Shown here: positions 1-64,000 of the stretch, piece by piece | Layout of the letters: the number at the start of each line of letters is the position of its first letter | Numbering within the stretch: position 1 is the first letter of the stretch | Assembly: GCF_033708015.1 (NCBI RefSeq) | Contig: NZ_CP137920.1 | Location: 1,178,001-1,242,000 of the forward strand | Length of the DNA: 64,000 bases | Source of the DNA: Proteus vulgaris | GTDB lineage: Bacteria > Pseudomonadota > Gammaproteobacteria > Enterobacterales > Enterobacteriaceae | Direction: 5' to 3' | Position numbers and translations under genes: made by a program | The notes under the pieces: model-generated | What the model was told of the DNA's origin: nothing | Database searches by the model: none | The model's input: the letters and a program-made list of their open reading frames with translations, nothing else

Positions 1-1097
1 CAGACTTCAACTTTGAAACCATGCGAATGGAAATGTTGAGTTTTGCGGATCTGGTTTTAAACCCTGTCGCTCAAGTTAAATTTGTTCACACCGTTGCTGC
101 TGGTTACTGTACTGGTGCATTCTTTGTTCTGGGTATCAGTTCTTACTACCTGCTTAAAGGTCGTGATATCGGTTTTGCAAAACGTTCTTTCGCTGTTGCT
201 GCTACTTTTGGTATCGCCGCTGTCTTATCTGTTATCGTACTGGGTGATGAATCTGGTTACGAAATGGGGGACGTGCAGAAAACCAAACTTGCTGCAATTG
301 AAGGTGAATGGCATACAGAACCAGCTCCAGCTGCATTTAATCTGATTGCATTCCCTAATCAAGAAAAAATGGAAAACTCGTTTGCATTACAAATCCCTTA
401 TGTCATGGGGATTATCGCAACGCGTTCTTTCGATACGCCAGTATTAGGTCTTAACGATCTGATGAGTCAGCACGAAGTTCGTATTCGTAACGGTATGAAA
501 GCTTACGAATTATTAAGCGAATTACGCGCAGGTAATACTGATCCTGCTATTCGAGCTGCATTTAATGACACTAAACAAGATTTAGGCTACGGCTTATTAC
601 TGAAGCGTTATACTGATAACGTTGTTGATGCAACAGAAGAGCAAATCAAATCTGCTGCAAAAGACACTATCCCTAATGTCGCACCTCTGTTCTGGTCATT
701 CCGTATCATGGTTGCCGCAGGCTTCCTGATGTTACTGGTTGTTGCGATTTCTTTCTGGACTGTTCTGTCTAACCGTATTGGTAACTATAAATGGTTACTA
801 CGTGCTGCTCTGTTTAGTATTCCATTACCATGGATCGCAGTTGAAGCCGGTTGGTTTGTTGCAGAATATGGACGTCAACCATGGGCGATTGGTGAAATCC
901 TGCCTACGGCTGTAGCAACTTCTTCACTGACACAGGCTGATATCCTAGTATCTATGGGGCTTATCTGCGGTCTGTACACGTTGTTCCTAGTTGCTGAAAT
1001 GTTCCTGATGTTCAAATTTGGTCGCCTTGGGCCGAGTAGCCTGAAGACGGGTCGCTATCACTTTGAACAGAAGACAGCTTCTTCTCAAAGTAAGTAA
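1..1097 (+). CDS. cydA: cytochrome bd-I ubiquinol oxidase subunit I, 5'-truncated by the window edge
   Basis: Subunit I of the cytochrome bd quinol oxidase, an inner-membrane terminal oxidase that passes electrons from ubiquinol to O2 at low oxygen. The frame is open to the left edge (first full codon at base 3), so the gene starts outside the window; about 365 of the usual ~520 residues are present. Visible landmarks are [13 protein letters not shown], holding the histidine ligand of haem b558, the periplasmic Q-loop with [15 protein letters not shown], and the family motif [10 protein letters not shown] before the last membrane segments. The C-terminal [15 protein letters not shown] matches E. 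coli CydA closely. cydB follows after 14 bases, so the two are co-transcribed. The ATG at 21 is internal, not the start. Confidence 0.97.
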
Positions 1098-1111
1098 CAC
1101 AGGAGTCCACT

Positions 1112-2269
1112 ATGTTTGATTATGAAGTATTGCGATTTGTTTGGTGGCTACTGATTGGTATCTTACTGATTGGGTTTGCAGTCACTGATGGTTTTGATAT
1201 GGGTGTTGGTGTGTTACTACGCGTTATCGCTAAAGATGACACTGAACGCCGTATTTTAATTAACTCTGTTGCACCTCACTGGGATGGTAACCAAGTATGG
1301 TTAATCACAGCTGGTGGTGCACTATTCGCTGCATGGCCAATGGTTTATGCTGCGGCATTCTCTGGTTTTTATTTCGGTATGATCTTCGTATTGGCGGCAT
1401 TATTCTTCCGTCCGGTCGGTTTTGATTACCGTTCTAAACTGGAATCTCCAAAATGGCGTGGTATGTGGGATTGGGGCATCTTTATTGGTAGCTTCGTTCC
1501 GCCATTAGTTATCGGTGTTGCTTTTGGTAACCTGTTGCAAGGTGTTCCATTAGAAGTCGATAGCATGCAACGTGTATCTTATAACGGTACAACTAATGCA
1601 CTAATCAACCTATTAAGTCTGTTAAACCCATACGGTTTATTAGCGGGTGTGGTTAGCTTAATGATGATTGTTGCACATGGTGCAAGTTATCTTCAAATGC
1701 GTACAACAGGTGAATTACATGAGCGTACTCGTAAAACAACGTACATTACCTCATTAATTACTTTTATCGCATTCGCATTAGCAGGTGTATGGTTAATCTA
1801 TGGTATCGATGGCTTTATTGTTACAAGTGCTATTGATACTGCTGGTCCATCATCGCCACTGCTGAAAACCGTTTCTCATGAAGCGGGTGCTTGGATGACT
1901 AACTACAACAATTATCCAGTATTATGGATATTACCGGCCTTAGGTCTGCTATCTCCATTACTGGCGATTGTTGCCACTAAAGCAAATAAAGGGGGTTGGG
2001 CATTCCTGTTCACTTCACTGACAATTGCTTGTGTTATCCTGACTTGTGGTGTGACTATGTTCCCATTTGTGATGCCTTCAAGCACTTTCCCAGATGTGAG
2101 CTTAACAATGTGGGATGCAACTTCTAGCCTGTTTACTCTTCAGGTAATGACAGTTGTTGCGATTATCTTTGTACCTATCGTTCTCCTTTACACTATCTGG
2201 TGTTACTGGAAAATGCATGGTCGCCTCGATAAGAAATTTATCGAAGGCAATAATCATACTCTGTACTAA
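1112..2269 (+). CDS. cydB: cytochrome bd-I ubiquinol oxidase subunit II
   Basis: Subunit II of cytochrome bd oxidase, 385 residues (E. coli 379), a multi-helix membrane protein that pairs with CydA. The N-terminus MFDYEVLRFVWWLLIGILLIGFAVTDGFDMG is typical of the family, as is APHWDGNQVWLITAGGALFAAWP. An AGGAG sequence lies just before the ATG. cydX begins 12 bases after the stop, which gives the usual cydABX order. Confidence 0.97.
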   Translation: MFDYEVLRFVWWLLIGILLIGFAVTDGFDMGVGVLLRVIAKDDTERRILINSVAPHWDGNQVWLITAGGALFAAWPMVYAAAFSGFYFGMIFVLAALFFRPVGFDYRSKLESPKWRGMWDWGIFIGSFVPPLVIGVAFGNLLQGVPLEVDSMQRVSYNGTTNALINLLSLLNPYGLLAGVVSLMMIVAHGASYLQMRTTGELHERTRKTTYITSLITFIAFALAGVWLIYGIDGFIVTSAIDTAGPSSPLLKTVSHEAGAWMTNYNNYPVLWILPALGLLSPLLAIVATKANKGGWAFLFTSLTIACVILTCGVTMFPFVMPSSTFPDVSLTMWDATSSLFTLQVMTVVAIIFVPIVLLYTIWCYWKMHGRLDKKFIEGNNHTLY

Positions 2270-2281
2270 GGAGCATAGAGA

Positions 2282-2395
2282 ATGTGGTATTTTGCATGGC
2301 TTCTCGGAACGCTCTTCGCTTGTAGTATTGCGGTGATCGCAGGACTGGCTTTCGAGCACGCTGAAGCGAAAAAAGCTTCAGAAAGTGAAGAATAA
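2282..2395 (+). CDS. cydX: cytochrome bd-I accessory subunit CydX
   Basis: A 37-residue single-span membrane protein that stabilises the CydAB haems. It reads MWYFAWLLGTLFACSIAVIA and continues GLAFEHAEAKKASESEE, with one hydrophobic helix followed by a charged tail, as in E. coli CydX. A GGAG sequence (2271-2274) precedes the ATG. Its stop codon overlaps the ybgE start in a TAATG arrangement, so translation is probably coupled. Confidence 0.95.
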   Translation: MWYFAWLLGTLFACSIAVIAGLAFEHAEAKKASESEE

Positions 2396-2679
2396 TGTTG
2401 GATAAAAGCTACCAACTACTCGACAAGGGCCCTATTAGGGCTCTTGTTTTAATCATGGCGTTGGTAATGGCATTTTGTGTTATGTGGGATCCTAGCCGAT
2501 TTGCAGCGAACACGAGTTCACTTGCAATTTGGCAAGGTATTCTTCTTATTTGGTCTGTATGTGCTGGAGCGACGTTTGGTCTAGCATTTCGTCCTAAACA
2601 TGTTGTTGCAAAATGTTTATTACATCCAATCCCTGCAATTATTATTTTAGTTGTTGGGCTAATTTACTTTTTCTTCTAA
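2395..2679 (+). CDS. ybgE: Cyd operon protein YbgE
   Basis: Small inner-membrane protein, 94 residues, encoded at the end of the cyd operon in many enterobacteria; its precise role is not settled. Three hydrophobic stretches are visible (about residues 15-30, 43-62 and 76-94). It overlaps the cydX stop by one base and is followed directly by a strong terminator, so it closes the operon. Confidence 0.9.
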   Translation: MLDKSYQLLDKGPIRALVLIMALVMAFCVMWDPSRFAANTSSLAIWQGILLIWSVCAGATFGLAFRPKHVVAKCLLHPIPAIIILVVGLIYFFF

Positions 2680-2731
2680 AAAAATACCTTATTTCTGCTC
2701 AGTGTATGAAAAAGAAATAAGGTATTTTATT
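2680..2731 (+). terminator. Rho-independent terminator after ybgE
   Basis: Inverted repeat AAAAATACCTTATTTC and GAAATAAGGTATTTT separated by about 18 bases and followed by a T-rich tract; it begins one base after the ybgE stop. Confidence 0.85.
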
Positions 2732-2744
2732 TTGTAAATATCTA

Positions 2745-2861
2745 TCCTTGGTGACTGCTCCCCGCCGTAAACGGCGAGGCTTCCCACTTCTCAGACCGCA
2801 ATCCTCTGTACGACGGATTTACGCTGGTCTCCATGGGCTGAATTCTCTCACTCCTCTAGCG
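2745..2861. mobile_element. possible IS200/IS605-type end remnant (hairpin-bearing)
   Basis: A GC-rich patch of about 115 bases between the ybgE terminator and the 3' end of the LysR gene. It holds the perfect hairpin CGCCGTAAACGGCG (2763-2776) within a context (GACTGCTCCCCGCCG..., then GAGGCTTCCCAC) that resembles the subterminal palindromes of IS200/IS605-family elements. No transposase frame is present, so this would be a relic or a non-autonomous end. Family assignment is from recall. Confidence 0.4.
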
Positions 2862-3749
2862 TTATAGTTGGATATTTTCTTTTAAGTAATCAATAAATAA
2901 ACGTGTTTTTCTTGGAACATACTCACTATAAGGAAAAATAATATTAACGGATTGCATTAGCAAAGAAATTTCAGGAAACAACACGACTAGTTTTTCATCT
3001 AATAATTCTTGATGAATATACCAATGTGGCAAAATAGTCATTCCAGCACAAGAAAGTACCATTTTTTTTAATGCCGCAATGGTATTCGTTTCAAAATAGG
3101 CTTCTTGAGCTAACTGAGAAAGCAGAGTGTTAAATTCTGAAGAGGGTGAAAGCTTACTTTGGCGTAAATTACTATTTGCTAAATAAGGAATAGCGCTTAA
3201 GTCGTCGATAGTTTTTATTGAGAAATTCTGTAATAACTCAGGAGAGATAACCAAACTTATTTGATATTCCGCCAGTTTTGTAGAACGATAATTACTGTCT
3301 TTCAATGTGCCAAGCCGAATAGCGAGATCAAGTTTATGGTTTATTAAATCTTCAATAGATGAATTAAACGCATACTGTATTTTTAGCTTTGGGTGTAACT
3401 GCATAAATTGATTAAGTAATGGCAAAATATAGTATTTACCAAATTCAGCCGTTGAGCTTAATCGCAACGATCCCTGTAATTCTTGTTGTCCTAATCGCGC
3501 TTTATCTAAAGTTTGTTCTAACTGACTTAACACGAGACGGAAATCTTGATAAAGCATTTCACCGGTTTCAGTGAGTGAAAATCGCCGTGTATTACGATTG
3601 AGCAATGACACATCCAATTCTGTTTCTAATGCTTTGATATGAATACTTACCATTGATTTACTGAGGCGTAAATATTTTGCCGCTTGAGTAAATGAGCCTG
3701 TATCAACAACCGCAATAAAAGAGCGAATTCGATCAATTTGATTTTGCAT
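2862..3749 (-). CDS. LysR-family transcriptional regulator
   Basis: A 295-residue LysR-type regulator. Residues 1-60 form the winged helix-turn-helix (IRSFIAVVDTGSFTQAAKYL, then LSKSMVSIHIKALE), and about 90-290 form the periplasmic-binding-like effector domain. It belongs to the CrgA/DhcR-like branch, whose members often control a divergent efflux or detoxification gene. Here the divergent neighbour is an MFS exporter 89 bases away, with two inverted repeats in the gap that are good operator candidates. The specific inducer cannot be read from the sequence. Confidence 0.9.
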   Translation of the reverse strand: MQNQIDRIRSFIAVVDTGSFTQAAKYLRLSKSMVSIHIKALETELDVSLLNRNTRRFSLTETGEMLYQDFRLVLSQLEQTLDKARLGQQELQGSLRLSSTAEFGKYYILPLLNQFMQLHPKLKIQYAFNSSIEDLINHKLDLAIRLGTLKDSNYRSTKLAEYQISLVISPELLQNFSIKTIDDLSAIPYLANSNLRQSKLSPSSEFNTLLSQLAQEAYFETNTIAALKKMVLSCAGMTILPHWYIHQELLDEKLVVLFPEISLLMQSVNIIFPYSEYVPRKTRLFIDYLKENIQL

Positions 3750-3750
3750 G

Positions 3751-3773
3751 ATTGTTTACTCTGATTAAACAAT
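3751..3773. promoter_or_regulatory. candidate LysR operator (T-N11-A inverted repeat)
   Basis: Perfect inverted repeat ATTGTTTA-N7-TAAACAAT directly before the LysR start codon; the centre has the T-N11-A geometry of LysR boxes, so autoregulation and control of the divergent MFS gene are likely. Confidence 0.55.
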
Positions 3774-3793
3774 AAGTTCTATTTTGTCAGATA

Positions 3794-3806
3794 GACGAAA
3801 TTCGTC
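3794..3806. promoter_or_regulatory. second palindrome in the LysR/MFS intergenic region
   Basis: Perfect 13-base palindrome GACGAAATTCGTC, 33 bases before the MFS start codon. It may be a second regulator half-site or a repressor operator. Confidence 0.4.
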
Positions 3807-3838
3807 AATCTTTCGTACTCTATGCACGGAGGATTTTT

Positions 3839-5209
3839 ATGACTTACCGCTATCGAATTGCATCTATATTTCTGCTGGGCTTCTTTATAGATTGTATTAA
3901 CATTTTTATGTCAGCTATTGCATTACCTGCAATTGCTGATGATATGCAAATCTCTATTGTTTCGGTTACATGGGTTTCAAATAGTTATATTCTGGGATTA
4001 ACATTAATTATTCCATTGAGTCACTGGTTATCTCAACGTGTTGGAATTAAAGCATTGATGGTAACGTCAATGTTGATGTTTAGTTTATCTGTCGCATTAG
4101 TGGGGTATTCACACGCTTTCAGCGAACTTATTTTTTGGCGCTTTCTTCAAGGTGTGAGTGGTGGTCTGCTGATCCCTATTGGGCAAGCATTAACGTTTCA
4201 ATATTTTCAAGGGCATGAAAGAAGTAAAATTTCTACACTTATTATGGCAATAGCCTTAATTGCACCTGCAATATCGCCGACATTAGGTGGATTTATTGTC
4301 GATGTTGTTTCGTGGCGTTGGGTTTTTTATAGCAATATTCCATTCTCATTGCTAACTGCGTTTCTAGCCTTTATCTGGGTAAAAGAGCCTTTACCTAAAG
4401 AAAACGTGATACCTGATATTAAAGGTATCATTCTTATTAGCTTGATCATTGTATCTGGATTGTTCGCGTTATCTGCTTATGGTGAATATCACTCAACATT
4501 ACTTGCTTTAGCGATTGCCCTATTTTCAGCAATTTTTACTGTATTTTATTATTACCATTATCGGCACCATTCATCGCCAGTTATTAATTTAGCATTATTA
4601 AAAAATAGAAATTTATCACTCTCTATTTTTATTTATTACTGTATTCCAGGTATTTTTACTGGAGTGAATATTCTCGCTATTTTTTATTTACAACAATATT
4701 TAAAATTTACAGGTCAAGGTACAGGTTTTTTTATGTTGTTGTATGCACTGGGTGCTTTTATTTCAATAATAATAAGTGGTGCTCTTTATAATAAATTAGG
4801 TATGAAATGCTTATTTATTATTGCATTGTTATTACACAGCATAGGTATTTCTTTATTAACACTTGTAAATAATAATACAGATATTCCATTACTTATTAGT
4901 ACATATCTAATTATCGGAGTGGGTGGGGGGATTGGTGCAAACACTGCTCAAACCACCGCATTGTATGACTTTAGTGCACAAAAATTAGTTCAAGCAAGTG
5001 TTATTTGGAATATTAACAGACAAGTTGTTTTTAGTGTCGGGGCAACAATGGTTGCTATGTTATTTAATATTCTTTCTCTTTTTTGTTTACCACAAACAGC
5101 TTATAAAATGACGTTTTTAATATACGCATTGATAGGCATATTACCTCTTATTTTATTATTGACACTAAAGAAAGATGTTATTACACAGGAAATACAAGAT
5201 GAATTTTAA
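3839..5209 (+). CDS. MFS transporter, DHA2 (EmrB/QacA-like) family
   Basis: A 456-residue inner-membrane exporter of the major facilitator superfamily. Residues 1-110 contain DCINIFMSAIALPAIADDM and WVSNSYILGL, and about 100-120 hold the motif FWRFLQGVSGGLLIPIGQAL typical of 14-helix drug:H+ antiporters, followed by AIALIAPAISPTLGGF (motif C-like). About 14 hydrophobic segments can be counted. GGAGG lies at the right distance from the ATG. It is divergent from the LysR gene and overlaps the following NTF2-like gene by 11 bases. The substrate is unknown; drug or toxic-compound export is inferred from the family. Confidence 0.88.
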   Translation: MTYRYRIASIFLLGFFIDCINIFMSAIALPAIADDMQISIVSVTWVSNSYILGLTLIIPLSHWLSQRVGIKALMVTSMLMFSLSVALVGYSHAFSELIFWRFLQGVSGGLLIPIGQALTFQYFQGHERSKISTLIMAIALIAPAISPTLGGFIVDVVSWRWVFYSNIPFSLLTAFLAFIWVKEPLPKENVIPDIKGIILISLIIVSGLFALSAYGEYHSTLLALAIALFSAIFTVFYYYHYRHHSSPVINLALLKNRNLSLSIFIYYCIPGIFTGVNILAIFYLQQYLKFTGQGTGFFMLLYALGAFISIIISGALYNKLGMKCLFIIALLLHSIGISLLTLVNNNTDIPLLISTYLIIGVGGGIGANTAQTTALYDFSAQKLVQASVIWNINRQVVFSVGATMVAMLFNILSLFCLPQTAYKMTFLIYALIGILPLILLLTLKKDVITQEIQDEF

Positions 5210-5606
5210 TTCGGACTTAATTATAGAAAGCATTAAATCTCTGCATGATGAGATTGAAACCGTTTTTACGCAATATCCGCTATCTGTTGATGCTATTACA
5301 AAAATAGAACATCTTTTATCTCAAGAGTTTTCGATGGTTGGGATCAATGGAAAAGCAGTGAGTTATGATGACGTTATCGCGATGTTCAGGAAAAATGCAG
5401 GGAAAAGAAGTGGTCTGAAAATAAAAACGGATAATTATAAAATAATTTATCAGTCAGATTGTTTGGCGCTTGTCAGATATCAAGAAAAACACAGTGAAAA
5501 TAAGAAAATTCTTATGCGTGAGTCAGTGGTATTATTGAGACGTAATTCTCATGATGAGTGTTGGCAATGGCACTATCTTCATGAAACTCCAATCTCAAAT
5601 AATTAA
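5199..5606 (+). CDS. NTF2-like (SnoaL/DUF4440-type) small protein
   Basis: A 135-residue cytoplasmic protein with the look of an NTF2-like fold: an N-terminal helix pair, then beta strands with KIIYQSDCLALVRYQEKH, SVVLLRRN and CWQWHYLHET. Such proteins are often small-molecule binding or enzyme-like accessory factors. I place the start at the ATG at 5199, because CAGGA lies about 8 bases before it and the upstream ATG at 5175 would give a longer overlap with the MFS gene. Translation is probably coupled to the MFS gene. Function not assigned. Confidence 0.75.
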   Translation: MNFNSDLIIESIKSLHDEIETVFTQYPLSVDAITKIEHLLSQEFSMVGINGKAVSYDDVIAMFRKNAGKRSGLKIKTDNYKIIYQSDCLALVRYQEKHSENKKILMRESVVLLRRNSHDECWQWHYLHETPISNN

Positions 5607-5616
5607 TTGATTTATA

Positions 5617-5648
5617 TAAAAAACCAGTTTTTAAACTGGTTTTTTTCT
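5617..5648 (+). terminator. Rho-independent terminator after the MFS/NTF2-like operon
   Basis: AAAACCAGTTT and AAACTGGTTTTTT form a tight hairpin with a T tract just after the stop codon. Confidence 0.85.
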
Positions 5649-5757
5649 GTCATTAAAAATAATACTGCTAAATGAGGCAATCTATGAATTTCTAATTAGC
5701 AAGCATTTTTATGCTGTCTTAATAAAAATATTTTTTCTATTCCGAGCATAAAGCATA

Positions 5758-5785
5758 TTGCGTGTTGCAAAGAAGAGTTTATGAT
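5758..5785 (+). promoter_or_regulatory. candidate promoter of the ybgC-tol operon
   Basis: TTGCGT, 16 bases, then TATGAT, about 130 bases before ybgC. The rest of the 5649-5916 gap holds no gene that I can see. Confidence 0.3.
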
Positions 5786-5916
5786 TGGCGCCTGAAAACT
5801 GCGTTTTCTATTCTTTACGTTACTATGATTCCCTTAGAGCGACCTCTTAAGTATAGTTAAGTAACCTGTGGCTACATTATTTATGGACTTAACTGGGGAA
5901 ATGTAAGGGAGGTAAT

Positions 5917-6312
5917 ATGCAGTTTCTTTGGCCTGTTCGTGTTTATTATGAAGATACTGATGCTGGTGGTGTTGTTTATCATGCCAGTTATCTGAAATAT
6001 TTTGAACGCGCTAGAACTGAGCTACTTAGAGAGAAAGGTTTTCATCAGCATGATTTACGGGAGTATGATCATGTTGTATTTGTTGTACGTAAATTATCAA
6101 TAGAATATATTGCGCCAGCTCGACTTGATAATCTTTTGCAAATAGAAAGTGAAATTACCACATTGCGTGGTGCTTCAATGACATTTTCTCAAAAGATTAT
6201 TAATGAAGATGGTTGTGTATTATGTAGCGCAGAAGTGCTCGTTGTCTGCGTAGATTCATCAAAAATGAAGCCAGTAGCGCTTCCTAAGTCCATTATCGCG
6301 GAGTTTAAGTAG
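5917..6312 (+). CDS. ybgC: acyl-CoA thioester hydrolase YbgC
   Basis: A 131-residue hot-dog-fold acyl-CoA thioesterase, the first gene of the tol-pal cluster. The family motif [27 protein letters not shown] (about residues 9-35) carries the catalytic Asp. In E. coli it acts on acyl-CoA and associates with phospholipid synthesis proteins at the inner membrane. GGGAGG lies before the ATG. Its TAG stop shares a base with the tolQ GTG start. Confidence 0.95.
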
Positions 6313-6998
6313 TGGCTGACATGAATGTTATCGATCTCTTCCTAAAAGCAGGGCTTTTAGTCAAGTTGATCATGTTGCTTTTAATCGGATTTTCTATTGC
6401 ATCTTGGGCGATTATTATTCAGCGAACAAAAGTTCTGAATGCCGCCGATCGTGAAGCTGCAGACTTTGAAGATAAATTCTGGTCAGGTACTGATTTGGCG
6501 CGCTTATATAAAGATAGCCAAGCTCGTCGCGATGAGTTATCTGGCTCAGAGCAAATTTTTCATTCTGGCTTTAAAGAATTTGCCCGTTTACATCAAGCAA
6601 ATGTTCACGCACCTGATGCGGTTGTTAACGGTGCGTCGAGAGCTATGCGAGTCTCGTTCAATCGTGAACTAGAATCTTTAGAAAATCACATTCCTTTCCT
6701 TGGTACTGTCGGTTCTATTAGCCCATATATTGGTCTGTTTGGTACTGTCTGGGGGATTATGCACGCATTTATTGCATTAGGCAGTGTAAAACAAGCAACA
6801 TTACAAATGGTTGCCCCTGGCATTGCTGAAGCATTGATTGCAACAGCTATCGGTTTATTTGCGGCAATCCCCGCAGTTATGGCTTATAACCGGTTTACGC
6901 AGCGTGTAAATAAACTGGAACAAAGTTACGATAACTTTATGGAAGAGTTCCTGACGATTTTACATCGCCAAGCTTTTACCTCCGCAGAAAAGAAATAG
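6312..6998 (+). CDS. tolQ: Tol-Pal system inner-membrane subunit TolQ
   Basis: A 228-residue proton-channel subunit of the Tol-Pal system, homologous to ExbB/MotA. Three membrane segments are visible: residues about 15-37, 135-160 and 170-190, with [20 protein letters not shown] and [20 protein letters not shown]. It forms the TolQR motor that energises TolA. The start is GTG, as in E. coli, overlapping the ybgC stop by one base; the product begins [10 protein letters not shown]. Confidence 0.97.
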
Positions 6999-7020
6999 TT
7001 AACGCAGAAGGAGAGAGCTG

Positions 7021-7446
7021 ATGGCACGGGGTCGCAGTAGCCGCCGAGGCGTAAAATCAGAGATTAACATTGTTCCTTTGCTCGACGTACTATTAGTGCT
7101 GTTACTTATTTTTATGGCAACGGCACCTATTATTTCGCAAAGTGTTGAGGTTGATCTTCCTGAAGCAACAGAGACACAAACGGTTTCAAGTAGTGACAAT
7201 CCTCCTGTGATTGTCGAAGTTGCAGGTGTTGGGCAATATAATATTCGTGTCGATCAGGAAGTATTAGAATTATTACCACAAGAACAGATTATGGCAGAAG
7301 CTAAACGACAACTGGAAAAAAATCCGAAAGTTGTCTTTCTTATTGGCGGTGCTAAAGATGTTCCTTATGATGAGATAATTAAAGCGCTCAACATGTTACG
7401 TCAAGCAGGTGTTAAATCTGTAGGTTTAATGACTCAGCCTATGTAA
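7021..7446 (+). CDS. tolR: Tol-Pal system inner-membrane subunit TolR
   Basis: A 141-residue ExbD-family protein with one N-terminal membrane helix (about residues 17-38, PLLDVLLVLLLIFMATAPII) that contains the proton-path aspartate at about residue 23, and a periplasmic domain that contacts peptidoglycan. GAAGGAGAG precedes the ATG. Positioned between tolQ and tolA in the standard order. Confidence 0.97.
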   Translation: MARGRSSRRGVKSEINIVPLLDVLLVLLLIFMATAPIISQSVEVDLPEATETQTVSSSDNPPVIVEVAGVGQYNIRVDQEVLELLPQEQIMAEAKRQLEKNPKVVFLIGGAKDVPYDEIIKALNMLRQAGVKSVGLMTQPM

Positions 7447-7462
7447 TTAGGTTGAAATAAGT

Positions 7463-8542
7463 TTGGATAATAGCGTGGGAAAGAAAACGAAGCCAATCCG
7501 AAGTAAATTGAGCGGTTCAGTTATCTTGTCTACCGCCTTACATTTGCTTGTTATCGCATTGCTTATCTGGGGGTCATTAACTCAGAAATGGGATTTAGGT
7601 GGTGGCGGTGGATCAGATGGGCAAGTTATTGATGCTATTATGGTTGATCCTAATGCGGTAGTACAACAGTATAACCAGCAAAAAGCACAACAGGCTAACG
7701 TCCAAAAGGCTGAGCAAGAACGTAAAGCGAGAGCTGAGCAGCAAGAAGAAGAGTTGCGTCAGCAGCAAATGAAAGAACAAGAACGTTTGAAAACGTTAGA
7801 AGTTGAGCGTTTACAAGCGAAAGAGGCAGCTGAAGCTCAAAAACGTGAAGCTGCATTAGCGGCTGCTAAAGCAAAAGAAGAACAAAAAGTTGCAGAAGAA
7901 GCGGCAGCGCAAGCGAAAGCAGAGCGTGATCGCATCTTAAAAGAACAAGCAGATGCAAAAGCTCAAGCTGAAGCAGAAGCAAAAAAACAAGCTGAATTAG
8001 CGGCAAAACAAAAAGCAGAAGAAGCTAAAGCAAAAGCCGAAGCAGATGCGAAAGCAAAAGCTGAAGCTGATGCCAAAGCCAAGGCTGAAGCAGAAGCTAA
8101 AGCCAAAGCTGCGGCAGAAGCTAAAGCGAAAGCGGCAGCTGAAGCAAAAGCCAAAGCAGCTGCTCAACAGCAAAGTAAGGCTGTTGATAGTTTGCTTGAT
8201 GGTTTAGTCGCTGATGGTAATAAACAAAGTGGAGCCTCAGCTGCTGGACAGGGCGGAGGAAATCGCACAGGTGCAAATGGTGAAGGTGTAGATCGCTATA
8301 AAGGCCAACTGAAAGTCGCAATAGAACAGAAATTTATTGATCCAGAGTTATATAAAGGTAAAACTTGTGAGCTAAGGATTAGTATTGCGCCTGATGGAAT
8401 GTTAATTAATGCGAAGATTGCAAGTGGTGATCCCGCATTATGTCAAGTGGCATTACGTGCAGCGAATACAGCTAAATTACCTAAACCACCGAAAGATGTT
8501 TATGAACAAGTAAAATCATCAACAATTGAGTTTAAGCCATAA
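7463..8542 (+). CDS. tolA: Tol-Pal system protein TolA
   Basis: Spans the periplasm between TolQR and the outer-membrane TolB-Pal. It has an N-terminal membrane helix (about 18-38), a very long Ala/Lys/Glu-rich helical domain II (about 65-240, with tandem AEAKAKA heptads near 7930-8160) and a C-terminal domain III (about 270-359) with two cysteines (GKTCELRISI and ALCQV). At 359 residues it is shorter than the E. coli protein (421), mainly in the helical arm. The start is uncertain: TTG at 7463 or in-frame GTG at 7475; neither has a strong Shine-Dalgarno sequence, and E. coli also uses a non-ATG start. Confidence 0.95.
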   Translation: MDNSVGKKTKPIRSKLSGSVILSTALHLLVIALLIWGSLTQKWDLGGGGGSDGQVIDAIMVDPNAVVQQYNQQKAQQANVQKAEQERKARAEQQEEELRQQQMKEQERLKTLEVERLQAKEAAEAQKREAALAAAKAKEEQKVAEEAAAQAKAERDRILKEQADAKAQAEAEAKKQAELAAKQKAEEAKAKAEADAKAKAEADAKAKAEAEAKAKAAAEAKAKAAAEAKAKAAAQQQSKAVDSLLDGLVADGNKQSGASAAGQGGGNRTGANGEGVDRYKGQLKVAIEQKFIDPELYKGKTCELRISIAPDGMLINAKIASGDPALCQVALRAANTAKLPKPPKDVYEQVKSSTIEFKP

Positions 8543-8684
8543 AACTGTCTGATTGTAGGAAAACATACACTAATTTATAGCTATTTTAGAATGTTATTGA
8601 TGCGCTGTATGGTGTTGTTGAAAAGCGTTTGTTACTATTCTGTACGTTATTGCGTAATAACCGCAATAATAAAAGGGAGACATG

Positions 8685-9980
8685 ATGAAGCAGGCATTAA
8701 ATGTTATCTTCGGGCTTTTAATTTTATGCGTAACCACTTTGGCTAACGCTGAAGTTCGAATAGAAATTACACAAGGGGTAAATACTGCACGACCTATTGG
8801 TGTTGTTCCTTTTAAATGGGAAGGCACAGGTCAAATGCCAGAAGATATCGCTGGTGTGATTGCGGCTGATTTACGTAATAGCGGAAAATTTAATCCAATT
8901 GATGTATCCCGTATACCTCAACAACCTGTTACCGCATCTGAAGTCCAACCTGCACTTTGGACTGCATTAGGCATTGATTCTGTTGTTGTGGGACGAGTGC
9001 AACCATCAGCGGATGGTCAATATTTGGTAAGTTATCAGCTTGTTGATGTTGCAGGCTCACCCGGTGCCGTTTTATCTCAAAGTGAGTTTAAAGTTCCATC
9101 TAAATGGCTACGTTACGCTGCACACACAGCGAGTGATGAAGTGTTTGAAAAACTAACAGGTATTCGTGGTGCATTCCGTACACGTATTGCTTATGTCGTT
9201 GTGACAAATGGTGGTGCATATCCTTATGAATTGCGTGTTTCAGATTATGATGGATTTAACCAAGATCGTGTTTATCGTTCATCACAGCCATTAATGTCAC
9301 CAGCATGGTCGCCAGATGGTGCTAAACTTGCATATGTGACCTTTGAAAGTGGTCAATCTGCTTTAGTCGTGCAAACATTAGCAACAGGTGAAATTCGCCA
9401 AATTGCATCATTCCCAAGACATAATGGTGCACCTTCGTTTTCACCAGATGGCTCTAAACTGGCATTTGCGCTTTCTAAGAGCGGTAGCTTAAATCTGTAT
9501 GTTATGGATTTAGCCAGTGGAAATATGACACAGGTAACCAATGGCAGAAGTAATAATACCGAGCCAAATTGGATGCCAGATGGACAAACCTTAGTCTATA
9601 CTTCAGATCAAGGTGGTCGCCCACAAATATACAAGATTAATATTAACGGTGGAACACCAGAGCGCATTACTTGGGAAGGTAAACAAAATCAAAACCCAGC
9701 AGTAAGCTCAGATGGTAGTTTCTTAGTTATGGTGAGTTCTGAAAGCGGTAGGCAACATATCGCTAAGCAGGATCTGGAAACGAATTCCGTACAATATCTA
9801 ACAGATACGTTTCTGGATGAAACGCCAAGCATCGCTCCTAACGGTACAATGGTTATTTATAGCTCTACACAGGGCTTAGGCACCATTTTGCAGCTAGTAT
9901 CGACTGATGGACGTTTCAAAGCGCGTCTTCCGGCGACTGACGGTCAGGTTAAATCACCTGCCTGGTCACCGTTTATGTGA
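8685..9980 (+). CDS. tolB: Tol-Pal system translocation protein TolB
   Basis: Periplasmic protein of 431 residues that links Pal to TolA. A signal peptide ends near LANAEVR (about residue 21), followed by an N-terminal domain and a six-bladed WD40-like propeller with repeated SPAWSPDG / [12 protein letters not shown] / PNWMPDG motifs. Tandem ATGs occur at 8682 and 8685; I choose 8685 because GGGAG (8675-8679) is closer to ideal spacing and the product then starts MKQAL as in E. coli. Confidence 0.97.
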
Positions 9981-10025
9981 TGCATAAAAATTATGTATGG
10001 CAAACAAATAAAGGAACAAATAGAG

Positions 10026-10520
10026 ATGCAATTAAACAAAGTGTTTAAAGGGTTGATGTTAGCATTACCACTCGTTGCTGTTGCAGCATGTAGCTCAAAC
10101 AAAAACGACGATCAAACTGATACAAACAATGTACCTGTTGTTGAACAAGGACCTACTGCTGAAGAATTAGCGCGTCAGCAATTAGAACAACTGAAACAAC
10201 AAAACATCGTTTACTTCGGTTTTGACAAATATGACATTAGCTCAGACTACGCTAACCTGTTAGATGCACACGCTGCATTCCTGCGTGCAAATCCATCAGT
10301 ACGTATCACTGTAGAAGGTCATGCTGACGAACGCGGTACTCCAGAATACAACATCGCTCTGGGCGAACGTCGTGCTAACGCAGTGAAAATGTATCTGCAA
10401 GGTAAAGGCGTATCAGATGATCAACTGAAAATCGTTTCTTATGGTAAAGAAAAACCAGCTGTACTAGGTCATGACGAAGCCGCTTATGCGAAAAACCGTC
10501 GTGCAGTACTGGATTACTAA
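10026..10520 (+). CDS. pal: peptidoglycan-associated lipoprotein Pal
   Basis: Outer-membrane lipoprotein of 164 residues that anchors the outer membrane to peptidoglycan. A signal peptide with lipobox VAAC gives the lipidated Cys at residue 22. The OmpA-like C-terminal domain shows YFGFDKYDI and the diaminopimelate-binding stretch [20 protein letters not shown]. The start at 10026 gives a proper lipoprotein signal; a longer frame upstream to 9993 would bury it. Confidence 0.97.
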
Positions 10521-10529
10521 GAGAACGGC

Positions 10530-11297
10530 ATGAACAACAGTAACTTCAGACCTTTCGTGATGAGTCTGTTGTTACTGGTTGGCGTAGCGGCTCCCGTAGC
10601 CGCTATTGCCCAAGCGCCAATCAGTAATATCGGTTCAGGTTCGACCGATGAACGACTCGCCCAACTTGAGCGTTTTTCAAATGCTCACAGCCAGCTTTTG
10701 ACCCAATTACAGCAACAACTCGCTGATTCTCAGCGTGATATTGATATGTTGCGTGGCCAAATTCAGGAAAATCAATACCAGTTAAATCAAGTTGTTGAAC
10801 GTCAACGCAACATCTATCAACAATTAGATAGCCTTGGTGGTGGTACTTCAACTTCAACAGAAGCCACTCAACCTGATAATTCTGCTTCTTCAACACCGTC
10901 TACGACAAATAACGCAGGGCAAGGTGATGAAAAGGCTGATTATAATGCAGCAATTGATATCGTACTGAATTCTAAAGATTACGATAAGGCAATTGTTGAA
11001 TTAAACAACTTTATCAATAATTATCCGAAGTCTAGCTATCAATCAAATGCACAATTTTGGTTGGGTCAGATGTATTATCTAAAAGGTAATAAGGATCAGG
11101 CAGCAAGCACATTTGCTATTGTTGTTAAAAACTATCCAAAATCTCAAAAAGCAAGTGAAGCCTTTTATAAAATTGGTTTGATCATGCAAGAGAAAGGGCA
11201 AAAGGATAATGCTAAAGCTGTTTACCAACAAGTGATTAAGCAATATCCAAATAGTGCTGGCGCTAAATTAGCGCAAAAGCAGTTGGGAGCACTCTAA
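10530..11297 (+). CDS. cpoB: cell division coordinator CpoB (YbgF)
   Basis: Periplasmic protein of 255 residues that couples PBP1B peptidoglycan synthesis to Tol-driven outer-membrane constriction. It has a signal peptide (cleavage near AIAQAP), a coiled coil at about residues 38-95 used for trimerisation, a Ser/Thr/Asn-rich linker, and three TPR repeats at about 135-250 (ending NYPKSS, NYPKSQ and QYPNSA). Last gene of the tol-pal operon, nine bases after pal. Confidence 0.95.
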   Translation: MNNSNFRPFVMSLLLLVGVAAPVAAIAQAPISNIGSGSTDERLAQLERFSNAHSQLLTQLQQQLADSQRDIDMLRGQIQENQYQLNQVVERQRNIYQQLDSLGGGTSTSTEATQPDNSASSTPSTTNNAGQGDEKADYNAAIDIVLNSKDYDKAIVELNNFINNYPKSSYQSNAQFWLGQMYYLKGNKDQAASTFAIVVKNYPKSQKASEAFYKIGLIMQEKGQKDNAKAVYQQVIKQYPNSAGAKLAQKQLGAL

Positions 11298-11299
11298 TT

Positions 11300-11352
11300 A
11301 TTAACCCCGTAATGTTAGATGTTGCATTTTCGGGGTTAACTGATTGTTTTTT
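11300..11352 (+). terminator. Rho-independent terminator after cpoB
   Basis: TTAACCCCG ... CGGGGTTAA with a loop of about 20 bases, then TTTTTT a few bases downstream. Confidence 0.75.
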
Positions 11353-11383
11353 CAACGGTTGAGTTTTTTTTTGAAAAAAAACA

Positions 11384-11411
11384 TTGCACAAAAACATTAA
11401 ATCAGTATTAT
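11384..11411 (+). promoter_or_regulatory. promoter of the tRNA-Lys pair
   Basis: TTGCAC, a 16-base spacer and TATTAT, followed by the GC-rich discriminator ACCCGCCG, the arrangement of a stringently controlled stable-RNA promoter. Confidence 0.65.
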
Positions 11412-11451
11412 TACCCGCCGTTGCCACAGAGAATGTGGTGAGTTCGAAAAA

Positions 11452-11527
11452 GGGTCGTTAGCTCAGTCGGTAGAGCAGTTGACTTTTAATCAATTGGTCG
11501 GGCGTTCGAATCGCCCACGACCCACCA
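11452..11527 (+). tRNA. tRNA-Lys (UUU), first copy
   Basis: A 76-base tRNA including encoded CCA. The acceptor stem is GGGTCGT / ACGACCC, the D arm is GCTCAGTCGGTAGAGC, the anticodon loop contains CTTTTAA with anticodon TTT, and the T loop is TTCGAAT. It matches E. coli tRNA-Lys almost base for base and is identical to the copy 30 bases downstream. Confidence 0.97.
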
Positions 11528-11557
11528 CTTTCGAACATCAATCCGTTTTATTGAAAT

Positions 11558-11633
11558 GGGTCGTTAGCTCAGTCGGTAGAGCAGTTGACTTTTAATCAAT
11601 TGGTCGGGCGTTCGAATCGCCCACGACCCACCA
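11558..11633 (+). tRNA. tRNA-Lys (UUU), second copy
   Basis: Identical 76-base copy of the preceding tRNA-Lys, with encoded CCA, separated from it by 30 bases and probably co-transcribed. The following gap to 11802 shows no integrase, att-site repeat or clear terminator. Confidence 0.97.
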
Positions 11634-11802
11634 TTTCAAACCCTTCTTAGATTAATCATCGCTACGTTAGTCACCAGCTATATTATCAATTATTCTATCT
11701 TTATTTTCTTTCGATACTACAATCGAATCACTTTGCTCAAGACTTAAGACAGTCTTTCCAAAATCGAAAAAACCATCTCACTTTAATTAAAAAATATTGC
11801 GA

Positions 11803-12690
11803 TCAGTAATGACAAATAATTGATGACGTGATCTGGTTGTATTCATTTTCAGTCAAAAATTCATTGTCAATTAACCAGTTACTGACAAGTTCTTGAGTTT
11901 TAATAGCTGTAGCAATAGGATGATTGAGACGTTTTGAAGCATCAAGGAAAAATGCCATCATAATTGAAAGTGTTGCAGCAGATTCATAGGGAGTGCTCAT
12001 TGCAAGGGTACTTTCCAATGAACGTAATGAATAAAACTTAGGTAGCCATTCTTTCAGGTTTTTTCCTTGATACCATACATCTTGTGTTGGCGTATTGTGT
12101 AACGCAACTTGTTCAAGTAACACGATTAGCCATTCACGCATATCATTTATACGATAATTAGCAAACCAAAATTCATGGCGTAAAATGGCTATAGCGACTT
12201 GTGTCGCCTCAAACCAGAATTCTTGAGCATTGTTATACGCCTGTTCTTTTGACAGCGTAGGTGGCGTTATAGTGCTAATTTCAGGAAGCTCATCACATAA
12301 CCCCGTTTTATCGAGTAAGATTTGATATCCACGCTGGTAAACTGGGCTAAGTCCTTCAGTTTTCATGTTAAAAATACGTTCAGGCTCCGCCATCATAATG
12401 TCCATTTTTCGGCCTTGAGCTAAAACATGTAAATAAATGGGCCAAAACTTACTTTTGGGATCTTCACATTCCAACTGTAAGCTGACAAGAGCATCACCGA
12501 ATTGCGATAACCAATGTTGGTTTTTTGCGAGCTCTGTCGCACCATAACCGATAAGCTCTATATCAATATCAGAATAACTGTCTATCTTTCTATTGCGTCC
12601 TAACGATCCCGTTAAGATCACGGCTTCAATTCTAGGATCGAGAAGAGCAAAAGATAGCATGCGATCGATTAAACGTGTTGTTGTCTCCAT
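11803..12690 (-). CDS. aminoglycoside 6-adenylyltransferase-like nucleotidyltransferase
   Basis: A 295-residue protein of the streptomycin adenylyltransferase (AadE/AadK, ANT(6)) family. The polymerase-beta-type motif is complete: AVILTGSLGR (Gly28-Ser29) followed by DSYSDIDIEL, where Asp41 and Asp43 would bind metal. The length is typical for ANT(6). Chromosomal members may confer low-level streptomycin resistance or act on an unknown substrate; resistance is not proven here. It stands alone on the minus strand between the tRNA-Lys pair and pnuC, where E. coli has nadA, so it is an accessory insertion. No integrase is nearby. Confidence 0.82.
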   Translation of the reverse strand: METTTRLIDRMLSFALLDPRIEAVILTGSLGRNRKIDSYSDIDIELIGYGATELAKNQHWLSQFGDALVSLQLECEDPKSKFWPIYLHVLAQGRKMDIMMAEPERIFNMKTEGLSPVYQRGYQILLDKTGLCDELPEISTITPPTLSKEQAYNNAQEFWFEATQVAIAILRHEFWFANYRINDMREWLIVLLEQVALHNTPTQDVWYQGKNLKEWLPKFYSLRSLESTLAMSTPYESAATLSIMMAFFLDASKRLNHPIATAIKTQELVSNWLIDNEFLTENEYNQITSSIICHY

Positions 12691-12943
12691 ATTTCTCTCT
12701 AATAAGTAAAATGTACTAAAGTTATTTGTCGTTTTTATTATTTAAAACGTAGAATTAGAATATTTTGTTTAGTATATAAAACATTTGTTTGTTATTTTTC
12801 TGAATAAGAAACATAATGTTTAATATTAAAAACCAAGTACCATTATAAATATGAATTTATAATATATCTTTACTACTTTGCAAAGATATCGCAGGAACCC
12901 ATATTTTCTTTGTTTTTTTATATGATTAAGTCGGGGTTGTAAA

Positions 12944-13672
12944 ATGGATGTGATGAGTTGGTTTAGTATCAATAATATTTTAGTCAATATCCCACTCGGA
13001 AAAGGTGGGTATCCACTTTCATGGATTGAAGCCGTTGGTACCATTGCTGGTCTACTCTGTATTTGGCTTGCCAGTCAGGAAAAAATTATCAATTATTTAT
13101 TTGGACTTATTAATGTCACTCTGTTTGCCATTATTTTTTTCCAAATCCAGCTATATGCAAGTTTACTCCTTCAAATATTTTTCTTTGCCGCCAATATTTA
13201 TGGATGGTATGCATGGAGCCGAGTGAATGACTTTGAGCAGGCTGAATTGAAAATACGTTGGTTAAAGTCAAGTCATTGCCTCTTTTTAATCGTGGTTTCG
13301 ATAGCCGCGATTGCCGCTCTTACTTTTAATATTGATACTGTATTTGGTTATTTAGCTGTTGTTGCTGTTGATATATTAAATGTCTTTGGTGCAAATTTAG
13401 CGACGCCAGTTCTGGAACCTGATGCTTACCCATTCTGGGATTCCACAATGACAGTGCTTTCTATTGTCGCAATGATCTTAATGACACGGAAATTGGTTGA
13501 AAATTGGCTAATTTGGTCAGTTATTAACGTAATTAGTATTGTTATATTCTACAAACAAGGTGTTTATGCAATGTCTGTTGAATATATCATTTTACTGGCT
13601 ATCGCAATTAATGGTTCTCGTTTGTGGATCAAAGCAGCAAAGCGTTCTAGCGAAAATAATTATCTCTCCTAA
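12944..13672 (+). CDS. pnuC: nicotinamide riboside transporter PnuC
   Basis: A 242-residue inner-membrane facilitator for nicotinamide riboside (NAD precursor) uptake. Around seven membrane segments are visible, with the family motifs WIEAVGTIAGLLCIWLASQE near residue 27 and the tryptophan-rich NIYGWYAW near 85-92, which lines the substrate site. E. coli has nadA-pnuC here; nadA is absent from this spot. The 12691-12943 gap upstream is very AT-rich and shows no gene. Confidence 0.92.
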   Translation: MDVMSWFSINNILVNIPLGKGGYPLSWIEAVGTIAGLLCIWLASQEKIINYLFGLINVTLFAIIFFQIQLYASLLLQIFFFAANIYGWYAWSRVNDFEQAELKIRWLKSSHCLFLIVVSIAAIAALTFNIDTVFGYLAVVAVDILNVFGANLATPVLEPDAYPFWDSTMTVLSIVAMILMTRKLVENWLIWSVINVISIVIFYKQGVYAMSVEYIILLAIAINGSRLWIKAAKRSSENNYLS

Positions 13673-13675
13673 TAA

Positions 13676-13713
13676 AAAAAGGCTGGTAGAGTTATCTTTC
13701 TCTCCAGCCTTAA
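13676..13713 (+). terminator. Rho-independent terminator after pnuC
   Basis: AAAGGCTGG ... CCAGCCTT hairpin beginning a few bases after the stop codon; the downstream T tract is weak. Confidence 0.65.
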
Positions 13714-13916
13714 TATTCATTGTTTTTATTCTTATTTATAACGCAATTTTGAATCATTATTTTGCTTAAATGCGCTATTTCCCGTTATATTGAAATTTTT
13801 AGAAAGGTGACTATAGGTGCTTTAGGTGGAAAGGGTGTTTACAGATAGAAATCGAATGGTTAGATTGGAAAAGCAATAATAACATTGACTAGATAACATA
13901 GAGTGGATACACGGGA

Positions 13917-14975
13917 ATGAATTATCAAAATGATGACCTTAAAATAACACAAATTAATGAACTTTTACCGCCAGTAGCTTTATTGGAAAAATTTCCAGCA
14001 ACTGATAATGCGGCTTTTACAGTTCGTCATGCCCGTGAAGCTATTCATCAAATCCTTGCAGGAAAAGATGATCGTCTATTAGTGGTAATTGGACCTTGTT
14101 CTATTCATGATCCGAAAGCCGCACTGGAGTATGCACAACGTTTAAGTCTTATTAGAGAAGAGTTGAAAGACAAACTTGAAATTGTAATGCGTGTTTATTT
14201 TGAAAAACCTCGCACTACCGTAGGTTGGAAAGGCTTAATTAACGATCCTCATATGGATCATACTTTTGACATTAATGAAGGCTTACGTATTGCTCGTAAT
14301 CTTCTATTAACGATTAATGATAGTGGCTTGCCAACGGCTGGCGAGTTCTTAGACATGATAACGCCTCAATATGTTGCTGATTTAATGAGTTGGGGCGCAA
14401 TTGGTGCTCGTACCACAGAATCACAAGTTCACCGTGAGCTTTCATCGGGCTTATCTTGTCCTGTTGGTTTTAAAAATGGTACAGATGGCACGATTAAAGT
14501 GGCGATTGATGCAATTAATGCTGCAGGATCGCCACACTGTTTTCTTTCTGTAACCAAATGGGGACATTCTGCTATTGTGCGCACAGCAGGTAATGGTGAT
14601 TGCCATATTATTTTGCGTGGCGGTAAAGAGCCAAATTACAGTGCTGAACATGTTGCTGCGGTTAAAGAAGGGCTTAAAAAAGCCGGTTTACCACAAAACG
14701 TCATGGTTGATTTCAGTCACGCAAATAGTTGCAAGAAATTTGAGAAACAAATGGAAGTTGGTGCTGATATTTGCCAGCAAATTAGCTCTGGAGAAAAAGC
14801 ATTAATTGGTGTAATGGTTGAAAGTCATTTAGTGGAAGGTAGTCAATCATTAGAAAGCGGTGAGCCTTTGGTTTACGGTAAAAGTATCACTGATGCATGT
14901 ATTGGTTGGGATGATACTGAAACGCTGTTACGCCAACTAGCAGATGCGGTTGTAGCACGTCGTAATAAAGCTTAA
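13917..14975 (+). CDS. aroG: 3-deoxy-7-phosphoheptulonate synthase, AroG type
   Basis: First enzyme of the shikimate pathway: condenses phosphoenolpyruvate and erythrose 4-phosphate to DAHP. 352 residues (E. coli AroG 350), starting MNYQNDDLKI like the phenylalanine-sensitive isozyme. Active-site stretches include VVIGPCSIHD, EKPRTTVGWKG, GARTTESQ and IDFSHAN-like VDFSHANSCK. Single gene with its own terminator. A TyrR box was looked for upstream and not convincingly found. Confidence 0.97.
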   Translation: MNYQNDDLKITQINELLPPVALLEKFPATDNAAFTVRHAREAIHQILAGKDDRLLVVIGPCSIHDPKAALEYAQRLSLIREELKDKLEIVMRVYFEKPRTTVGWKGLINDPHMDHTFDINEGLRIARNLLLTINDSGLPTAGEFLDMITPQYVADLMSWGAIGARTTESQVHRELSSGLSCPVGFKNGTDGTIKVAIDAINAAGSPHCFLSVTKWGHSAIVRTAGNGDCHIILRGGKEPNYSAEHVAAVKEGLKKAGLPQNVMVDFSHANSCKKFEKQMEVGADICQQISSGEKALIGVMVESHLVEGSQSLESGEPLVYGKSITDACIGWDDTETLLRQLADAVVARRNKA

Positions 14976-14990
14976 ACGTTAAATTTGATG

Positions 14991-15023
14991 TAAAAAAATG
15001 CCACTTTGAAGTGGCATTTTTTA
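14991..15023. terminator. bidirectional terminator between aroG and gpmA
   Basis: AAAAAATGCCACTT and AAGTGGCATTTTTT form a symmetrical hairpin with A and T flanks, serving both convergent genes. Confidence 0.9.
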
Positions 15024-15048
15024 TATATTATTCAAAATAAAAATTAAA

Positions 15049-15801
15049 TTATTTTGCTTTACCTTGGTTAGCAACAGCGGCTGCTTTTGCTGCGATTTCG
15101 TCAGCATTACCTAAGTAGTAACGTTTGATTGGTTTCATGTTTTCATCAAATTCGTAAACTAAAGGTACAGCTGTTGGGATATTCAGCTCAAGAATTTCAT
15201 CTTCGCTCATATTGTCTAGGTATTTAACCAGAGCACGCAGTGAGTTACCGTGTGCGGCGATGATAACTTTTTCACCAGAAGCCACACGAGGTTTAATCAC
15301 TTCTTCCCAGTATGGTGTTACACGGTCGATAGTCAGCGCTAAGCTTTCTGTTAATGGCAGTTCTGCCGCAGTTAAAGATGCATAACGAGGATCTTTACCA
15401 GGGAAACGGTCATCATCTTTCGTTAATTCTGGTGGCGTAACAGCAAAACCACGACGCCATTGTTTAACTTGTTCATCGCCATATTTTTCAGCGGTTTCAG
15501 CTTTGTTTAAGCCTTGCAGAGCACCGTAATGGCGTTCATTTAATTTCCAGCTTTTTTCAACTGGCAGCCATTGTTGATCTACTTGATCAAGAATGTTCCA
15601 CAGAGTGTGAATTGCGCGTTTCAGAACAGAAGTATATGCAAAGTCAAAAGTGAAACCTTCTGCTTTCAATAACTTACCCGCTTCTTCAGCTTCAACTCGA
15701 CCTTTGTCTGACAGCTCAACGTCAGTCCAGCCTGTAAAACGGTTTTCTTTGTTCCATACACTTTCACCGTGTCGAACTAGCACAAGCTTAGTTACTGCCA
15801 T
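15049..15801 (-). CDS. gpmA: 2,3-bisphosphoglycerate-dependent phosphoglycerate mutase
   Basis: Glycolytic enzyme interconverting 3- and 2-phosphoglycerate, 250 residues, cytoplasmic. The N-terminal [20 protein letters not shown] holds the phosphorylated His; [21 protein letters not shown] and [17 protein letters not shown] complete the active site. Located beside aroG as in E. coli; the gal operon that follows gpmA in E. coli is absent between here and modF. The 15802-16190 gap holds a modF terminator but no gene that I can recognise. Confidence 0.97.
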
Positions 15802-16056
15802 AGTTTAGACTCCTATAATTACTTTCTTAATATAAGTTTAAAATTAGCACTTCAATCATTATATGGATCATCGACAAGAACACCAAACATAAGTGACAAA
15901 ACAAGGGGGATTAAGTCAAAAATGTCGTTTGTTCGATGAATTATTGCACAGTTGTCACACCTTTTGCTTAATCGTTCAAGCTATTAATCTAGCGGGATCG
16001 GCGTAAAAAAACAAAATATCCGTTTTGTATAAAAAATAGACGAAAATAGCGTCCAT

Positions 16057-16111
16057 AAAAACGACACATTTTTTATTTATTATTGTTCGAATAACAAGCA
16101 AAAAAGTGTCG
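16057..16111 (-). terminator. probable terminator of modF (minus strand)
   Basis: Arms CGACAC and GTGTCG (16062-16067, 16106-16111) extended by A/T pairs. Read on the minus strand the second arm is followed by TTTTTA, as expected for a Rho-independent terminator about 80 bases past modF. Confidence 0.5.
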
Positions 16112-16190
16112 ATTTAAATAAAAAAGCAAAGCCAAGTTTACCGTTAATTTCTAAAATCATTGCCCTGATTATGTCAGTAAAAGTCCGCAT

Positions 16191-17657
16191 TTAACAAATT
16201 TCTTGCTGATAACGATAAATTTCGCCGTCTTTAATAAAAGTCAATCGATGAGTAATACATGAAGGCGCATCCTCTTGATGATGGCTGACAAATAAAAGTT
16301 GCGTATTACTGTGGCTTATCATGATATCAATAAAACGCTGTACTAAGAGTCGATTCGTTGTATCTAATCCTTGCAGTGGCTCATCAAGAATAAGCAAAGT
16401 AGGGTGCTTAACTAGAGCCCTCACAATTAATACTAAGCGCTGTTGTCCCCAGGATAAAGCATGAAATGGACTATTGGCATGGTTTGTCAAACCAATTAAC
16501 GCTAACCATTCATCAGCGAGTTTCAGCTGTTTATCGGTAATAGCCTGATAAATACCAATTGAGTCATGAAAACCTGAAATAATGACATTCTTTACTGTTG
16601 AAGAAACGCGATAACTTTGATGCAGGGCATTACTGACATAACCAATATGGCGTTTAATTTCCCATACTGTTTCGCCACTTCCCCTTTTACGACCAAATAG
16701 TGCTAAGTCATTGCTGTAACCTTGAGGATGATCCCCTGTAATTAAACTTAATAATGTCGATTTTCCTGCGCCATTAGGGCCTAAAATTTGCCAATGTTGT
16801 TGCGGTTTTACCTCCCAACTTAAATGGTGAAGAACAGGTTTGTCGTTATAGCTCACTACACCATTTTTTAGCACGATAGGGGAAAGTGTTGGCGGTAATT
16901 GTGGGATCGCATCTGGTGACTCTTGTTCAGGTAGTGTGAGATTTTCAAGGGTTTCACTGTGAGATAACTGCCCTATTACCGAATCAGATAAAATCTGCTC
17001 TTTTTTACCGCTTATCACCAATTCACAATTAATCAGTAATCCTGCATATTGAATAAAATCAGGAATATCATTAAAGCGATTTAAAATCAGTACAATTGTC
17101 AGATTTTGTTGATGTAATAGCGATAATAATTCATTTAAAGCACGGCGAGAATCTACATCTAAACCATCAAAAGGCTCATCTAAAATAATCAAATCTGGTT
17201 TGTTCATTAAAAGCTGAATAAGCAATACTTTCCGAGACTCACCAGTAGAAAGATATTTAAACCGTCTTGATAAAAGATATTCAACGCCAAATTGCTTAGC
17301 TAATAAAAAACATCTGTCATCATCTTTTACCTGCATTTGAATAACTTGAGCCACCGTTAAGCCAGTGTCTTCCTCACCTTCACTTAATAAATCTGTATTA
17401 TTACGGCGCCACTCTTCTTCGATCATTTTTTGTAGTTTTTCAAAAGAGAGGCTAATTGGACGAGAAAATGTATTGATAAGCTCACCAGAAAGCAAAATGC
17501 TTTCTTGGCATAATGCATTTGCTAAGGCGGTCTTGCCACTACCATTACTGCCGACAAATGCCCAACTGTCACCTTCATTAATCGTTAAGTCATTAATTTG
17601 CAAACAGAGTGTATCGCTTAATCGAAATTGTGTTTTTTTGAGTTGCAAGTACGTCAT
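16191..17657 (-). CDS. modF: molybdate ABC transporter-associated ATP-binding protein ModF
   Basis: A 488-residue protein with two fused ABC ATPase domains. The first has Walker A GSNGSGKT (residues 36-43), signature LSTGE and Walker B LIILDEPFDGLD; the second has GPNGAGKST (about 294-302), LSWGQQ and LLILDEPLQGLD. It closely matches E. coli ModF (490). Its exact role is unclear; it is usually the second gene of modEF. Here modE lies 25 kb away on the same strand, with the CDI locus in between, so modF must now use its own promoter in the 182-base region before cdiB. Confidence 0.95.
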   Translation of the reverse strand: MTYLQLKKTQFRLSDTLCLQINDLTINEGDSWAFVGSNGSGKTALANALCQESILLSGELINTFSRPISLSFEKLQKMIEEEWRRNNTDLLSEGEEDTGLTVAQVIQMQVKDDDRCFLLAKQFGVEYLLSRRFKYLSTGESRKVLLIQLLMNKPDLIILDEPFDGLDVDSRRALNELLSLLHQQNLTIVLILNRFNDIPDFIQYAGLLINCELVISGKKEQILSDSVIGQLSHSETLENLTLPEQESPDAIPQLPPTLSPIVLKNGVVSYNDKPVLHHLSWEVKPQQHWQILGPNGAGKSTLLSLITGDHPQGYSNDLALFGRKRGSGETVWEIKRHIGYVSNALHQSYRVSSTVKNVIISGFHDSIGIYQAITDKQLKLADEWLALIGLTNHANSPFHALSWGQQRLVLIVRALVKHPTLLILDEPLQGLDTTNRLLVQRFIDIMISHSNTQLLFVSHHQEDAPSCITHRLTFIKDGEIYRYQQEIC

Positions 17658-17770
17658 TATTATTATCCGTATATTTTTAGAGCAAGTAGAGTACTTACCA
17701 ATATCGGGTTAACTAAACATTGTCAATATCTGTTGAATCATTCTTAAATTAAAAAATTAAGAGGCTATTA

Positions 17771-17789
17771 AAAAATGATAATCATTAAG
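17771..17789. promoter_or_regulatory. candidate Fur box between modF and cdiB
   Basis: The 19-mer AAAAATGATAATCATTAAG matches the classical Fur box GATAATGATAATCATTATC at 15 of 19 positions, including an unbroken 13-base core. It lies 51 bases before the cdiB start and 113 bases from the modF start, in the divergent promoter region. Confidence 0.65.
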
Positions 17790-17839
17790 TTAGATAGTTT
17801 ATGTAATGATATAAAAAATAACTCAAGGATGATTTTTTT

Positions 17840-19384
17840 ATGCATAAATTTAAAAATAAAAATATTATATTATTGTCGTTTTTTTTATTCATTTTAATAA
17901 ATAAAAAATGTTTTTCTGATGTCAATAAAAATAATTGCTTTTTAATTAATGAAATAAAGATAGAAAATGCTGATGTATTAAGTGATAAAAAACAGAATAA
18001 ACTAACATCCAAATACCTATATCGATGTTTAACATTAAATGATATACAAAGTATCGCTAATGTTATAACAAATGAATATATTAAAAAAGGTTATATCACT
18101 TCACAGGCATTTATTTCTCATGAAGACTTATCTAAGAATAAGCTTACAGTTAAAGTGATAGAGGGAAAAATAAAAGATATTTTTATTAATAATACTTCTT
18201 CTCGATTAATTAATATTATCTTTCCATTGTACAAAGAAAAAATACTTAATCTACGCGATTTAGAACATGGGCTTGAGCAACTTAATCGATTAACAACATC
18301 ACAATATACACTGGATATAAGACCAAGCGATAGTGTGGGATATTCTTCTATTTTTATTGTTCAGAATAATAAAAAACTTGCATTTAAAAATCAATTAACC
18401 GTTGATAATTCAGGTACCAAAACAACAGGTGAAATTCTATTAACGAATACTACAACCATAGATTCTTTATTTGGCTTGGGTGAACAATGGATTCTTTCAC
18501 TAAAAACAAATACTGATTTCACTCGCACTCACTATTCTCGTGCTTATACTGCAAGTGTGAATATTCCTTATGGTTATTGGTTTTATCAGTATCAAGTATC
18601 GCATAGCCAATCCTCTTATCCTTTTCAAAGCCATAATGCTCAATATCGTTATAAAAACAAAAATAGTGATCAACACTTTGATATTAGTCGTTTAGCCTAT
18701 CGTGATAATAAGCAACGAATAATATTAAAGAGTTCCCTGAAACATAAAAAAGCAAGGACACAATTAGCACAACAAAAACTATTAATAACGAGCCCTACAT
18801 TAACTTCTTTGTCATTTAGCCCTGAATATAATTTAAGTATACATAATGGATATTTAATCATTAATCCAGTTGCCGAGCTCGGGATTTCTCTTTTTGGTGC
18901 AACACCGGATTATATTGCTGAAAACTCACCTCGTAGTCATTATCGAAAACTAAGCATAAATTTAAGCTATCAACATTTATTTCTTAACAAATTTGTCTAT
19001 ATTACGTCATTTTATGGGCAATATACGCCAGATAATCTTTATAGTATAGAAAGAGTTGCAATTGATGGAATAAAGGCAACTCGTGGATATAAAGAAACAA
19101 AACTGAATGCGAATAGCGGATTTTATTGGCGTAATGAAATAAACACACCACAAATAAAATGTTTTTTAGGTAATGTTAATTTTATTTTTGCACTTGATTA
19201 TGGCGTTGCTCATTCAGATAAATATGAAACAAAGAAAAATAAAATAATAGGAAGCGCAATAGGTGCTTCTTTTGATCACTCTATTTTTTCCTCTCAGATA
19301 TTAATTAATAAGCCTATGTTTTATCCCACATCATTAAAACCTGATCATTGGTCTTTATTTTGGTCTGTTTCTTTTGTTATTTAA
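17840..19384 (+). CDS. cdiB: two-partner secretion outer-membrane transporter CdiB (TpsB/ShlB/FhaC family)
   Basis: Omp85-type beta-barrel that exports the CdiA exoprotein. A signal peptide (about residues 1-26, ending CFSDV) is followed by a POTRA region (about 35-180, with CLTLNDIQSIANVITNEYIKKGYITSQAF and KVIEGKIKDI) and a C-terminal barrel with ShlB-family strands ending in aromatic SLFWSVSFVI. At 514 residues it is somewhat shorter than many CdiB proteins. It is followed after 15 bases by cdiA, the standard cdiBA order. The gene is much more AT-rich than modF, consistent with horizontal gain. Confidence 0.92.
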   Translation: MHKFKNKNIILLSFFLFILINKKCFSDVNKNNCFLINEIKIENADVLSDKKQNKLTSKYLYRCLTLNDIQSIANVITNEYIKKGYITSQAFISHEDLSKNKLTVKVIEGKIKDIFINNTSSRLINIIFPLYKEKILNLRDLEHGLEQLNRLTTSQYTLDIRPSDSVGYSSIFIVQNNKKLAFKNQLTVDNSGTKTTGEILLTNTTTIDSLFGLGEQWILSLKTNTDFTRTHYSRAYTASVNIPYGYWFYQYQVSHSQSSYPFQSHNAQYRYKNKNSDQHFDISRLAYRDNKQRIILKSSLKHKKARTQLAQQKLLITSPTLTSLSFSPEYNLSIHNGYLIINPVAELGISLFGATPDYIAENSPRSHYRKLSINLSYQHLFLNKFVYITSFYGQYTPDNLYSIERVAIDGIKATRGYKETKLNANSGFYWRNEINTPQIKCFLGNVNFIFALDYGVAHSDKYETKKNKIIGSAIGASFDHSIFSSQILINKPMFYPTSLKPDHWSLFWSVSFVI

Positions 19385-19399
19385 GGTTTGGAGGTTTAT

Positions 19400-22300
19400 A
19401 TGCACGAAAAGGATATTTCTCGAAAACAGCGCTTAATTAGCTATAGCATTATTTATTTAACTGCTATTTACCCATTACATCCTGCTTGGAGTTCTGTAAT
19501 TACTCCCGTCGATAAAACGATAAAAATAAGTCAGCAAAATACCGTTCCTATTATTAATATTGCAACACCTAATAATGTTGGTATTTCTCATAATCAATTT
19601 CACTCATTTAATGTCGGAAAACAAGGTGCTGTACTTAATAATGCAACAACACCTGTTAATACTCAATTAGCCAAACAAGTGAATGCTAATCCCCATTTAA
19701 AAGGTAATTCAGCGCATTTAATTATTAATGAAGTAGTAGGAAATGGATATTCACAGTTATTAGGAAAATTAGAAGTTGCAGGTGAACAGGCGAAAGTGGT
19801 TATTGCCAATCCGAATGGTATTACCTGTGATGGTTGTTCATTTATTAATACCCCAGCAATTACGCTTACGACAGGAAAACCTCAATTTAGCCCTCAAGGT
19901 GCTTATTCGGCAATAGAAGTGAAAAAAGGCAGTGTTGTTATTGGAAAACAAGGCATGGATCTCCAAGCTCAGAATTATGCCGACATTATTAGCCGCAGTA
20001 TTGAGTTAAATGGAAAAATAAACGCAAAAAACCTTTCTTTAATGCAAGGTAATAACCGTATTGATTTTGAAAAAGGAGCGGTAAATAGCCTTACTGGAGA
20101 AGACATAAAGCCAACAATCTCGATTGATACTAAAGCGCTGGGAGGAATGTATGCCAATCAAATACGCCTAGTCAGCACAGAAAAGGGTGTTGGTGTTAAT
20201 TTAAGTGATATTCATACAAATCAACACAGTGTGAATTTAACGGTTGATGGAAAAATTACCTTTAATGGCAATATTCAATCAGAGCAAGATATTAATGTTA
20301 GCAGTAAAGAACTACAGGTTAATCATAATACTAAGTTAAAAGCAAAAAGAGATATTACGTTAGCCACTAATACGCTAACTAATCATAGTGAAATTATCTC
20401 AGAAAAAGATATACGTTTATTTGCAGATAAACTCACTAATAAAGGCGAAAAGGCACTTGTTCAAGCAAAAGATAACTTATGGATACAAAAAAATGCACAG
20501 GGTGATCCTAGTACTTTAATTGAAAATCAATCCGCCACGATAAAAACAGAAAAGGGTGATTTGATTATTAGAACAAAGAAATTGGTTAATACATCTTTAA
20601 GTGATTTACCCATTATTTCAAGTATTGAAGCAAACTCTACCGCTAAAAGAAGTTTTGTCGCATCATATTGGGGAAATAGTCAAGGTGTTGTTTCTATAAA
20701 CACCTATTATCCCGAATTAGAGAATTTTCCATATGAAAAATGGTTTGGCTATCTCGATTTAACAAGTACGGATGTTATTAATACTGAAAGGTATAAATAT
20801 AAGTATAGTAATTCTATAGGATATATAGATTCAGGAAAAAATATTTATATTAATGCTAATGAATTGGTCAATAAATTAGGTGTGATCCGGAGTAATAAAA
20901 ATACTATTTTAACAGGAAGTAATGCTGTAATTTCAAATTTAGGATCTGGAGAATTAAATTTATGGTACAAGTATAAGACTGCATATGATCATCTAGGGGT
21001 ATATGCAGATGAGGAGGAGGATGAAGATAATTACGATATTCTTTATGTAAGAGAACCATTGAAGTTTGAATTAGTTAATAAATTTTATTCTTGGTTACCT
21101 GATAGAAATAATTCTTTAATAATATCATCAAAGGGTAATTTAATTTTAGATTTTAAAGATAGTATTAATATAGAAACGAAGCCACCATCTAAATATTCAC
21201 CCACAAAAAGATTGATCAATAAAATTCCATCTGGTTATGAAATTTTAGCTGATAATATATTAATTAATTCTAGTTCTATTAACGTATCGTCAAATATAAA
21301 ATCAAATAATGATTTATCTATTATCTCTAATGATGATATTACAATAAAAGATGCACAACTTTTATCAGAATATTCGTTAAGTTTAATTTCAAATAAAAAT
21401 ATAGAACTTAACCAAGTAGATTTAACAGCAAAAGATAATGTTGTTCTTGCTAAAAATGGAAACATTAATTATACATTAAATCCTATTTCTGCATTTAATG
21501 AAAAAGATTTTTTAACTCCTCCTGTTATTAATGTTTCTAATTCTATTTTATTTCAATCAGGAGGGGATATTACTTTTAATAATATTGATGTTAATAATGC
21601 TAATTCTTTAAATTTAATTTCATCTGGTGATATAAAAATTCAGAGAAATGAATCAGAGCTTTTTAAAATATTGCCGTATTTCCATTTATATACTCAAGAA
21701 CCTGCATTATCAAAAACGGAAAGCTGGAAAATGCGAGGTGATATTACATTCACTTCCGGTAAAGATATTATTAGTCAAGGAATAAAATATCATAGTGATA
21801 AAACTATAACCTTTAATGCCGGAAAGGATATTTTCCTTGCCTCTAAATCAATAAAAAAAGCCGATCCTTTCTTTAGTGATGTTTATTATCCTCAATTACA
21901 ATCTAAATTATTTTCAGATAATAACCTTATTTTAAATGCTGCTCGTGATATTGATTTAAGTTCAACAGTATTAAATTCAAAAGATAAAGTCATTGTATTA
22001 GCGGGTAGAAATATAAAACTAGGTGCAAATGCTTATTCTGCTATTACAGATCCTCACGAAGATGCTCAAGATATTCAATATGCCACAGCAACGATAACCG
22101 GTAATAAAGGTATTTCTATTGCGTCATCAGGCACATTAATCACAGAAGGAAGTTCAATTAAATCAGAGGGTGACGTCACCATTTCAAGTGGTGGCAATAT
22201 TCAATTGGGCGCAGTAAGAACACATTTTCGTAAAGAGTCGGGTTCTGACTTAGAAGAACTTCGTAAACAAGTCAGTACTGAAATTAATAGTGGTAATAAT

Positions 22301-24694
22301 CTAACACTATTATCTGAAGGTAGTATTTTATTTCAGGCATCAAAATTAACTGCAAATAAAGAGATGGATATCGCCGCTAAAGGTGGATTTCTTTACGCAC
22401 AAGCGATGGAAGAATCGAGTTACTACAAAGAAGAAAAGAAAAAATGTAATAAGTGGACTTTGTGTATTACTAAAAAGAAATATACGAAAACATTTTATAA
22501 TACCAATAATAAAGTTACCGAATTTATTGCTAATGGCAATATTAATTTATTGGCTAAAGATGATATCACTTTAGAAGCGACTAAAATTGATACAGCAAAA
22601 AATGCCAAGTTAACCAGTAAAACAGGAAAAATTAATTTTAAAGCAGTAAAAAATACAGCCTTTAAACAAGTTATTACCAATTCAAAAGATATTTATATTA
22701 CTCAACGTGATCAGGGATACACCAAAGGAATATGGGTATTACCTGAACTTTATATTGGCGGAAAGCTCACAATTGATGCCCCCAAAGGCATATCTGCGGA
22801 TATTAAAGCCCAGAAAGAACAATCACTAGAACAAGCATTAACGGTTTTAAGTAACACGCCAGAATATGCTTGGCTTAACGCTCTCCAGCGCCAAGAAAAT
22901 ATTAATTGGAATTTAGTGAAAGACACTTATTCCAGTTGGGATGATAAAACTCAGCAATTAAATCCTGTTGTTGGTGCGGTTATTGCTATCGCGGTAGGGG
23001 TTGCAACTTACGGTACTGCAACGGCGGCAACCATTGGTGGAATGGCAAGTGAAGCCACCATTGCGGCAGGTGCATCAGCCAGTGTGGCTTCAACGGCATC
23101 TGTCGCAGCACAAGCAGGTTTTGCCTCTTTAGTATCGCAAGCAGCGGTATCTTTAGCCGAAAACAAAGGCAGTATTTATAAAACTATTGAATCCCTCGGC
23201 CGTAGTGATACCGCTAAATCTATTGTTACGAGTATGGTGGTTGCGGGGGCATTGCAAGGTCTTGACCAATTTATGGGTTGGGATCAGGCAATCCAAGGAG
23301 GAACCTTACCCTCAACAGGTAAGTTACTGCTTACTGATAACGCCACATGGACTCAAGTTGCTCAACGCGTTGCCTCACAGTCAGTAGTGAGTTCTACACT
23401 AGGCACAGCCATTCAAGGTGGCAGTTTTATTGATAATTTTAAAACTGCGTTATTAAACCATATCGGCAGTCAATTTCACGCAGAAGGCGCCAATCTCATT
23501 GGTGATAACGGTGCGGTATTAGGGCATGCGGGAAAGGTGTTAAGCCATGCAACATTATCTGGTTTATCTGCCCAAATTAGTGGGGGAAATGTTAATGGTG
23601 CAATTGTCGGCAGTTTAGCTGCTGAAATTGCGGCTATTTCGTTGGGTGATAATACTATTAAGGCTGAGGAGTGGCAGAAAAAATCAGAATCACAAGCTCA
23701 ATTTGTTAGATTATTTGGTGGCATTGCAGGTGGAATTTTTACTGGTGAGCCAGGTGGTGTATATAGTGGTGCTAGTTCAGCTGAGAATATATTCCGTTTC
23801 AACCATTTATTTCATGATCTTTCGATGGATTTCGATCGAGAAATACATAAGTGTGGTTCTAATGCTGAATGCTTATCAAAGATAATCGACAAATATGCAG
23901 TTTTTAGCAATGAAAATAGTTTAAAACTAGATGTTGAGTTAAATGACAACCCGTTAGCAGTTATCGAGATCAAGAAAAAAAGAATTGAAAATGCACTTGA
24001 GTTAACTAAGAGACCATATTGGGCTAGTTATCTTGGTGCTGATACAATGCAAACTGAGATAGCTAAACAATATGTTCAATATTGGAATTCACAAGATTTA
24101 GATAAAATAGACGTAAACACTCCTTCTTGGTTAAAGTTTTCATCGTGGATTTCAGAGCCAGATAACCAGTTTTTTCTTGTTAGTGCTGGTTTTTTAGTTA
24201 AAGAATTAAGCGATTTTGCTATTAGATATTTTGGCAGAAATTCAGCAATTAAAACAATCTCTGCTTCTGAAATTGGTATGAAATGGTCTTCTGGGGGAGG
24301 AAATATAAATACACAAGGAATGTCATGGGAAAACTCTATTGCGAAAAGCTTACCTGTTCATACTAGATTACCAAAAAATTTTAAAACATTTGATTTTTAT
24401 ATTGCTAAAGATAAAGTAGCAATAAGTGCAAAAAGCCTAGATACTCAAACGATGAGTAAACTTAATCGACCAAAACAAATTTATAATACAATTAAAAGTA
24501 ATATAGATGATGTTGCAAAATTTGAAGGTTATAGATTGTCAGGAGTCAATTTACATTCAGAAATGATAGCAAAACGAGAAATTTGGCTTGCTGTACCACA
24601 ATCGACAACAAAGGCTCAATGGATTGAAATTAACCGTGCGGTAGCTTATGGTAAAAGTATGAATATTGAAGTAAAGATAACGCAGGTAAAATGA
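19400..24694 (+). CDS. cdiA: contact-dependent inhibition effector CdiA (filamentous haemagglutinin-type) with PD-(D/E)XK nuclease tip
   Basis: Large secreted adhesin-toxin of 1764 residues. The start is the ATG at 19400, since GGAGG lies six bases before it. Order of parts: unusual long signal region (1-34), TPS haemagglutination domain (about 35-290) with NPHLKG near 97 and ANPNGITCDGC near 138, filamentous beta-helix repeats (about 290-1180), a hydrophobic Ala/Gly segment (about 1190-1260), a DUF637 pretoxin domain (about 1265-1460) ending in SSAENIFRFNH in place of a VENN motif, then the variable toxin. The tip carries QGMSWEN (Glu1644), TFDFY (Asp1665) and SAKSLDT (Lys1678) and ends QWIEINRAV...EVKITQV, a layout like the CdiA Bp1026b-type tRNA nuclease family. 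It is shorter than the >3000-residue CdiA of E. coli. Confidence 0.92.
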   Translation: MHEKDISRKQRLISYSIIYLTAIYPLHPAWSSVITPVDKTIKISQQNTVPIINIATPNNVGISHNQFHSFNVGKQGAVLNNATTPVNTQLAKQVNANPHLKGNSAHLIINEVVGNGYSQLLGKLEVAGEQAKVVIANPNGITCDGCSFINTPAITLTTGKPQFSPQGAYSAIEVKKGSVVIGKQGMDLQAQNYADIISRSIELNGKINAKNLSLMQGNNRIDFEKGAVNSLTGEDIKPTISIDTKALGGMYANQIRLVSTEKGVGVNLSDIHTNQHSVNLTVDGKITFNGNIQSEQDINVSSKELQVNHNTKLKAKRDITLATNTLTNHSEIISEKDIRLFADKLTNKGEKALVQAKDNLWIQKNAQGDPSTLIENQSATIKTEKGDLIIRTKKLVNTSLSDLPIISSIEANSTAKRSFVASYWGNSQGVVSINTYYPELENFPYEKWFGYLDLTSTDVINTERYKYKYSNSIGYIDSGKNIYINANELVNKLGVIRSNKNTILTGSNAVISNLGSGELNLWYKYKTAYDHLGVYADEEEDEDNYDILYVREPLKFELVNKFYSWLPDRNNSLIISSKGNLILDFKDSINIETKPPSKYSPTKRLINKIPSGYEILADNILINSSSINVSSNIKSNNDLSIISNDDITIKDAQLLSEYSLSLISNKNIELNQVDLTAKDNVVLAKNGNINYTLNPISAFNEKDFLTPPVINVSNSILFQSGGDITFNNIDVNNANSLNLISSGDIKIQRNESELFKILPYFHLYTQEPALSKTESWKMRGDITFTSGKDIISQGIKYHSDKTITFNAGKDIFLASKSIKKADPFFSDVYYPQLQSKLFSDNNLILNAARDIDLSSTVLNSKDKVIVLAGRNIKLGANAYSAITDPHEDAQDIQYATATITGNKGISIASSGTLITEGSSIKSEGDVTISSGGNIQLGAVRTHFRKESGSDLEELRKQVSTEINSGNNLTLLSEGSILFQASKLTANKEMDIAAKGGFLYAQAMEESSYYKEEKKKCNKWTLCITKKKYTKTFYNTNNKVTEFIANGNINLLAKDDITLEATKIDTAKNAKLTSKTGKINFKAVKNTAFKQVITNSKDIYITQRDQGYTKGIWVLPELYIGGKLTIDAPKGISADIKAQKEQSLEQALTVLSNTPEYAWLNALQRQENINWNLVKDTYSSWDDKTQQLNPVVGAVIAIAVGVATYGTATAATIGGMASEATIAAGASASVASTASVAAQAGFASLVSQAAVSLAENKGSIYKTIESLGRSDTAKSIVTSMVVAGALQGLDQFMGWDQAIQGGTLPSTGKLLLTDNATWTQVAQRVASQSVVSSTLGTAIQGGSFIDNFKTALLNHIGSQFHAEGANLIGDNGAVLGHAGKVLSHATLSGLSAQISGGNVNGAIVGSLAAEIAAISLGDNTIKAEEWQKKSESQAQFVRLFGGIAGGIFTGEPGGVYSGASSAENIFRFNHLFHDLSMDFDREIHKCGSNAECLSKIIDKYAVFSNENSLKLDVELNDNPLAVIEIKKKRIENALELTKRPYWASYLGADTMQTEIAKQYVQYWNSQDLDKIDVNTPSWLKFSSWISEPDNQFFLVSAGFLVKELSDFAIRYFGRNSAIKTISASEIGMKWSSGGGNINTQGMSWENSIAKSLPVHTRLPKNFKTFDFYIAKDKVAISAKSLDTQTMSKLNRPKQIYNTIKSNIDDVAKFEGYRLSGVNLHSEMIAKREIWLAVPQSTTKAQWIEINRAVAYGKSMNIEVKITQVK

Positions 24695-25200
24695 TGACGT
24701 TTATTAACGATAATGAGTATTGTGCTTTGATAGTAATGACAGATAAATTTTTTTGCTTAAATACTGAATCTGGTTATGGGCTAATGACAATCGATCCGAA
24801 TTTTTCATCAATTATACTTTCTTTAACGTGTTCAAATAAGGAGCTTGGTGAAAGTTTAATTAAAGTTTTAGAAAATAGTCGAACTCAGCTTAAAGATGAG
24901 GAATATGACAAACTCTTTAAGAAGGAAAATATAAAAAAAAACTGGAATTCATGGCTAGAATTATTACGGTATAAATATGATTATCGCTCAAAACGCCAAC
25001 TTTTAGCTAATATGCTAAACTGTTCTATTTATCTTTCTAATAACAAAATATTAATTTCACCTTCTTACCATTCAAGTCTTGAAGGGTGGGAAGGAATTGG
25101 GGCATCCCATAAGGTTATTTTATCGTTAGATAGCTCATTTGATGAGATAGGTTCGGGTATTCGTCTTGCATTTAGTCGGTGTACTACTAAGAAATTTTAA
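24691..25200 (+). CDS. cdiI: CdiI immunity protein for the resident CdiA toxin
   Basis: A 169-residue acidic cytoplasmic protein whose start overlaps the cdiA stop (ATGATG at 24691-24696; either ATG could start). Position directly after cdiA and clear similarity to the immunity genes at 32118 and 40386, which follow homologous toxins, identify it as the cognate CdiI. Shared C-terminal features include NMLNCSIYL, ILISPSYH, EGWEGIG and LAFSRC. It should bind and block the nuclease tip of CdiA. Confidence 0.85.
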   Translation: MMTFINDNEYCALIVMTDKFFCLNTESGYGLMTIDPNFSSIILSLTCSNKELGESLIKVLENSRTQLKDEEYDKLFKKENIKKNWNSWLELLRYKYDYRSKRQLLANMLNCSIYLSNNKILISPSYHSSLEGWEGIGASHKVILSLDSSFDEIGSGIRLAFSRCTTKKF

Positions 25201-25270
25201 CTTAACGAAAGTGAGAATCCTGTATAATTGAAATGTAATATATATGTAAATTTTAGGTAATGGATATTAA

Positions 25271-25321
25271 ATTAAATAATTAAATAATTAAATAATTAAA
25301 TAATTAAATAATTAAATAATT
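25271..25321 (+). repeat. 8-bp tandem repeat (ATTAAATA), about 6.4 copies
   Basis: Six perfect head-to-tail copies of ATTAAATA plus a partial copy, in the gap between cdiI and the first immunity-gene fragment. A slippage-prone microsatellite marking the edge of the orphan array. Confidence 0.9.
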
Positions 25322-25345
25322 TTATTTTGAATTAAAAAGATTGGA

Positions 25346-25585
25346 ATGTTTCTTTTTGAAGCTCTTAATGAACTATATGAAAATTACCCAGTAGGCTATG
25401 AAGGTAAAACGAAAATAGCTGACTATTTTCGTTTTATTGTTCCAACTATTTATGCAACGATAAAAGATATTCCTGAAGAGTTAAGAAAATATATTGTCGT
25501 CTCTGATAGTCTTGATTTTACCAAAGATAGATTGCTTGATAATAATAAAATTAGCGATTATTTTACTCGAATGTATTCAGAATAA
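25346..25585 (+). pseudogene. 3' fragment of a 200-residue orphan immunity gene
   Basis: The frame (79 residues) aligns with the last third of the complete immunity protein at 42099-42701: MFLFEAL against MFYFEAL, then YEGKTKIADYFRFIVPTIYA and IVVSDSLDFTKDRLLDNN. The 5' two-thirds is missing. This is the first of five truncated copies that recur immediately left of orphan cassettes. Confidence 0.8.
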
Positions 25586-25630
25586 ATAAATTTAATTGTT
25601 TATTCTTTAATAAAAATATTCTTCTAAACT

Positions 25631-25693
25631 AAAAACCATCACTTAATATTATTTCTAAAATAATAACTAAGTAATGGTTTTATTTTTTTATTG
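25631..25693. terminator. conserved array terminator, copy 1
   Basis: AAAACCATcACTTAatATTATTT and AAATAATaacTAAGTaATGGTTTT pair around TCTA, followed by ATTTTTTTA. The same hairpin recurs at the end of most cassettes and before modE. Confidence 0.8.
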
Positions 25694-25732
25694 AAAAGCA
25701 ATCATGCTAATAATTAACAATGAATGGCGATA

Positions 25733-25942
25733 ATTACCCGAACTCTATATTGGCGGGTAGCTCACAATTTATACACCACAAGGTATCTCTGCGGATATTA
25801 AATCCCAAAAAGAACAATCATTAACGGTTTTGCTTCTTTAGTTTCGTAAGCGACTGTTTCTTTAGCTGAAAACAAAGGCAATATATCTAAAACTCTAGAG
25901 TCATTAGGTCGTAGTGACACTGTCAAGTCAGTCGTTACCAGT
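25733..25942 (+). pseudogene. orphan cassette A: decayed internal cdiA segment
   Basis: Homologous to cdiA from about 22735 (PELYIGG region), but carrying TAG in place of the AAG in GGCGGAAAG, a 12-base in-frame loss, a 274-base deletion (counterpart 22849-23122) joined at GGTTTT, and TAA in place of CAA. It runs without a break into the intact DUF637 frame at 25943. Confidence 0.85.
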
Positions 25943-27478
25943 ATGGTGGTTGCAGGGGCATTGCAAGGTCTTGACCAATTTATGGGTTGGGATCAGGCAA
26001 TCCAAGGAGGAACCTTACCCTCAACAGGCAAGTTGCTTGCGACGGATAACGCCACATGGACTCAAGTTGCTCAACGCGTTGCCTCACAGTCAGTAGTGAG
26101 TTCTACACTAGGCACAGCCATTCAAGGTGGCAGTTTTATTGATAATTTTAAAACTGCGTTATTAAACCATATCGGCAGTCAATTTCACGCAGAAGGCGCC
26201 AATCTCATTGGTGATAACGGTGCGGTATTAGGGCATGCAGGAAAAGTTTTAAGTCATGGCGTCGTAGCAGGTATTAGTGCAGAAATTGCAGGAGGCAGTG
26301 TTACTGGTGCAGTCGCGGGTGCTTTGGCAGCAGAGATAGCGGCGATATCGCTACAAAGTAAATTATTTGAGCCTAGTTATTTAAATGAAACTGACAGACA
26401 AGTTGCATTAATTCAAGAGGCAATGCATGGCAATGAAGGTCAAACACAGCTCACTAAATTAATTGGTGCACTGACAGGCGCTATTGTGACTCGTAAGCCT
26501 GAGGGCGTATTTTCTGCGGCTAATTCTGCGGAATTAGTTTATCGGCATAATTACAGTGAACATATGCTTTCTAACTTAGCTTTAGAAAATAATAAGGATA
26601 TGATCGCTGCTTCGAAAGGAGATGTTGCAGCAGCAGAAAGAGTTGTCAATCGACGAAATGCAGGAATGGTTGCAATCGCTCTTGGTTTAGGAGGAAGTGC
26701 AAGTTTTATTGCTGGTCATACAGTTATTGCAGCAACACCTGAACTTATCACTATTGCTCAAGTTGCATTTAATACATGTAAATCTAATTGGGTTTATTGT
26801 ACTAATCAGCTAGGTATTAATATTGCTGGGATATCGGCTCCAGAAGCAGCAATAGCAGGCGTCACTTTTGGCAGCGGTTATAAGGTGTTAGCAAGTTCAG
26901 AAGAAAGTGCTAAAGCTTTTTCTAGCATGTTAGCTAATAGCGCAAAGTCTTTAATAACGTCAGGCAAATTAAACATTACTGCTATAAAACCGATAGTAGA
27001 ACAAGAAAAATTATTAATAACTACCCATAAAAAAGCGATTGAAATAATCAATAACAGGGAACTTATAATATATTCAGGAGTAACTACGAATGGATATAAA
27101 GTATCTAATGGAGCCAAAACAGTAGTTTCTAAAAATGAATTAGACCATCCTATTGTTCAATCTAGAATTAATATTGATAATGGTAACTTAAAGCGTGGTT
27201 GGGTACATGTGATTCATCGGCATTTTTCAGATAAAAATGCTAGCCAATTCACTATAAGTCAAGTAGATTTAAAGCTAATACTTCAAAGTAATGATATTTC
27301 AAAAATAAAAATTAGTAGAATCATCAATAGTAAAGATGAAAAATTGTATGAAAGAGTTATTATATTAGATAAATATATTGGCATTGATAAATTTACTAAA
27401 AACTCAACGAATATCATAACAATTTTAACGGATAATTTAGGTAATTTAGTAACGGTAATGCCAGGAAGACTAAAATGA
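25943..27478 (+). CDS. orphan cassette A: CdiA C-terminal fragment (DUF637 + unassigned toxin)
   Basis: A 511-residue orphan CdiA tail with no signal, no TPS domain and no Shine-Dalgarno before its first Met, so it is probably silent. Residues 1-110 match DUF637 of cdiA; at GKVLSH it switches to a different linker (GVVAGISAEIAGGSVTGAVAG) ending ANSAELVYRHNY. The rest is unique: a hydrophobic stretch (about 230-330, possible membrane-translocation part) and a terminal ~90 residues with RGWVHVIHRHFS, FTISQVDLKLILQS and ITILTDNLGNLVTVMPG. The His-rich start and the terminal TVMPG strand suggest a small BECR-type RNase, but this is inference. Confidence 0.7.
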   Translation: MVVAGALQGLDQFMGWDQAIQGGTLPSTGKLLATDNATWTQVAQRVASQSVVSSTLGTAIQGGSFIDNFKTALLNHIGSQFHAEGANLIGDNGAVLGHAGKVLSHGVVAGISAEIAGGSVTGAVAGALAAEIAAISLQSKLFEPSYLNETDRQVALIQEAMHGNEGQTQLTKLIGALTGAIVTRKPEGVFSAANSAELVYRHNYSEHMLSNLALENNKDMIAASKGDVAAAERVVNRRNAGMVAIALGLGGSASFIAGHTVIAATPELITIAQVAFNTCKSNWVYCTNQLGINIAGISAPEAAIAGVTFGSGYKVLASSEESAKAFSSMLANSAKSLITSGKLNITAIKPIVEQEKLLITTHKKAIEIINNRELIIYSGVTTNGYKVSNGAKTVVSKNELDHPIVQSRINIDNGNLKRGWVHVIHRHFSDKNASQFTISQVDLKLILQSNDISKIKISRIINSKDEKLYERVIILDKYIGIDKFTKNSTNIITILTDNLGNLVTVMPGRLK

Positions 27479-27807
27479 AATTAATTGGTTCTAGAAAAGA
27501 AATGATTATTAAGGATAGGTTAATTAAAAATGAAGGTTCTATTCTAAAAAATGAAAAAATTAATTGTCTTTTAAAAAATAGATTCTCTAATATAATAAGC
27601 GTATATTGTTTGGAGCATGTTTTAGAAGAAGATTATGATCTATATACATTATTAGTTAATAAAGATTCTATTGTTGAGTTTGAATTATCTAGATTTAATG
27701 GTGAATTTAAAGATATCAATATATCATCATTAGATTTATATTCAAAAAAAATAAAGGATAAAAAATTAAGGTTAAAACTACTTGTTGCGGTAAATTTACC
27801 AAAATAG
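27475..27807 (+). CDS. orphan cassette A immunity protein
   Basis: A 110-residue protein whose ATG overlaps the TGA of the toxin frame (ATGA). Almost identical to the orphan gene at 41724-42056 and distantly similar to that at 41210-41521 (common stretch SVYCLEHVLEEDYDLYTLLVN against SAYCLYHMIEQLEDVYTYLVN). Position gives the immunity call; no named family recognised. Confidence 0.7.
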   Translation: MKLIGSRKEMIIKDRLIKNEGSILKNEKINCLLKNRFSNIISVYCLEHVLEEDYDLYTLLVNKDSIVEFELSRFNGEFKDINISSLDLYSKKIKDKKLRLKLLVAVNLPK

Positions 27808-27808
27808 G

Positions 27809-27975
27809 TAACTATTTTCGTTTTATTGTTCCTACTATTTACTGCAACGATAGAAGATATTCCTGAAGAGCTAAGAAAATATATTGTCGTCTCTGATAGT
27901 CTTGATTTTACCAAAGATAGATTGCTTGATAACAATAAAATTAGCGATTATTTTACTCGCATGTATTCAGAATAA
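27809..27975 (+). pseudogene. 3' fragment of the 200-residue immunity gene, copy 2 (frameshifted)
   Basis: Matches the last ~55 codons of the gene at 42099-42701 (ACTATTTTCG... to TCAGAATAA), with an extra C in ATTTACTGCAACG compared with the copy at 36052. It starts right at the end of the cassette A immunity gene. Confidence 0.8.
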
Positions 27976-28020
27976 ATAAATTTAATTGTTTATTCTTTAA
28001 TGGAAGTATTATTCTGAACT

Positions 28021-28083
28021 AAAAACCATCACTTAATATTATTTCTAAAATAATAACTAAGTAATGGTTTTATTTTTTTATTG
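28021..28083. terminator. conserved array terminator, copy 2
   Basis: Same hairpin as at 25631, with the variant flank TGGAAGTATTATTCTGAAC upstream. Confidence 0.8.
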
Positions 28084-28122
28084 AAAAGCAATCATGCTAA
28101 TAATTAACAATGAATGGCGATA

Positions 28123-28332
28123 ATTACCCGAACTCTATATTGGCGGGTAGCTCACAATTTATACACCACAAGGTATCTCTGCGGATATTAAATCCCAAAA
28201 AGAACAATCATTAACGGTTTTGCTTCTTTAGTTTCGTAAGCGACTGTTTCTTTAGTTGAAAACAAAGGCAATATCTCTAAAACCCTAGAGTCATTAGGTC
28301 GTAGTGACACTGTCAAGTCAGTCGTTACCAGT
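28123..28332 (+). pseudogene. orphan cassette B: decayed internal cdiA segment
   Basis: Same relic as in cassette A, with the same deletion joint and stop codons; differs by TTAGTTGAA and AAAACCCTAGAG variants that it shares with cassettes E and F. Confidence 0.85.
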
Positions 28333-29685
28333 ATGGTGGTTGCGGGGGCATTGCAAGGTCTTGACCAATTTATGGGTTGGGATCAGGCAATCCAAGGAGG
28401 AACCTTACCCTCAACAGGTAAGTTATTGCTTACTGATAACGCCACATGGGATCAAGTTGCACAGCGTGTTGCCTCGCATTCAATCGTTAGTTCAACCCTC
28501 GGTACGGCAATTCAAGGCGGTAGTTTTATTGATAATTTTAAAACCGCGCTATTAAGCAATATTGGCAGTCAATTTCACGCAGAAGGTGCCAATCTCATTG
28601 GTGATAACGGTGCGGTATTAGGGCATGCAGGAAAGGTGTTAAGCCATGCAACATTATCTGGTTTATCTGCCCAAATTAGTGGGGGAAATGTTAATGGTGC
28701 TGTTATAGGTAGCCTAGCTACTGAAATTGCGGCTATTTCTCTGGGTGATAATACTATTAAGGCTGAGGAGTGGCAGAAAAAATCAGAATCACAAGCTCAA
28801 TTTGTTAGATTATTTGGTGGTATAGCAGGTGGTATTTTTACTGGTGAGCCTGGTGGTGTATATAGTGGTGAAAGAGGGGCTGAAAATAGTTTCCGTTACA
28901 ATTATCTCTCTCACCATCAGCAAAAGTTAATGGAGAAAGAATTATCTACTGAAACTAATTATTTTAAAAAGACAGCAATTTATCTTAAATGGCTATCAGT
29001 AGATATAGGACAAGATACAGGGTTTAATGCAGGTCTTATAGCAGGTATACCAACAGGATTGTATGAAACGATTGAAGGGCTCGCTTCTCTTGCTACAAAT
29101 CCACTCGAAACATACCAAGCTATTAAAGCAGTTATTCAAAGTGATAATGCTTTCGATACATTAACTCAAACAGTTAAACAATCGTATATCGAGCGTATTG
29201 AAAAACTGGAAGCAGAATATCAAAAAGCAGGTGTATCTGGTTCATTTAATGCGGGTGTTGAAAGCGGGAAACTTATTTTTGATCTCGTAGGCTTATTTGC
29301 TGGTGGTGCTGGAGTTGCGAAAGGAAGTTCTCAGCTTATAGCTAAGACATCAGCTAAGATTACCACAAGAAATAAATTGATTTCTTCTATAAAAAGTGGA
29401 CAAGTAGGATTAAGTGATCCTGATGCAGTTGATTTAATAAAAGCTGATATGCTTAAAAACTTTTATAGCTATAAAGCTCCATCAGGTATTATTGCTGGTT
29501 ATATAGACAAAAAGGGTATTTATTATGTAACGGAAGGTAACCATAGGATGGTTGCTGCAGTGGAAATATATAATGAAATAGGAGAAATAAAATATATTAA
29601 TCAATTGTTAGATAATGGAAGCTGGACTAAAATAGAAAATCCTATAGTTGATTCAAAGCCATTACCGGTAAGAAAAATAAAGTGA
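28333..29685 (+). CDS. orphan cassette B: CdiA C-terminal fragment with ParB-like toxin tip
   Basis: A 450-residue orphan tail: DUF637 (1-110), type I linker to ERGAENSFRYNYL (about 186), a putative entry domain (about 190-345) shared with cassettes D and E, then a unique tip from about residue 348. The tip has a regular pattern ending GIYYVTEGNHRMVAAVEIYNE; EGNHR (401-405) resembles the catalytic-loop motif of ParB/sulfiredoxin-fold nucleases seen in polymorphic toxins. The DUF637 part has divergent codons (VASHSIVSS, LLSNIG) compared with its duplicate at 36601. No Shine-Dalgarno before the first Met. Confidence 0.7.
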   Translation: MVVAGALQGLDQFMGWDQAIQGGTLPSTGKLLLTDNATWDQVAQRVASHSIVSSTLGTAIQGGSFIDNFKTALLSNIGSQFHAEGANLIGDNGAVLGHAGKVLSHATLSGLSAQISGGNVNGAVIGSLATEIAAISLGDNTIKAEEWQKKSESQAQFVRLFGGIAGGIFTGEPGGVYSGERGAENSFRYNYLSHHQQKLMEKELSTETNYFKKTAIYLKWLSVDIGQDTGFNAGLIAGIPTGLYETIEGLASLATNPLETYQAIKAVIQSDNAFDTLTQTVKQSYIERIEKLEAEYQKAGVSGSFNAGVESGKLIFDLVGLFAGGAGVAKGSSQLIAKTSAKITTRNKLISSIKSGQVGLSDPDAVDLIKADMLKNFYSYKAPSGIIAGYIDKKGIYYVTEGNHRMVAAVEIYNEIGEIKYINQLLDNGSWTKIENPIVDSKPLPVRKIK

Positions 29686-29691
29686 GAATAT

Positions 29692-30024
29692 ATGACTAAA
29701 AATGAAATATACATAGATATGATGTATTGGATTTTGCCTCAATTAAGAAATATTCAGTCTAGAGGAATGATAGCAAAAGCAAAAGATAAATCTTGTTATT
29801 ACGAATTACAGTTAATTCATAATTTACCCAAAAAAATACTTAATCAAGATTTTGATGAAAGTGATATTTCATTTTTAAATTTTCAAGCTAAAACATATAC
29901 TGAAAAATGCAATTCAAAAATAAGTATATTATATGATGGTAATATCAAGTATATTAAAATGTTATTTAACTTGGTTCCTAATGAATTACGACATCAATTA
30001 CGATGGAATGGGCCAACCAATTAA
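29692..30024 (+). CDS. orphan cassette B immunity protein
   Basis: A 110-residue protein six bases after the toxin stop, with GAGAAT before its ATG. No known family recognised; assigned by position. The copy at 37960 encodes the identical protein, and a shortened relic of its 3' end is at 35973. Confidence 0.7.
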   Translation: MTKNEIYIDMMYWILPQLRNIQSRGMIAKAKDKSCYYELQLIHNLPKKILNQDFDESDISFLNFQAKTYTEKCNSKISILYDGNIKYIKMLFNLVPNELRHQLRWNGPTN

Positions 30025-30050
30025 ATTGAGGATACATAGTTTTAGCTCTG

Positions 30051-30242
30051 TATATGAAGGCAAAACCAAAATGGATGATTATTTTCGTTTTATTGTTCCT
30101 ACTATTTACTGCAACGATAGAAGATATTCCTGAAGAGCTAAGAAAATATATTGTCGTCTCTGATAGTCTTGATTTTACCAAAGATAGATTGCTTGATAAC
30201 AATAAAATTAGCGATTATTTTACTCGCATGTATTCAGAATAA
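30051..30242 (+). pseudogene. 3' fragment of the 200-residue immunity gene, copy 3 (frameshifted)
   Basis: YEGKTKMDDYFRF region onward, again with the extra C in TTTACTGC. Joined directly to the end of the cassette B immunity gene. Confidence 0.8.
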
Positions 30243-30287
30243 ATAAATTTAATTGTTTATTCTTTAATAAAAATATTCTTCTAAACT

Positions 30288-30350
30288 AAAAACCATCACT
30301 TAATATTATTTCTAAAATAATAACTAAGTAATGGTTTTATTTTTTTATTG
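30288..30350. terminator. conserved array terminator, copy 3
   Basis: Same hairpin and T-rich tail as at 25631. Confidence 0.8.
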
Positions 30351-30389
30351 AAAAGCAATCATGCTAATAATTAACAATGAATGGCGATA

Positions 30390-30599
30390 ATTACCCGAAC
30401 TCTATATTGGCGGGTAGCTCACAATTTATACACCACAAGGTATCTCTGCGGATATTAAATCCCAAAAAGAACAATCATTAACGGTTTTGCTTCTTTAGTT
30501 TCGTAAGCGACTGTTTCTTTAGTTGAAAACAAAGGCAATATCTCTAAAACTCTAGAGTCATTAGGTCGTAGTGACACTGTCAAGTCAGTCGTTACCAGT
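30390..30599 (+). pseudogene. orphan cassette C: decayed internal cdiA segment
   Basis: Same deletion joint and stops; a mosaic of the cassette B pattern (TTAGTTGAA, ATATCTCT) and the cassette A pattern (AAAACTCTAGAG). Confidence 0.85.
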
Positions 30600-32114
30600 A
30601 TGGTGGTTGCAGGGGCATTGCAAGGTCTTGACCAATTTATGGGTTGGGATCAGGCAATCCAAGGAGGAACCTTACCCTCAACAGGCAAGTTGCTTGCGAC
30701 GGATAATGCCACATGGACTCAAGTTGCTCAACGCGTTGCCTCACAGTCAGTAGTGAGTTCTACACTAGGCACAGCCATTCAAGGCGGCAGTTTTATTGAT
30801 AATTTTAAAATCGCGCTATTAAGCAATATTGGCAGTCAATTCCATGCAGAAGGTGCCAATCTCATTGGTGATAACGGTGCCGTATTAGGACATGCAGGAA
30901 AGGTTTTAAGTCATTCCGTCGTTGCGGGTATTAGTGCAGAAATTGCAGGAGGCAGTGTTACCGGCGCAGTCGCAGGTGCCTTGGCGGCAGAGATAGCGGC
31001 GATATCGCTCAACGATAATTTAATTAAGACAGAGCAGTGGCGAGAACAGCAGGCTCAGAGAAGCCGTCTAGTGGGTGCTTTTGCTGGTTTACTTGCAACA
31101 GGTAAAGCGGAGGGCGTTATTAGTGCGGCTAATTCAGCAGAATTAGTCGAACGTTATAATCGACAACTTCATTTAGAAGAAACAAAAGCAATTAATAAAT
31201 TAGCCAATGGAGATAAAAATAAATTAGAGCGCTTATTAGCTGCGTCTTGTCGAAAAGTTTATTGCGTTGCTCAAGAATCATTAGATTCATCTGAAAGAAA
31301 TTATTATGAATCTTTAATGAAAAAATATCCATATACACATGTGGAAGATTCATTACTTTCAGATTATTGGATCACAAAAGAGAAAACTAGGATAGGTGGA
31401 AATTATCCCTTATTTAGTGGTTATGAAAAAATCAAATTATTTACTTACACTGAAGCCGATAAATTAACAGATAGTGAAACATTTTCAAAAAATCAATGGA
31501 TTGAAAATGCGAGTAAATTTACTGGATGGGATAAAAAAACACTTGAAAACTTAACTTCAGTAATTGCAATAGGTGCATCAATAACTAGGCGTAATGGTAA
31601 TAGAATTTATGGTCCAATAAGTTTTAATGCCAATAAAACGCAGTTTATACCAATAAATGATATTTATTTTATTGACAAATCAGGAAATAAAATCACAATG
31701 AAATGGATGTACCAAGGTGCAATAGTAGAGCAAGGAATGACATTTGAGAATTACATTGGTCTATCAAATAAACGACTTACACGATTACATCTTAATGCCA
31801 AAACATTTGACTATTATGATGGTAATACAGGTGAATATATTAGTGTAAAGACATTAAATACCCAGACGGAATCAAGACTTAAAAATCCAAAATCAATAGA
31901 AAATATATTAAATAAATATATTTCAACTATGGATAAATATAGTGGTGATGCGCATGGAACTACAGAAATTTCTAAAAAAGATGTGAAATTAAAAACATTA
32001 GAATTAGGCGTTCCAGAAAAAACCAATAAAGAACAATGGGATGCTATTAATGATTCTATCAAAAATGCATCATCAAAAAATATAAAAGTTAATATTACGA
32101 TTATTAAGGAATAG
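30600..32114 (+). CDS. orphan cassette C: CdiA C-terminal fragment with PD-(D/E)XK nuclease tip
   Basis: A 504-residue orphan tail: DUF637 (1-110), type II linker to ANSAELVERYNRQLH (about 180), then a toxin homologous to that of the resident cdiA. The tip carries QGMTFENYI, KTFDYYDGNTGEYISVKTLNTQT and ends QWDAINDSI...KVNITII, preserving the Glu, Asp and Lys positions of the Bp1026b-type nuclease. Sequence identity to the cdiA tip is moderate, so it is a distinct allele. No ribosome-binding site before the first Met. Confidence 0.78.
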   Translation: MVVAGALQGLDQFMGWDQAIQGGTLPSTGKLLATDNATWTQVAQRVASQSVVSSTLGTAIQGGSFIDNFKIALLSNIGSQFHAEGANLIGDNGAVLGHAGKVLSHSVVAGISAEIAGGSVTGAVAGALAAEIAAISLNDNLIKTEQWREQQAQRSRLVGAFAGLLATGKAEGVISAANSAELVERYNRQLHLEETKAINKLANGDKNKLERLLAASCRKVYCVAQESLDSSERNYYESLMKKYPYTHVEDSLLSDYWITKEKTRIGGNYPLFSGYEKIKLFTYTEADKLTDSETFSKNQWIENASKFTGWDKKTLENLTSVIAIGASITRRNGNRIYGPISFNANKTQFIPINDIYFIDKSGNKITMKWMYQGAIVEQGMTFENYIGLSNKRLTRLHLNAKTFDYYDGNTGEYISVKTLNTQTESRLKNPKSIENILNKYISTMDKYSGDAHGTTEISKKDVKLKTLELGVPEKTNKEQWDAINDSIKNASSKNIKVNITIIKE

Positions 32115-32117
32115 TAT

Positions 32118-32624
32118 ATGTTTAAATTAAAAAATAATAAATTAAGAGCAAGTGTTTATTATAATGATGCTCATTATATTTTATTAACTTTTTCTGGTCA
32201 CTCTATCTATATAATGGATCTAAAAAAAGGCTATAAAGTTTTACCTAATGATCTTCTTGATGCAGAATTAGGTTATTATGCAAAACTCGCTCTGATTAAA
32301 AGTGAGCAAATTAAAGAAAATTCAGATCAGTTTCATCAAATGTATAATGATAAAAAACCTTATCAAGACTGGATAAAAAAAATAATCGAAGAGTATGATT
32401 ATAAAAATAAAACAGCACTTTTTAATAATATGAATCGATGTAGCTTAGATCTTACAGATGATGAAATTACTATTAGTCCTCTAAATCATTTACGTATGGA
32501 TCATTGGGTAGGTGAGGGAATACCTGATAGTGCAATTATTACATTAAAAACCAATTGCAGTGACGAGGTCTTAGGTGCATCAATAAAAGAAGCTTTTACA
32601 CGTTGTATTAGTCGTAAAGCTTAA
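32118..32624 (+). CDS. orphan cassette C immunity protein (CdiI homologue)
   Basis: A 168-residue homologue of the resident CdiI (NMNRCSLDL, ITISPLNH, DHWVGEGIP, EAFTRCISRK). It follows its toxin after three bases. Compared with its duplicate at 40386, four residues differ. Confidence 0.8.
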   Translation: MFKLKNNKLRASVYYNDAHYILLTFSGHSIYIMDLKKGYKVLPNDLLDAELGYYAKLALIKSEQIKENSDQFHQMYNDKKPYQDWIKKIIEEYDYKNKTALFNNMNRCSLDLTDDEITISPLNHLRMDHWVGEGIPDSAIITLKTNCSDEVLGASIKEAFTRCISRKA

Positions 32625-32639
32625 ATGGATACTAAATAA

Positions 32640-32677
32640 AATCACCTTATACTAATTATATGTAAGGTGATTTTTTG
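32640..32677 (+). terminator. terminator after cassette C immunity gene
   Basis: AATCACCTTAT ... TAAGGTGATTTTTT hairpin with T tract. Confidence 0.8.
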
Positions 32678-32693
32678 TTATATGAGTTTATTT

Positions 32694-33212
32694 ATGAAAA
32701 ATAACCAATTAATAAATCATTTACATTCTGTCTATCCAGAGCTTCCTATCAATATTCATAAAATAAAGGGGTATTCTGATGATGAGATAAAAAAAATTGA
32801 ACGTCTTTATGATATTAAAGTAGCTGGTCAGCTATATGACTTTTTGAATTGCATGGGGCGTTGCAGTGGTGGTTTTTTTTGTGATTATTCATTGTTATTT
32901 TATCGATATAATTTTTCGGTTAGAGGACATGTACAATTTCAAATTGGTACACGTAATGATCTATGTAACATAAAACAATTTAATTTAATTAAAAAGAAAC
33001 CTTTTTTCATCTCTATAGAGTCAGAAACCCAATATTTATTTTTATTAACTGATTCAGATAATCCAAACCAAGTTTATCATTACGATGAAAATGAAGAAAT
33101 AGTAAAGGAGACAGAGTGGACACTTTATCAATATTTAAAAAAATTAATCAACAGCGAAACTAGAAAATGTGTAAAAAAGCATTGTGTTACAGGCGAATTA
33201 ATTAATATATGA
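32694..33212 (+). CDS. orphan SUKH (SMI1/KNR4)-type immunity protein 1
   Basis: A 172-residue acidic protein. The pattern GYSDDEIKKIERLYDIKVAGQLYDFLNCMGRCSGG fits the N-terminal signature of the SMI1/KNR4 (SUKH) superfamily, common among immunity proteins to nuclease toxins. I choose the ATG at 32694 because the product then aligns from its first residue with the paralogue at 33268 (MKNNQLIN). No toxin gene precedes it, so it is an orphan. Confidence 0.7.
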   Translation: MKNNQLINHLHSVYPELPINIHKIKGYSDDEIKKIERLYDIKVAGQLYDFLNCMGRCSGGFFCDYSLLFYRYNFSVRGHVQFQIGTRNDLCNIKQFNLIKKKPFFISIESETQYLFLLTDSDNPNQVYHYDENEEIVKETEWTLYQYLKKLINSETRKCVKKHCVTGELINI

Positions 33213-33267
33213 AGATAACTGTAATAGTAATTTACTACTATTAATTATATAAGGGTGAATAATTTTT

Positions 33268-33795
33268 ATGAAAAACAATCAATTAATAAATAATCTACAT
33301 TTAATTTACCCCGAGATTTCTATCAATATTCATAAAATAAAAGGATATTCTGATGATGAGATAGAAAAAATAAAACGTTTCTATGATATAAAAATAACAG
33401 AACAATTATATAGTTTTCTAAGTTGTATAGGGCGATGTAGTGGAGGGATTTTTGATGATTCATCTCTTTTATTTTATTGCCATACATTTTCTGTTAGAAA
33501 TCACATTCAATTTCAAATTGATATGTGTGAAAGTTTGTGTAATATACAACAGCATGACTTATTAGATCAAAAACCTTTCTTTTTTTCAATAGAATTAGAA
33601 AATGAATATCTATTTTTATTAACTGATTCTGATAATCCAAATAAAGTTTATCAGTATGATGAAAATGAGGAAGTGATAAAAGATACTCATTGGGAATTTA
33701 ATGATTATCTAAAGTATTTAATAGATAAGTCAAAGAAGAGGAATATAGATAATATTTTAAATGATGATTTTATTGGTGAGTTGATCGAAATTTAA
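33268..33795 (+). CDS. orphan SUKH (SMI1/KNR4)-type immunity protein 2
   Basis: A 175-residue paralogue of the preceding gene, similar along its whole length (GYSDDEIEKIKRFYDIKITE, FLSCIGRCSGG, FLLTDSDNPNKVYQYDENEE). AAGGGTG precedes the ATG. The two genes form a diverged tandem pair, with no toxin between them. Confidence 0.7.
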   Translation: MKNNQLINNLHLIYPEISINIHKIKGYSDDEIEKIKRFYDIKITEQLYSFLSCIGRCSGGIFDDSSLLFYCHTFSVRNHIQFQIDMCESLCNIQQHDLLDQKPFFFSIELENEYLFLLTDSDNPNKVYQYDENEEVIKDTHWEFNDYLKYLIDKSKKRNIDNILNDDFIGELIEI

Positions 33796-33831
33796 TAATA
33801 TGAAATCATATGGTTTAAATGGATAATAAAT

Positions 33832-33872
33832 AAAACCACCTTATTCTAATTATGTATAAGGTGGTTTTTTAT
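33832..33872 (+). terminator. terminator after the SUKH gene pair
   Basis: AAAACCACCTTAT ... ATAAGGTGGTTTTTT hairpin; related in sequence to the one at 32640. Confidence 0.8.
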
Positions 33873-33987
33873 TATATATAATGTTTTTTAATAATTGTAA
33901 ATAATAAAATGAAAAATAGAATTATCTTATCTGGTTTTATTTTTTAATAAAACTAATAATGTTAATAATTAATAAAGAATAGCAATA

Positions 33988-34197
33988 ATTACCCGAACTC
34001 TATATTGGCGGGTAGCTCACAATTTATACACCACAAGGTATCTCTGCGGATATTAAATCCCAAAAAGAACAATCATTAACGGTTTTGCTTCTTTAGTTTC
34101 GTAAGCGACTGTTTCTTTAGCTGAAAACAAAGGCAATATATCTAAAACTCTAGAGTCATTAGGTCGTAGTGACACTGTCAAGTCAGTCGTTACCAGT
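33988..34197 (+). pseudogene. orphan cassette D: decayed internal cdiA segment
   Basis: Same relic; its variants (TTAGCTGAA, ATATATCT, AAAACTCTAGAG) match cassette A. The spacer to its left is not the usual immunity-fragment spacer but resembles the one after cassette F. Confidence 0.85.
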
Positions 34198-35553
34198 ATG
34201 GTGGTTGCGGGGGCATTGCAAGGTCTTGACCAATTTATGGGTTGGGATCAGGCAATCCAAGGAGGAACCTTACCCTCAACAGGTAAGTTACTGCTTACTG
34301 ATAACGCCACATGGACTCAAGTTGCTCAACGCGTTGCCTCACAGTCAGTAGTGAGTTCTACACTAGGCACAGCCATTCAAGGTGGCAGTTTTATTGATAA
34401 TTTTAAAACTGCGTTATTAAACCATATCGGCAGTCAATTTCACGCAGAAGGCGCCAATCTCATTGGTGATAACGGTGCGGTATTAGGGCATGCGGGAAAG
34501 GTGTTAAGCCATGCAACATTATCTGGTTTATCTGCCCAAATTAGTGGGGGAAATGTTAATGGTGCAATTGTCGGCAGTTTAGCTGCTGAAATTGCGGCTA
34601 TTTCGTTGGGTGATAATACTATTAAGGCTGAGGAGTGGCATAAAAAATCAGAATCACAAGCTCAATTTGTTAGGTTATTCGGTGGTATAGCAGGCGGTAT
34701 TTTTACTGGTGAGCCTGGTGGTGTATATAGTGGTGCAAGAGGAGCTGAAAATAGTTTCCGTTACAATTATCTCTCTCACCATCAGCAAAAGTTAATGGAG
34801 AAAGAATTATCTACTGAAACTAATTATTTTAAAAAGACAGCAATTTATCTTAAATGGCTATCAGTAGATATAGGACAAGATACAGGGTTTAATGCAGGTC
34901 TTATAGCAGGTATACCAACAGGATTGTATGAAACGATTGAAGGGCTCGCTTCTCTTGCTACAAATCCGTTAGAAACATACCAAGCTATCAAAGCGGTTAT
35001 TCAAAGTGATAATGTTTTCGATACATTAACTCAAGCGGTTAAACAATCTTATATCGATCGTATTGAAAAACTGGAAGCAGAATATCAAAAAGCAGGTGTA
35101 TCTGGTTCATTTAATGCGGGTGTTGAAAGCGGGAAACTTATTTTTGATCTCGTAGGTCTATTTGCTGGTGGTGCTGGAGTTGCGAAAGGAAGTTCTCTGC
35201 TTATAGCTAAGACATCAGCTAAGATTGCTAGGCAAAATAAATTTAGTATAAAAAATTTATTAGATTCAGCGAATAAGCCTATAAATTCACAAGGCTTATC
35301 TGAGGCGGCTAGAGCATGGGAAAAACATGCAGGTAGAAAGGGAGGGTCTTTTGAACCATTAAAAGGAAATATTGAGAATAAAAATGCGCTAGCAAGTATT
35401 TTTATAGAAAAATTATTGAAAAACCCATCCACAATTAAAACCGAATTATCTAGAGGTGGAATTGAATATAGATTACCTAATGGGCAAGGTGTTCGATATA
35501 ATGCAGATGGTTCTTTTTCTGGTTTTCTTGATCCTAAAAGAGGTAATAACTAA
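34198..35553 (+). CDS. orphan cassette D: CdiA C-terminal fragment with unassigned small toxin tip
   Basis: A 451-residue orphan tail. The first ~445 bases appear identical to cdiA 23231-23676. Type I linker to ARGAENSFRYNYL, the same entry domain as cassettes B and E, then at AKTSAKI it switches to a unique ~105-residue tip (QGLSEAARAWEKHAGRKGG, then RLPNGQGVRYNADGSFSGFL). The end GVRYNADGSFSGFLDP is a pattern I recall from several small RNase-type polymorphic toxins, so an RNase activity is likely but not shown. Confidence 0.7.
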   Translation: MVVAGALQGLDQFMGWDQAIQGGTLPSTGKLLLTDNATWTQVAQRVASQSVVSSTLGTAIQGGSFIDNFKTALLNHIGSQFHAEGANLIGDNGAVLGHAGKVLSHATLSGLSAQISGGNVNGAIVGSLAAEIAAISLGDNTIKAEEWHKKSESQAQFVRLFGGIAGGIFTGEPGGVYSGARGAENSFRYNYLSHHQQKLMEKELSTETNYFKKTAIYLKWLSVDIGQDTGFNAGLIAGIPTGLYETIEGLASLATNPLETYQAIKAVIQSDNVFDTLTQAVKQSYIDRIEKLEAEYQKAGVSGSFNAGVESGKLIFDLVGLFAGGAGVAKGSSLLIAKTSAKIARQNKFSIKNLLDSANKPINSQGLSEAARAWEKHAGRKGGSFEPLKGNIENKNALASIFIEKLLKNPSTIKTELSRGGIEYRLPNGQGVRYNADGSFSGFLDPKRGNN

Positions 35554-35795
35554 TGATCGATTCTAACTTTGAAATTGATTTTGTAAGTGACAATAAATAT
35601 AAGAATATTACTGTTGAAATTTCATATAAAAAACAAATACTTTGTCAATTAAATAAAGATAGTGGAACCGATAAAATAGAAATTGAATTTTTTAATGATA
35701 GTCGGTATTTAAGTGAAGATGTGAAGCATAAATTTAATTTAGATGATTTTATGGCCATTTTGAATAGTGCAAAATTAGATTTAATTAATGCTTAA
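35553..35795 (+). CDS. orphan cassette D immunity protein
   Basis: An 80-residue acidic protein whose ATG overlaps the toxin stop (TAATG). Assigned by position; no family recognised. Short length suits a small RNase tip. Confidence 0.65.
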   Translation: MIDSNFEIDFVSDNKYKNITVEISYKKQILCQLNKDSGTDKIEIEFFNDSRYLSEDVKHKFNLDDFMAILNSAKLDLINA

Positions 35796-35827
35796 AATTA
35801 TTCCATGTTCAATTTTTAAAATATAAA

Positions 35828-35885
35828 TATAACCATCACTTAATATTTTTATTAAAACACTAACTAAGTGATGGTTTTCTTTTTT
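35828..35885. terminator. variant array terminator after cassette D
   Basis: AACCATCACTTA ... TAAGTGATGGTTTTCTTTTTT; a diverged form of the array terminator with better-paired arms. Confidence 0.75.
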
Positions 35886-35909
35886 ATTGAAAAGCAACCA
35901 TATTAATAA

Positions 35910-35975
35910 TTAACACAGCGTCGCGATGATCACCTGAACAGTATTAAATAACGCTGTTACGGTATCATTAATATG
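35910..35975 (-). pseudogene. duplicated 3' end of modE (22 codons including stop)
   Basis: Aligns without gaps to 42830-42895, the true modE 3' end, with 55 of 66 bases identical. Read on the minus strand it gives HINDTVTALFNTVQVIIATLC-stop against HINDSVTALFNADQVIVATLC-stop. The terminator and spacer to its left are also homologous to those before the real modE. Confidence 0.9.
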
Positions 35976-36025
35976 TTATTTGATTTAGTTCCTAATGAAT
36001 TACGATGGAATGGGCCAACCAATTA
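35973..36025 (+). pseudogene. 3' relic of the cassette B-type immunity gene
   Basis: Matches 29957-30024 (VPNELR...RWNGPTN-stop) except for a 12-base loss between two ATTACGA repeats. Fused to the modE fragment at a shared ATG triplet. Confidence 0.75.
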
Positions 36026-36051
36026 AATTGATGATACATAGTTTTAGCTCT

Positions 36052-36243
36052 GTATATGAAGGCAAAACCAAAATGGATGATTATTTTCGTTTTATTGTTC
36101 CTACTATTTATGCAACGATAGAAGATATTCCTGAAGAGCTAAGAAAATATATTGTCGTCTCTGATAGTCTTGATTTTACCAAAGATAGATTGCTTGATAA
36201 CAATAAAATTAGCGATTATTTTACTCGCATGTATTCAGAATAA
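36052..36243 (+). pseudogene. 3' fragment of the 200-residue immunity gene, copy 4
   Basis: In-frame version (TTTATGCAACG) of the fragment; an 82-codon open frame from 35995 crosses it but starts in unrelated sequence. Confidence 0.8.
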
Positions 36244-36288
36244 ATAAATTTAATTGTTTATTCTTTAATGGAAGTATTATTCTGAACT

Positions 36289-36351
36289 AAAAACCATCAC
36301 TTAATATTATTTCTAAAATAATAACTAAGTAATGGTTTTATTTTTTTATTG
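36289..36351. terminator. conserved array terminator, copy 4
   Basis: Same hairpin as at 25631. Confidence 0.8.
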
Positions 36352-36390
36352 AAAAGCAATCATGCTAATAATTAACAATGAATGGCGATA

Positions 36391-36600
36391 ATTACCCGAA
36401 CTCTATATTGGCGGGTAGCTCACAATTTATACACCACAAGGTATCTCTGCGGATATTAAATCCCAAAAAGAACAATCATTAACGGTTTTGCTTCTTTAGT
36501 TTCGTAAGCGACTGTTTCTTTAGTTGAAAACAAAGGCAATATCTCTAAAACCCTAGAGTCATTAGGTCGTAGTGACACTGTCAAGTCAGTCGTTACCAGT
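36391..36600 (+). pseudogene. orphan cassette E: decayed internal cdiA segment
   Basis: Same relic, with the cassette B variants (TTAGTTGAA, AAAACCCTAGAG). Confidence 0.85.
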
Positions 36601-37953
36601 ATGGTGGTTGCGGGGGCATTGCAAGGTCTTGACCAATTTATGGGTTGGGATCAGGCAATCCAAGGAGGAACCTTACCCTCAACAGGTAAGTTACTGCTTA
36701 CTGATAACGCCACATGGGATCAAGTTGCTCAACGCGTTGCCTCACAGTCAGTAGTGAGTTCTACACTAGGCACAGCCATTCAAGGTGGCAGTTTTATTGA
36801 TAATTTTAAAACTGCGTTATTAAACCATATCGGCAGTCAATTTCACGCAGAAGGCGCCAATCTCATTGGTGATAACGGTGCGGTATTAGGGCATGCAGGA
36901 AAGGTTTTAAGCCATGCAACATTATCTGGTTTATCTGCCCAAATTAGTGGGGGAAATGTTAATGGTACTGTTATAGGTAGCCTAGCTGCTGAAATTGCGG
37001 CTATTTCTCTGGGTGATAATACTATTAAGGCTGAGGAGTGGCATAAAAAATCAGAATCACAAGCTCAATTTGTTAGGTTATTCGGTGGTATAGCAGGCGG
37101 TATTTTTACTGGTGAGCCTGGTGGTGTATATAGTGGTGCAAGAGGGGCTGAAAATAGTTTCCGTTACAATTATCTCTCTCACCATCAGCAAAAGTTAATG
37201 GAGAAAGAATTATCTACTGAAACTAATTATTTTAAAAAGACAGCAATTTATCTTAAATGGCTATCAGTAGATATAGGACAAGATACAGGGTTTAATGCAG
37301 GTCTTATAGCAGGTATACCAACAGGATTGTATGAAACGATTGAAGGGCTCGCTTCTCTTGCTACAAATCCACTCGAAACATACCAAGCTATTAAAGCAGT
37401 TATTCAAAGTGATAATGCTTTCGATACATTAACTCAAACAGTTAAACAATCGTATATCGAGCGTATTGAAAAACTGGAAGCAGAATATCAAAAAGCAGGT
37501 GTATCTGGTTCATTTAATGCGGGTGTTGAAAGCGGGAAACTTATTTTTGATCTCGTAGGCTTATTTGCTGGTGGTGCTGGAGTTGCGAAAGGAAGTTCTC
37601 AGCTTATAGCTAAGACATCAGCTAAGATTACCACAAGAAATAAATTGATTTCTTCTATAAAAAGTGGACAAGTAGGATTAAGTGATCCTGATGCAGTTGA
37701 TTTAATAAAAGCTGATATGCTTAAAAACTTTTATAGCTATAAAGCTCCATCAGGTATTATTGCTGGTTATATAGACAAAAAGGGTATTTATTATGTAACG
37801 GAAGGTAACCATAGGATGGTTGCTGCAGTGGAAATATATAATGAAATAGGAGAAATAAAATATATTAATCAATTGTTAGATAATGGAAGCTGGACTAAAA
37901 TAGAAAATCCTATAGTTGATTCAAAGCCATTACCGGTAAGAAAAATAAAGTGA
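36601..37953 (+). CDS. orphan cassette E: duplicate of cassette B toxin fragment (ParB-like tip)
   Basis: A 450-residue orphan tail. From the entry domain onward the product is the same as cassette B, including EGNHR at 401-405. The DUF637 part instead follows the cdiA/D pattern (VASQSVVSS, ALLNHIG), so it is a mosaic that received a conversion tract. One substitution of note is NGTVIGSLA. No Shine-Dalgarno before the first Met. Confidence 0.7.
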   Translation: MVVAGALQGLDQFMGWDQAIQGGTLPSTGKLLLTDNATWDQVAQRVASQSVVSSTLGTAIQGGSFIDNFKTALLNHIGSQFHAEGANLIGDNGAVLGHAGKVLSHATLSGLSAQISGGNVNGTVIGSLAAEIAAISLGDNTIKAEEWHKKSESQAQFVRLFGGIAGGIFTGEPGGVYSGARGAENSFRYNYLSHHQQKLMEKELSTETNYFKKTAIYLKWLSVDIGQDTGFNAGLIAGIPTGLYETIEGLASLATNPLETYQAIKAVIQSDNAFDTLTQTVKQSYIERIEKLEAEYQKAGVSGSFNAGVESGKLIFDLVGLFAGGAGVAKGSSQLIAKTSAKITTRNKLISSIKSGQVGLSDPDAVDLIKADMLKNFYSYKAPSGIIAGYIDKKGIYYVTEGNHRMVAAVEIYNEIGEIKYINQLLDNGSWTKIENPIVDSKPLPVRKIK

Positions 37954-37959
37954 GAATAT

Positions 37960-38292
37960 ATGACTAAAAATGAAATATACATAGATATGATGTATTGGAT
38001 TTTGCCTCAATTAAGAAATATTCAGTCTAGAGGAATGATAGCAAAAGCAAAAGATAAATCTTGTTATTACGAATTACAGTTAATTCATAATTTACCCAAA
38101 AAAATACTTAATCAAGATTTTGATGAAAGTGATATTTCATTTTTAAATTTTCAAGCTAAAACATATACTGAAAAATGCAATTCAAAAATAAGTATATTAT
38201 ATGATGGTAATATCAAGTATATTAAAATGTTATTTAACTTGGTTCCTAATGAATTACGACATCAATTACGATGGAATGGGCCAACCAATTAA
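37960..38292 (+). CDS. orphan cassette E immunity protein (duplicate of cassette B)
   Basis: A 110-residue product identical to that of 29692-30024; six bases after the toxin stop. Confidence 0.7.
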   Translation: MTKNEIYIDMMYWILPQLRNIQSRGMIAKAKDKSCYYELQLIHNLPKKILNQDFDESDISFLNFQAKTYTEKCNSKISILYDGNIKYIKMLFNLVPNELRHQLRWNGPTN

Positions 38293-38318
38293 ATTGAGGA
38301 TACATAGTTTTAGCTCTG

Positions 38319-38510
38319 TATATGAAGGCAAAACCAAAATGGATGATTATTTTCGTTTTATTGTTCCTACTATTTACTGCAACGATAGAAGATATTCCTG
38401 AAGAGCTAAGAAAATATATTGTCGTCTCTGATAGTCTTGATTTTACCAAAGATAGATTGCTTGATAACAATAAAATTAGCGATTATTTTACTCGCATGTA
38501 TTCAGAATAA
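38319..38510 (+). pseudogene. 3' fragment of the 200-residue immunity gene, copy 5 (frameshifted)
   Basis: Carries the extra C, like copies 2 and 3. Confidence 0.8.
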
Positions 38511-38555
38511 ATAAATTTAATTGTTTATTCTTTAATAAAAATATTCTTCTAAACT

Positions 38556-38618
38556 AAAAACCATCACTTAATATTATTTCTAAAATAATAACTAAGTAAT
38601 GGTTTTATTTTTTTATTG
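38556..38618. terminator. conserved array terminator, copy 5
   Basis: Same hairpin as at 25631. Confidence 0.8.
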
Positions 38619-38657
38619 AAAAGCAATCATGCTAATAATTAACAATGAATGGCGATA

Positions 38658-38867
38658 ATTACCCGAACTCTATATTGGCGGGTAGCTCACAATTTATACA
38701 CCACAAGGTATCTCTGCGGATATTAAATCCCAAAAAGAACAATCATTAACGGTTTTGCTTCTTTAGTTTCGTAAGCGACTGTTTCTTTAGTTGAAAACAA
38801 AGGCAATATCTCTAAAACCCTAGAGTCATTAGGTCGTAGTGACACTGTCAAGTCAGTCGTTACCAGT
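38658..38867 (+). pseudogene. orphan cassette F: decayed internal cdiA segment
   Basis: Same relic with cassette B/E variants, unlike its duplication partner C, which has AAAACTCTAGAG. Confidence 0.85.
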
Positions 38868-40382
38868 ATGGTGGTTGCGGGGGCATTGCAAGGTCTTGAC
38901 CAATTTATGGGTTGGGATCAGGCAATCCAAGGAGGAACCTTACCCTCAACAGGTAAGTTATTGCTTACTGATAATGCCACATGGACTCAAGTTGCTCAAC
39001 GCGTTGCCTCACAGTCAGTAGTGAGTTCTACACTAGGCACAGCCATTCAAGGTGGCAGTTTTATTGATAATTTTAAAACTGCGTTATTAAACCATATCGG
39101 CAGTCAATTTCACGCAGAAGGCGCCAATCTCATTGGTGATAACGGTGCCGTATTAGGACATGCAGGAAAGGTTTTAAGTCATTCCGTCGTTGCGGGTATT
39201 AGTGCAGAAATTGCAGGAGGCAGTGTTACCGGCGCAGTCGCAGGTGCCTTGGCGGCAGAGATAGCGGCGATATCGCTCAACGATAATTTAATTAAGACAG
39301 AGCAGTGGCGAGAACAGCAGGCTCAGAGAAGCCGTCTAGTGGGTGCTTTTGCTGGTTTACTTGCAACAGGTAAAGCGGAGGGCGTTATTAGTGCGGCTAA
39401 TTCAGCAGAATTAGTCGAACGTTATAATCGACAACTTCATTTAGAAGAAACAAAAGCAATTAATAAATTAGCCAATGGAGATAAAAATAAATTAGAGCGC
39501 TTATTAGCTGCGTCTTGTCGAAAAGTTTATTGCGTTGCTCAAGAATCATTAGATTCATCTGAAAGAAATTATTATGAATCTTTAATGAAAAAATATCCAT
39601 ATACACATGTGGAAGATTCATTACTTTCAGATTATTGGATCACAAAAGAGAAAACTAGGATAGGTGGAAATTATCCCTTATTTAGTGGTTATGAAAAAAT
39701 CAAATTATTTACTTACACTGAAGCCGATAAATTAACAGATAGTGAAACATTTTCAAAAAATCAATGGATTGAAAATGCGAGTAAATTTACTGGATGGGAT
39801 AAAAAAACACTTGAAAACTTAACTTCAGTAATTGCAATAGGTGCATCAATAACTAGGCGTAATGGTAATAGAATTTATGGTCCAATAAGTTTTAATGCCA
39901 ATAAAACGCAGTTTATACCAATAAATGATATTTATTTTATTGACAAATCAGGAAATAAAATCACAATGAAATGGATGTACCAAGGTACAATAGTAGAGCA
40001 AGGAATGACATTTGAGAATTACATTGGTCTATCAAATAAACGACTTACACGATTACATCTTAATGCCAAAACATTTGACTATTATGATGGTAATACAGGT
40101 GAATATATTAGTGTAAAGACATTAAATACCCAGACGGAATCAAGACTTAAAAATCCAAAATCAATAGAAAATATATTAAATAAATATATTTCAACTATGG
40201 ATAAATATAGCGGTGATGCGCATGGAACTACAGAAATTTCTAAAAAAGATGTGAAATTAAAAACATTAGAATTAGGCGTTCCAGAAAAAACCAATAAAGA
40301 ACAATGGGATGCTATTAATGATTCTATCAAAAATGCATCATCAAAAAATATAAAAGTTAATATTACGATTATTGAGGAATAG
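38868..40382 (+). CDS. orphan cassette F: duplicate of cassette C toxin fragment (PD-(D/E)XK tip)
   Basis: A 504-residue orphan tail with the same linker and nuclease tip as cassette C. The differences seen in the tip are Ala to Thr before IVEQ and Lys to Glu before the last residue. The DUF637 part follows the cdiA pattern (KLLLTDNATW, ALLNHIG) rather than that of C. Conserved QGMTFEN, TFDYY and SVKT imply an intact nuclease. Confidence 0.78.
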   Translation: MVVAGALQGLDQFMGWDQAIQGGTLPSTGKLLLTDNATWTQVAQRVASQSVVSSTLGTAIQGGSFIDNFKTALLNHIGSQFHAEGANLIGDNGAVLGHAGKVLSHSVVAGISAEIAGGSVTGAVAGALAAEIAAISLNDNLIKTEQWREQQAQRSRLVGAFAGLLATGKAEGVISAANSAELVERYNRQLHLEETKAINKLANGDKNKLERLLAASCRKVYCVAQESLDSSERNYYESLMKKYPYTHVEDSLLSDYWITKEKTRIGGNYPLFSGYEKIKLFTYTEADKLTDSETFSKNQWIENASKFTGWDKKTLENLTSVIAIGASITRRNGNRIYGPISFNANKTQFIPINDIYFIDKSGNKITMKWMYQGTIVEQGMTFENYIGLSNKRLTRLHLNAKTFDYYDGNTGEYISVKTLNTQTESRLKNPKSIENILNKYISTMDKYSGDAHGTTEISKKDVKLKTLELGVPEKTNKEQWDAINDSIKNASSKNIKVNITIIEE

Positions 40383-40385
40383 TAT

Positions 40386-40892
40386 ATGTTTAAATTAAAA
40401 AATAATAAATTAAGAGCAAGTGTTTATTATAATGATACTCATTATATTTTATTAACTTTTTCTGGTCACTCTATCTATATAATGGATCTAAAAAAAGGCT
40501 ATAAAGTTTTACCTAATGATCTTCTTGATGCAGAATTAGGTTATTATGCAAAACTCGCTCTGATTAAAAGTGAGCAAATTAAAGGAAATTCAGATCAGTT
40601 TCATCAAATGTATAATGATAAAAAACCTTATCAAGACTGGATAAAAAAAATAATCGAAGAGTATGGTTATAAAAATAAAACAGCACTTTTTAATAATATG
40701 AATCGATGTAGCTTAGATCTTACAGATGATGAAATTACTATTAGTCCTCTAAATCATTTACGTATGGATCATTGGGTAGGTGAGGGAATACCTGATAGTG
40801 CAATTATTACATTAAAAACCAATTGCAGTGACGAGGTCTTAGGTGCATCAATAAAAGAAGCTTTTACACGTTGTATTAGTCGTAAAATTTAA
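40386..40892 (+). CDS. orphan cassette F immunity protein (CdiI homologue)
   Basis: A 168-residue near-copy of 32118-32624 with four substitutions (Ala/Thr in YNDxHY, Glu/Gly in QIKxNS, Asp/Gly in EEYxYK, and a terminal Ala/Ile). Homologous to the resident CdiI. Confidence 0.8.
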   Translation: MFKLKNNKLRASVYYNDTHYILLTFSGHSIYIMDLKKGYKVLPNDLLDAELGYYAKLALIKSEQIKGNSDQFHQMYNDKKPYQDWIKKIIEEYGYKNKTALFNNMNRCSLDLTDDEITISPLNHLRMDHWVGEGIPDSAIITLKTNCSDEVLGASIKEAFTRCISRKI

Positions 40893-40905
40893 ATGGATAC
40901 TAAAT

Positions 40906-40945
40906 AAAATTCCCTTATTCTAATTATGTGTAAGGTGATTTTTTA
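40906..40945 (+). terminator. degenerate terminator after cassette F
   Basis: CCCTTAT ... GTAAGG followed by TGATTTTTTATT; the outer pairs present at 32640 are partly lost. Confidence 0.6.
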
Positions 40946-41096
40946 TTATATCTATATAAAAATATTTTTTTAAAATTGTAAATAATTAAATGAAAAATAG
41001 AATTATCTTAGCTGGTTTTATTTTTGAATAAAACTAACTATGCTAATACTTTAAGGTAATGATATTTAAAAAATTAAATAATGCTAGGGAGCATAT

Positions 41097-41210
41097 ATGG
41101 GATTGTTACTTGATATAAACAGGTATCCTAGTCAAGCAAGAAATCATTCATGGATTGCTATAGATAAAAATGGAAATTTAATAACTACTACCCCTGGAGA
41201 AATAAAGTGA
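41097..41210 (+). pseudogene. chimeric mini-ORF: immunity-gene 5' end fused to a toxin 3' end
   Basis: A 37-codon frame. The first 26 codons match the start of the 200-residue immunity gene at 42099 (MGLLLDIN, then QARNHSWIA, DKNG), including its upstream sequence AATGCTAGGGA. The last codons (NLITTTPGEIK-stop) look like a toxin C-terminus and overlap the next immunity start as toxin genes do here. The joint lies in GATAAAAATGGA. Confidence 0.7.
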
Positions 41211-41521
41211 TGACAAAGGAAGCTTTTTTAAAATTTAAGGATTCAGAAAATAAAATTATTATTCCGTACCTCAAAAAAGTATTTCCATCATTGAAATCAG
41301 CATATTGTTTATATCATATGATAGAACAATTAGAGGATGTTTATACTTACTTAGTTAATAGCAAGGATGTTATTTTTATTGAAGTGTCGAGGTTAAATAA
41401 TTCTATTAACCATACGGATATTTTATCAATTAAAGATTATGCTATTATGAAAAAGGGGAAACAATATCATCGTTATATGAAAGAGATTATTGCTTTATCA
41501 AATAGTGAGATAATTAAATGA
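41210..41521 (+). CDS. orphan immunity protein, diverged member of the cassette A family
   Basis: A 103-residue protein starting at the ATG at 41210, within TGATG after the chimeric frame. Similar to the genes at 27475 and 41724 around CLYHMIEQLEDVYTYLVN and EVSRLNNS, so it protects against a related but different toxin, which is absent from this window. Confidence 0.65.
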   Translation: MTKEAFLKFKDSENKIIIPYLKKVFPSLKSAYCLYHMIEQLEDVYTYLVNSKDVIFIEVSRLNNSINHTDILSIKDYAIMKKGKQYHRYMKEIIALSNSEIIK

Positions 41522-41587
41522 TAGTTCATATATGGAATGTTAGATTAATAAATTATATATAATAATGCAATTATAATGTTAATAATA

Positions 41588-41726
41588 AGAAATTGTATGA
41601 AAGAGTTATTATATTAGATAAATATATAGGTATTAATAAATTTACTAAAAACTCAACGAATATCATAACAATTTTAACGGATAATTGAGGTAATTTAATA
41701 ACAGTAATATCAGGAAGACTAAAATG
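41588..41726 (+). pseudogene. tail of a cassette A-type toxin
   Basis: Matches 27348-27478 (KLYERVIILDKYIGI... to GRLK-stop), but GGATAATTG now contains an in-frame TGA, and the 5' part is gone. It still overlaps the following immunity ATG. Confidence 0.8.
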
Positions 41727-42056
41727 AAATTAATTGGTTCTAGAAAAGAAATGATTATTAAGGATAGATTAATTAAAAATGAAGGTTCTATTCTAAAAAA
41801 TGAAAAAATTAATTGTCTTTTAAAAAATAGATTCTCTAATATAATAAGTGTCTATTGTTTGGAGCATGTTTTAGAAGAAGATTATGATCTGTATACATTA
41901 TTAGTTAATAAAGATTCTATTGTTGAGTTTGAATTATCTAGATTTAATGGTGAATTTAAATATATCAATATATCATCATTAGATTTATATTCAAAAAAAA
42001 TAAAGGATAAAAAATTAAGGTTAAAACTACTGGTTGCGGTAAATTTATCTAAATAA
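41724..42056 (+). CDS. orphan immunity protein, near-identical to that of cassette A
   Basis: A 110-residue protein differing from 27475-27807 at two visible residues (Asp/Tyr after EFK; Pro/Ser near the end). The toxin it would answer is only a relic here. Confidence 0.7.
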   Translation: MKLIGSRKEMIIKDRLIKNEGSILKNEKINCLLKNRFSNIISVYCLEHVLEEDYDLYTLLVNKDSIVEFELSRFNGEFKYINISSLDLYSKKIKDKKLRLKLLVAVNLSK

Positions 42057-42098
42057 TATGTGTGAAAATTATTTATTAAATAATGCTAGGGAACATAT

Positions 42099-42701
42099 AT
42101 GGGATTGTTACTTGATATAAACTGGCATCCTGGTCAAGCAAGAAATCATTCATGGATTGCTATGGATAAAAATGGATGTATTTCAATGATGCTAAATAAT
42201 GGGTATGGATGGTTACCTAAATGTATATTAAAAATAAATAATATAAAAGAATCACTTAATGATTTATGTGAATATATCGATGGAGACTCTGAAAAATATA
42301 GTAATGATGTAAATAAAAAAGGTGAGTACCTTATAGACCTATATTCTAGCTGGGTATATAAAAAATATAAAAATAAACAAGAAATAATTAATAGTTTTAA
42401 TTTTAGGTTGGAAAATAAAAAAAATTGTGATGCTGAATTAGCAACTAAAATGGGAATGTTTTATTTTGAAGCATTAGAGGGACAATCTATAGGAGAAGAT
42501 TATCCCATTGGCTATGAAGGTGAAACCAAAATGGGTGACTATTTTCGTTTTATTGTTCCTACTATTTGTGCAACGATAGAAGATATTCCTGAAGGGCTAA
42601 GAAAATATATTGTCGTCTCTGATAGTCTTGATTTTACCAAAGATAGATTGCTTGATAACAATAAAATTAGCGATTATTTTACTCGCATGTATTCAGAATA
42701 A
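42099..42701 (+). CDS. orphan 200-residue immunity protein, only complete copy
   Basis: A 200-residue acidic protein with ARNHSWIAMDKNGCISMMLNNGYGWLP near the N-terminus and DYFRFIVPTI ... IVVSDSLDFTKDRLLDNN near the C-terminus. It is the parent of the five truncated copies and of the chimeric frame at 41097. Being the last gene before the array terminator and modE, it was probably the original terminal cdiI. No toxin for it remains. Family not recognised. Confidence 0.65.
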   Translation: MGLLLDINWHPGQARNHSWIAMDKNGCISMMLNNGYGWLPKCILKINNIKESLNDLCEYIDGDSEKYSNDVNKKGEYLIDLYSSWVYKKYKNKQEIINSFNFRLENKKNCDAELATKMGMFYFEALEGQSIGEDYPIGYEGETKMGDYFRFIVPTICATIEDIPEGLRKYIVVSDSLDFTKDRLLDNNKISDYFTRMYSE

Positions 42702-42745
42702 ATAAATTTAATTGTTTATTCTTTAATGGAAGTATTATTCTGAAC

Positions 42746-42808
42746 TAAAAACCATCACTTAATATTATTTCTAAAATAATAACTAAGTAATGGTTTTATT
42801 TTTTTATT
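42746..42808. terminator. terminal array terminator, shared with modE
   Basis: Last copy of the array hairpin, 22 bases from the modE stop; it can serve both the array and the convergent modE. Confidence 0.8.
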
Positions 42809-42829
42809 GAAAAGCAATCATGCTAATAA

Positions 42830-43621
42830 TTAACACAGTGTGGCGACAATCACCTGATCGGCATTAAATAAAGCCGTTACACTATCATTAATATGCAATT
42901 TTTGCTCTTTAACATGCTGATTAGAACAGGTGGCACAGACTTCTTGCCCACCTTCTAATGTCACCACTAATTCACTGTTTTCACTGCCTGTCTCAATTTG
43001 AGTCAACGTGCCAGAAAGGGCATTGTCATATTGTTGCGCTAAAGAAGTCTCTTTCTCAATATTGACCCAAGGTGCCTTAATTAAAATCAGTACTTCTTTG
43101 CCTTTTTTCAAACCGAGGCGATCTGCACTTTTTTCTGTTAATGCTGCGCGAATAGTCGTTTTTTTATCAGCGAGTTGAACATTAACATGTTGTTGAACCT
43201 GAAGATTATCACGTTCAATAATGGTACCAAAAAACTGGTTTCTGGCGCTGGTTTGTAAGGAGAAACGTGAAATAGCCGCTAATAGGCTATCAAGAGGAAG
43301 TGAGTCATCCTTTAATACATCAAAGGCTTTTTGCTGAATTTGACCGAGTAGATCGTAAAGTTGAAGTAAACGCTCACAATAATGTGTAAGGGTTGCACCA
43401 CCGCCACCTTTACCGCCTGTTGCTCTATCAACAAGAAGTTCGTCTGCGAGTTGATTCATTTCATTAATGGCATCCCAAGCACTTTTATAACTAATGCCTG
43501 CCATTTTTGCCCCTTGGCTAATAGAACCCGTCGCTTTGATCTGTTTTAATAATGCAACACGACGAGGATCGGCAAAGAGCTTATCTTGAAGTTTAAGAGT
43601 TAATAATATTTCTGCTTGCAT
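42830..43621 (-). CDS. modE: molybdate-responsive transcriptional regulator ModE
   Basis: A 263-residue regulator (E. coli 262). The N-terminal winged helix has ATGSISQGAKMAGISYKSAWDAINEMN, the linker has RATGGKGGGGA, and the C-terminal half holds two Mop/TOBE molybdate-binding domains (TSARNQFFGTI; LILIKAPWVNI). I start it at the ATG at 43621, giving MQAEILLTLKLQDK as in E. coli, rather than 54 bases upstream. It represses modABC when molybdate is bound. Its usual operon partner modF is 25 kb away. Confidence 0.95.
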   Translation of the reverse strand: MQAEILLTLKLQDKLFADPRRVALLKQIKATGSISQGAKMAGISYKSAWDAINEMNQLADELLVDRATGGKGGGGATLTHYCERLLQLYDLLGQIQQKAFDVLKDDSLPLDSLLAAISRFSLQTSARNQFFGTIIERDNLQVQQHVNVQLADKKTTIRAALTEKSADRLGLKKGKEVLILIKAPWVNIEKETSLAQQYDNALSGTLTQIETGSENSELVVTLEGGQEVCATCSNQHVKEQKLHINDSVTALFNADQVIVATLC

Positions 43622-43779
43622 AATGATAGGCTTCTTCTTTTTTGTGTGTTTATCGCATTTTTTGTGCCGACACAAAGCGATAATTCTCTAGAATATATAC
43701 ATCTATAGCGTTATTATTCGTCATTCGTGAAGAAATGCCAACTCTGGCTTTCCGAATATACCATGATAAAGAGGTTATC

Positions 43780-43923
43780 ATGCTTGAATTGTTGAAAAGT
43801 TTAGGGTTTGCTCTCTTGATGGTACCCGTTGTAATGGTACTGATTATGGGCATCATTTATGGTTTAGGTGAAGTGTTTAACTTGATTTCACCAAGTCAGC
43901 CAAAAGCAGACAAAAAATCATAA
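43780..43923 (+). CDS. acrZ: AcrAB-TolC efflux pump-associated small protein AcrZ
   Basis: A 47-residue single-helix membrane protein, [20 protein letters not shown] then [12 protein letters not shown], very close to E. coli AcrZ (YbhT), which binds AcrB and shifts pump specificity. GAGG lies a few bases before the ATG. Divergent from modE, as in E. coli. Confidence 0.93.
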
Positions 43924-43942
43924 AATCTCCCTCCCTGATTTA

Positions 43943-43973
43943 GAATAGCCCTTTTTTGAAGGGCTATTTTTTT
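43943..43973 (+). terminator. Rho-independent terminator after acrZ
   Basis: AATAGCCCTT / AAGGGCTATT hairpin followed by TTTTT. Confidence 0.88.
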
Positions 43974-43979
43974 ACTCGT

Positions 43980-44085
43980 CATACTTCAAGCAACGGCGTT
44001 CTTTCGCACTAGTCACATACTTATATATGCTCCTAGTGACTCATTCACTTGTCGCCTAGCCGTGACTTGAATTATTTAGAGTATG
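43980..44085. repeat. MITE-like palindromic repeat between acrZ and modA
   Basis: A 106-base element bounded by CATACT and AGTATG, with TTCAAG near the left end and CTTGAA near the right end, and an internal CACTAG ... CTAGTG hairpin. Its ends resemble the intergenic palindromes that I recall as common in Yersinia, Serratia and Photorhabdus. No coding capacity. Confidence 0.6.
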
Positions 44086-44174
44086 TAAATTTCTCTATCT
44101 CTATTTTCTGTTTCTTTTTAATGGTTATATTTATTGATATATAACCAGTTTCTCTCATCTAATCCTTTCATTTT

Positions 44175-44199
44175 TCGCTATATCTTGGTATATACAGCG
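44175..44199. promoter_or_regulatory. ModE operator of modABC
   Basis: TCGCTATAT, five bases, then TATATACAGCG: an imperfect palindrome close to the ModE consensus (CGNTATATA-N6-TATATANCG), 32 bases before the modA start. Confidence 0.75.
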
Positions 44200-44230
44200 T
44201 GTCATCCTTTAATTTAAGTGGAATTCGAAC

Positions 44231-45001
44231 ATGAAAAAATTATCAGGCAAGTTGCTTGCTGGCGCAGTTATTTCTTTTGCTTTAGTCAGTCAAAGTTTTG
44301 CATCGGAAAAAGTAACGGTATTTGCGGCCGCTTCTCTTACTAATGCTCTTAATGAAATTTCGGCACAATATAAGCAAGAAAAGAAAACTGACGTGGTTGC
44401 ATCTTATGCTTCGTCTTCAACGCTGGCGCGTCAAATTGAACAAGGCGCACCTGCAAATCTGTTTATTTCAGCAGACCAGCAGTGGATGGACTACGTAATC
44501 GATAAAAATTTAATGGTTGCAGATTCTCGTCATACACTATTAGGTAATGATTTAGTGCTTATTGCCCCTAAAGATAGTCAATTAAATGACGTTGTTATTA
44601 ATAAGGAAACCAAATGGAAATCCTTGCTTAATGGTGGAAAACTAGCCGTAGGCGATCCGGATCATGTACCTGTTGGTATCTATGCAAAAGAATCATTAGA
44701 ATATTTAGGTGCATGGGATACGGTAAGCCCTGATATGGCGCGTACTAATAACGTACGTAGTGGTATGGCGCTGGTTGAACGTGATGAAGCACCATTAGGT
44801 ATCGTATACGGTTCTGATGCGGTTGCGAGTGATAAAGTGAAAGTGGTTGGCATATTTCCAGCTGATAGCCACAAACCTGTTGAGTATCCAATGGCAGTTG
44901 TAAAAGGTCAGGACAATAAAGCCGTTCGTGATTTTTATGACTATCTGAAAACACCTCAAGCCGCAGAAATCTTTAAGAAATACGGCTTTAGCCCACTGTA
45001 G
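44231..45001 (+). CDS. modA: molybdate ABC transporter substrate-binding protein
   Basis: Periplasmic molybdate-binding protein, 256 residues, with signal peptide 1-24 (cleavage after SQSFA). Ligand-site motifs include VFAAASLTNAL, SYASSSTLARQIEQGAPANLFISAD, GDPDHVPVGIYA and DEAPLGIVYGSDA. First gene of modABC, behind a ModE operator. Confidence 0.97.
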   Translation: MKKLSGKLLAGAVISFALVSQSFASEKVTVFAAASLTNALNEISAQYKQEKKTDVVASYASSSTLARQIEQGAPANLFISADQQWMDYVIDKNLMVADSRHTLLGNDLVLIAPKDSQLNDVVINKETKWKSLLNGGKLAVGDPDHVPVGIYAKESLEYLGAWDTVSPDMARTNNVRSGMALVERDEAPLGIVYGSDAVASDKVKVVGIFPADSHKPVEYPMAVVKGQDNKAVRDFYDYLKTPQAAEIFKKYGFSPL

Positions 45002-45012
45002 GAATTATACTT

Positions 45013-45711
45013 TTGGAGATGTTAAGTGAATACGAATGGCAAGCTATCATACTAAGCCTTAAGGTATCGACTGTTGCAGTTATTATCAGTCTACCTTTTG
45101 GTATTTTTATGGCTTGGCTTTTAGTTAGGGTACGTTTTCCCGGTAAATCATTGCTTGATAGCATTATCCATTTACCTTTAGTTCTGCCACCTGTTGTGGT
45201 CGGTTATCTTTTACTGATCAGTATGGGGAGACGCGGATTTATTGGTGAGTGGTTGTATGACTGGTTTGGCTTTAGCTTTACCTTTAGTTGGCGAGGCGCA
45301 GCACTTGCATCCGCAGTCGTTGCATTTCCACTGATGGTAAGGGCGATCAGATTGGCATTAGAAGCTGTCGATCAACGTATGGAGCAAGCAGCAAGAACCT
45401 TAGGGGCTTCACCGATACGCGTCTTTTTTACCATAACGTTACCTTTATCTATGCCGGGGATCATCGCAGGGATTGTGTTGGCGTTTGCGCGCTCATTGGG
45501 AGAATTTGGCGCAACAATCACTTTCGTCTCCAATATTCCGGGGGAAACCAGAACAATCCCTTTGGCTATGTATACCTTGATTGAAACACCAGGCGCAGAA
45601 ATGGACGCTGCCCGTTTATGTGTGATTGCAATTATTTTAGCACTCGTCTCTTTAATGGCTTCAGAGTGGTTAACGCGTTGGGGTCGTAGAAGATTGGGGG
45701 GCGTATGCTAG
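45013..45711 (+). CDS. modB: molybdate ABC transporter permease
   Basis: Inner-membrane permease of 232 residues with five or six helices and the EAA loop [21 protein letters not shown] that docks to ModC. The start is ambiguous: TTG at 45013 (AGGA about nine bases upstream) or ATG at 45019 (GGAG immediately adjacent, poor spacing). Overlaps modC by seven bases. Confidence 0.95.
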
Positions 45712-46769
45712 AGATGAATTTTAAACAGACGCTAGGATCACTGCGTTTGGAAATCAATACTGAATTGCCAACAGAAAGTATTACTGCCGTCTTTGGTTTA
45801 TCTGGGGCGGGTAAAACTTCACTAATTAATGTGATTGGCGGTTTAACCAAACCCGATTCAGGTCGGATTGTATTAAATAATCACACACTGGTTGATACTG
45901 AAAAGAAAATTTATCTGCCGCCTGAAAAACGTAAAGTGGGTTATGTATTCCAAGACGCCCGACTGTTTCCTCACTACACAGTAAGAGGAAATTTGCTTTA
46001 CGGTATGTCACCGACAATGAAAGTACAGTTTGATCGCATTATTCATTTATTAGGTATTGAACATTTACTTTCACGTTTTCCTATCACTTTATCAGGTGGT
46101 GAAAAACAGCGTGTGGCAATAGGGCGAGCCTTGTTGACTGCGCCTGATATTATGCTAATGGATGAGCCTTTAGCCTCGCTTGATTTACCGCGTAAACGTG
46201 AATTACTGCCGTATTTAGAAAAGCTCTCACAAGATGTACAAATTCCTATTTTGTATGTGAGTCATAGCCTTGATGAAATTATTCGGCTTGCAGATAACGT
46301 CATTGTAATGGATGCAGGAAAAATTAAGGCGACAGGTAAACTCGAAGATGTATGGGCAAGTAGTGCATTACGTCCGTGGTTACAAAAAGAGACATTAAGC
46401 AGCATCGCCAATGTGATGGTGGTGGAGCACCATAGTCATTACGATATGACAGCAACGGCGTTTGGTAATCAAGTGCTGTGGTTGCCTCAAATTGAGGCAA
46501 AAATCGGTCGTGATGTGCGTGTACGTATTGATGCTTCTGATGTGTCATTAACAACGACTCGTCCATCAAATAGCAGTATTCGTAATATTTTGCATATGAA
46601 AGTGGTTGAAACCATTAAAAATGATGGTCAAGTTGATGTGAAACTTGTCAATGATGGAAATTATTTATGGGCGAGGATCACCCCTTGGGCGAAAGATGAA
46701 TTGAATATTCAAGAAGGGCAATGGCTTTATGCGCAAATTAAGAGTATTTCGCTAAGTCGCCACCTTTAA
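45705..46769 (+). CDS. modC: molybdate ABC transporter ATP-binding protein
   Basis: ATPase of the ModBC importer, 354 residues (E. coli 352). Walker A GLSGAGKT (about residue 31), Q-loop [14 protein letters not shown], signature [16 protein letters not shown], Walker [13 protein letters not shown], and a C-terminal Mop/TOBE regulatory domain (about 290-350). Confidence 0.96.
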
Positions 46770-46794
46770 TTTATTCGTTATATTGGCTGATCAA

Positions 46795-46823
46795 AAAACC
46801 TCATCTTTGATGAGGTTTTGTCT
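46795..46823. terminator. bidirectional terminator between modC and ybhA
   Basis: AAAACCTCATC / GATGAGGTTTT hairpin flanked by A and T runs. Confidence 0.85.
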
Positions 46824-46845
46824 TTTGGATGATATAAAAATAAGA

Positions 46846-47667
46846 CTAAGACAGAATATATTTATGAATAGTTTCAGCAATACCCGGCTGTGAATTTACT
46901 TTAGTGACCATTTTTGCACGTGCTTTCACTTCATCTGAAGCATTACCCATGGCAACACCTAAGCCAACATGTTCTAACATGCTAAGATCATTAAAATTAT
47001 CACCGAAAGCAATTACATCACTCATACTCATACCGTTTGCTTCGACCCAACGTTGTAAACGACGGCCTTTGCTGTTGCCTTTTTTAGCAATATCAACTTG
47101 ATCAACCCAAGACCATTCACACTCTAAGCCAACTTGTTGCTCGATTTTTTCTACTAATGCATGTAATTCATCGTGATCAGGCGTTGTTGTGGCAATTTTC
47201 CAAATTGCATTAACATCATGCATCGCTTTATAAAAATCATCGACTTTAACTAGATTGGGGCGTTGTGTGATAGGAAGGGTATCTGCCCAATTAAGTGTGC
47301 GTTGTACTGCTGCGGTAAGTTGGTCATACATCATTGCATCATCAGCATAAACTAAATGGTGTACATCTGTTTGCTTAACGAGATCTAACACAGCTTTGGT
47401 TTCTTGAGTTGTTAATGGATCGGATTCGATTACCTTTTTACCAATATAATCATAAAGGTAGGTCCCATTACAACAGATTGCAGGGGTATCAAGATCGAGT
47501 GCTTGATAGAATGGATGAATAGCAACATGATGACGACCTGTTACAATTAAGACTTTAACACCTGCTTTTTTTGCAAGATTGAGTGCTTCTAAAGATTCTG
47601 GCAGGATACGTTTTTGGTCATCAAGCAGTGTGCCATCAAGATCCAATGCAATAACGCGATATGACAT
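46846..47667 (-). CDS. ybhA: HAD-family (Cof type) phosphatase YbhA
   Basis: A 273-residue haloacid dehalogenase-superfamily phosphatase; E. coli YbhA hydrolyses pyridoxal phosphate and sugar phosphates. Motif I is VIALDLDGTLLDD at residues 4-16, motif II is LIVTGRH, and motifs III/IV are KGNSKGRRL and IAFGDNFNDLSML. I start at the ATG at 47667 (AGGGGC upstream), giving MSYRVIALDLDG; the longer frame adds 19 residues not typical of the family. Convergent with modC. Confidence 0.9.
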   Translation of the reverse strand: MSYRVIALDLDGTLLDDQKRILPESLEALNLAKKAGVKVLIVTGRHHVAIHPFYQALDLDTPAICCNGTYLYDYIGKKVIESDPLTTQETKAVLDLVKQTDVHHLVYADDAMMYDQLTAAVQRTLNWADTLPITQRPNLVKVDDFYKAMHDVNAIWKIATTTPDHDELHALVEKIEQQVGLECEWSWVDQVDIAKKGNSKGRRLQRWVEANGMSMSDVIAFGDNFNDLSMLEHVGLGVAMGNASDEVKARAKMVTKVNSQPGIAETIHKYILS

Positions 47668-47816
47668 AAATAAGCCCCTTGATAGTATTAAGATGCAATG
47701 TTGTTGATGGTACACGTTAACCAATAAAAGATAAACTAGCTTAATCGTGACAGGTTATCGTTGGTTTTTCTATTATTCTTTATAAATCAATGGGTAATTG
47801 GGTTTAAGGAGAAGGA

Positions 47817-48806
47817 ATGAAACAGGTCGTTTACGTAGCAAGTCCAGAGAGTCAACAAATCCATGTTTATGCATTAAACACCGAAGGTGAAATGGATTTA
47901 TTGCAGATTGTTGAGGTTGCAGGACAAGTACAACCGATGATTGCAAGTGCGGATGGCAAATACCTTTATGTTGGTATTCGACCTCATTTTAGTGTGGTGA
48001 CATTTGCAATTGCTGTTGATGGTCAGTTAGAGCAAAAGGCTATCACTTCTATTCCAAGTACGCCTGTCCATTTATGCTTAGATAAAACAGGGCGTTTTTT
48101 ATTTGTTCCTTCTTATCACCAAGGCAATTTAGCGGTTTTACCTATTAATGCGAAGGGGATCCCTCAATCACCGATTCAAATTATTGAAGGCTTGAATAAG
48201 CCTCATTCATCTAATATCGATTGGAATAATAAACAACTGATTGTCCCTTGTTTAGGTGAAGATCATATTCGTTTATTCGATTTATCAGAAGATGGGCGTT
48301 TAACCGAAGTGGGTACTGCCGAGCTGACAACCGCACAAAATGCAGGACCTCGCCATATGGCATTCCACCCTAATGGTGATGTGTTTTATTGTCTTAATGA
48401 ATTAGATGCGACAATCAATGTTTATCGTCGTATGGGGGATTTATATCGTTTAATGCAAACGGTTGATATCGTCCCTGAAACCTTTAATAGTACTCGTTGG
48501 GCGTCAGATATTCATATTACACCGGATGGCCGTTTTCTTTATGCAAGTGAACGCTCTGAAAGTTTTATTTGTGCCATGACAATTTCAGAGACGGGTGACT
48601 ATTTGCAACCTGTGGGTTATTACCCAACACAAACACAACCTCGTGGCTTTTCTCTTGATAACACAGGTAATTACCTGATTTCTTGTGGTCAAAAATCAGA
48701 TTTTGCTTCTGTTTCTCGTATTGATAAACAGACTGGCGCATTAACAGAATTAGCACAATATCCTGTGGGTAAAGGTGCCATGTGGGTAACCGTCGTAACG
48801 AAATAA
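47817..48806 (+). CDS. pgl: 6-phosphogluconolactonase
   Basis: Second enzyme of the pentose phosphate pathway, 329 residues, a seven-bladed propeller of the YbhE type. It starts MKQVVYVASPESQQIHVYAL like E. coli Pgl (331), with conserved GPRHMAFHPNG, ASDIHITPDGRFLYASER and TQPRGFSLDNTGNYL. AAGGAGAAGG precedes the ATG. Confidence 0.95.
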   Translation: MKQVVYVASPESQQIHVYALNTEGEMDLLQIVEVAGQVQPMIASADGKYLYVGIRPHFSVVTFAIAVDGQLEQKAITSIPSTPVHLCLDKTGRFLFVPSYHQGNLAVLPINAKGIPQSPIQIIEGLNKPHSSNIDWNNKQLIVPCLGEDHIRLFDLSEDGRLTEVGTAELTTAQNAGPRHMAFHPNGDVFYCLNELDATINVYRRMGDLYRLMQTVDIVPETFNSTRWASDIHITPDGRFLYASERSESFICAMTISETGDYLQPVGYYPTQTQPRGFSLDNTGNYLISCGQKSDFASVSRIDKQTGALTELAQYPVGKGAMWVTVVTK

Positions 48807-48816
48807 ACACCATTGT

Positions 48817-48856
48817 AAACCTCTAGCCTATATCACTTTGCTAGAGGTTTATTTTT
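48817..48856. terminator. bidirectional terminator between pgl and bioA
   Basis: AAACCTCTAG ... CTAGAGGTTT hairpin followed by ATTTTTTA. Confidence 0.82.
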
Positions 48857-48865
48857 TAGCAATGT

Positions 48866-50152
48866 TTAGGTGAGATTAACCACTTTCTCAATAGATTGAG
48901 TCAGTTTAGTCAGGTTTGCTGACGACATAATAAATGGCGGCATGATATAAATCAGTTTGCCAAAAGGTCTGATCCAAACCCCTTCATCCACAAAGATTTT
49001 CTGTAACTTTGCCATATCGACGGGTTCATTCATTTCAACCACACCAATGGCACCTAAAATCCGCACATCTTTGACACTTTTAACTTGTTTTAGTGGTAAT
49101 AACTCTTTTTTAAGTTGTGCTTCTAATAGTGCAACTTGGTTTACCCAATCACCTTTTGCTAACAGAGATAAACTGGCATCAGCAACAGCACAAGCCAATG
49201 GATTTCCCATATAAGTTGGGCCATGCATAAAGCAACCTGCATCGCCTTGGCTGATGGTTTCGGCAATATGGCGAGTGGTTAAGGTCGCTGATAAGGTCAT
49301 GTAACCCCCTGTTAATGCTTTACCTACACACATAATATCAGGAGAAATTCCAGCATGCTCACAGGCAAACAGCTTACCTGTTCGACCAAAACCAGTCGCT
49401 ATTTCATCGGCAATGAATAACACGTTAAATTCATTACACAAGGCTCTTGCGTGTTTTAAATATTCGGGATGATAAATTCGCATTCCACCTGCACCTTGAA
49501 CAATGGGTTCAAGCATAACAGCAGCTATTTCTTGATGATGTTGTTCTAGTGTTGAGCGTAATGAGTCGATATCAGCGGGATCCCACTCTTCATTAAAACC
49601 CGTTTTTGGTGCATCTACAAAAAGATGATTAGGCAGATAACCTTTATAAAGACTGTGCATGGAGTTATCTGGATCACACACTGACATGGCACCAAAGGTA
49701 TCACCATGATAGCCTTGTTTTAATGCCACAATGCGTTGACGTTTTTCACCTTTAGCCTGCCAATATTGCAAAGCCATTTTTAGCGCGACTTCAACAGCAA
49801 CAGAGCCAGAATCAGCTAGGAATATGCATTCAAGAGGCTCTGGTGTTATCGCTAATAATTTTCGACAAAGTGAGACTGCTGGGGGATGAGTAATGCCACC
49901 AAACATCACGTGAGACATATTGTTTAACTGTGTTGTCACGGCATTATTGAGTTCTGGGTGATTATATCCATGAATTGCTGCCCACCATGAAGACATTCCA
50001 TCAATCAGTTTTCTACCATCAGCCAAGACTAATTCAACGCCTTTTGCACTGACGATAGGATAAGCCGGTAAGGGATGGCTCATCGACGTGTATGGGTGCC
50101 AAATATGGTGTAGATCGAAAGCGATATCTTCAGGTGTCATTATATTTTTCAT
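48866..50152 (-). CDS. bioA: adenosylmethionine-8-amino-7-oxononanoate transaminase
   Basis: PLP enzyme of biotin synthesis that makes DAPA from KAPA using SAM as amino donor; 428 residues. Landmarks are HIWHPYTSM near the N-terminus, [38 protein letters not shown] and the PLP lysine in [17 protein letters not shown]. Met1 or Met5 could be the start. Transcribed divergently from bioBFCD across a BirA operator. Confidence 0.96.
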
Positions 50153-50157
50153 TTAAT

Positions 50158-50193
50158 CATGTAAACCAATGGTGATCAATTTTAGTTGACATG
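50158..50193. promoter_or_regulatory. BirA (biotin repressor) operator between bioA and bioB
   Basis: CATGTAAACC-N16-AGTTGACATG; the right arm is the reverse complement of the left at 8 of 10 positions. Half-site TGTAAACC and N16 spacing match the enterobacterial bio operator. It covers the divergent promoters. Confidence 0.8.
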
Positions 50194-50243
50194 ATAACCC
50201 TATTATTTAAACTGGCAATCACTTTTAAAAAGGAGATTGTATT

Positions 50244-51281
50244 GTGAGCGCATTAAAACGTTGGACACTAAAAGAAGCTAGAGCACTGTTTGATATGCCA
50301 TTTTTAGATTTGGTTTTTCAGGCACAACAAGTTCATCGTCAACATTTTGACCCTTCACAAATCCAAGTGAGTACTTTGCTGTCGATTAAAACCGGGGCTT
50401 GTCCTGAAGATTGTAAATATTGCGCCCAAAGCGCGCGGTATAAAACGGGATTAGAAAAAGAGCGCTTAATGGAAGTTCAGCAAGTAATTGAATCTGCGAA
50501 AAAAGCAAAAGCAGCAGGTTCAACTCGTTTTTGTATGGGGGCCGCATGGAAAAACCCACATGAACGCGATATGCCTTACCTTGAGCAAATGGTCAAAGAA
50601 GTTAAAGCGCTGGGTATGGAAACCTGCATGACTCTTGGCAAATTAGATGATTCACAAGCTAATCGATTAGCCGATGCAGGGCTGGATTTTTATAACCATA
50701 ACCTTGATACCTCACCTGAATTTTACGGCAGTATCGTGACAACACGTACTTATCAAGATCGCTTAGATACACTTGATAAAGTGCGCAATGCGGGGATTAA
50801 AGTGTGTTCTGGCGGAATTTTAGGCTTAGGTGAGGAAGTGAAAGATCGCGCTGCAATGTTAGTGCAATTAGCGAATTTGCCACAGCCTCCTGAAAGTGTG
50901 CCGATTAACATGCTTGCTAAAATAAAAGGGACACCCTTGGCTGATAATGAAGATGTCGATCCTTTTGATTTTATTCGTACTATCGCGGTTGCTCGTATCA
51001 TGATGCCACGCTCTTATGTGCGTCTTTCTGCTGGGCGTGAGCAAATGAGTGAACAAACACAAGCATTTTGCTTTATGGCTGGGGCAAACTCTATTTTCTA
51101 TGGCTGTAAATTATTAACGACAACCAACCCGACTGAAGATAAAGATCACCAGCTATTCCGTAAACTAGGTTTAAACCCTGAACGATTAGCAGTATCTATG
51201 GGCGATAATCAGCAAGAAGAAGCTTTGATGCAAGCGGTTGCTAATAAAGATACTGAACAATTTTATAACGCGGCACTGTAA
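50244..51281 (+). CDS. bioB: biotin synthase
   Basis: Radical SAM enzyme inserting sulfur into dethiobiotin, 345 residues (E. coli 346). The 4Fe-4S motif is [14 protein letters not shown] (about residues 53-66); [11 protein letters not shown] and the 2Fe-2S residues including Arg in RLSAGRE are present. GTG start at 50244 with AAGGAG eight bases before. Stop overlaps bioF (TAATG). Confidence 0.97.
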
Positions 51282-52444
51282 TGAGCTGGAAAACCTATAT
51301 AGATGAACAACTTAATGTGCGTAGAAATACGCCATTATGGCGAAAACGCAAAGTGATTAAACAATCGGATGGACGTTTTTTGATCACAACATCAGGGGAA
51401 AAATACCTTAATTTTTCAGGCAATGACTATTTAGGTATTAGTCAACATACGGACGTCATTAAAGCATGGCAACAAGGTGCTGATGAGTACGGTGTCGGTA
51501 GCGCTGGTTCAGGCCATATCACTGGATTTACACAAGCTCATGCGCAATTAGAACAACATCTTGCAGAGTGGCTAGGTTACGATAATGCACTGTTATTTTC
51601 ATCTGGGTATAGTGCTAATCAAGGGGTGATTTCGGCATTACTTGAAAAAAATGATGCCATTATTGCAGATAAACTTTGTCATGCTTCACTCATGGAAGCC
51701 GCCGTATTATCACCCGCCACATTATGGCGATTTCTACACAATTCTTCTGATTCTTTATCTCAACGACTTAATAAAACGTCAGCTAATAAAACCTTTGTGG
51801 TAACAGAAGGGGTATTTAGCATGGATGGCGATCAAGCTCCATTAACTGAAATAGCAACAATAAGCCGACAACATGAGGCATGGTTAATGGTCGATGATGC
51901 GCATGGTATTGGTGTTTTAGGTAAAGAAGGTCGAGGCAGTTGTGATGAAGCGGGGATTAAACCTGAAATATTGGTAGTCACTTTTGGTAAAGCTTTTGGT
52001 GTCAGCGGAGCCGCTGTGCTTTGTAATGCATCAACCGCAGCATTTTTTGAACAATATGCTCGCCATCTTATTTACAGTACCTCGATACCGCCAGCACAAG
52101 CTATTGCTTTAAATACCGCGCTTAATGTTATTAAGCAAGCGGATAATGAACGGGAATATCTTCAACAATTAATTCATACTTTTCGCCAAGGTGTCATTTC
52201 ACTTCCAGTTAAATTACTACCTTCAGCAACGGCTATTCAGCCATTAATTATTGGTGATGAACAATTGTGCCAAACACTTTCAGATTATCTGCAATCTAAA
52301 GGACTTTGGGTAAAGGCAATCTTTCCACCTACTGTACCTCCTCAAAGTGCGCGTTTACGAATAACGTTAACCACTCGCCATCATCTTTCAGATATTAAGC
52401 TGTTAATCGAGACGCTTCATGCTTTCTTCAATCAAAACAGATAA
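51281..52444 (+). CDS. bioF: 8-amino-7-oxononanoate synthase
   Basis: PLP enzyme condensing pimeloyl-ACP/CoA with alanine to KAPA, 387 residues. [36 protein letters not shown] and the PLP lysine in [12 protein letters not shown] are visible. Its 3' end overlaps bioC by 26 bases. Confidence 0.96.
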
Positions 52445-53183
52445 ACAACGTATAGCTCAAACATTTGGTAAAGCCGCCGTTCATTACGATAATTACGCCA
52501 ATATTCAGCGTTATAGCGGTAATAAATTAATGGATTTAGCGCGTCATGATAGTGGCAATATTGTGTTAGATGCGGGATGCGGAACAGGATATTTTAGTCA
52601 AAAATGGAAGCAAGAAGGCAAGTTTGTTATTGCACTTGATCTGTCACACACCATGCTACAAGTGGCAAAACAGCAACAGCGAGCCGATGGTTACTTACAA
52701 AGTGATATTGAGCATTGTGCCGTTGCACCACAAAGTGTGGACATTGTATTCAGTAATTTAGCGATGCAATGGTGTGATGATTTATCGGGTGCGATTAAAA
52801 CACTAATGAATACGGTCAATATAAAAGGCGCACTTTATTTCTCAACACTGACTACGTTGACATTGCAAGAAGTCAGAGAGGCTTGGCAATCTCTGGATCA
52901 GCATCCTCATGTAAATCCTTTTTTATCGCTCCACGATATTGAGAAAGCGTGTTGTGGTTTTCATTACCAATTTTCCACTGAAATGGTCACTGAACAATAT
53001 GATTCATTACATGCGCTCTTTGCTTCTTTGAAAGGCGTTGGTGCTAATTTTGTGCAGGGTAATCGACAAAAAGGGTTAATGACACGACAGAAATTTCGTG
53101 CACTAGAAAATGTCTGGAAAACAGAATCAGGTAAATATTTGCTCACTTATCAAATTGTTATAGGAAAAATATCACATGGCTAA
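52419..53183 (+). CDS. bioC: malonyl-ACP O-methyltransferase
   Basis: SAM-dependent methyltransferase of 254 residues that caps malonyl-ACP to start pimelate synthesis. N-terminal [21 protein letters not shown] is typical; SAM motif I is [12 protein letters not shown]. The ATG at 52419 lies inside bioF in another frame; the overlap and lack of a better start suggest translational coupling. Confidence 0.93.
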
Positions 53184-53859
53184 AACATGGTTTTTAACAG
53201 GCACAGATACAGAAGTGGGTAAAACGGTAGTTAGTGGGGCTCTATTACAATGTGCAGCACATCAAGGGTATCAAACCGCAGGTTATAAGCCTGTTGCATC
53301 GGGCAGTGAGTGGCTAAATGAAGGTTTACGTAATTCAGATGCACTTACACTGCAAAAATTCAGTACGGTAAAGTTAGATTATCACCGCGTTAATCCTTAT
53401 TGTTTTGAAACGCCAACGTCACCACATATTGTTAGCCAAGAAATGAATCAGCCTATTGATTTTGATGTGATGTCAGAAGGTTTGTCTTACTTAAAGCAGC
53501 AAGCTGATTGGGTTTTAGTCGAAGGTGCTGGTGGTTGGTTTACACCACTGTCAGCAAATCGATTTTTCTCTGATTGGGTTATCACTGAAAAACTACCTGT
53601 TATTTTGACCGTGGGGGTAAAATTGGGTTGCATTAATCATGCGTTATTAACACAACACGCAATTATGCAGTCTGGTTTAACATTGGCGGGTTGGGTTGCA
53701 AATGAAGTTGAACCTGCGGGGCGATATCAGAAAGAATATCTAGCAACACTAAAACAGCATATTAAAGCCCCATTCTTAGGTAAAATACCCTACTTAAATG
53801 AAGTAAAAGAGCATAATTTTACGCCTTATCTCGATCTTTCTTGTTTAAAACAAAGTTGA
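53176..53859 (+). CDS. bioD: dethiobiotin synthetase
   Basis: ATP-dependent enzyme closing the ureido ring from DAPA and CO2, 227 residues. P-loop GTDTEVGKTVVSGALL at residues 8-23, GYKPVASGS and VEGAGGWFTPL are diagnostic. Overlaps bioC by eight bases. Last gene of bioBFCD. Confidence 0.95.
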   Translation: MAKTWFLTGTDTEVGKTVVSGALLQCAAHQGYQTAGYKPVASGSEWLNEGLRNSDALTLQKFSTVKLDYHRVNPYCFETPTSPHIVSQEMNQPIDFDVMSEGLSYLKQQADWVLVEGAGGWFTPLSANRFFSDWVITEKLPVILTVGVKLGCINHALLTQHAIMQSGLTLAGWVANEVEPAGRYQKEYLATLKQHIKAPFLGKIPYLNEVKEHNFTPYLDLSCLKQS

Positions 53860-54000
53860 TAGGGTGTTATTAAGCCCAATTATAACAGTCCATTTTTTAT
53901 ACCAATAAAAAAATAAAAAAAATAAATTTTGCCAATTTTTAGGGATATTTTAAGGTAAAAAAAAAGACGTAACTTACCGAGAGATAACAACTTTGTGTAG

Positions 54001-54023
54001 TTATCCACTATTCCTGTGGATAA
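54001..54023. promoter_or_regulatory. pair of inverted DnaA boxes upstream of uvrB
   Basis: TTATCCACT (54001-54009) and, five bases on, TGTGGATAA (54015-54023, perfect DnaA box on the minus strand). They lie about 310 bases before uvrB in a 471-base gap that otherwise holds no gene. Confidence 0.6.
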
Positions 54024-54281
54024 CCTTGTGTATTACCATTATAAAAATACGCTGAATAGAGAGAATACAAGGCATTGCTAAAGATTGGCGCTATTCTCAA
54101 CTTTTATTTTTAATTCTTATATATCAACTAATTAAATAAAATCAATAGAGCCAGTGGTGTCAGTGTGTCTCTTTGAATAATTAACAAAAAAGGGGGTTGC
54201 TTTTTGAAAAAAATGCAGTTCCAAAACTGGGGATAACTTATGCTAATTATTCAGGCAAATTTTATGAGATAGAGATTGAAG

Positions 54282-54297
54282 CTGGATTTTTATCCAG
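54282..54297. promoter_or_regulatory. LexA (SOS) box of uvrB, non-canonical
   Basis: CTGGATTTTTATCCAG, 33 bases before the uvrB start. It has the CTG-N10-CAG frame and the same right half (TTTTTATCCAG) as the E. coli uvrB SOS box, but CTGG/CCAG ends instead of CTGT/ACAG. Confidence 0.65.
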
Positions 54298-54330
54298 TAT
54301 CATAAGGAGTGTCAGCGAGGAGAAGAAAAT

Positions 54331-56340
54331 ATGAGCAAAGATTTCAAACTGCATTCTGAATTTAAACCGGGTGGTGATCAACCTGCGGCTATTGCCTCAC
54401 TCTGTGAAGGATTAGATGATGGTCTTGCTCATCAAACTCTTTTAGGGGTAACTGGATCAGGTAAAACCTTTACGATTGCCAATGTGATTGCCAATCTAAA
54501 TCGTCCGACGATGGTATTGGCGCCAAATAAAACATTGGCAGCACAGCTTTATAGTGAGATGAAAGAATTCTTTCCTGAAAATGCAGTGGAATACTTTGTT
54601 TCTTATTATGATTATTATCAGCCTGAAGCGTATGTTCCAAGTTCTGATACCTTTATTGAAAAAGATGCTTCTGTTAACGAACATATTGAACAGATGCGTT
54701 TATCTGCGACTAAAGCTTTGCTAGAGCGTAAAGACGTTATTGTTGTGTCATCGGTTTCTGCTATCTACGGTTTAGGGGATCCTGATAGTTACTTAAAAAT
54801 GATGTTGCATCTGACAAACGGCATGATAATCGACCAACGTGCCATTTTACGTCGCCTTGCTGATCTACAATATACTCGCAATGATCAAGCCTTTCAGCGG
54901 GGGACATTTCGTGTACGTGGTGAAGTGATTGATATCTTCCCTGCCGAATCTGATGATTACGCATTACGTGTTGAGTTATTTGATGAAGAAGTCGAACGCC
55001 TTTCACTGTTTGACCCTTTAACAGGACAAATTCATTACAATGTACCTCGTTTTACTGTTTATCCTAAAACGCACTACGTCACCCCTCGTGAGCGTATTCT
55101 TGAGGCGATGGAAGAGATCAAAAAGGAACTTGCGGATAGGCGCAAAGTTCTTTTAGCTAACGATAAACTTGTTGAAGAGCAACGTGTGACACAGCGTACT
55201 CAGTTTGATCTTGAAATGATGAATGAATTGGGATATTGCTCTGGTATCGAAAACTATTCACGTTATTTATCAGGTAGAGGTCCCGGTGAGCCACCCCCAA
55301 CCTTATTTGATTATCTTCCCGCTAACGGTTTATTAGTGATTGATGAATCACACGTTACTATTCCTCAAATTGGTGGAATGTATAAAGGAGACCGTTCCCG
55401 TAAAGAAACCTTAGTTGAATACGGCTTCCGTTTACCTTCCGCGCTTGATAACCGTCCATTACGTTTTGAAGAGTTTGAGGCGTTAGCACCACAAACGATT
55501 TATGTTTCAGCAACACCGGGTAAATATGAACTTGAGAAATCAGGTCATGAAATTGTTGAGCAAGTTGTCAGGCCAACAGGTTTACTTGATCCCATTGTTG
55601 AAGTACGTCCTGTTGCCACACAAGTTGATGATTTGCTTTCTGAAATCCGTATTCGTGCAGCAAAAAATGAACGTGTATTGGTGACAACACTAACAAAACG
55701 AATGGCTGAAGACTTAACAGAATATCTTGAAGAGCATGGTGAGCGGGTTCGTTATTTACACTCTGATATTGATACTGTTGAACGTGTCGAAATTATTCGT
55801 GATTTGCGCCTAGGTGAGTTTGATGTATTAGTCGGCATCAACTTACTTCGAGAAGGTTTGGATATGCCAGAGGTCTCTTTGGTCGCGATTTTAGATGCTG
55901 ATAAAGAGGGCTTCTTACGTTCAGAGCGCTCATTGATTCAGACGATTGGTCGTGCAGCTCGTAACCTTGAAGGTAAAGCGATTTTATATGGTGATAAAAT
56001 TACCGATTCAATGGCGAAAGCGATAAGTGAAACTGAACGTCGTCGCGAGAAACAGCAACAGTTTAACCTTGATCATGGTATTGTGCCTAAAGGATTAAAT
56101 AAAAAAGTGGGTGATATTCTTAAGATTGGTCAACCTACGCAAGGGCGCAATAAGAAAGGGCATAAAGCAACAGATATTCATGAAAATTATCCGTTGTTAT
56201 CAACGGCTGAATTGGAAAAAGAGATCCAACGTTTAGAAGCCGAGATGTATCAATATGCAAAAGATCTAGAATTTGAGAAAGCAGCGAGTACTCGCGATAA
56301 GTTGCAAGCATTACGCGCTCAATTTATTGCTAACTCTTAA
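54331..56340 (+). CDS. uvrB: excinuclease ABC subunit UvrB
   Basis: Damage-verifying helicase-like subunit of nucleotide excision repair, 669 residues (E. coli 673). Walker [14 protein letters not shown] (about 39), the beta-hairpin [21 protein letters not shown] (about 92), DESH at [13 protein letters not shown], helicase motif QTIGRAARN and a C-terminal UVR domain that binds UvrC (about 630-667). GGAG occurs before the ATG. SOS control is implied by the upstream LexA box. Confidence 0.97.
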
Positions 56341-56366
56341 TTAGCGAATTAAGTTCACAAACCGCT

Positions 56367-56406
56367 AAAGGGATATCCGTATTTTTACAGGGATTATCCC
56401 TTTTTA
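56367..56406 (+). terminator. Rho-independent terminator after uvrB
   Basis: AAAGGGATA ... TATCCCTTTTT hairpin. Confidence 0.75.
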
Positions 56407-56542
56407 CCGTCTATCTTCCATTTTTTGCCTTGTTTGATATTCCCTTAATGGCGTTCAACTGTTTAAATACCACCACAAACAAAGCGTCAATTAGTTACAA
56501 AGATAAATAGTTACAAAGATAAAAAGACATTAAGGACAGTGA

Positions 56543-57493
56543 ATGAGTGGTTATGTTTATGCAGGGTTTCCTAGCTCTGCTGGGGTAATTCTTGGTGTTA
56601 TTCTTCTTATTATGCTTTTTAAATGGTTACGTAAATTTGCTGTACAAGATAGTGAGCTACAAAAACCATCAACAGTAGGGCAGGAGCCTATTTTATCTGA
56701 AGCAGAAAATACCTCGGGTCAATTGTTGCCCAACGAATGGGGGTTATATGTAGCAGCTCCTTACGCGGTAATGAATGAATGGGCTTATAACGAATACGCT
56801 CAAGGTAAAGATGATGGTGGATTATCTGCGGGTTGGGGAATTAACGACCGTTGGGATTTAGTCTATCAATTATTTTGGTTGCTCACTCAAGGCCACACTA
56901 ATGATTTTTATCAACTACGTGACCAGATTTTGGATGGCAAAGAAGACGATGTTCAGTCATTAAAAAATGATATTTTACTTTCAGAATTAACGGAACACGA
57001 TAAAAATGAGCGTTTATGGCAAATCGATATGATGAGCACAAATCGCATGAATATCCAAAATGTGAAATACCTTATTTGGGATCTCTGCCGTTTTAATAAG
57101 CTCTGTTTAGAAGGTTGCCAGCAAGGTTATATTACTCAACAAGAAGCCCAAACATGGTCACTGATGAGCGCATCAATGTTGCGTCGGATCTATGATGGTT
57201 GGGAAGATATGTGGAGAAACTTTATTGCAGCTCGTTGGTTTTGGGCAAGTGGCGATCAAGATTGGGTATCTTCTCATCAAGCGTTTACGGATGTTATACA
57301 AAATATTCTGAATGCAGAAGATACGCTGGCAACAGAAGAGAATTGGATCATGGAGTTACCTCCATTAGATTTAATGTCATTCTCTCGTACTGTGGCAGGT
57401 CTTGGTCTGATGAAAAATGATGTACCAATGACTCTTGACGAAATTGAAGAAGTGATTAGCCAGCGTATAACATTAAAGCAGCTTAATAGCTAA
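56543..57493 (+). CDS. DUF1266 domain-containing protein
   Basis: A 316-residue protein with one N-terminal hydrophobic segment (about residues 10-30), so probably membrane-anchored, and a DUF1266 domain (about 85-270) with a characteristic Trp/Asp-rich pattern: GWGINDRWDLVYQLFWLLTQGH and ARWFWASGDQ. Family members in E. coli (YbeR/YbeU group) are uncharacterised. It stands alone between uvrB and the yvcK-like gene; E. coli has no such gene here. Confidence 0.75.
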   Translation: MSGYVYAGFPSSAGVILGVILLIMLFKWLRKFAVQDSELQKPSTVGQEPILSEAENTSGQLLPNEWGLYVAAPYAVMNEWAYNEYAQGKDDGGLSAGWGINDRWDLVYQLFWLLTQGHTNDFYQLRDQILDGKEDDVQSLKNDILLSELTEHDKNERLWQIDMMSTNRMNIQNVKYLIWDLCRFNKLCLEGCQQGYITQQEAQTWSLMSASMLRRIYDGWEDMWRNFIAARWFWASGDQDWVSSHQAFTDVIQNILNAEDTLATEENWIMELPPLDLMSFSRTVAGLGLMKNDVPMTLDEIEEVISQRITLKQLNS

Positions 57494-57534
57494 TAACACG
57501 TTGGAAACCAATCGTGATATTGTGTTTTTATCGA

Positions 57535-57577
57535 CAAAAACCGCACTTGCTATTTATTGCAGATGCGGTTTTTTTCT
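57535..57577. terminator. bidirectional terminator between the DUF1266 gene and the yvcK-like gene
   Basis: AAAAACCGCA ... TGCGGTTTTTTT hairpin with A and T flanks. Confidence 0.85.
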
Positions 57578-57597
57578 GAAAGCAGATAAGTTAAATA

Positions 57598-58551
57598 CTA
57601 TTTGATCGCTTGAGGTGATGCATTACGTTGCCCTAATCGTTGTAACGTTAACTCAATCGCTTTGCTTAATAGATGACGGTCGTGACGATAAGGAATATCT
57701 TTGGCTTCCAGTTGAGTTTGTACAATTAATCGACCTTTCATCGATTCATATTGTGTTTCAGGGCTAATAATCACGGCATCTATTGTTTGTAAACCAATAT
57801 AATTCTCCATCATGGCGATTTTATCAGACATCGTCATGCTGGCAGCAGCAGGACTTAACTCTTTACCTAAGTTACCAATATAAATTGTTGTTGCACTGCT
57901 ACGGCGCAATGCTTGTGCAAGCTCTGGCAGTAATAATAAAGGCATTAAACTGGTAAAAAAGCTACCTGGGCCAATTAAGATCAAATCTGCTTGTTCAATC
58001 GCTTCAATAGCTTCTCGTGTAGTCGGTACTTTAGGATAGAGATCAAGCTTTTGGGGGATCTTAGGTAAAATATCAACATTGACCTCACCATAAATCTCAT
58101 TTCCTTGATCGTCTATCGCCATAAGATCAACGGCTTGTTCTGACATGGGAATAAGGTGAGCATTCACTCTTAATAACCCACGGATAAGATTAATGGCTTC
58201 TAAGGGGCGAACACTTAAGTTATCAAGTGCTTTAAGCATTAGATTACCTAAATTATGTCCTGCCAGCTCGCCTGTACCAGAAAAACGGTATTCAAACATT
58301 GCAGAAGCAACAGAAGGTTCAGTAATTAACTGATTAATACAATTGCGCATATCTCCCCACGCAATGCCACCTTCTTCTTGGCGAATACGGCCAGTAGAAC
58401 CGCCATTGTCTGTTGTTGTAACGATACCAGTAAGACGAGAGCCTAAGTAGGAGAGTGCTGAAAGCACACGTCCAAGGCCATGACCACCACCAAGGGCAAC
58501 AACACGATCTAAATCACTTAGCGTGCGATTTCGCATATTTGTTCTACTCAT
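57598..58551 (-). CDS. ybhK: YvcK/CofD-like gluconeogenesis factor (YbhK homologue)
   Basis: A 317-residue protein of the YvcK family: [20 protein letters not shown] at the N-terminus (nucleotide-sugar binding), [12 protein letters not shown] and [18 protein letters not shown]. Bacterial YvcK binds UDP-sugars and affects cell shape on gluconeogenic carbon. Divergent from moaA, as E. coli ybhK is. Confidence 0.93.
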
Positions 58552-58825
58552 CTTTAAAAATTTGCCGCTAATTTATCACAATTAAATTTTAAGCCTATGA
58601 TCACGACGTGATTTCATCACATTCCTAGTTTAGTTTTACTTTTAATAGCTTAATTTTTAATCAGCAAAGGTGTTTTTACTTAAGTTATTGGAGTGATTAA
58701 AGTGTCGTAAGTCGTTGTATTGTAAATTATATAGCGAAAACAGTATTCGCTTTTTGAAAGATTAGCAGGTAGAATCCACAATAAATATATAGGTATTAGA
58801 AACCTGTGATAAACAGGTAAAGATT

Positions 58826-58944
58826 AACTCCTAGCCTTAACGTCTAAGTCTTGTGTTTATAAGATATGATGTTCTGGCCGTGACGAAACAAGTCACCAGG
58901 GTGCAAGGTAGAAATGCCCGCATCTCCCGATTTGGAAAGGTGTT
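58826..58944 (+). promoter_or_regulatory. Moco riboswitch upstream of moaA
   Basis: The leader has the conserved parts of the moco RNA motif: ACTCCTAGCC (58827-58836), CTGGCCGTGACG and GTCACCAGGGTGCAAGG in the middle, and GCATCTCCCGATTTGGAAAGG just before the moaA ATG, where it can hide the ribosome-binding site. It senses molybdenum cofactor and lowers moa expression. A further hairpin, ACCTG ... CAGGT, lies at 58802-58818. Confidence 0.9.
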
Positions 58945-58947
58945 ACT

Positions 58948-59928
58948 ATGCAACAACTCGTTGATGCGTTTTCCCGCAAATTTTTCTATTTACGTCTTTC
59001 AATTACAGACGTGTGTAATTTTCGTTGTACTTATTGCTTACCTAATGGTTATAAGCCTAACGGTCATAAATCATTTCTTTCGTTAGATGAAATCAGCAGA
59101 CTGACACAATCTTTTGCCGCGTTAGGGACAGAAAAAATTCGCCTAACAGGTGGTGAGCCTACAATGCGTCGTGATTTTACTGATATTATCGCCACGATTA
59201 AAGACAATGCATCTATCAAAAAAATCGCGGTAACCACTAATGGCTATCGTTTGTCTAGAGATGTTGCACAATGGCGTGATGCGGGGTTAAGCGCAATTAA
59301 TGTGAGTGTTGATAGCCTCGACCCTCGCCAATTCCATGCTATTACTGGGCAAGATAAATTTAGCCAAGTAATGGAAGGTATAGATGCTGCATTTACAGCG
59401 GGTTTCGAAAAAGTAAAAGTTAACGTTGTGCTAATGCGCAATGTAAATGACAAAAACCTCCCTGATTTTCTTAATTGGATCAAAGACAGACCCATTCAAC
59501 TGCGCTTTATTGAATTAATGGAAACCGGTGATGGTAGTGATATATTCAACCGTTTTCATTTGTCTGGTGAAGTGATCCGCCAGCGCTTACTCAATGAAGG
59601 TTGGTTGCAAATTCCTCGCGCTCGTAGTGACGGGCCAGCTCAAGTATTTACCCATCCTGATTATCAAGGTGAAATAGGTCTTATCATGCCTTATGAAAAA
59701 GACTTTTGTTCAACTTGTAACCGTTTACGCGTTTCAGCTATTGGTAACCTCCATCTTTGCCTCTTTGGTGAAAATGGTATTCCTTTACGTGACTTACTTG
59801 CTGATGATAGTCAACAAGAAGCATTACAACAGCGTATTCAGGGGGGCCTTCTTCATAAACGAGAAACCCATTTTCTTCATCAAGGCGATAGCGGTATGAC
59901 ACCGAACTTATCTGTTATTGGTGGATAG
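58948..59928 (+). CDS. moaA: GTP 3',8-cyclase MoaA
   Basis: Radical SAM enzyme that starts molybdopterin synthesis from GTP, 326 residues. N-terminal cluster motif CNFRCTYC (about 25-32), [10 protein letters not shown]-terminal cluster CSTCNRLR...CLFG and the terminal GG that is needed for activity (VIGG). Translated directly from the riboswitch expression platform. Confidence 0.97.
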
Positions 59929-59967
59929 TTTTTCGCTCTGTTATTTCGTTAATTTCAGGAGTTGTGC

Positions 59968-60447
59968 ATGTCTCAACTAACTCACATTAATGCTGCCGGT
60001 GAAGCCCACATGGTGGATGTTAGCGCTAAAGCTGAAACAGTGCGAGAAGCACGAGCTGAAGCTTTTGTTGAAATGTCAGCAGAAACATTAAGCATGATCA
60101 CCGAAGGTAAACATCATAAAGGTGATGTATTTGCAACCGCAAGAATTGCTGGTATTCAAGCCGCAAAAAGAACATGGGAGTTGATCCCATTATGTCATCC
60201 GCTGTTATTAACTAAAGTCGAAGTGCGTTTAGAGGCTCTCACTGGATCTAACCGTGTACGCATTGAATCTGTTTGCCGTTTAACGGGGAAAACAGGGGTT
60301 GAGATGGAAGCCTTAACTGCGGCATCGGTAGCAGCGTTGACGATTTATGATATGTGTAAAGCCGTTCAAAAAGATATGGTGATAGGGCCTGTACGCTTAT
60401 TAGAAAAAACAGGTGGCAAATCAGGTCACTTTAAGGTGGAAGCATGA
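59968..60447 (+). CDS. moaC: cyclic pyranopterin monophosphate synthase MoaC
   Basis: Acts with MoaA to form cPMP; 159 residues. [50 protein letters not shown] and [12 protein letters not shown] are all conserved. The start is the ATG at 59968 with CAGGA eight bases upstream; an upstream TTG (59962) in the same frame is less likely. moaB, which lies between moaA and moaC in E. coli, is absent. Confidence 0.96.
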
Positions 60448-60689
60448 TTAAAGTTCTCTTTTTTGCTCAAGTCCGTGAATTAGTAGGTGTTGATTCTCTT
60501 GAATTAGATTGTGAATACCACACCGTCGACGATTTACGCAAAGTATTAATCACCAAAGGTGAACGTTGGTCACTCGCGTTAGAGGATGGCAAGTTACTCT
60601 CTGCGGTAAACCAATCCTTTGTTCAAGGTTCTCACGTGATTAATGATGGTGATGAAATCGCCTTTTTCCCACCTGTTACAGGAGGATAA
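60444..60689 (+). CDS. moaD: molybdopterin synthase sulfur carrier subunit MoaD
   Basis: Ubiquitin-like sulfur carrier, 81 residues, ending FFPPVTGG; the terminal GG is thiocarboxylated by MoeB and donates sulfur in the MoaE active site. ATGA overlap with moaC. The codons for the last two glycines form the GGAGG used by moaE. Confidence 0.95.
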
Positions 60690-60690
60690 G

Positions 60691-61152
60691 ATGAGCGCAT
60701 CAACGCGTATTTCAGTACAAACTGAAAATTTTAGTGTGGGTGATGAATACCAATGGCTTTCAGAGTGCGACAGCGACGGTGCTGTTGTGACCTTTACGGG
60801 GAAAGTTCGTAATCATAATCTTGGTGATGAAGTGAGTACACTCACACTTGAACATTATCCGGGAATGACTGAAAAAGCACTGACAGAAATTGTGAATGAA
60901 GCACGTTCTCGCTGGCCTTTGCAGCGTGTCAGTGTTATTCATCGTGTAGGAACTTTGCATATTGGTGAAGAAATAGTGTTTGTCGGTGTCACCAGCTCTC
61001 ATCGTAATAGTGCCTTCGAATCCGCTGAATTTATTATGGATTTCTTAAAAACACGCGCACCATTTTGGAAAAAAGAAGGGCTTTCTGAAAATAATGATAG
61101 ATGGGTTGATGCACGCCAAAGTGATTATGACTCGGCTGAGCGTTGGGAATAA
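60691..61152 (+). CDS. moaE: molybdopterin synthase catalytic subunit MoaE
   Basis: Catalytic half of molybdopterin synthase, 153 residues. VVTFTGKVRNHNLGDEV, HRVGTLHIGEEIVFVGVTSSHR and KTRAPFWKKE (active-site lysines) are conserved. The start at 60691 follows GGAGG by five bases; a longer frame beginning inside moaD is not used by the family. Confidence 0.96.
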   Translation: MSASTRISVQTENFSVGDEYQWLSECDSDGAVVTFTGKVRNHNLGDEVSTLTLEHYPGMTEKALTEIVNEARSRWPLQRVSVIHRVGTLHIGEEIVFVGVTSSHRNSAFESAEFIMDFLKTRAPFWKKEGLSENNDRWVDARQSDYDSAERWE

Positions 61153-61346
61153 ATCAGCACTCTTAATTAAATACTACATTACTTTACCTAAATTTATTTT
61201 ATGGTGACATTTCATACAGTTTATTTCATGGAAATGTAAAATCAGTGTGATAAAATTAAATTCTAATGAGTCCATAATGGACTCTTTACTGAAATAAACG
61301 TTATTATTAAATCTAACGTTATCACTATGATTAAAGGGTAATCATC

Positions 61347-62057
61347 ATGGATCGATTTTCACGTTCAAATGATTCAATCGTACAGCGTACAGGTTCTGGC
61401 CTACAAACCTTTATGGCTCAGGTTTATGGTTGGATGACGGTAGGTCTGTTACTCACTGCGTTTGTTGCATTCTACGTGGCATCAAGCGAAGCATTATTAA
61501 CAATGATTTTCTCGAGCAAGATTGTCTTTTTTGGTTTGATCATTGCTCAATTAGGGTTAGTTTTCGTGTTATCTGGTATGGTTCATAAAATGAGTGGCGC
61601 AATGGCAACCTCATTATTTATGCTCTATTCCGTGCTAACAGGGGTAACTATCTCAAGCGTATTACTGCTTTATACCGCATCTTCCATTGCGAGTACCTTC
61701 TTTATTTGTGCGGCAATGTTCGGTGCATTAAGTATTTACGGTTACACCACTAAGCGTAGCTTAACAGGTATGGGTAGCTTCCTGTTTATGGGGCTTATCG
61801 GTATCATTATTGCGTCTATCGTGAATATCTTTATGCAAAGCTCAATGATGAGCATGGTTATCTCTTATGCAGGTGTGTTGATTTTCGCAGGTTTAACGGC
61901 TTACGACACACAAAAATTAAAAGATATGGGTAGCGAAATTAACCAAGAAGATAAAGAAAATATGCGCCGTTACTCAATTATGGGTGCATTAACGCTTTAT
62001 TTAGATTTCATCAACCTGTTCTTAATGTTACTGCGTATTTTAGGCGACCGTCGTTAA
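61347..62057 (+). CDS. ybhL: Bax inhibitor-1 family inner-membrane protein YbhL
   Basis: A 236-residue protein with seven hydrophobic segments and the BI-1 family end TAYDTQKLKDMGSEI followed by ALTLYLDFINLFLMLLRILG; the paired Asp residues regulate Ca2+/H+ leak in homologues. Single gene with its own terminator; in E. coli the homologue sits next to ybhM after moaE. Confidence 0.93.
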   Translation: MDRFSRSNDSIVQRTGSGLQTFMAQVYGWMTVGLLLTAFVAFYVASSEALLTMIFSSKIVFFGLIIAQLGLVFVLSGMVHKMSGAMATSLFMLYSVLTGVTISSVLLLYTASSIASTFFICAAMFGALSIYGYTTKRSLTGMGSFLFMGLIGIIIASIVNIFMQSSMMSMVISYAGVLIFAGLTAYDTQKLKDMGSEINQEDKENMRRYSIMGALTLYLDFINLFLMLLRILGDRR

Positions 62058-62106
62058 TTTTAGCGATATAACGTTGATAGACGCTGTTTAACCACAGTAT
62101 AAAAAA

Positions 62107-62144
62107 TAAACCCCACAACGTATAAGTTGTGGGGTTTTTTTTAT
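62107..62144. terminator. bidirectional terminator between ybhL and ybhR
   Basis: AAACCCCACAAC / GTTGTGGGGTTT hairpin followed by TTTTT. Confidence 0.9.
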
Positions 62145-62164
62145 TGAATAGTTTAATTGTTGTT

Positions 62165-63274
62165 TTAAGCAATCTTCCGTTGGAAAAGATAATAGGCAAT
62201 GCTACCCGTTCCGACTGTAATGACCAATAAAGGCCACAAACTGTGCCATATAACAGTGATGTCAGCATTTTTAAGGTAAATCTGTTTTGTGATATCAGTG
62301 AAATGACGAATTGGATTTATCCATGTGGCATGTTGTAGCCAAATAGGCATATTTTCTACGGGGGAAATATAGCCAGATAATAACACCGCAGGCATCATAA
62401 ACACGAAAACACCAATAAAAGCCTGTTGTTGTGTTGAACTTAATGCTGATATTAATAAACCAAACCCTACTAGCGATAAGCCATAAATCAACATGGTAAA
62501 GTAAAACAGCAATAATGAGCCAGAAAAGGGAATTTGATAACCAAATATCCCAATAATTAATACGATGGTGCCTTGAACAGCGGCCACAACCATTGCAGGA
62601 ACTGCTTTACCGACAAAAATTTGCCATGTTGATAGGGGGGAAACTAACAGCTGATCTAATGTACCTTGCTCACGCTCTCTAGCAACAGAAAGTGAGGTAA
62701 CTATCATTACGCCAATGGTAATAATTAACGCAACTAAAGAAGGTACAATAAACCATTTATAATTTAAATTCGGGTTATACCAATTGCGAACAATAAGTTC
62801 TGTTTTATTCAGTAGAGAAGGTGTATTGCCTGCTAATTCAGTTTGATAGTTTTGTACAATTTGCTGTACATAATTAGCCGCAATTTGCGCACTATTAGAA
62901 TTTCGACCATCTAGGATTAATTGCAATTTCACAGGAACACGGCTTTCTAAATCGGCACTAAAATTTTGTGGAAAGCGAACTAATAAAAGCGCTTTGCGGT
63001 TATCAATAGCTTCTTTTATTTCATGTTCATTTTTAAGCAAAAGAGTCTGAGAAAATGCACTTGCTTTGGCGATACGTTGGGTTAACTCAATAGATTGTTT
63101 ACCATTATCTTCATCAAAAATGGCAATAGAGGCATTGGTCACATCTAACGTCGCAGCAAAAGGGAATAAGATCATCTGGAAGATGACCGGCATGATTAAA
63201 ATAATACGCGTTTGAGGCTCTTGTAATAATGATTGTAACTCTTTCATTATCAGGGTGAGAAGGCGATAAAACAT
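62165..63274 (-). CDS. ybhR: ABC-2 type transporter permease YbhR
   Basis: A 369-residue permease: one N-terminal helix (about 22-42), a large periplasmic domain (about 45-175), then five helices with the ABC-2 signature [18 protein letters not shown] and a re-entrant [21 protein letters not shown]. With YbhF and YbhS it forms an exporter linked in E. coli to cation and drug efflux. Twelve bases downstream of ybhS. Confidence 0.92.
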
Positions 63275-63286
63275 AAAGCTCTCCCT

Positions 63287-64000
63287 TTAATCTAATCGAC
63301 GACGTGTTGCTAACGCCGTTAATCCAATAAAAAATATCGCCGATACAATCAATAGCCACATATCTAGCATCAATATCAACGGAATATCACCCGCTAAAAA
63401 TAGCGTTTGCAAACTGCTTACAAAATAACGCGCGGGAATAAAATAGGTCACGACTTGAATAAAGATAGGCATGCTATCAATTTCAAAAACAAAGCCTGAT
63501 AACATAATGGCGGGCAAAAAAGCCGCATTTAACGAAATCATTGCCGCATTAAATTGATTACGCGTTAGCGTGGAAATAAGCAATCCCATACCTAAAGCAG
63601 TCGCTAAAAAGAGCGAGGTGATCCCGCCTAAAATCCATAACGATCCTCGATAAGGCACGCCAAGCACAAACACCGTAACGACCATACATAACACCATGAC
63701 AAAGCTACCTAACACTTGGTAAGGAATAAGCTTTGAAAGTAAAAGTTCTGTGCGTGTAATTTGAGTGGAAAGAAGGGCTTCCATCGTACCTCTTTCCCAT
63801 TCGCGGGCAATCACTAACGAGGTAAGAATAGCGCCAACGACTGTAATAATAATCGTGACAGCCCCTGGAATAATATAGTGCTGACTTATTGCCGCAGGAT
63901 TAAACCAATAACGAGGTTCTATTTCAATTAATGGCGTAGTATCAATTCCCTTACTGATAGCTTGCTGCTGCAACCAAATTTGCCACACGCCTTTGGTATA
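63287..64000 (-). CDS. ybhS: ABC-2 type transporter permease YbhS, 5'-truncated by the window edge
   Basis: C-terminal ~237 residues of the YbhR paralogue (family length about 375). [32 protein letters not shown] is the ABC-2 signature, and [25 protein letters not shown] is the re-entrant loop. The frame stays open to base 64000 (YTKGVWQIW), so the GTG at 63988 is not the start. The ATPase gene ybhF is expected further right. Confidence 0.93.

What the first reader, a model, noticed from the sequence alone, without database searches (positions are those of the whole stretch)
17840..42701. CDI locus with an archive of six orphan toxin-immunity cassettes
After a full cdiB-cdiA-cdiI, six tandem cassettes (DUF637 starts at 25943, 28333, 30600, 34198, 36601, 38868) each join a decayed piece of cdiA to an intact, in-frame pretoxin-toxin frame plus immunity gene. 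At least four toxin tips are present. The orphan frames lack signal, TPS domain and ribosome-binding site, so they look silent until recombined into cdiA; the DUF637 reading frame is the same in all seven copies, so a crossover there would be productive. Orphan CDI modules are known in general; an array of this length with a uniform relic is unusual.
Basis: partly seen in the sequence, partly recalled or inferred. Interest (0 to 1): 0.9.

Follow-up and report, generated by a model that had tools for sequence, protein, structure and literature searches.

The report
Spare-toxin archive behind Proteus CDI gene
Behind a toxin gene predicted to be used against neighbouring bacteria, this Proteus chromosome holds six spare toxin-immunity cassettes (four distinct toxin ends, two of them present twice), and a clean sequence mosaic indicates that the working gene and the spares have likely exchanged DNA, which would let the lineage change its weapon while likely keeping old immunities.

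Summary
cdiB-cdiA-cdiI is followed by six DUF637 cassettes at the stated starts. Corrections: cassettes 5-6 are a 4.9-kb copy (98.6%) of cassettes 2-3, so there are four distinct orphan tips; the array also holds lone immunity genes and a truncated seventh cassette.

The uniform relic is explained. Every cassette begins at the same joint, the last codons of neighbouring modE fused to mid-cdiA, as a tandem-duplication junction would look. The same joint is in 5 of 19 other Proteus genomes.

Recombination at DUF637 is recorded in the sequence. cdiA is a mosaic: 26 informative sites match P. faecis, one matches neither, the next 36 match cassette 4, which equals cdiA over 420 nt. Between the duplicated blocks, differences cluster in DUF637 (6.5-8% versus 0.6%).

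The locus lies between gpmA and modE across the genus. Tips A, B and C sit on intact cdiA frames in other Proteus genomes. Other species mostly keep immunity genes and truncate toxins.

Silent CDI/TpsA cassettes are a known kind; E. coli EC869 has eleven. This is a well-preserved member with a readable recombination record. Expression and switching in culture are untested.

The parts
17840..19384 (+). cdiB, outer-membrane transporter (POTRA_2, POTRA_3, ShlB)
   Evidence: Pfam
19400..24694 (+). cdiA; ATG 19400 follows GGAGG (the ORF caller starts at TTG 19388). TPS, DUF637, CdiA_helical, EC869-like nuclease tip
23225..23232 (+). mosaic breakpoint in cdiA: P. faecis-like to the left, identical to cassette 4 to the right (to 23656)
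24691..25200 (+). cdiI immunity gene (PF07262) for cdiA's own tip
25346..25585 (+). 3' remnant of immunity gene I_X (complete at 42099-42701); such remnants precede joints 1, 2, 3, 5 and 6
25707..25942 (+). joint 1 (modE 3' end fused to cdiA) plus relic
25943..27478 (+). cassette 1: DUF637-pretoxin-tip A
27475..27807 (+). immunity I_A, overlaps the toxin stop
28097..28332 (+). joint 2 plus relic
28333..29685 (+). cassette 2: DUF637-pretoxin-tip B
29692..30024 (+). immunity I_B
30364..30599 (+). joint 3 plus relic
30600..32114 (+). cassette 3: DUF637-pretoxin-tip C (EC869-like, PF21111)
32118..32624 (+). immunity I_C (PF07262)
32667..33212 (+). lone SUKH-like (SMI1/KNR4) immunity gene
   Evidence: below Pfam cut-off
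33268..33795 (+). second SUKH-like paralogue
   Evidence: below Pfam cut-off
33962..34197 (+). joint 4 plus relic
34198..35553 (+). cassette 4: DUF637-pretoxin-tip D; 34201-34620 identical to cdiA 23237-23656
35553..35795 (+). immunity I_D, overlaps the toxin stop by one base
35831..35975 (-). fragment of the modE 3' end and its flank, behind I_D (I_D lies next to modE in G002, G011, G013, G016)
36365..36600 (+). joint 5 plus relic
36601..37953 (+). cassette 5: tip B, duplicate of cassette 2
37960..38292 (+). immunity I_B, second copy
38632..38867 (+). joint 6 plus relic
38868..40382 (+). cassette 6: tip C, duplicate of cassette 3
40386..40892 (+). immunity I_C, second copy
41207..41521 (+). 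lone immunity I_E (directly behind an A-type tip on cdiA in G001, G005, G007, G008)
41590..42055 (+). truncated seventh copy: end of tip A plus immunity I_A
42099..42701 (+). immunity I_X, complete terminal copy
42830..43675 (-). modE-like regulator gene (name recalled from its sequence, not from a family search), right border; its 3' end is in every joint

Best explanation
This is a contact-dependent growth inhibition locus whose downstream array stores toxin-immunity modules on copies of one likely ancient duplication joint, and whose active cdiA has likely been re-tipped by homologous recombination with such modules inside DUF637. Shown: anatomy, shared joint, copied 4.9-kb block, clean mosaic breakpoint in cdiA, and the same tips on cdiA elsewhere in Proteus. 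Inferred: the origin of the joint by tandem duplication; the direction of the exchange; that the orphan toxin frames are not translated; that the immunity genes are expressed and protect against kin. Untested: switching in culture. Likely steps: (1) a tandem duplication joined the modE 3' end to mid-cdiA and made the first cassette; (2) DUF637 and inter-cassette repeats then let units be duplicated, exchanged and loaded; (3) selection likely keeps the immunity genes always, and the toxin tips when they cycle through cdiA.
For: Anatomy. One joint in all six window relics and in 5 of 19 other Proteus genomes (G001, G002, G007, G009, G014). Mosaic cdiA: in 23117-23536, 63 sites separate P. faecis cdiA (G006) from cassette 4; cdiA matches P. 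faecis at the first 26, neither at one, cassette 4 at the last 36; the switch lies between 23224 and 23233, Fisher p=1.3e-16 with the cut at 23236. Cassette 4 equals cdiA over 420/420 nt, whereas the best of 19 other genomes is 89.8%. Run test: cdiA-cassette 4 has a 41-site run, p<=1e-4 in 10,000 shuffles; 18 of 21 pairs reach p<0.05. Duplicated block: 42 of 69 differences fall in the two DUF637 5' halves (23/288 and 19/291), 27 in the other 4,307 nt. Active carriers: cassette 1 module ~ cdiA 3' module of G003 and G002 (93-94%), cassette 3 ~ G011, P. penneri (92.4%), tip B in frame on G013 cdiA (96.6%). Movement between species: I_E 99% DNA identity in P. mirabilis against 87% for modA and 72% for cdiB. 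Tip constraint: dN/dS 0.12-0.20 for A and B against their nearest relatives, including B against the G001 orphan copy (0.12).
Against: The mosaic does not give direction: cassette 4 may have been copied from cdiA. The P. faecis cdiA used as reference (G006) is itself broken into several frames. Pairs among cassettes 4, 5 and 6 show no significant runs (3 of 21 pairs). dN/dS may reflect selection while the tips sat on an active cdiA; C against G011 is higher (0.32), and A against G001 and G007 is 0.34-0.41. Cassette 5 and 6 tips are too recent copies to show constraint. In Neisseria the same kind of exchange is rare and costs immunity (PMC3848433, passages). In the other 19 genomes full-length matches are 47 for immunity genes and 17 for toxins, 14 of the latter at the cdiA position. 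Tip D was not matched on any of the 53 Proteus-like CdiA clusters. A second assembly of nearly the same chromosome length holds an orphan of this array, so the array may be stable over short times.
Confidence: 0.8

Rival explanations
1. Immunity bank: the array is kept for its immunity genes, which likely protect against kin carrying other tips; orphan toxins are passengers or fossils and are not reloaded.
For: Other Proteus genomes hold 47 full-length immunity matches against 17 full-length toxin matches, often an intact immunity gene behind a toxin 3' stub. Window immunity-only genes I_E, I_X and the SUKH pair. EC93 orphan CdiI is expressed (PMC3150448, passages); the meningococcal authors prefer this view (PMC3848433, passages).
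Against: Here all six toxin frames are open and in register and tips A and B are constrained; cdiA itself shows a mosaic with a cassette at DUF637.
Confidence: 0.4
2. Whole-allele transfer: each cdiA tip and each cassette was brought in from other strains by double crossovers, with little or no exchange inside one chromosome.
For: Some modules are shared between species at higher identity than flanking genes, as I_E with P. mirabilis; cassette 4 carries a modE fragment behind I_D, as in species where I_D lies next to modE.
Against: The cdiA-cassette 4 tract is 420/420 identical, while the best of the 19 other genomes is 89.8%; the copied 4.9-kb block is intragenomic.
Confidence: 0.25
3. Orphan toxins act inside the cell, like toxin-antitoxin pairs, from internal starts.
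For: Immunity genes follow directly or overlap the toxin stop; a paper on Salmonella Rhs elements as toxin-antitoxin modules (PMC7043789, title and start of abstract in a search listing).
Against: No Shine-Dalgarno before the internal ATG; promoter-like matches are at the chance level, 102 against 102.9 expected.
Confidence: 0.08

Closest known systems
Orphan cdiA-CT/cdiI arrays, E. coli EC869 (11 pairs), EC93, Y. pseudotuberculosis (PMC3150448, passages read)
   Same: Displaced toxin-immunity pairs downstream of cdiBAI, mostly without start signals, exchange between loci; EC869's own tip is of the family of cdiA's tip here
   Different: There the retained upstream cdiA piece varies in length and the border is VENN; here every cassette has the same left joint and a DUF637 landing stretch
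Meningococcal tpsC cassettes with IORFs (PMC3848433, passages read)
   Same: Tandem 5'-truncated tpsA copies with immunity genes; recombination with tpsA in homologous 5' parts; double-crossover and circle models proposed
   Different: Neisseria takes up DNA; Proteus cassettes share a joint made from a neighbouring gene, and the record here is a breakpoint in the active gene
Rhs main/orphan loci of Salmonella (PMC3967940, passages read)
   Same: Orphan tip loaded onto the main gene by homologous recombination, with evidence from evolved cultures
   Different: Rhs delivery protein, one orphan, not a two-partner system
T6SS immunity-gene arrays of Vibrio cholerae (PMC5361080, passages read)
   Same: Successive displacement leaves old immunity genes downstream, as in most Proteus species here
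   Different: Effectors are lost there; the window genome keeps the toxin frames
P. mirabilis BL95 CDI on ICEPm2 (PMC11278526, passages read)
   Same: Same host genus, cdiBAI with two orphan sets, tips shared with other species
   Different: On an ICE, VENN-type cdiA, two orphans, no shared joint mentioned in the passages read

Membership tests
CDI two-partner system | cdiB with POTRA and ShlB domains next to cdiA with a TPS domain | tested here: met
CDI two-partner system | C-terminal toxin of a known CDI family and cognate immunity gene | tested here: met
   PF21111 and PF07262; EC869 CdiA-CT 4g6u at 1.1e-70
CDI two-partner system | contact-dependent inhibition blocked by CdiI | not testable with these tools
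   needs culture
Orphan cdiA-CT/cdiI module | cdiA 3' fragment plus immunity gene downstream of cdiBAI, no TPS domain | tested here: met
Orphan cdiA-CT/cdiI module | no translation start signals for the toxin fragment | tested here: met
   no Shine-Dalgarno before the ATG codons (by eye); absence of translation itself untested
Orphan cdiA-CT/cdiI module | same tip fused to full-length cdiA elsewhere | tested here: met
   A, B, C on open cdiA frames in Proteus. D: only a more distant match (70%) in a 3240-aa frame of another genus, identity of that gene not examined
Orphan cdiA-CT/cdiI module | VENN border | tested here: inconclusive
   AEN/AEL motifs at the pretoxin border, VENN-like by eye, no literal VENN in these; homology ends there for B and D, earlier for A and C
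Silent-cassette switching system | recombination between cassette and expression gene in one lineage | tested here: inconclusive
   mosaic in cdiA and identical tract; direction and rate unknown
Rhs system | YD-repeat delivery protein | tested here: not met
   Pfam of the main locus proteins names none

The most novel reading that the evidence does not exclude
Each cassette carries its own portable homology (joint, relic, DUF637), so a unit popped out as a circle between two repeats can re-enter at cdiA's DUF637: it loads its tip and pushes the old tip with its immunity gene into first orphan place behind a fresh copy of the relic. Re-tipping then loses no immunity, which answers the standing objection to orphan reloading, and the uniform relic is the scar of every such event.
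Probability: 0.3. Interest if true: 0.75.

Novelty: new member of a known kind. Interest (0 to 1): 0.52.

Why it matters
Papers from 2011 to 2016 (PMC3150448, PMC3848433, PMC4927057) leave it open whether orphan CDI modules are a weapon store, an immunity bank or fossils. This locus offers a natural record at base resolution: a mosaic cdiA with one clean breakpoint, a copied block whose differences sit in DUF637, and a joint that marks every unit and recurs in the genus. Its intact cassettes and the degraded arrays of sister species make the readings testable side by side.

Tried and rejected
Rejected: six independent tips (cassettes 5-6 copy 2-3). Relic as pure decay: part of the difference is allelic. 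Own promoters: promoter-like matches at the chance level, terminator-like 11 against 7.4 expected, sd 2.8. Displacement order read from the nearest species: P. faecis G006 matches tip A only in the pretoxin and its cdiA is broken, so no claim. G019 as an active carrier of tip C: its cdiA frame ends before the tip, so it is not counted.

Led nowhere: structure of tip B (pLDDT 45.5) and tip A (pLDDT 42.6), too poor, no fold search made. Solved-structure search: tip A only chance-level hits (best E 0.071), tip B one weak match (E 0.039). NCBIfam named no cassette at curated level; its one cassette hit, a beta-lactamase model at 16.8 bits against a cut-off of 600, is chance. The literature search with modE and gpmA was noisy because 'mode' is a common word. 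Searches listed no paper whose title or abstract start concerns this gpmA-modE locus; only these searches back that.
Full report
Observation. The window lies in a 4.37-Mb Proteus genome (G000; genus inferred from its relatives). cdiB, cdiA and cdiI have the expected domains, and cdiA's own tip matches EC869 CdiA-CT (4g6u, E 1.1e-70). The six orphan frames are open for 481-542 codons stop to stop and each is followed by an immunity gene. Their ATG is an internal Met of DUF637 without a Shine-Dalgarno, while cdiA, I_A and I_C have AGGA- or GGAGG-like sites (by eye).

A self-comparison shows that 27798-32683 (cassettes 2 and 3) and 36067-40951 (cassettes 5 and 6) are one block in two copies, 98.6% identical. 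There are thus four orphan tips: A (cassette 1), B (2, 5), C (3, 6; EC869-like) and D (4; matches 6d7y at 1.4e-9). A and B have no firm relative of known structure. The array also holds two SUKH-like genes, the lone immunity genes I_E and I_X, and a truncated tip-A end with a second I_A.

The relic explained. All six cassettes start alike: the 3' end of modE (last codons on the other strand) runs into cdiA at about window 22738, across a short shared sequence. The true modE stands at the right end of the locus. This is what a tandem duplication from mid-cdiA to modE would leave. A pattern search of the 20 stretches held for 19 other Proteus genomes found the same joint in five (G001, G002, G007, G009, G014), once each. 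In G007 the piece behind the joint is undecayed, open from the joint for 666 codons, and 97% identical to that strain's own cdiA over 812 columns. So the joint is likely old, and the decay (stops and a 286-nt deletion shared by all six here) later. The relics of G001 and G002 also lack the cdiA stretch that follows, so a deletion there is not confined to this genome.

Recombination at DUF637. In 23117-23236 the six relics differ from cdiA at 27-29 of 120 sites; in 23237-23536 cassette 4 is identical (300/300), cassette 5 differs at 3, cassette 6 at 5, cassettes 1, 2 and 3 at 10, 26 and 22. Cassette 4 and cdiA stay identical over 420 nt, while the nearest of the 19 other genomes is 89.8% there; left of the point cdiA is 98.3% identical to P. 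faecis G006. At the 63 sites separating that P. faecis cdiA from cassette 4, cdiA follows P. faecis 26 times, then one neither, then cassette 4 36 times without exception; the switch lies between 23224 and 23233. G006's cdiA is itself broken into several frames; it serves only as the nearest sequence. The 41-site run is beyond all 10,000 shuffles; 18 of 21 pairs of copies reach p<0.05, the three pairs among cassettes 4, 5 and 6 do not. In the copied block, 42 of 69 differences fall in the two DUF637 5' halves (23 of 288 nt, 19 of 291 nt), 27 in the other 4,307 nt, and cassettes 5 and 6 are there closer to cdiA than cassettes 2 and 3 are. Exchange between cdiA and cassettes through DUF637 is the simplest reading. 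Its direction is not settled.

The genus. gpmA, cdi genes and modE are seen on one contig in 17 of 19 other genomes (in G004, P. cibi, only a cdi remnant; in G007 without a cdiB match); in G001 the locus is split over two contigs and of G010 only a 3-kb contig was read. The cdiA frame runs open to its tip in 14 of the 19: A-type tips in G001, G005, G003, G007, G008 and G002 (95-96% aa in G003 and G002, 74-78% in the others); C in G014 and G011; the window's own tip in G018, G016, G017 and G012; B fused in frame in G013, where part of DUF637 is missing; G015 has a tip not matched by these queries. G019 carries tip C behind a cdiA frame that ends before it; G009 and G006 are interrupted; G004 is a remnant; G010 is incomplete. 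Cassette 1 from DUF637 to behind I_A is collinear with cdiA's end in G003 and G002 (93-94%), and cassette 3 with that of G011 (92.4%). In the protein search 701 proteins passed, 120 were listed, and the first 53 (73% identity or more over residues 1000-1420; some partial) were taken as Proteus-like: tips fall into B (9), a PF14436 type, EndoU by recall (5), a further type (11), EC869-like C/own (13), A or A-like (11) and four others; those labelled P. mirabilis alone show at least five types. I_E is 99% identical in P. mirabilis, where modA is 87% and cdiB 72%, so at least some modules move between species. Outside the window genome, matches to the window's tip and immunity queries are 47 full-length and 54 partial for immunity genes, 17 full-length and 18 partial for toxins; 14 of the 17 lie at the cdiA position. 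In the window they are 12 and 8, 7 and 1. Families without a query here are not counted. At most two DUF637 copies per other genome were seen. In 198 genomes of the wider family (own included) 13 had a match to the cassette DUF637 protein; the highest other count was eight matches, on five contigs.

Selection. Tip A against G003 and G002 has dN/dS 0.14 and 0.20; tip B against G013 (on cdiA) and G001 (orphan) 0.12 each; tip C 0.17 (G014) and 0.32 (G011); I_A, I_B and I_C 0-0.32; A against the more distant copies of G001, G007 and P. mirabilis 0.41, 0.34, 0.23; the own tip 0.08 (one comparison, with G019, dropped because that copy holds a stop). This fits tips that are used at times, or that reached the store recently.

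Expression. Promoter-like matches equal the shuffled expectation (102 against 102.9), terminator-like 11 against 7.4, sd 2.8. Nothing here tells whether orphans are transcribed. In E. coli EC93 the orphan CdiI is made and the orphan toxin appears not to be (PMC3150448, passages).

Known kinds. Orphan CDI arrays up to eleven pairs (PMC3150448), tpsC cassettes with circle and double-crossover models (PMC3848433), Rhs reloading in evolved Salmonella (PMC3967940), the fossil and repository models (PMC4927057) and Vibrio immunity arrays (PMC5361080) are all in print; passages of each were read, and of a review that tells of up to 15 orphan immunity genes in P. aeruginosa (PMC9086364). The Proteus array belongs with them. 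What is its own, as far as the passages read go: a shared joint built from modE, a DUF637 landing stretch on each unit, and a mosaic cdiA.

Verdict. A known kind, with an unusually legible record of exchange. Switching in life is likely but untested.

Noticed in passing
L039 (G007) 10275-12684: Orphan cassette open from the modE joint itself, 666 codons, its tip like the PF14436-type CdiA clusters by eye, with a following ORF; its cdiA piece is 97% like that strain's own cdiA. This genome has no cdiB match beside its cdiA.
   Followed up: partly
L049 (G013) 4188-8576: cdiA fused in frame to tip B with the first part of DUF637 missing (stop-to-stop 1462 aa): a natural re-tipping by another route.
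   Followed up: partly
window 25270-25321: Perfect 8-nt repeat AATTAAAT, 6.5 copies, between cdiI and the first I_X remnant; meaning unknown.
   Followed up: no
window 35831-36005: Behind I_D: a modE 3' fragment, then a piece of the I_B end; suggests that cassette 4 came from an array in which I_D was last before modE.
   Followed up: partly
L033 12456-13931, L034 11748-13187, L035 12122-13549, L042 12128-13561 (L035 and L042 read as reverse complement): Open frames of 475-491 codons between the array and modE in four other Proteus genomes; not identified.
   Followed up: no
G000 contig C1: Eight TPS-domain matches in this genome, so further two-partner loci may exist besides this one.
   Followed up: no
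P0134: An orphan cluster of this array is also on a 4,175,806-bp contig, 112 bp longer than the window's chromosome: a sister isolate or second assembly.
   Followed up: no
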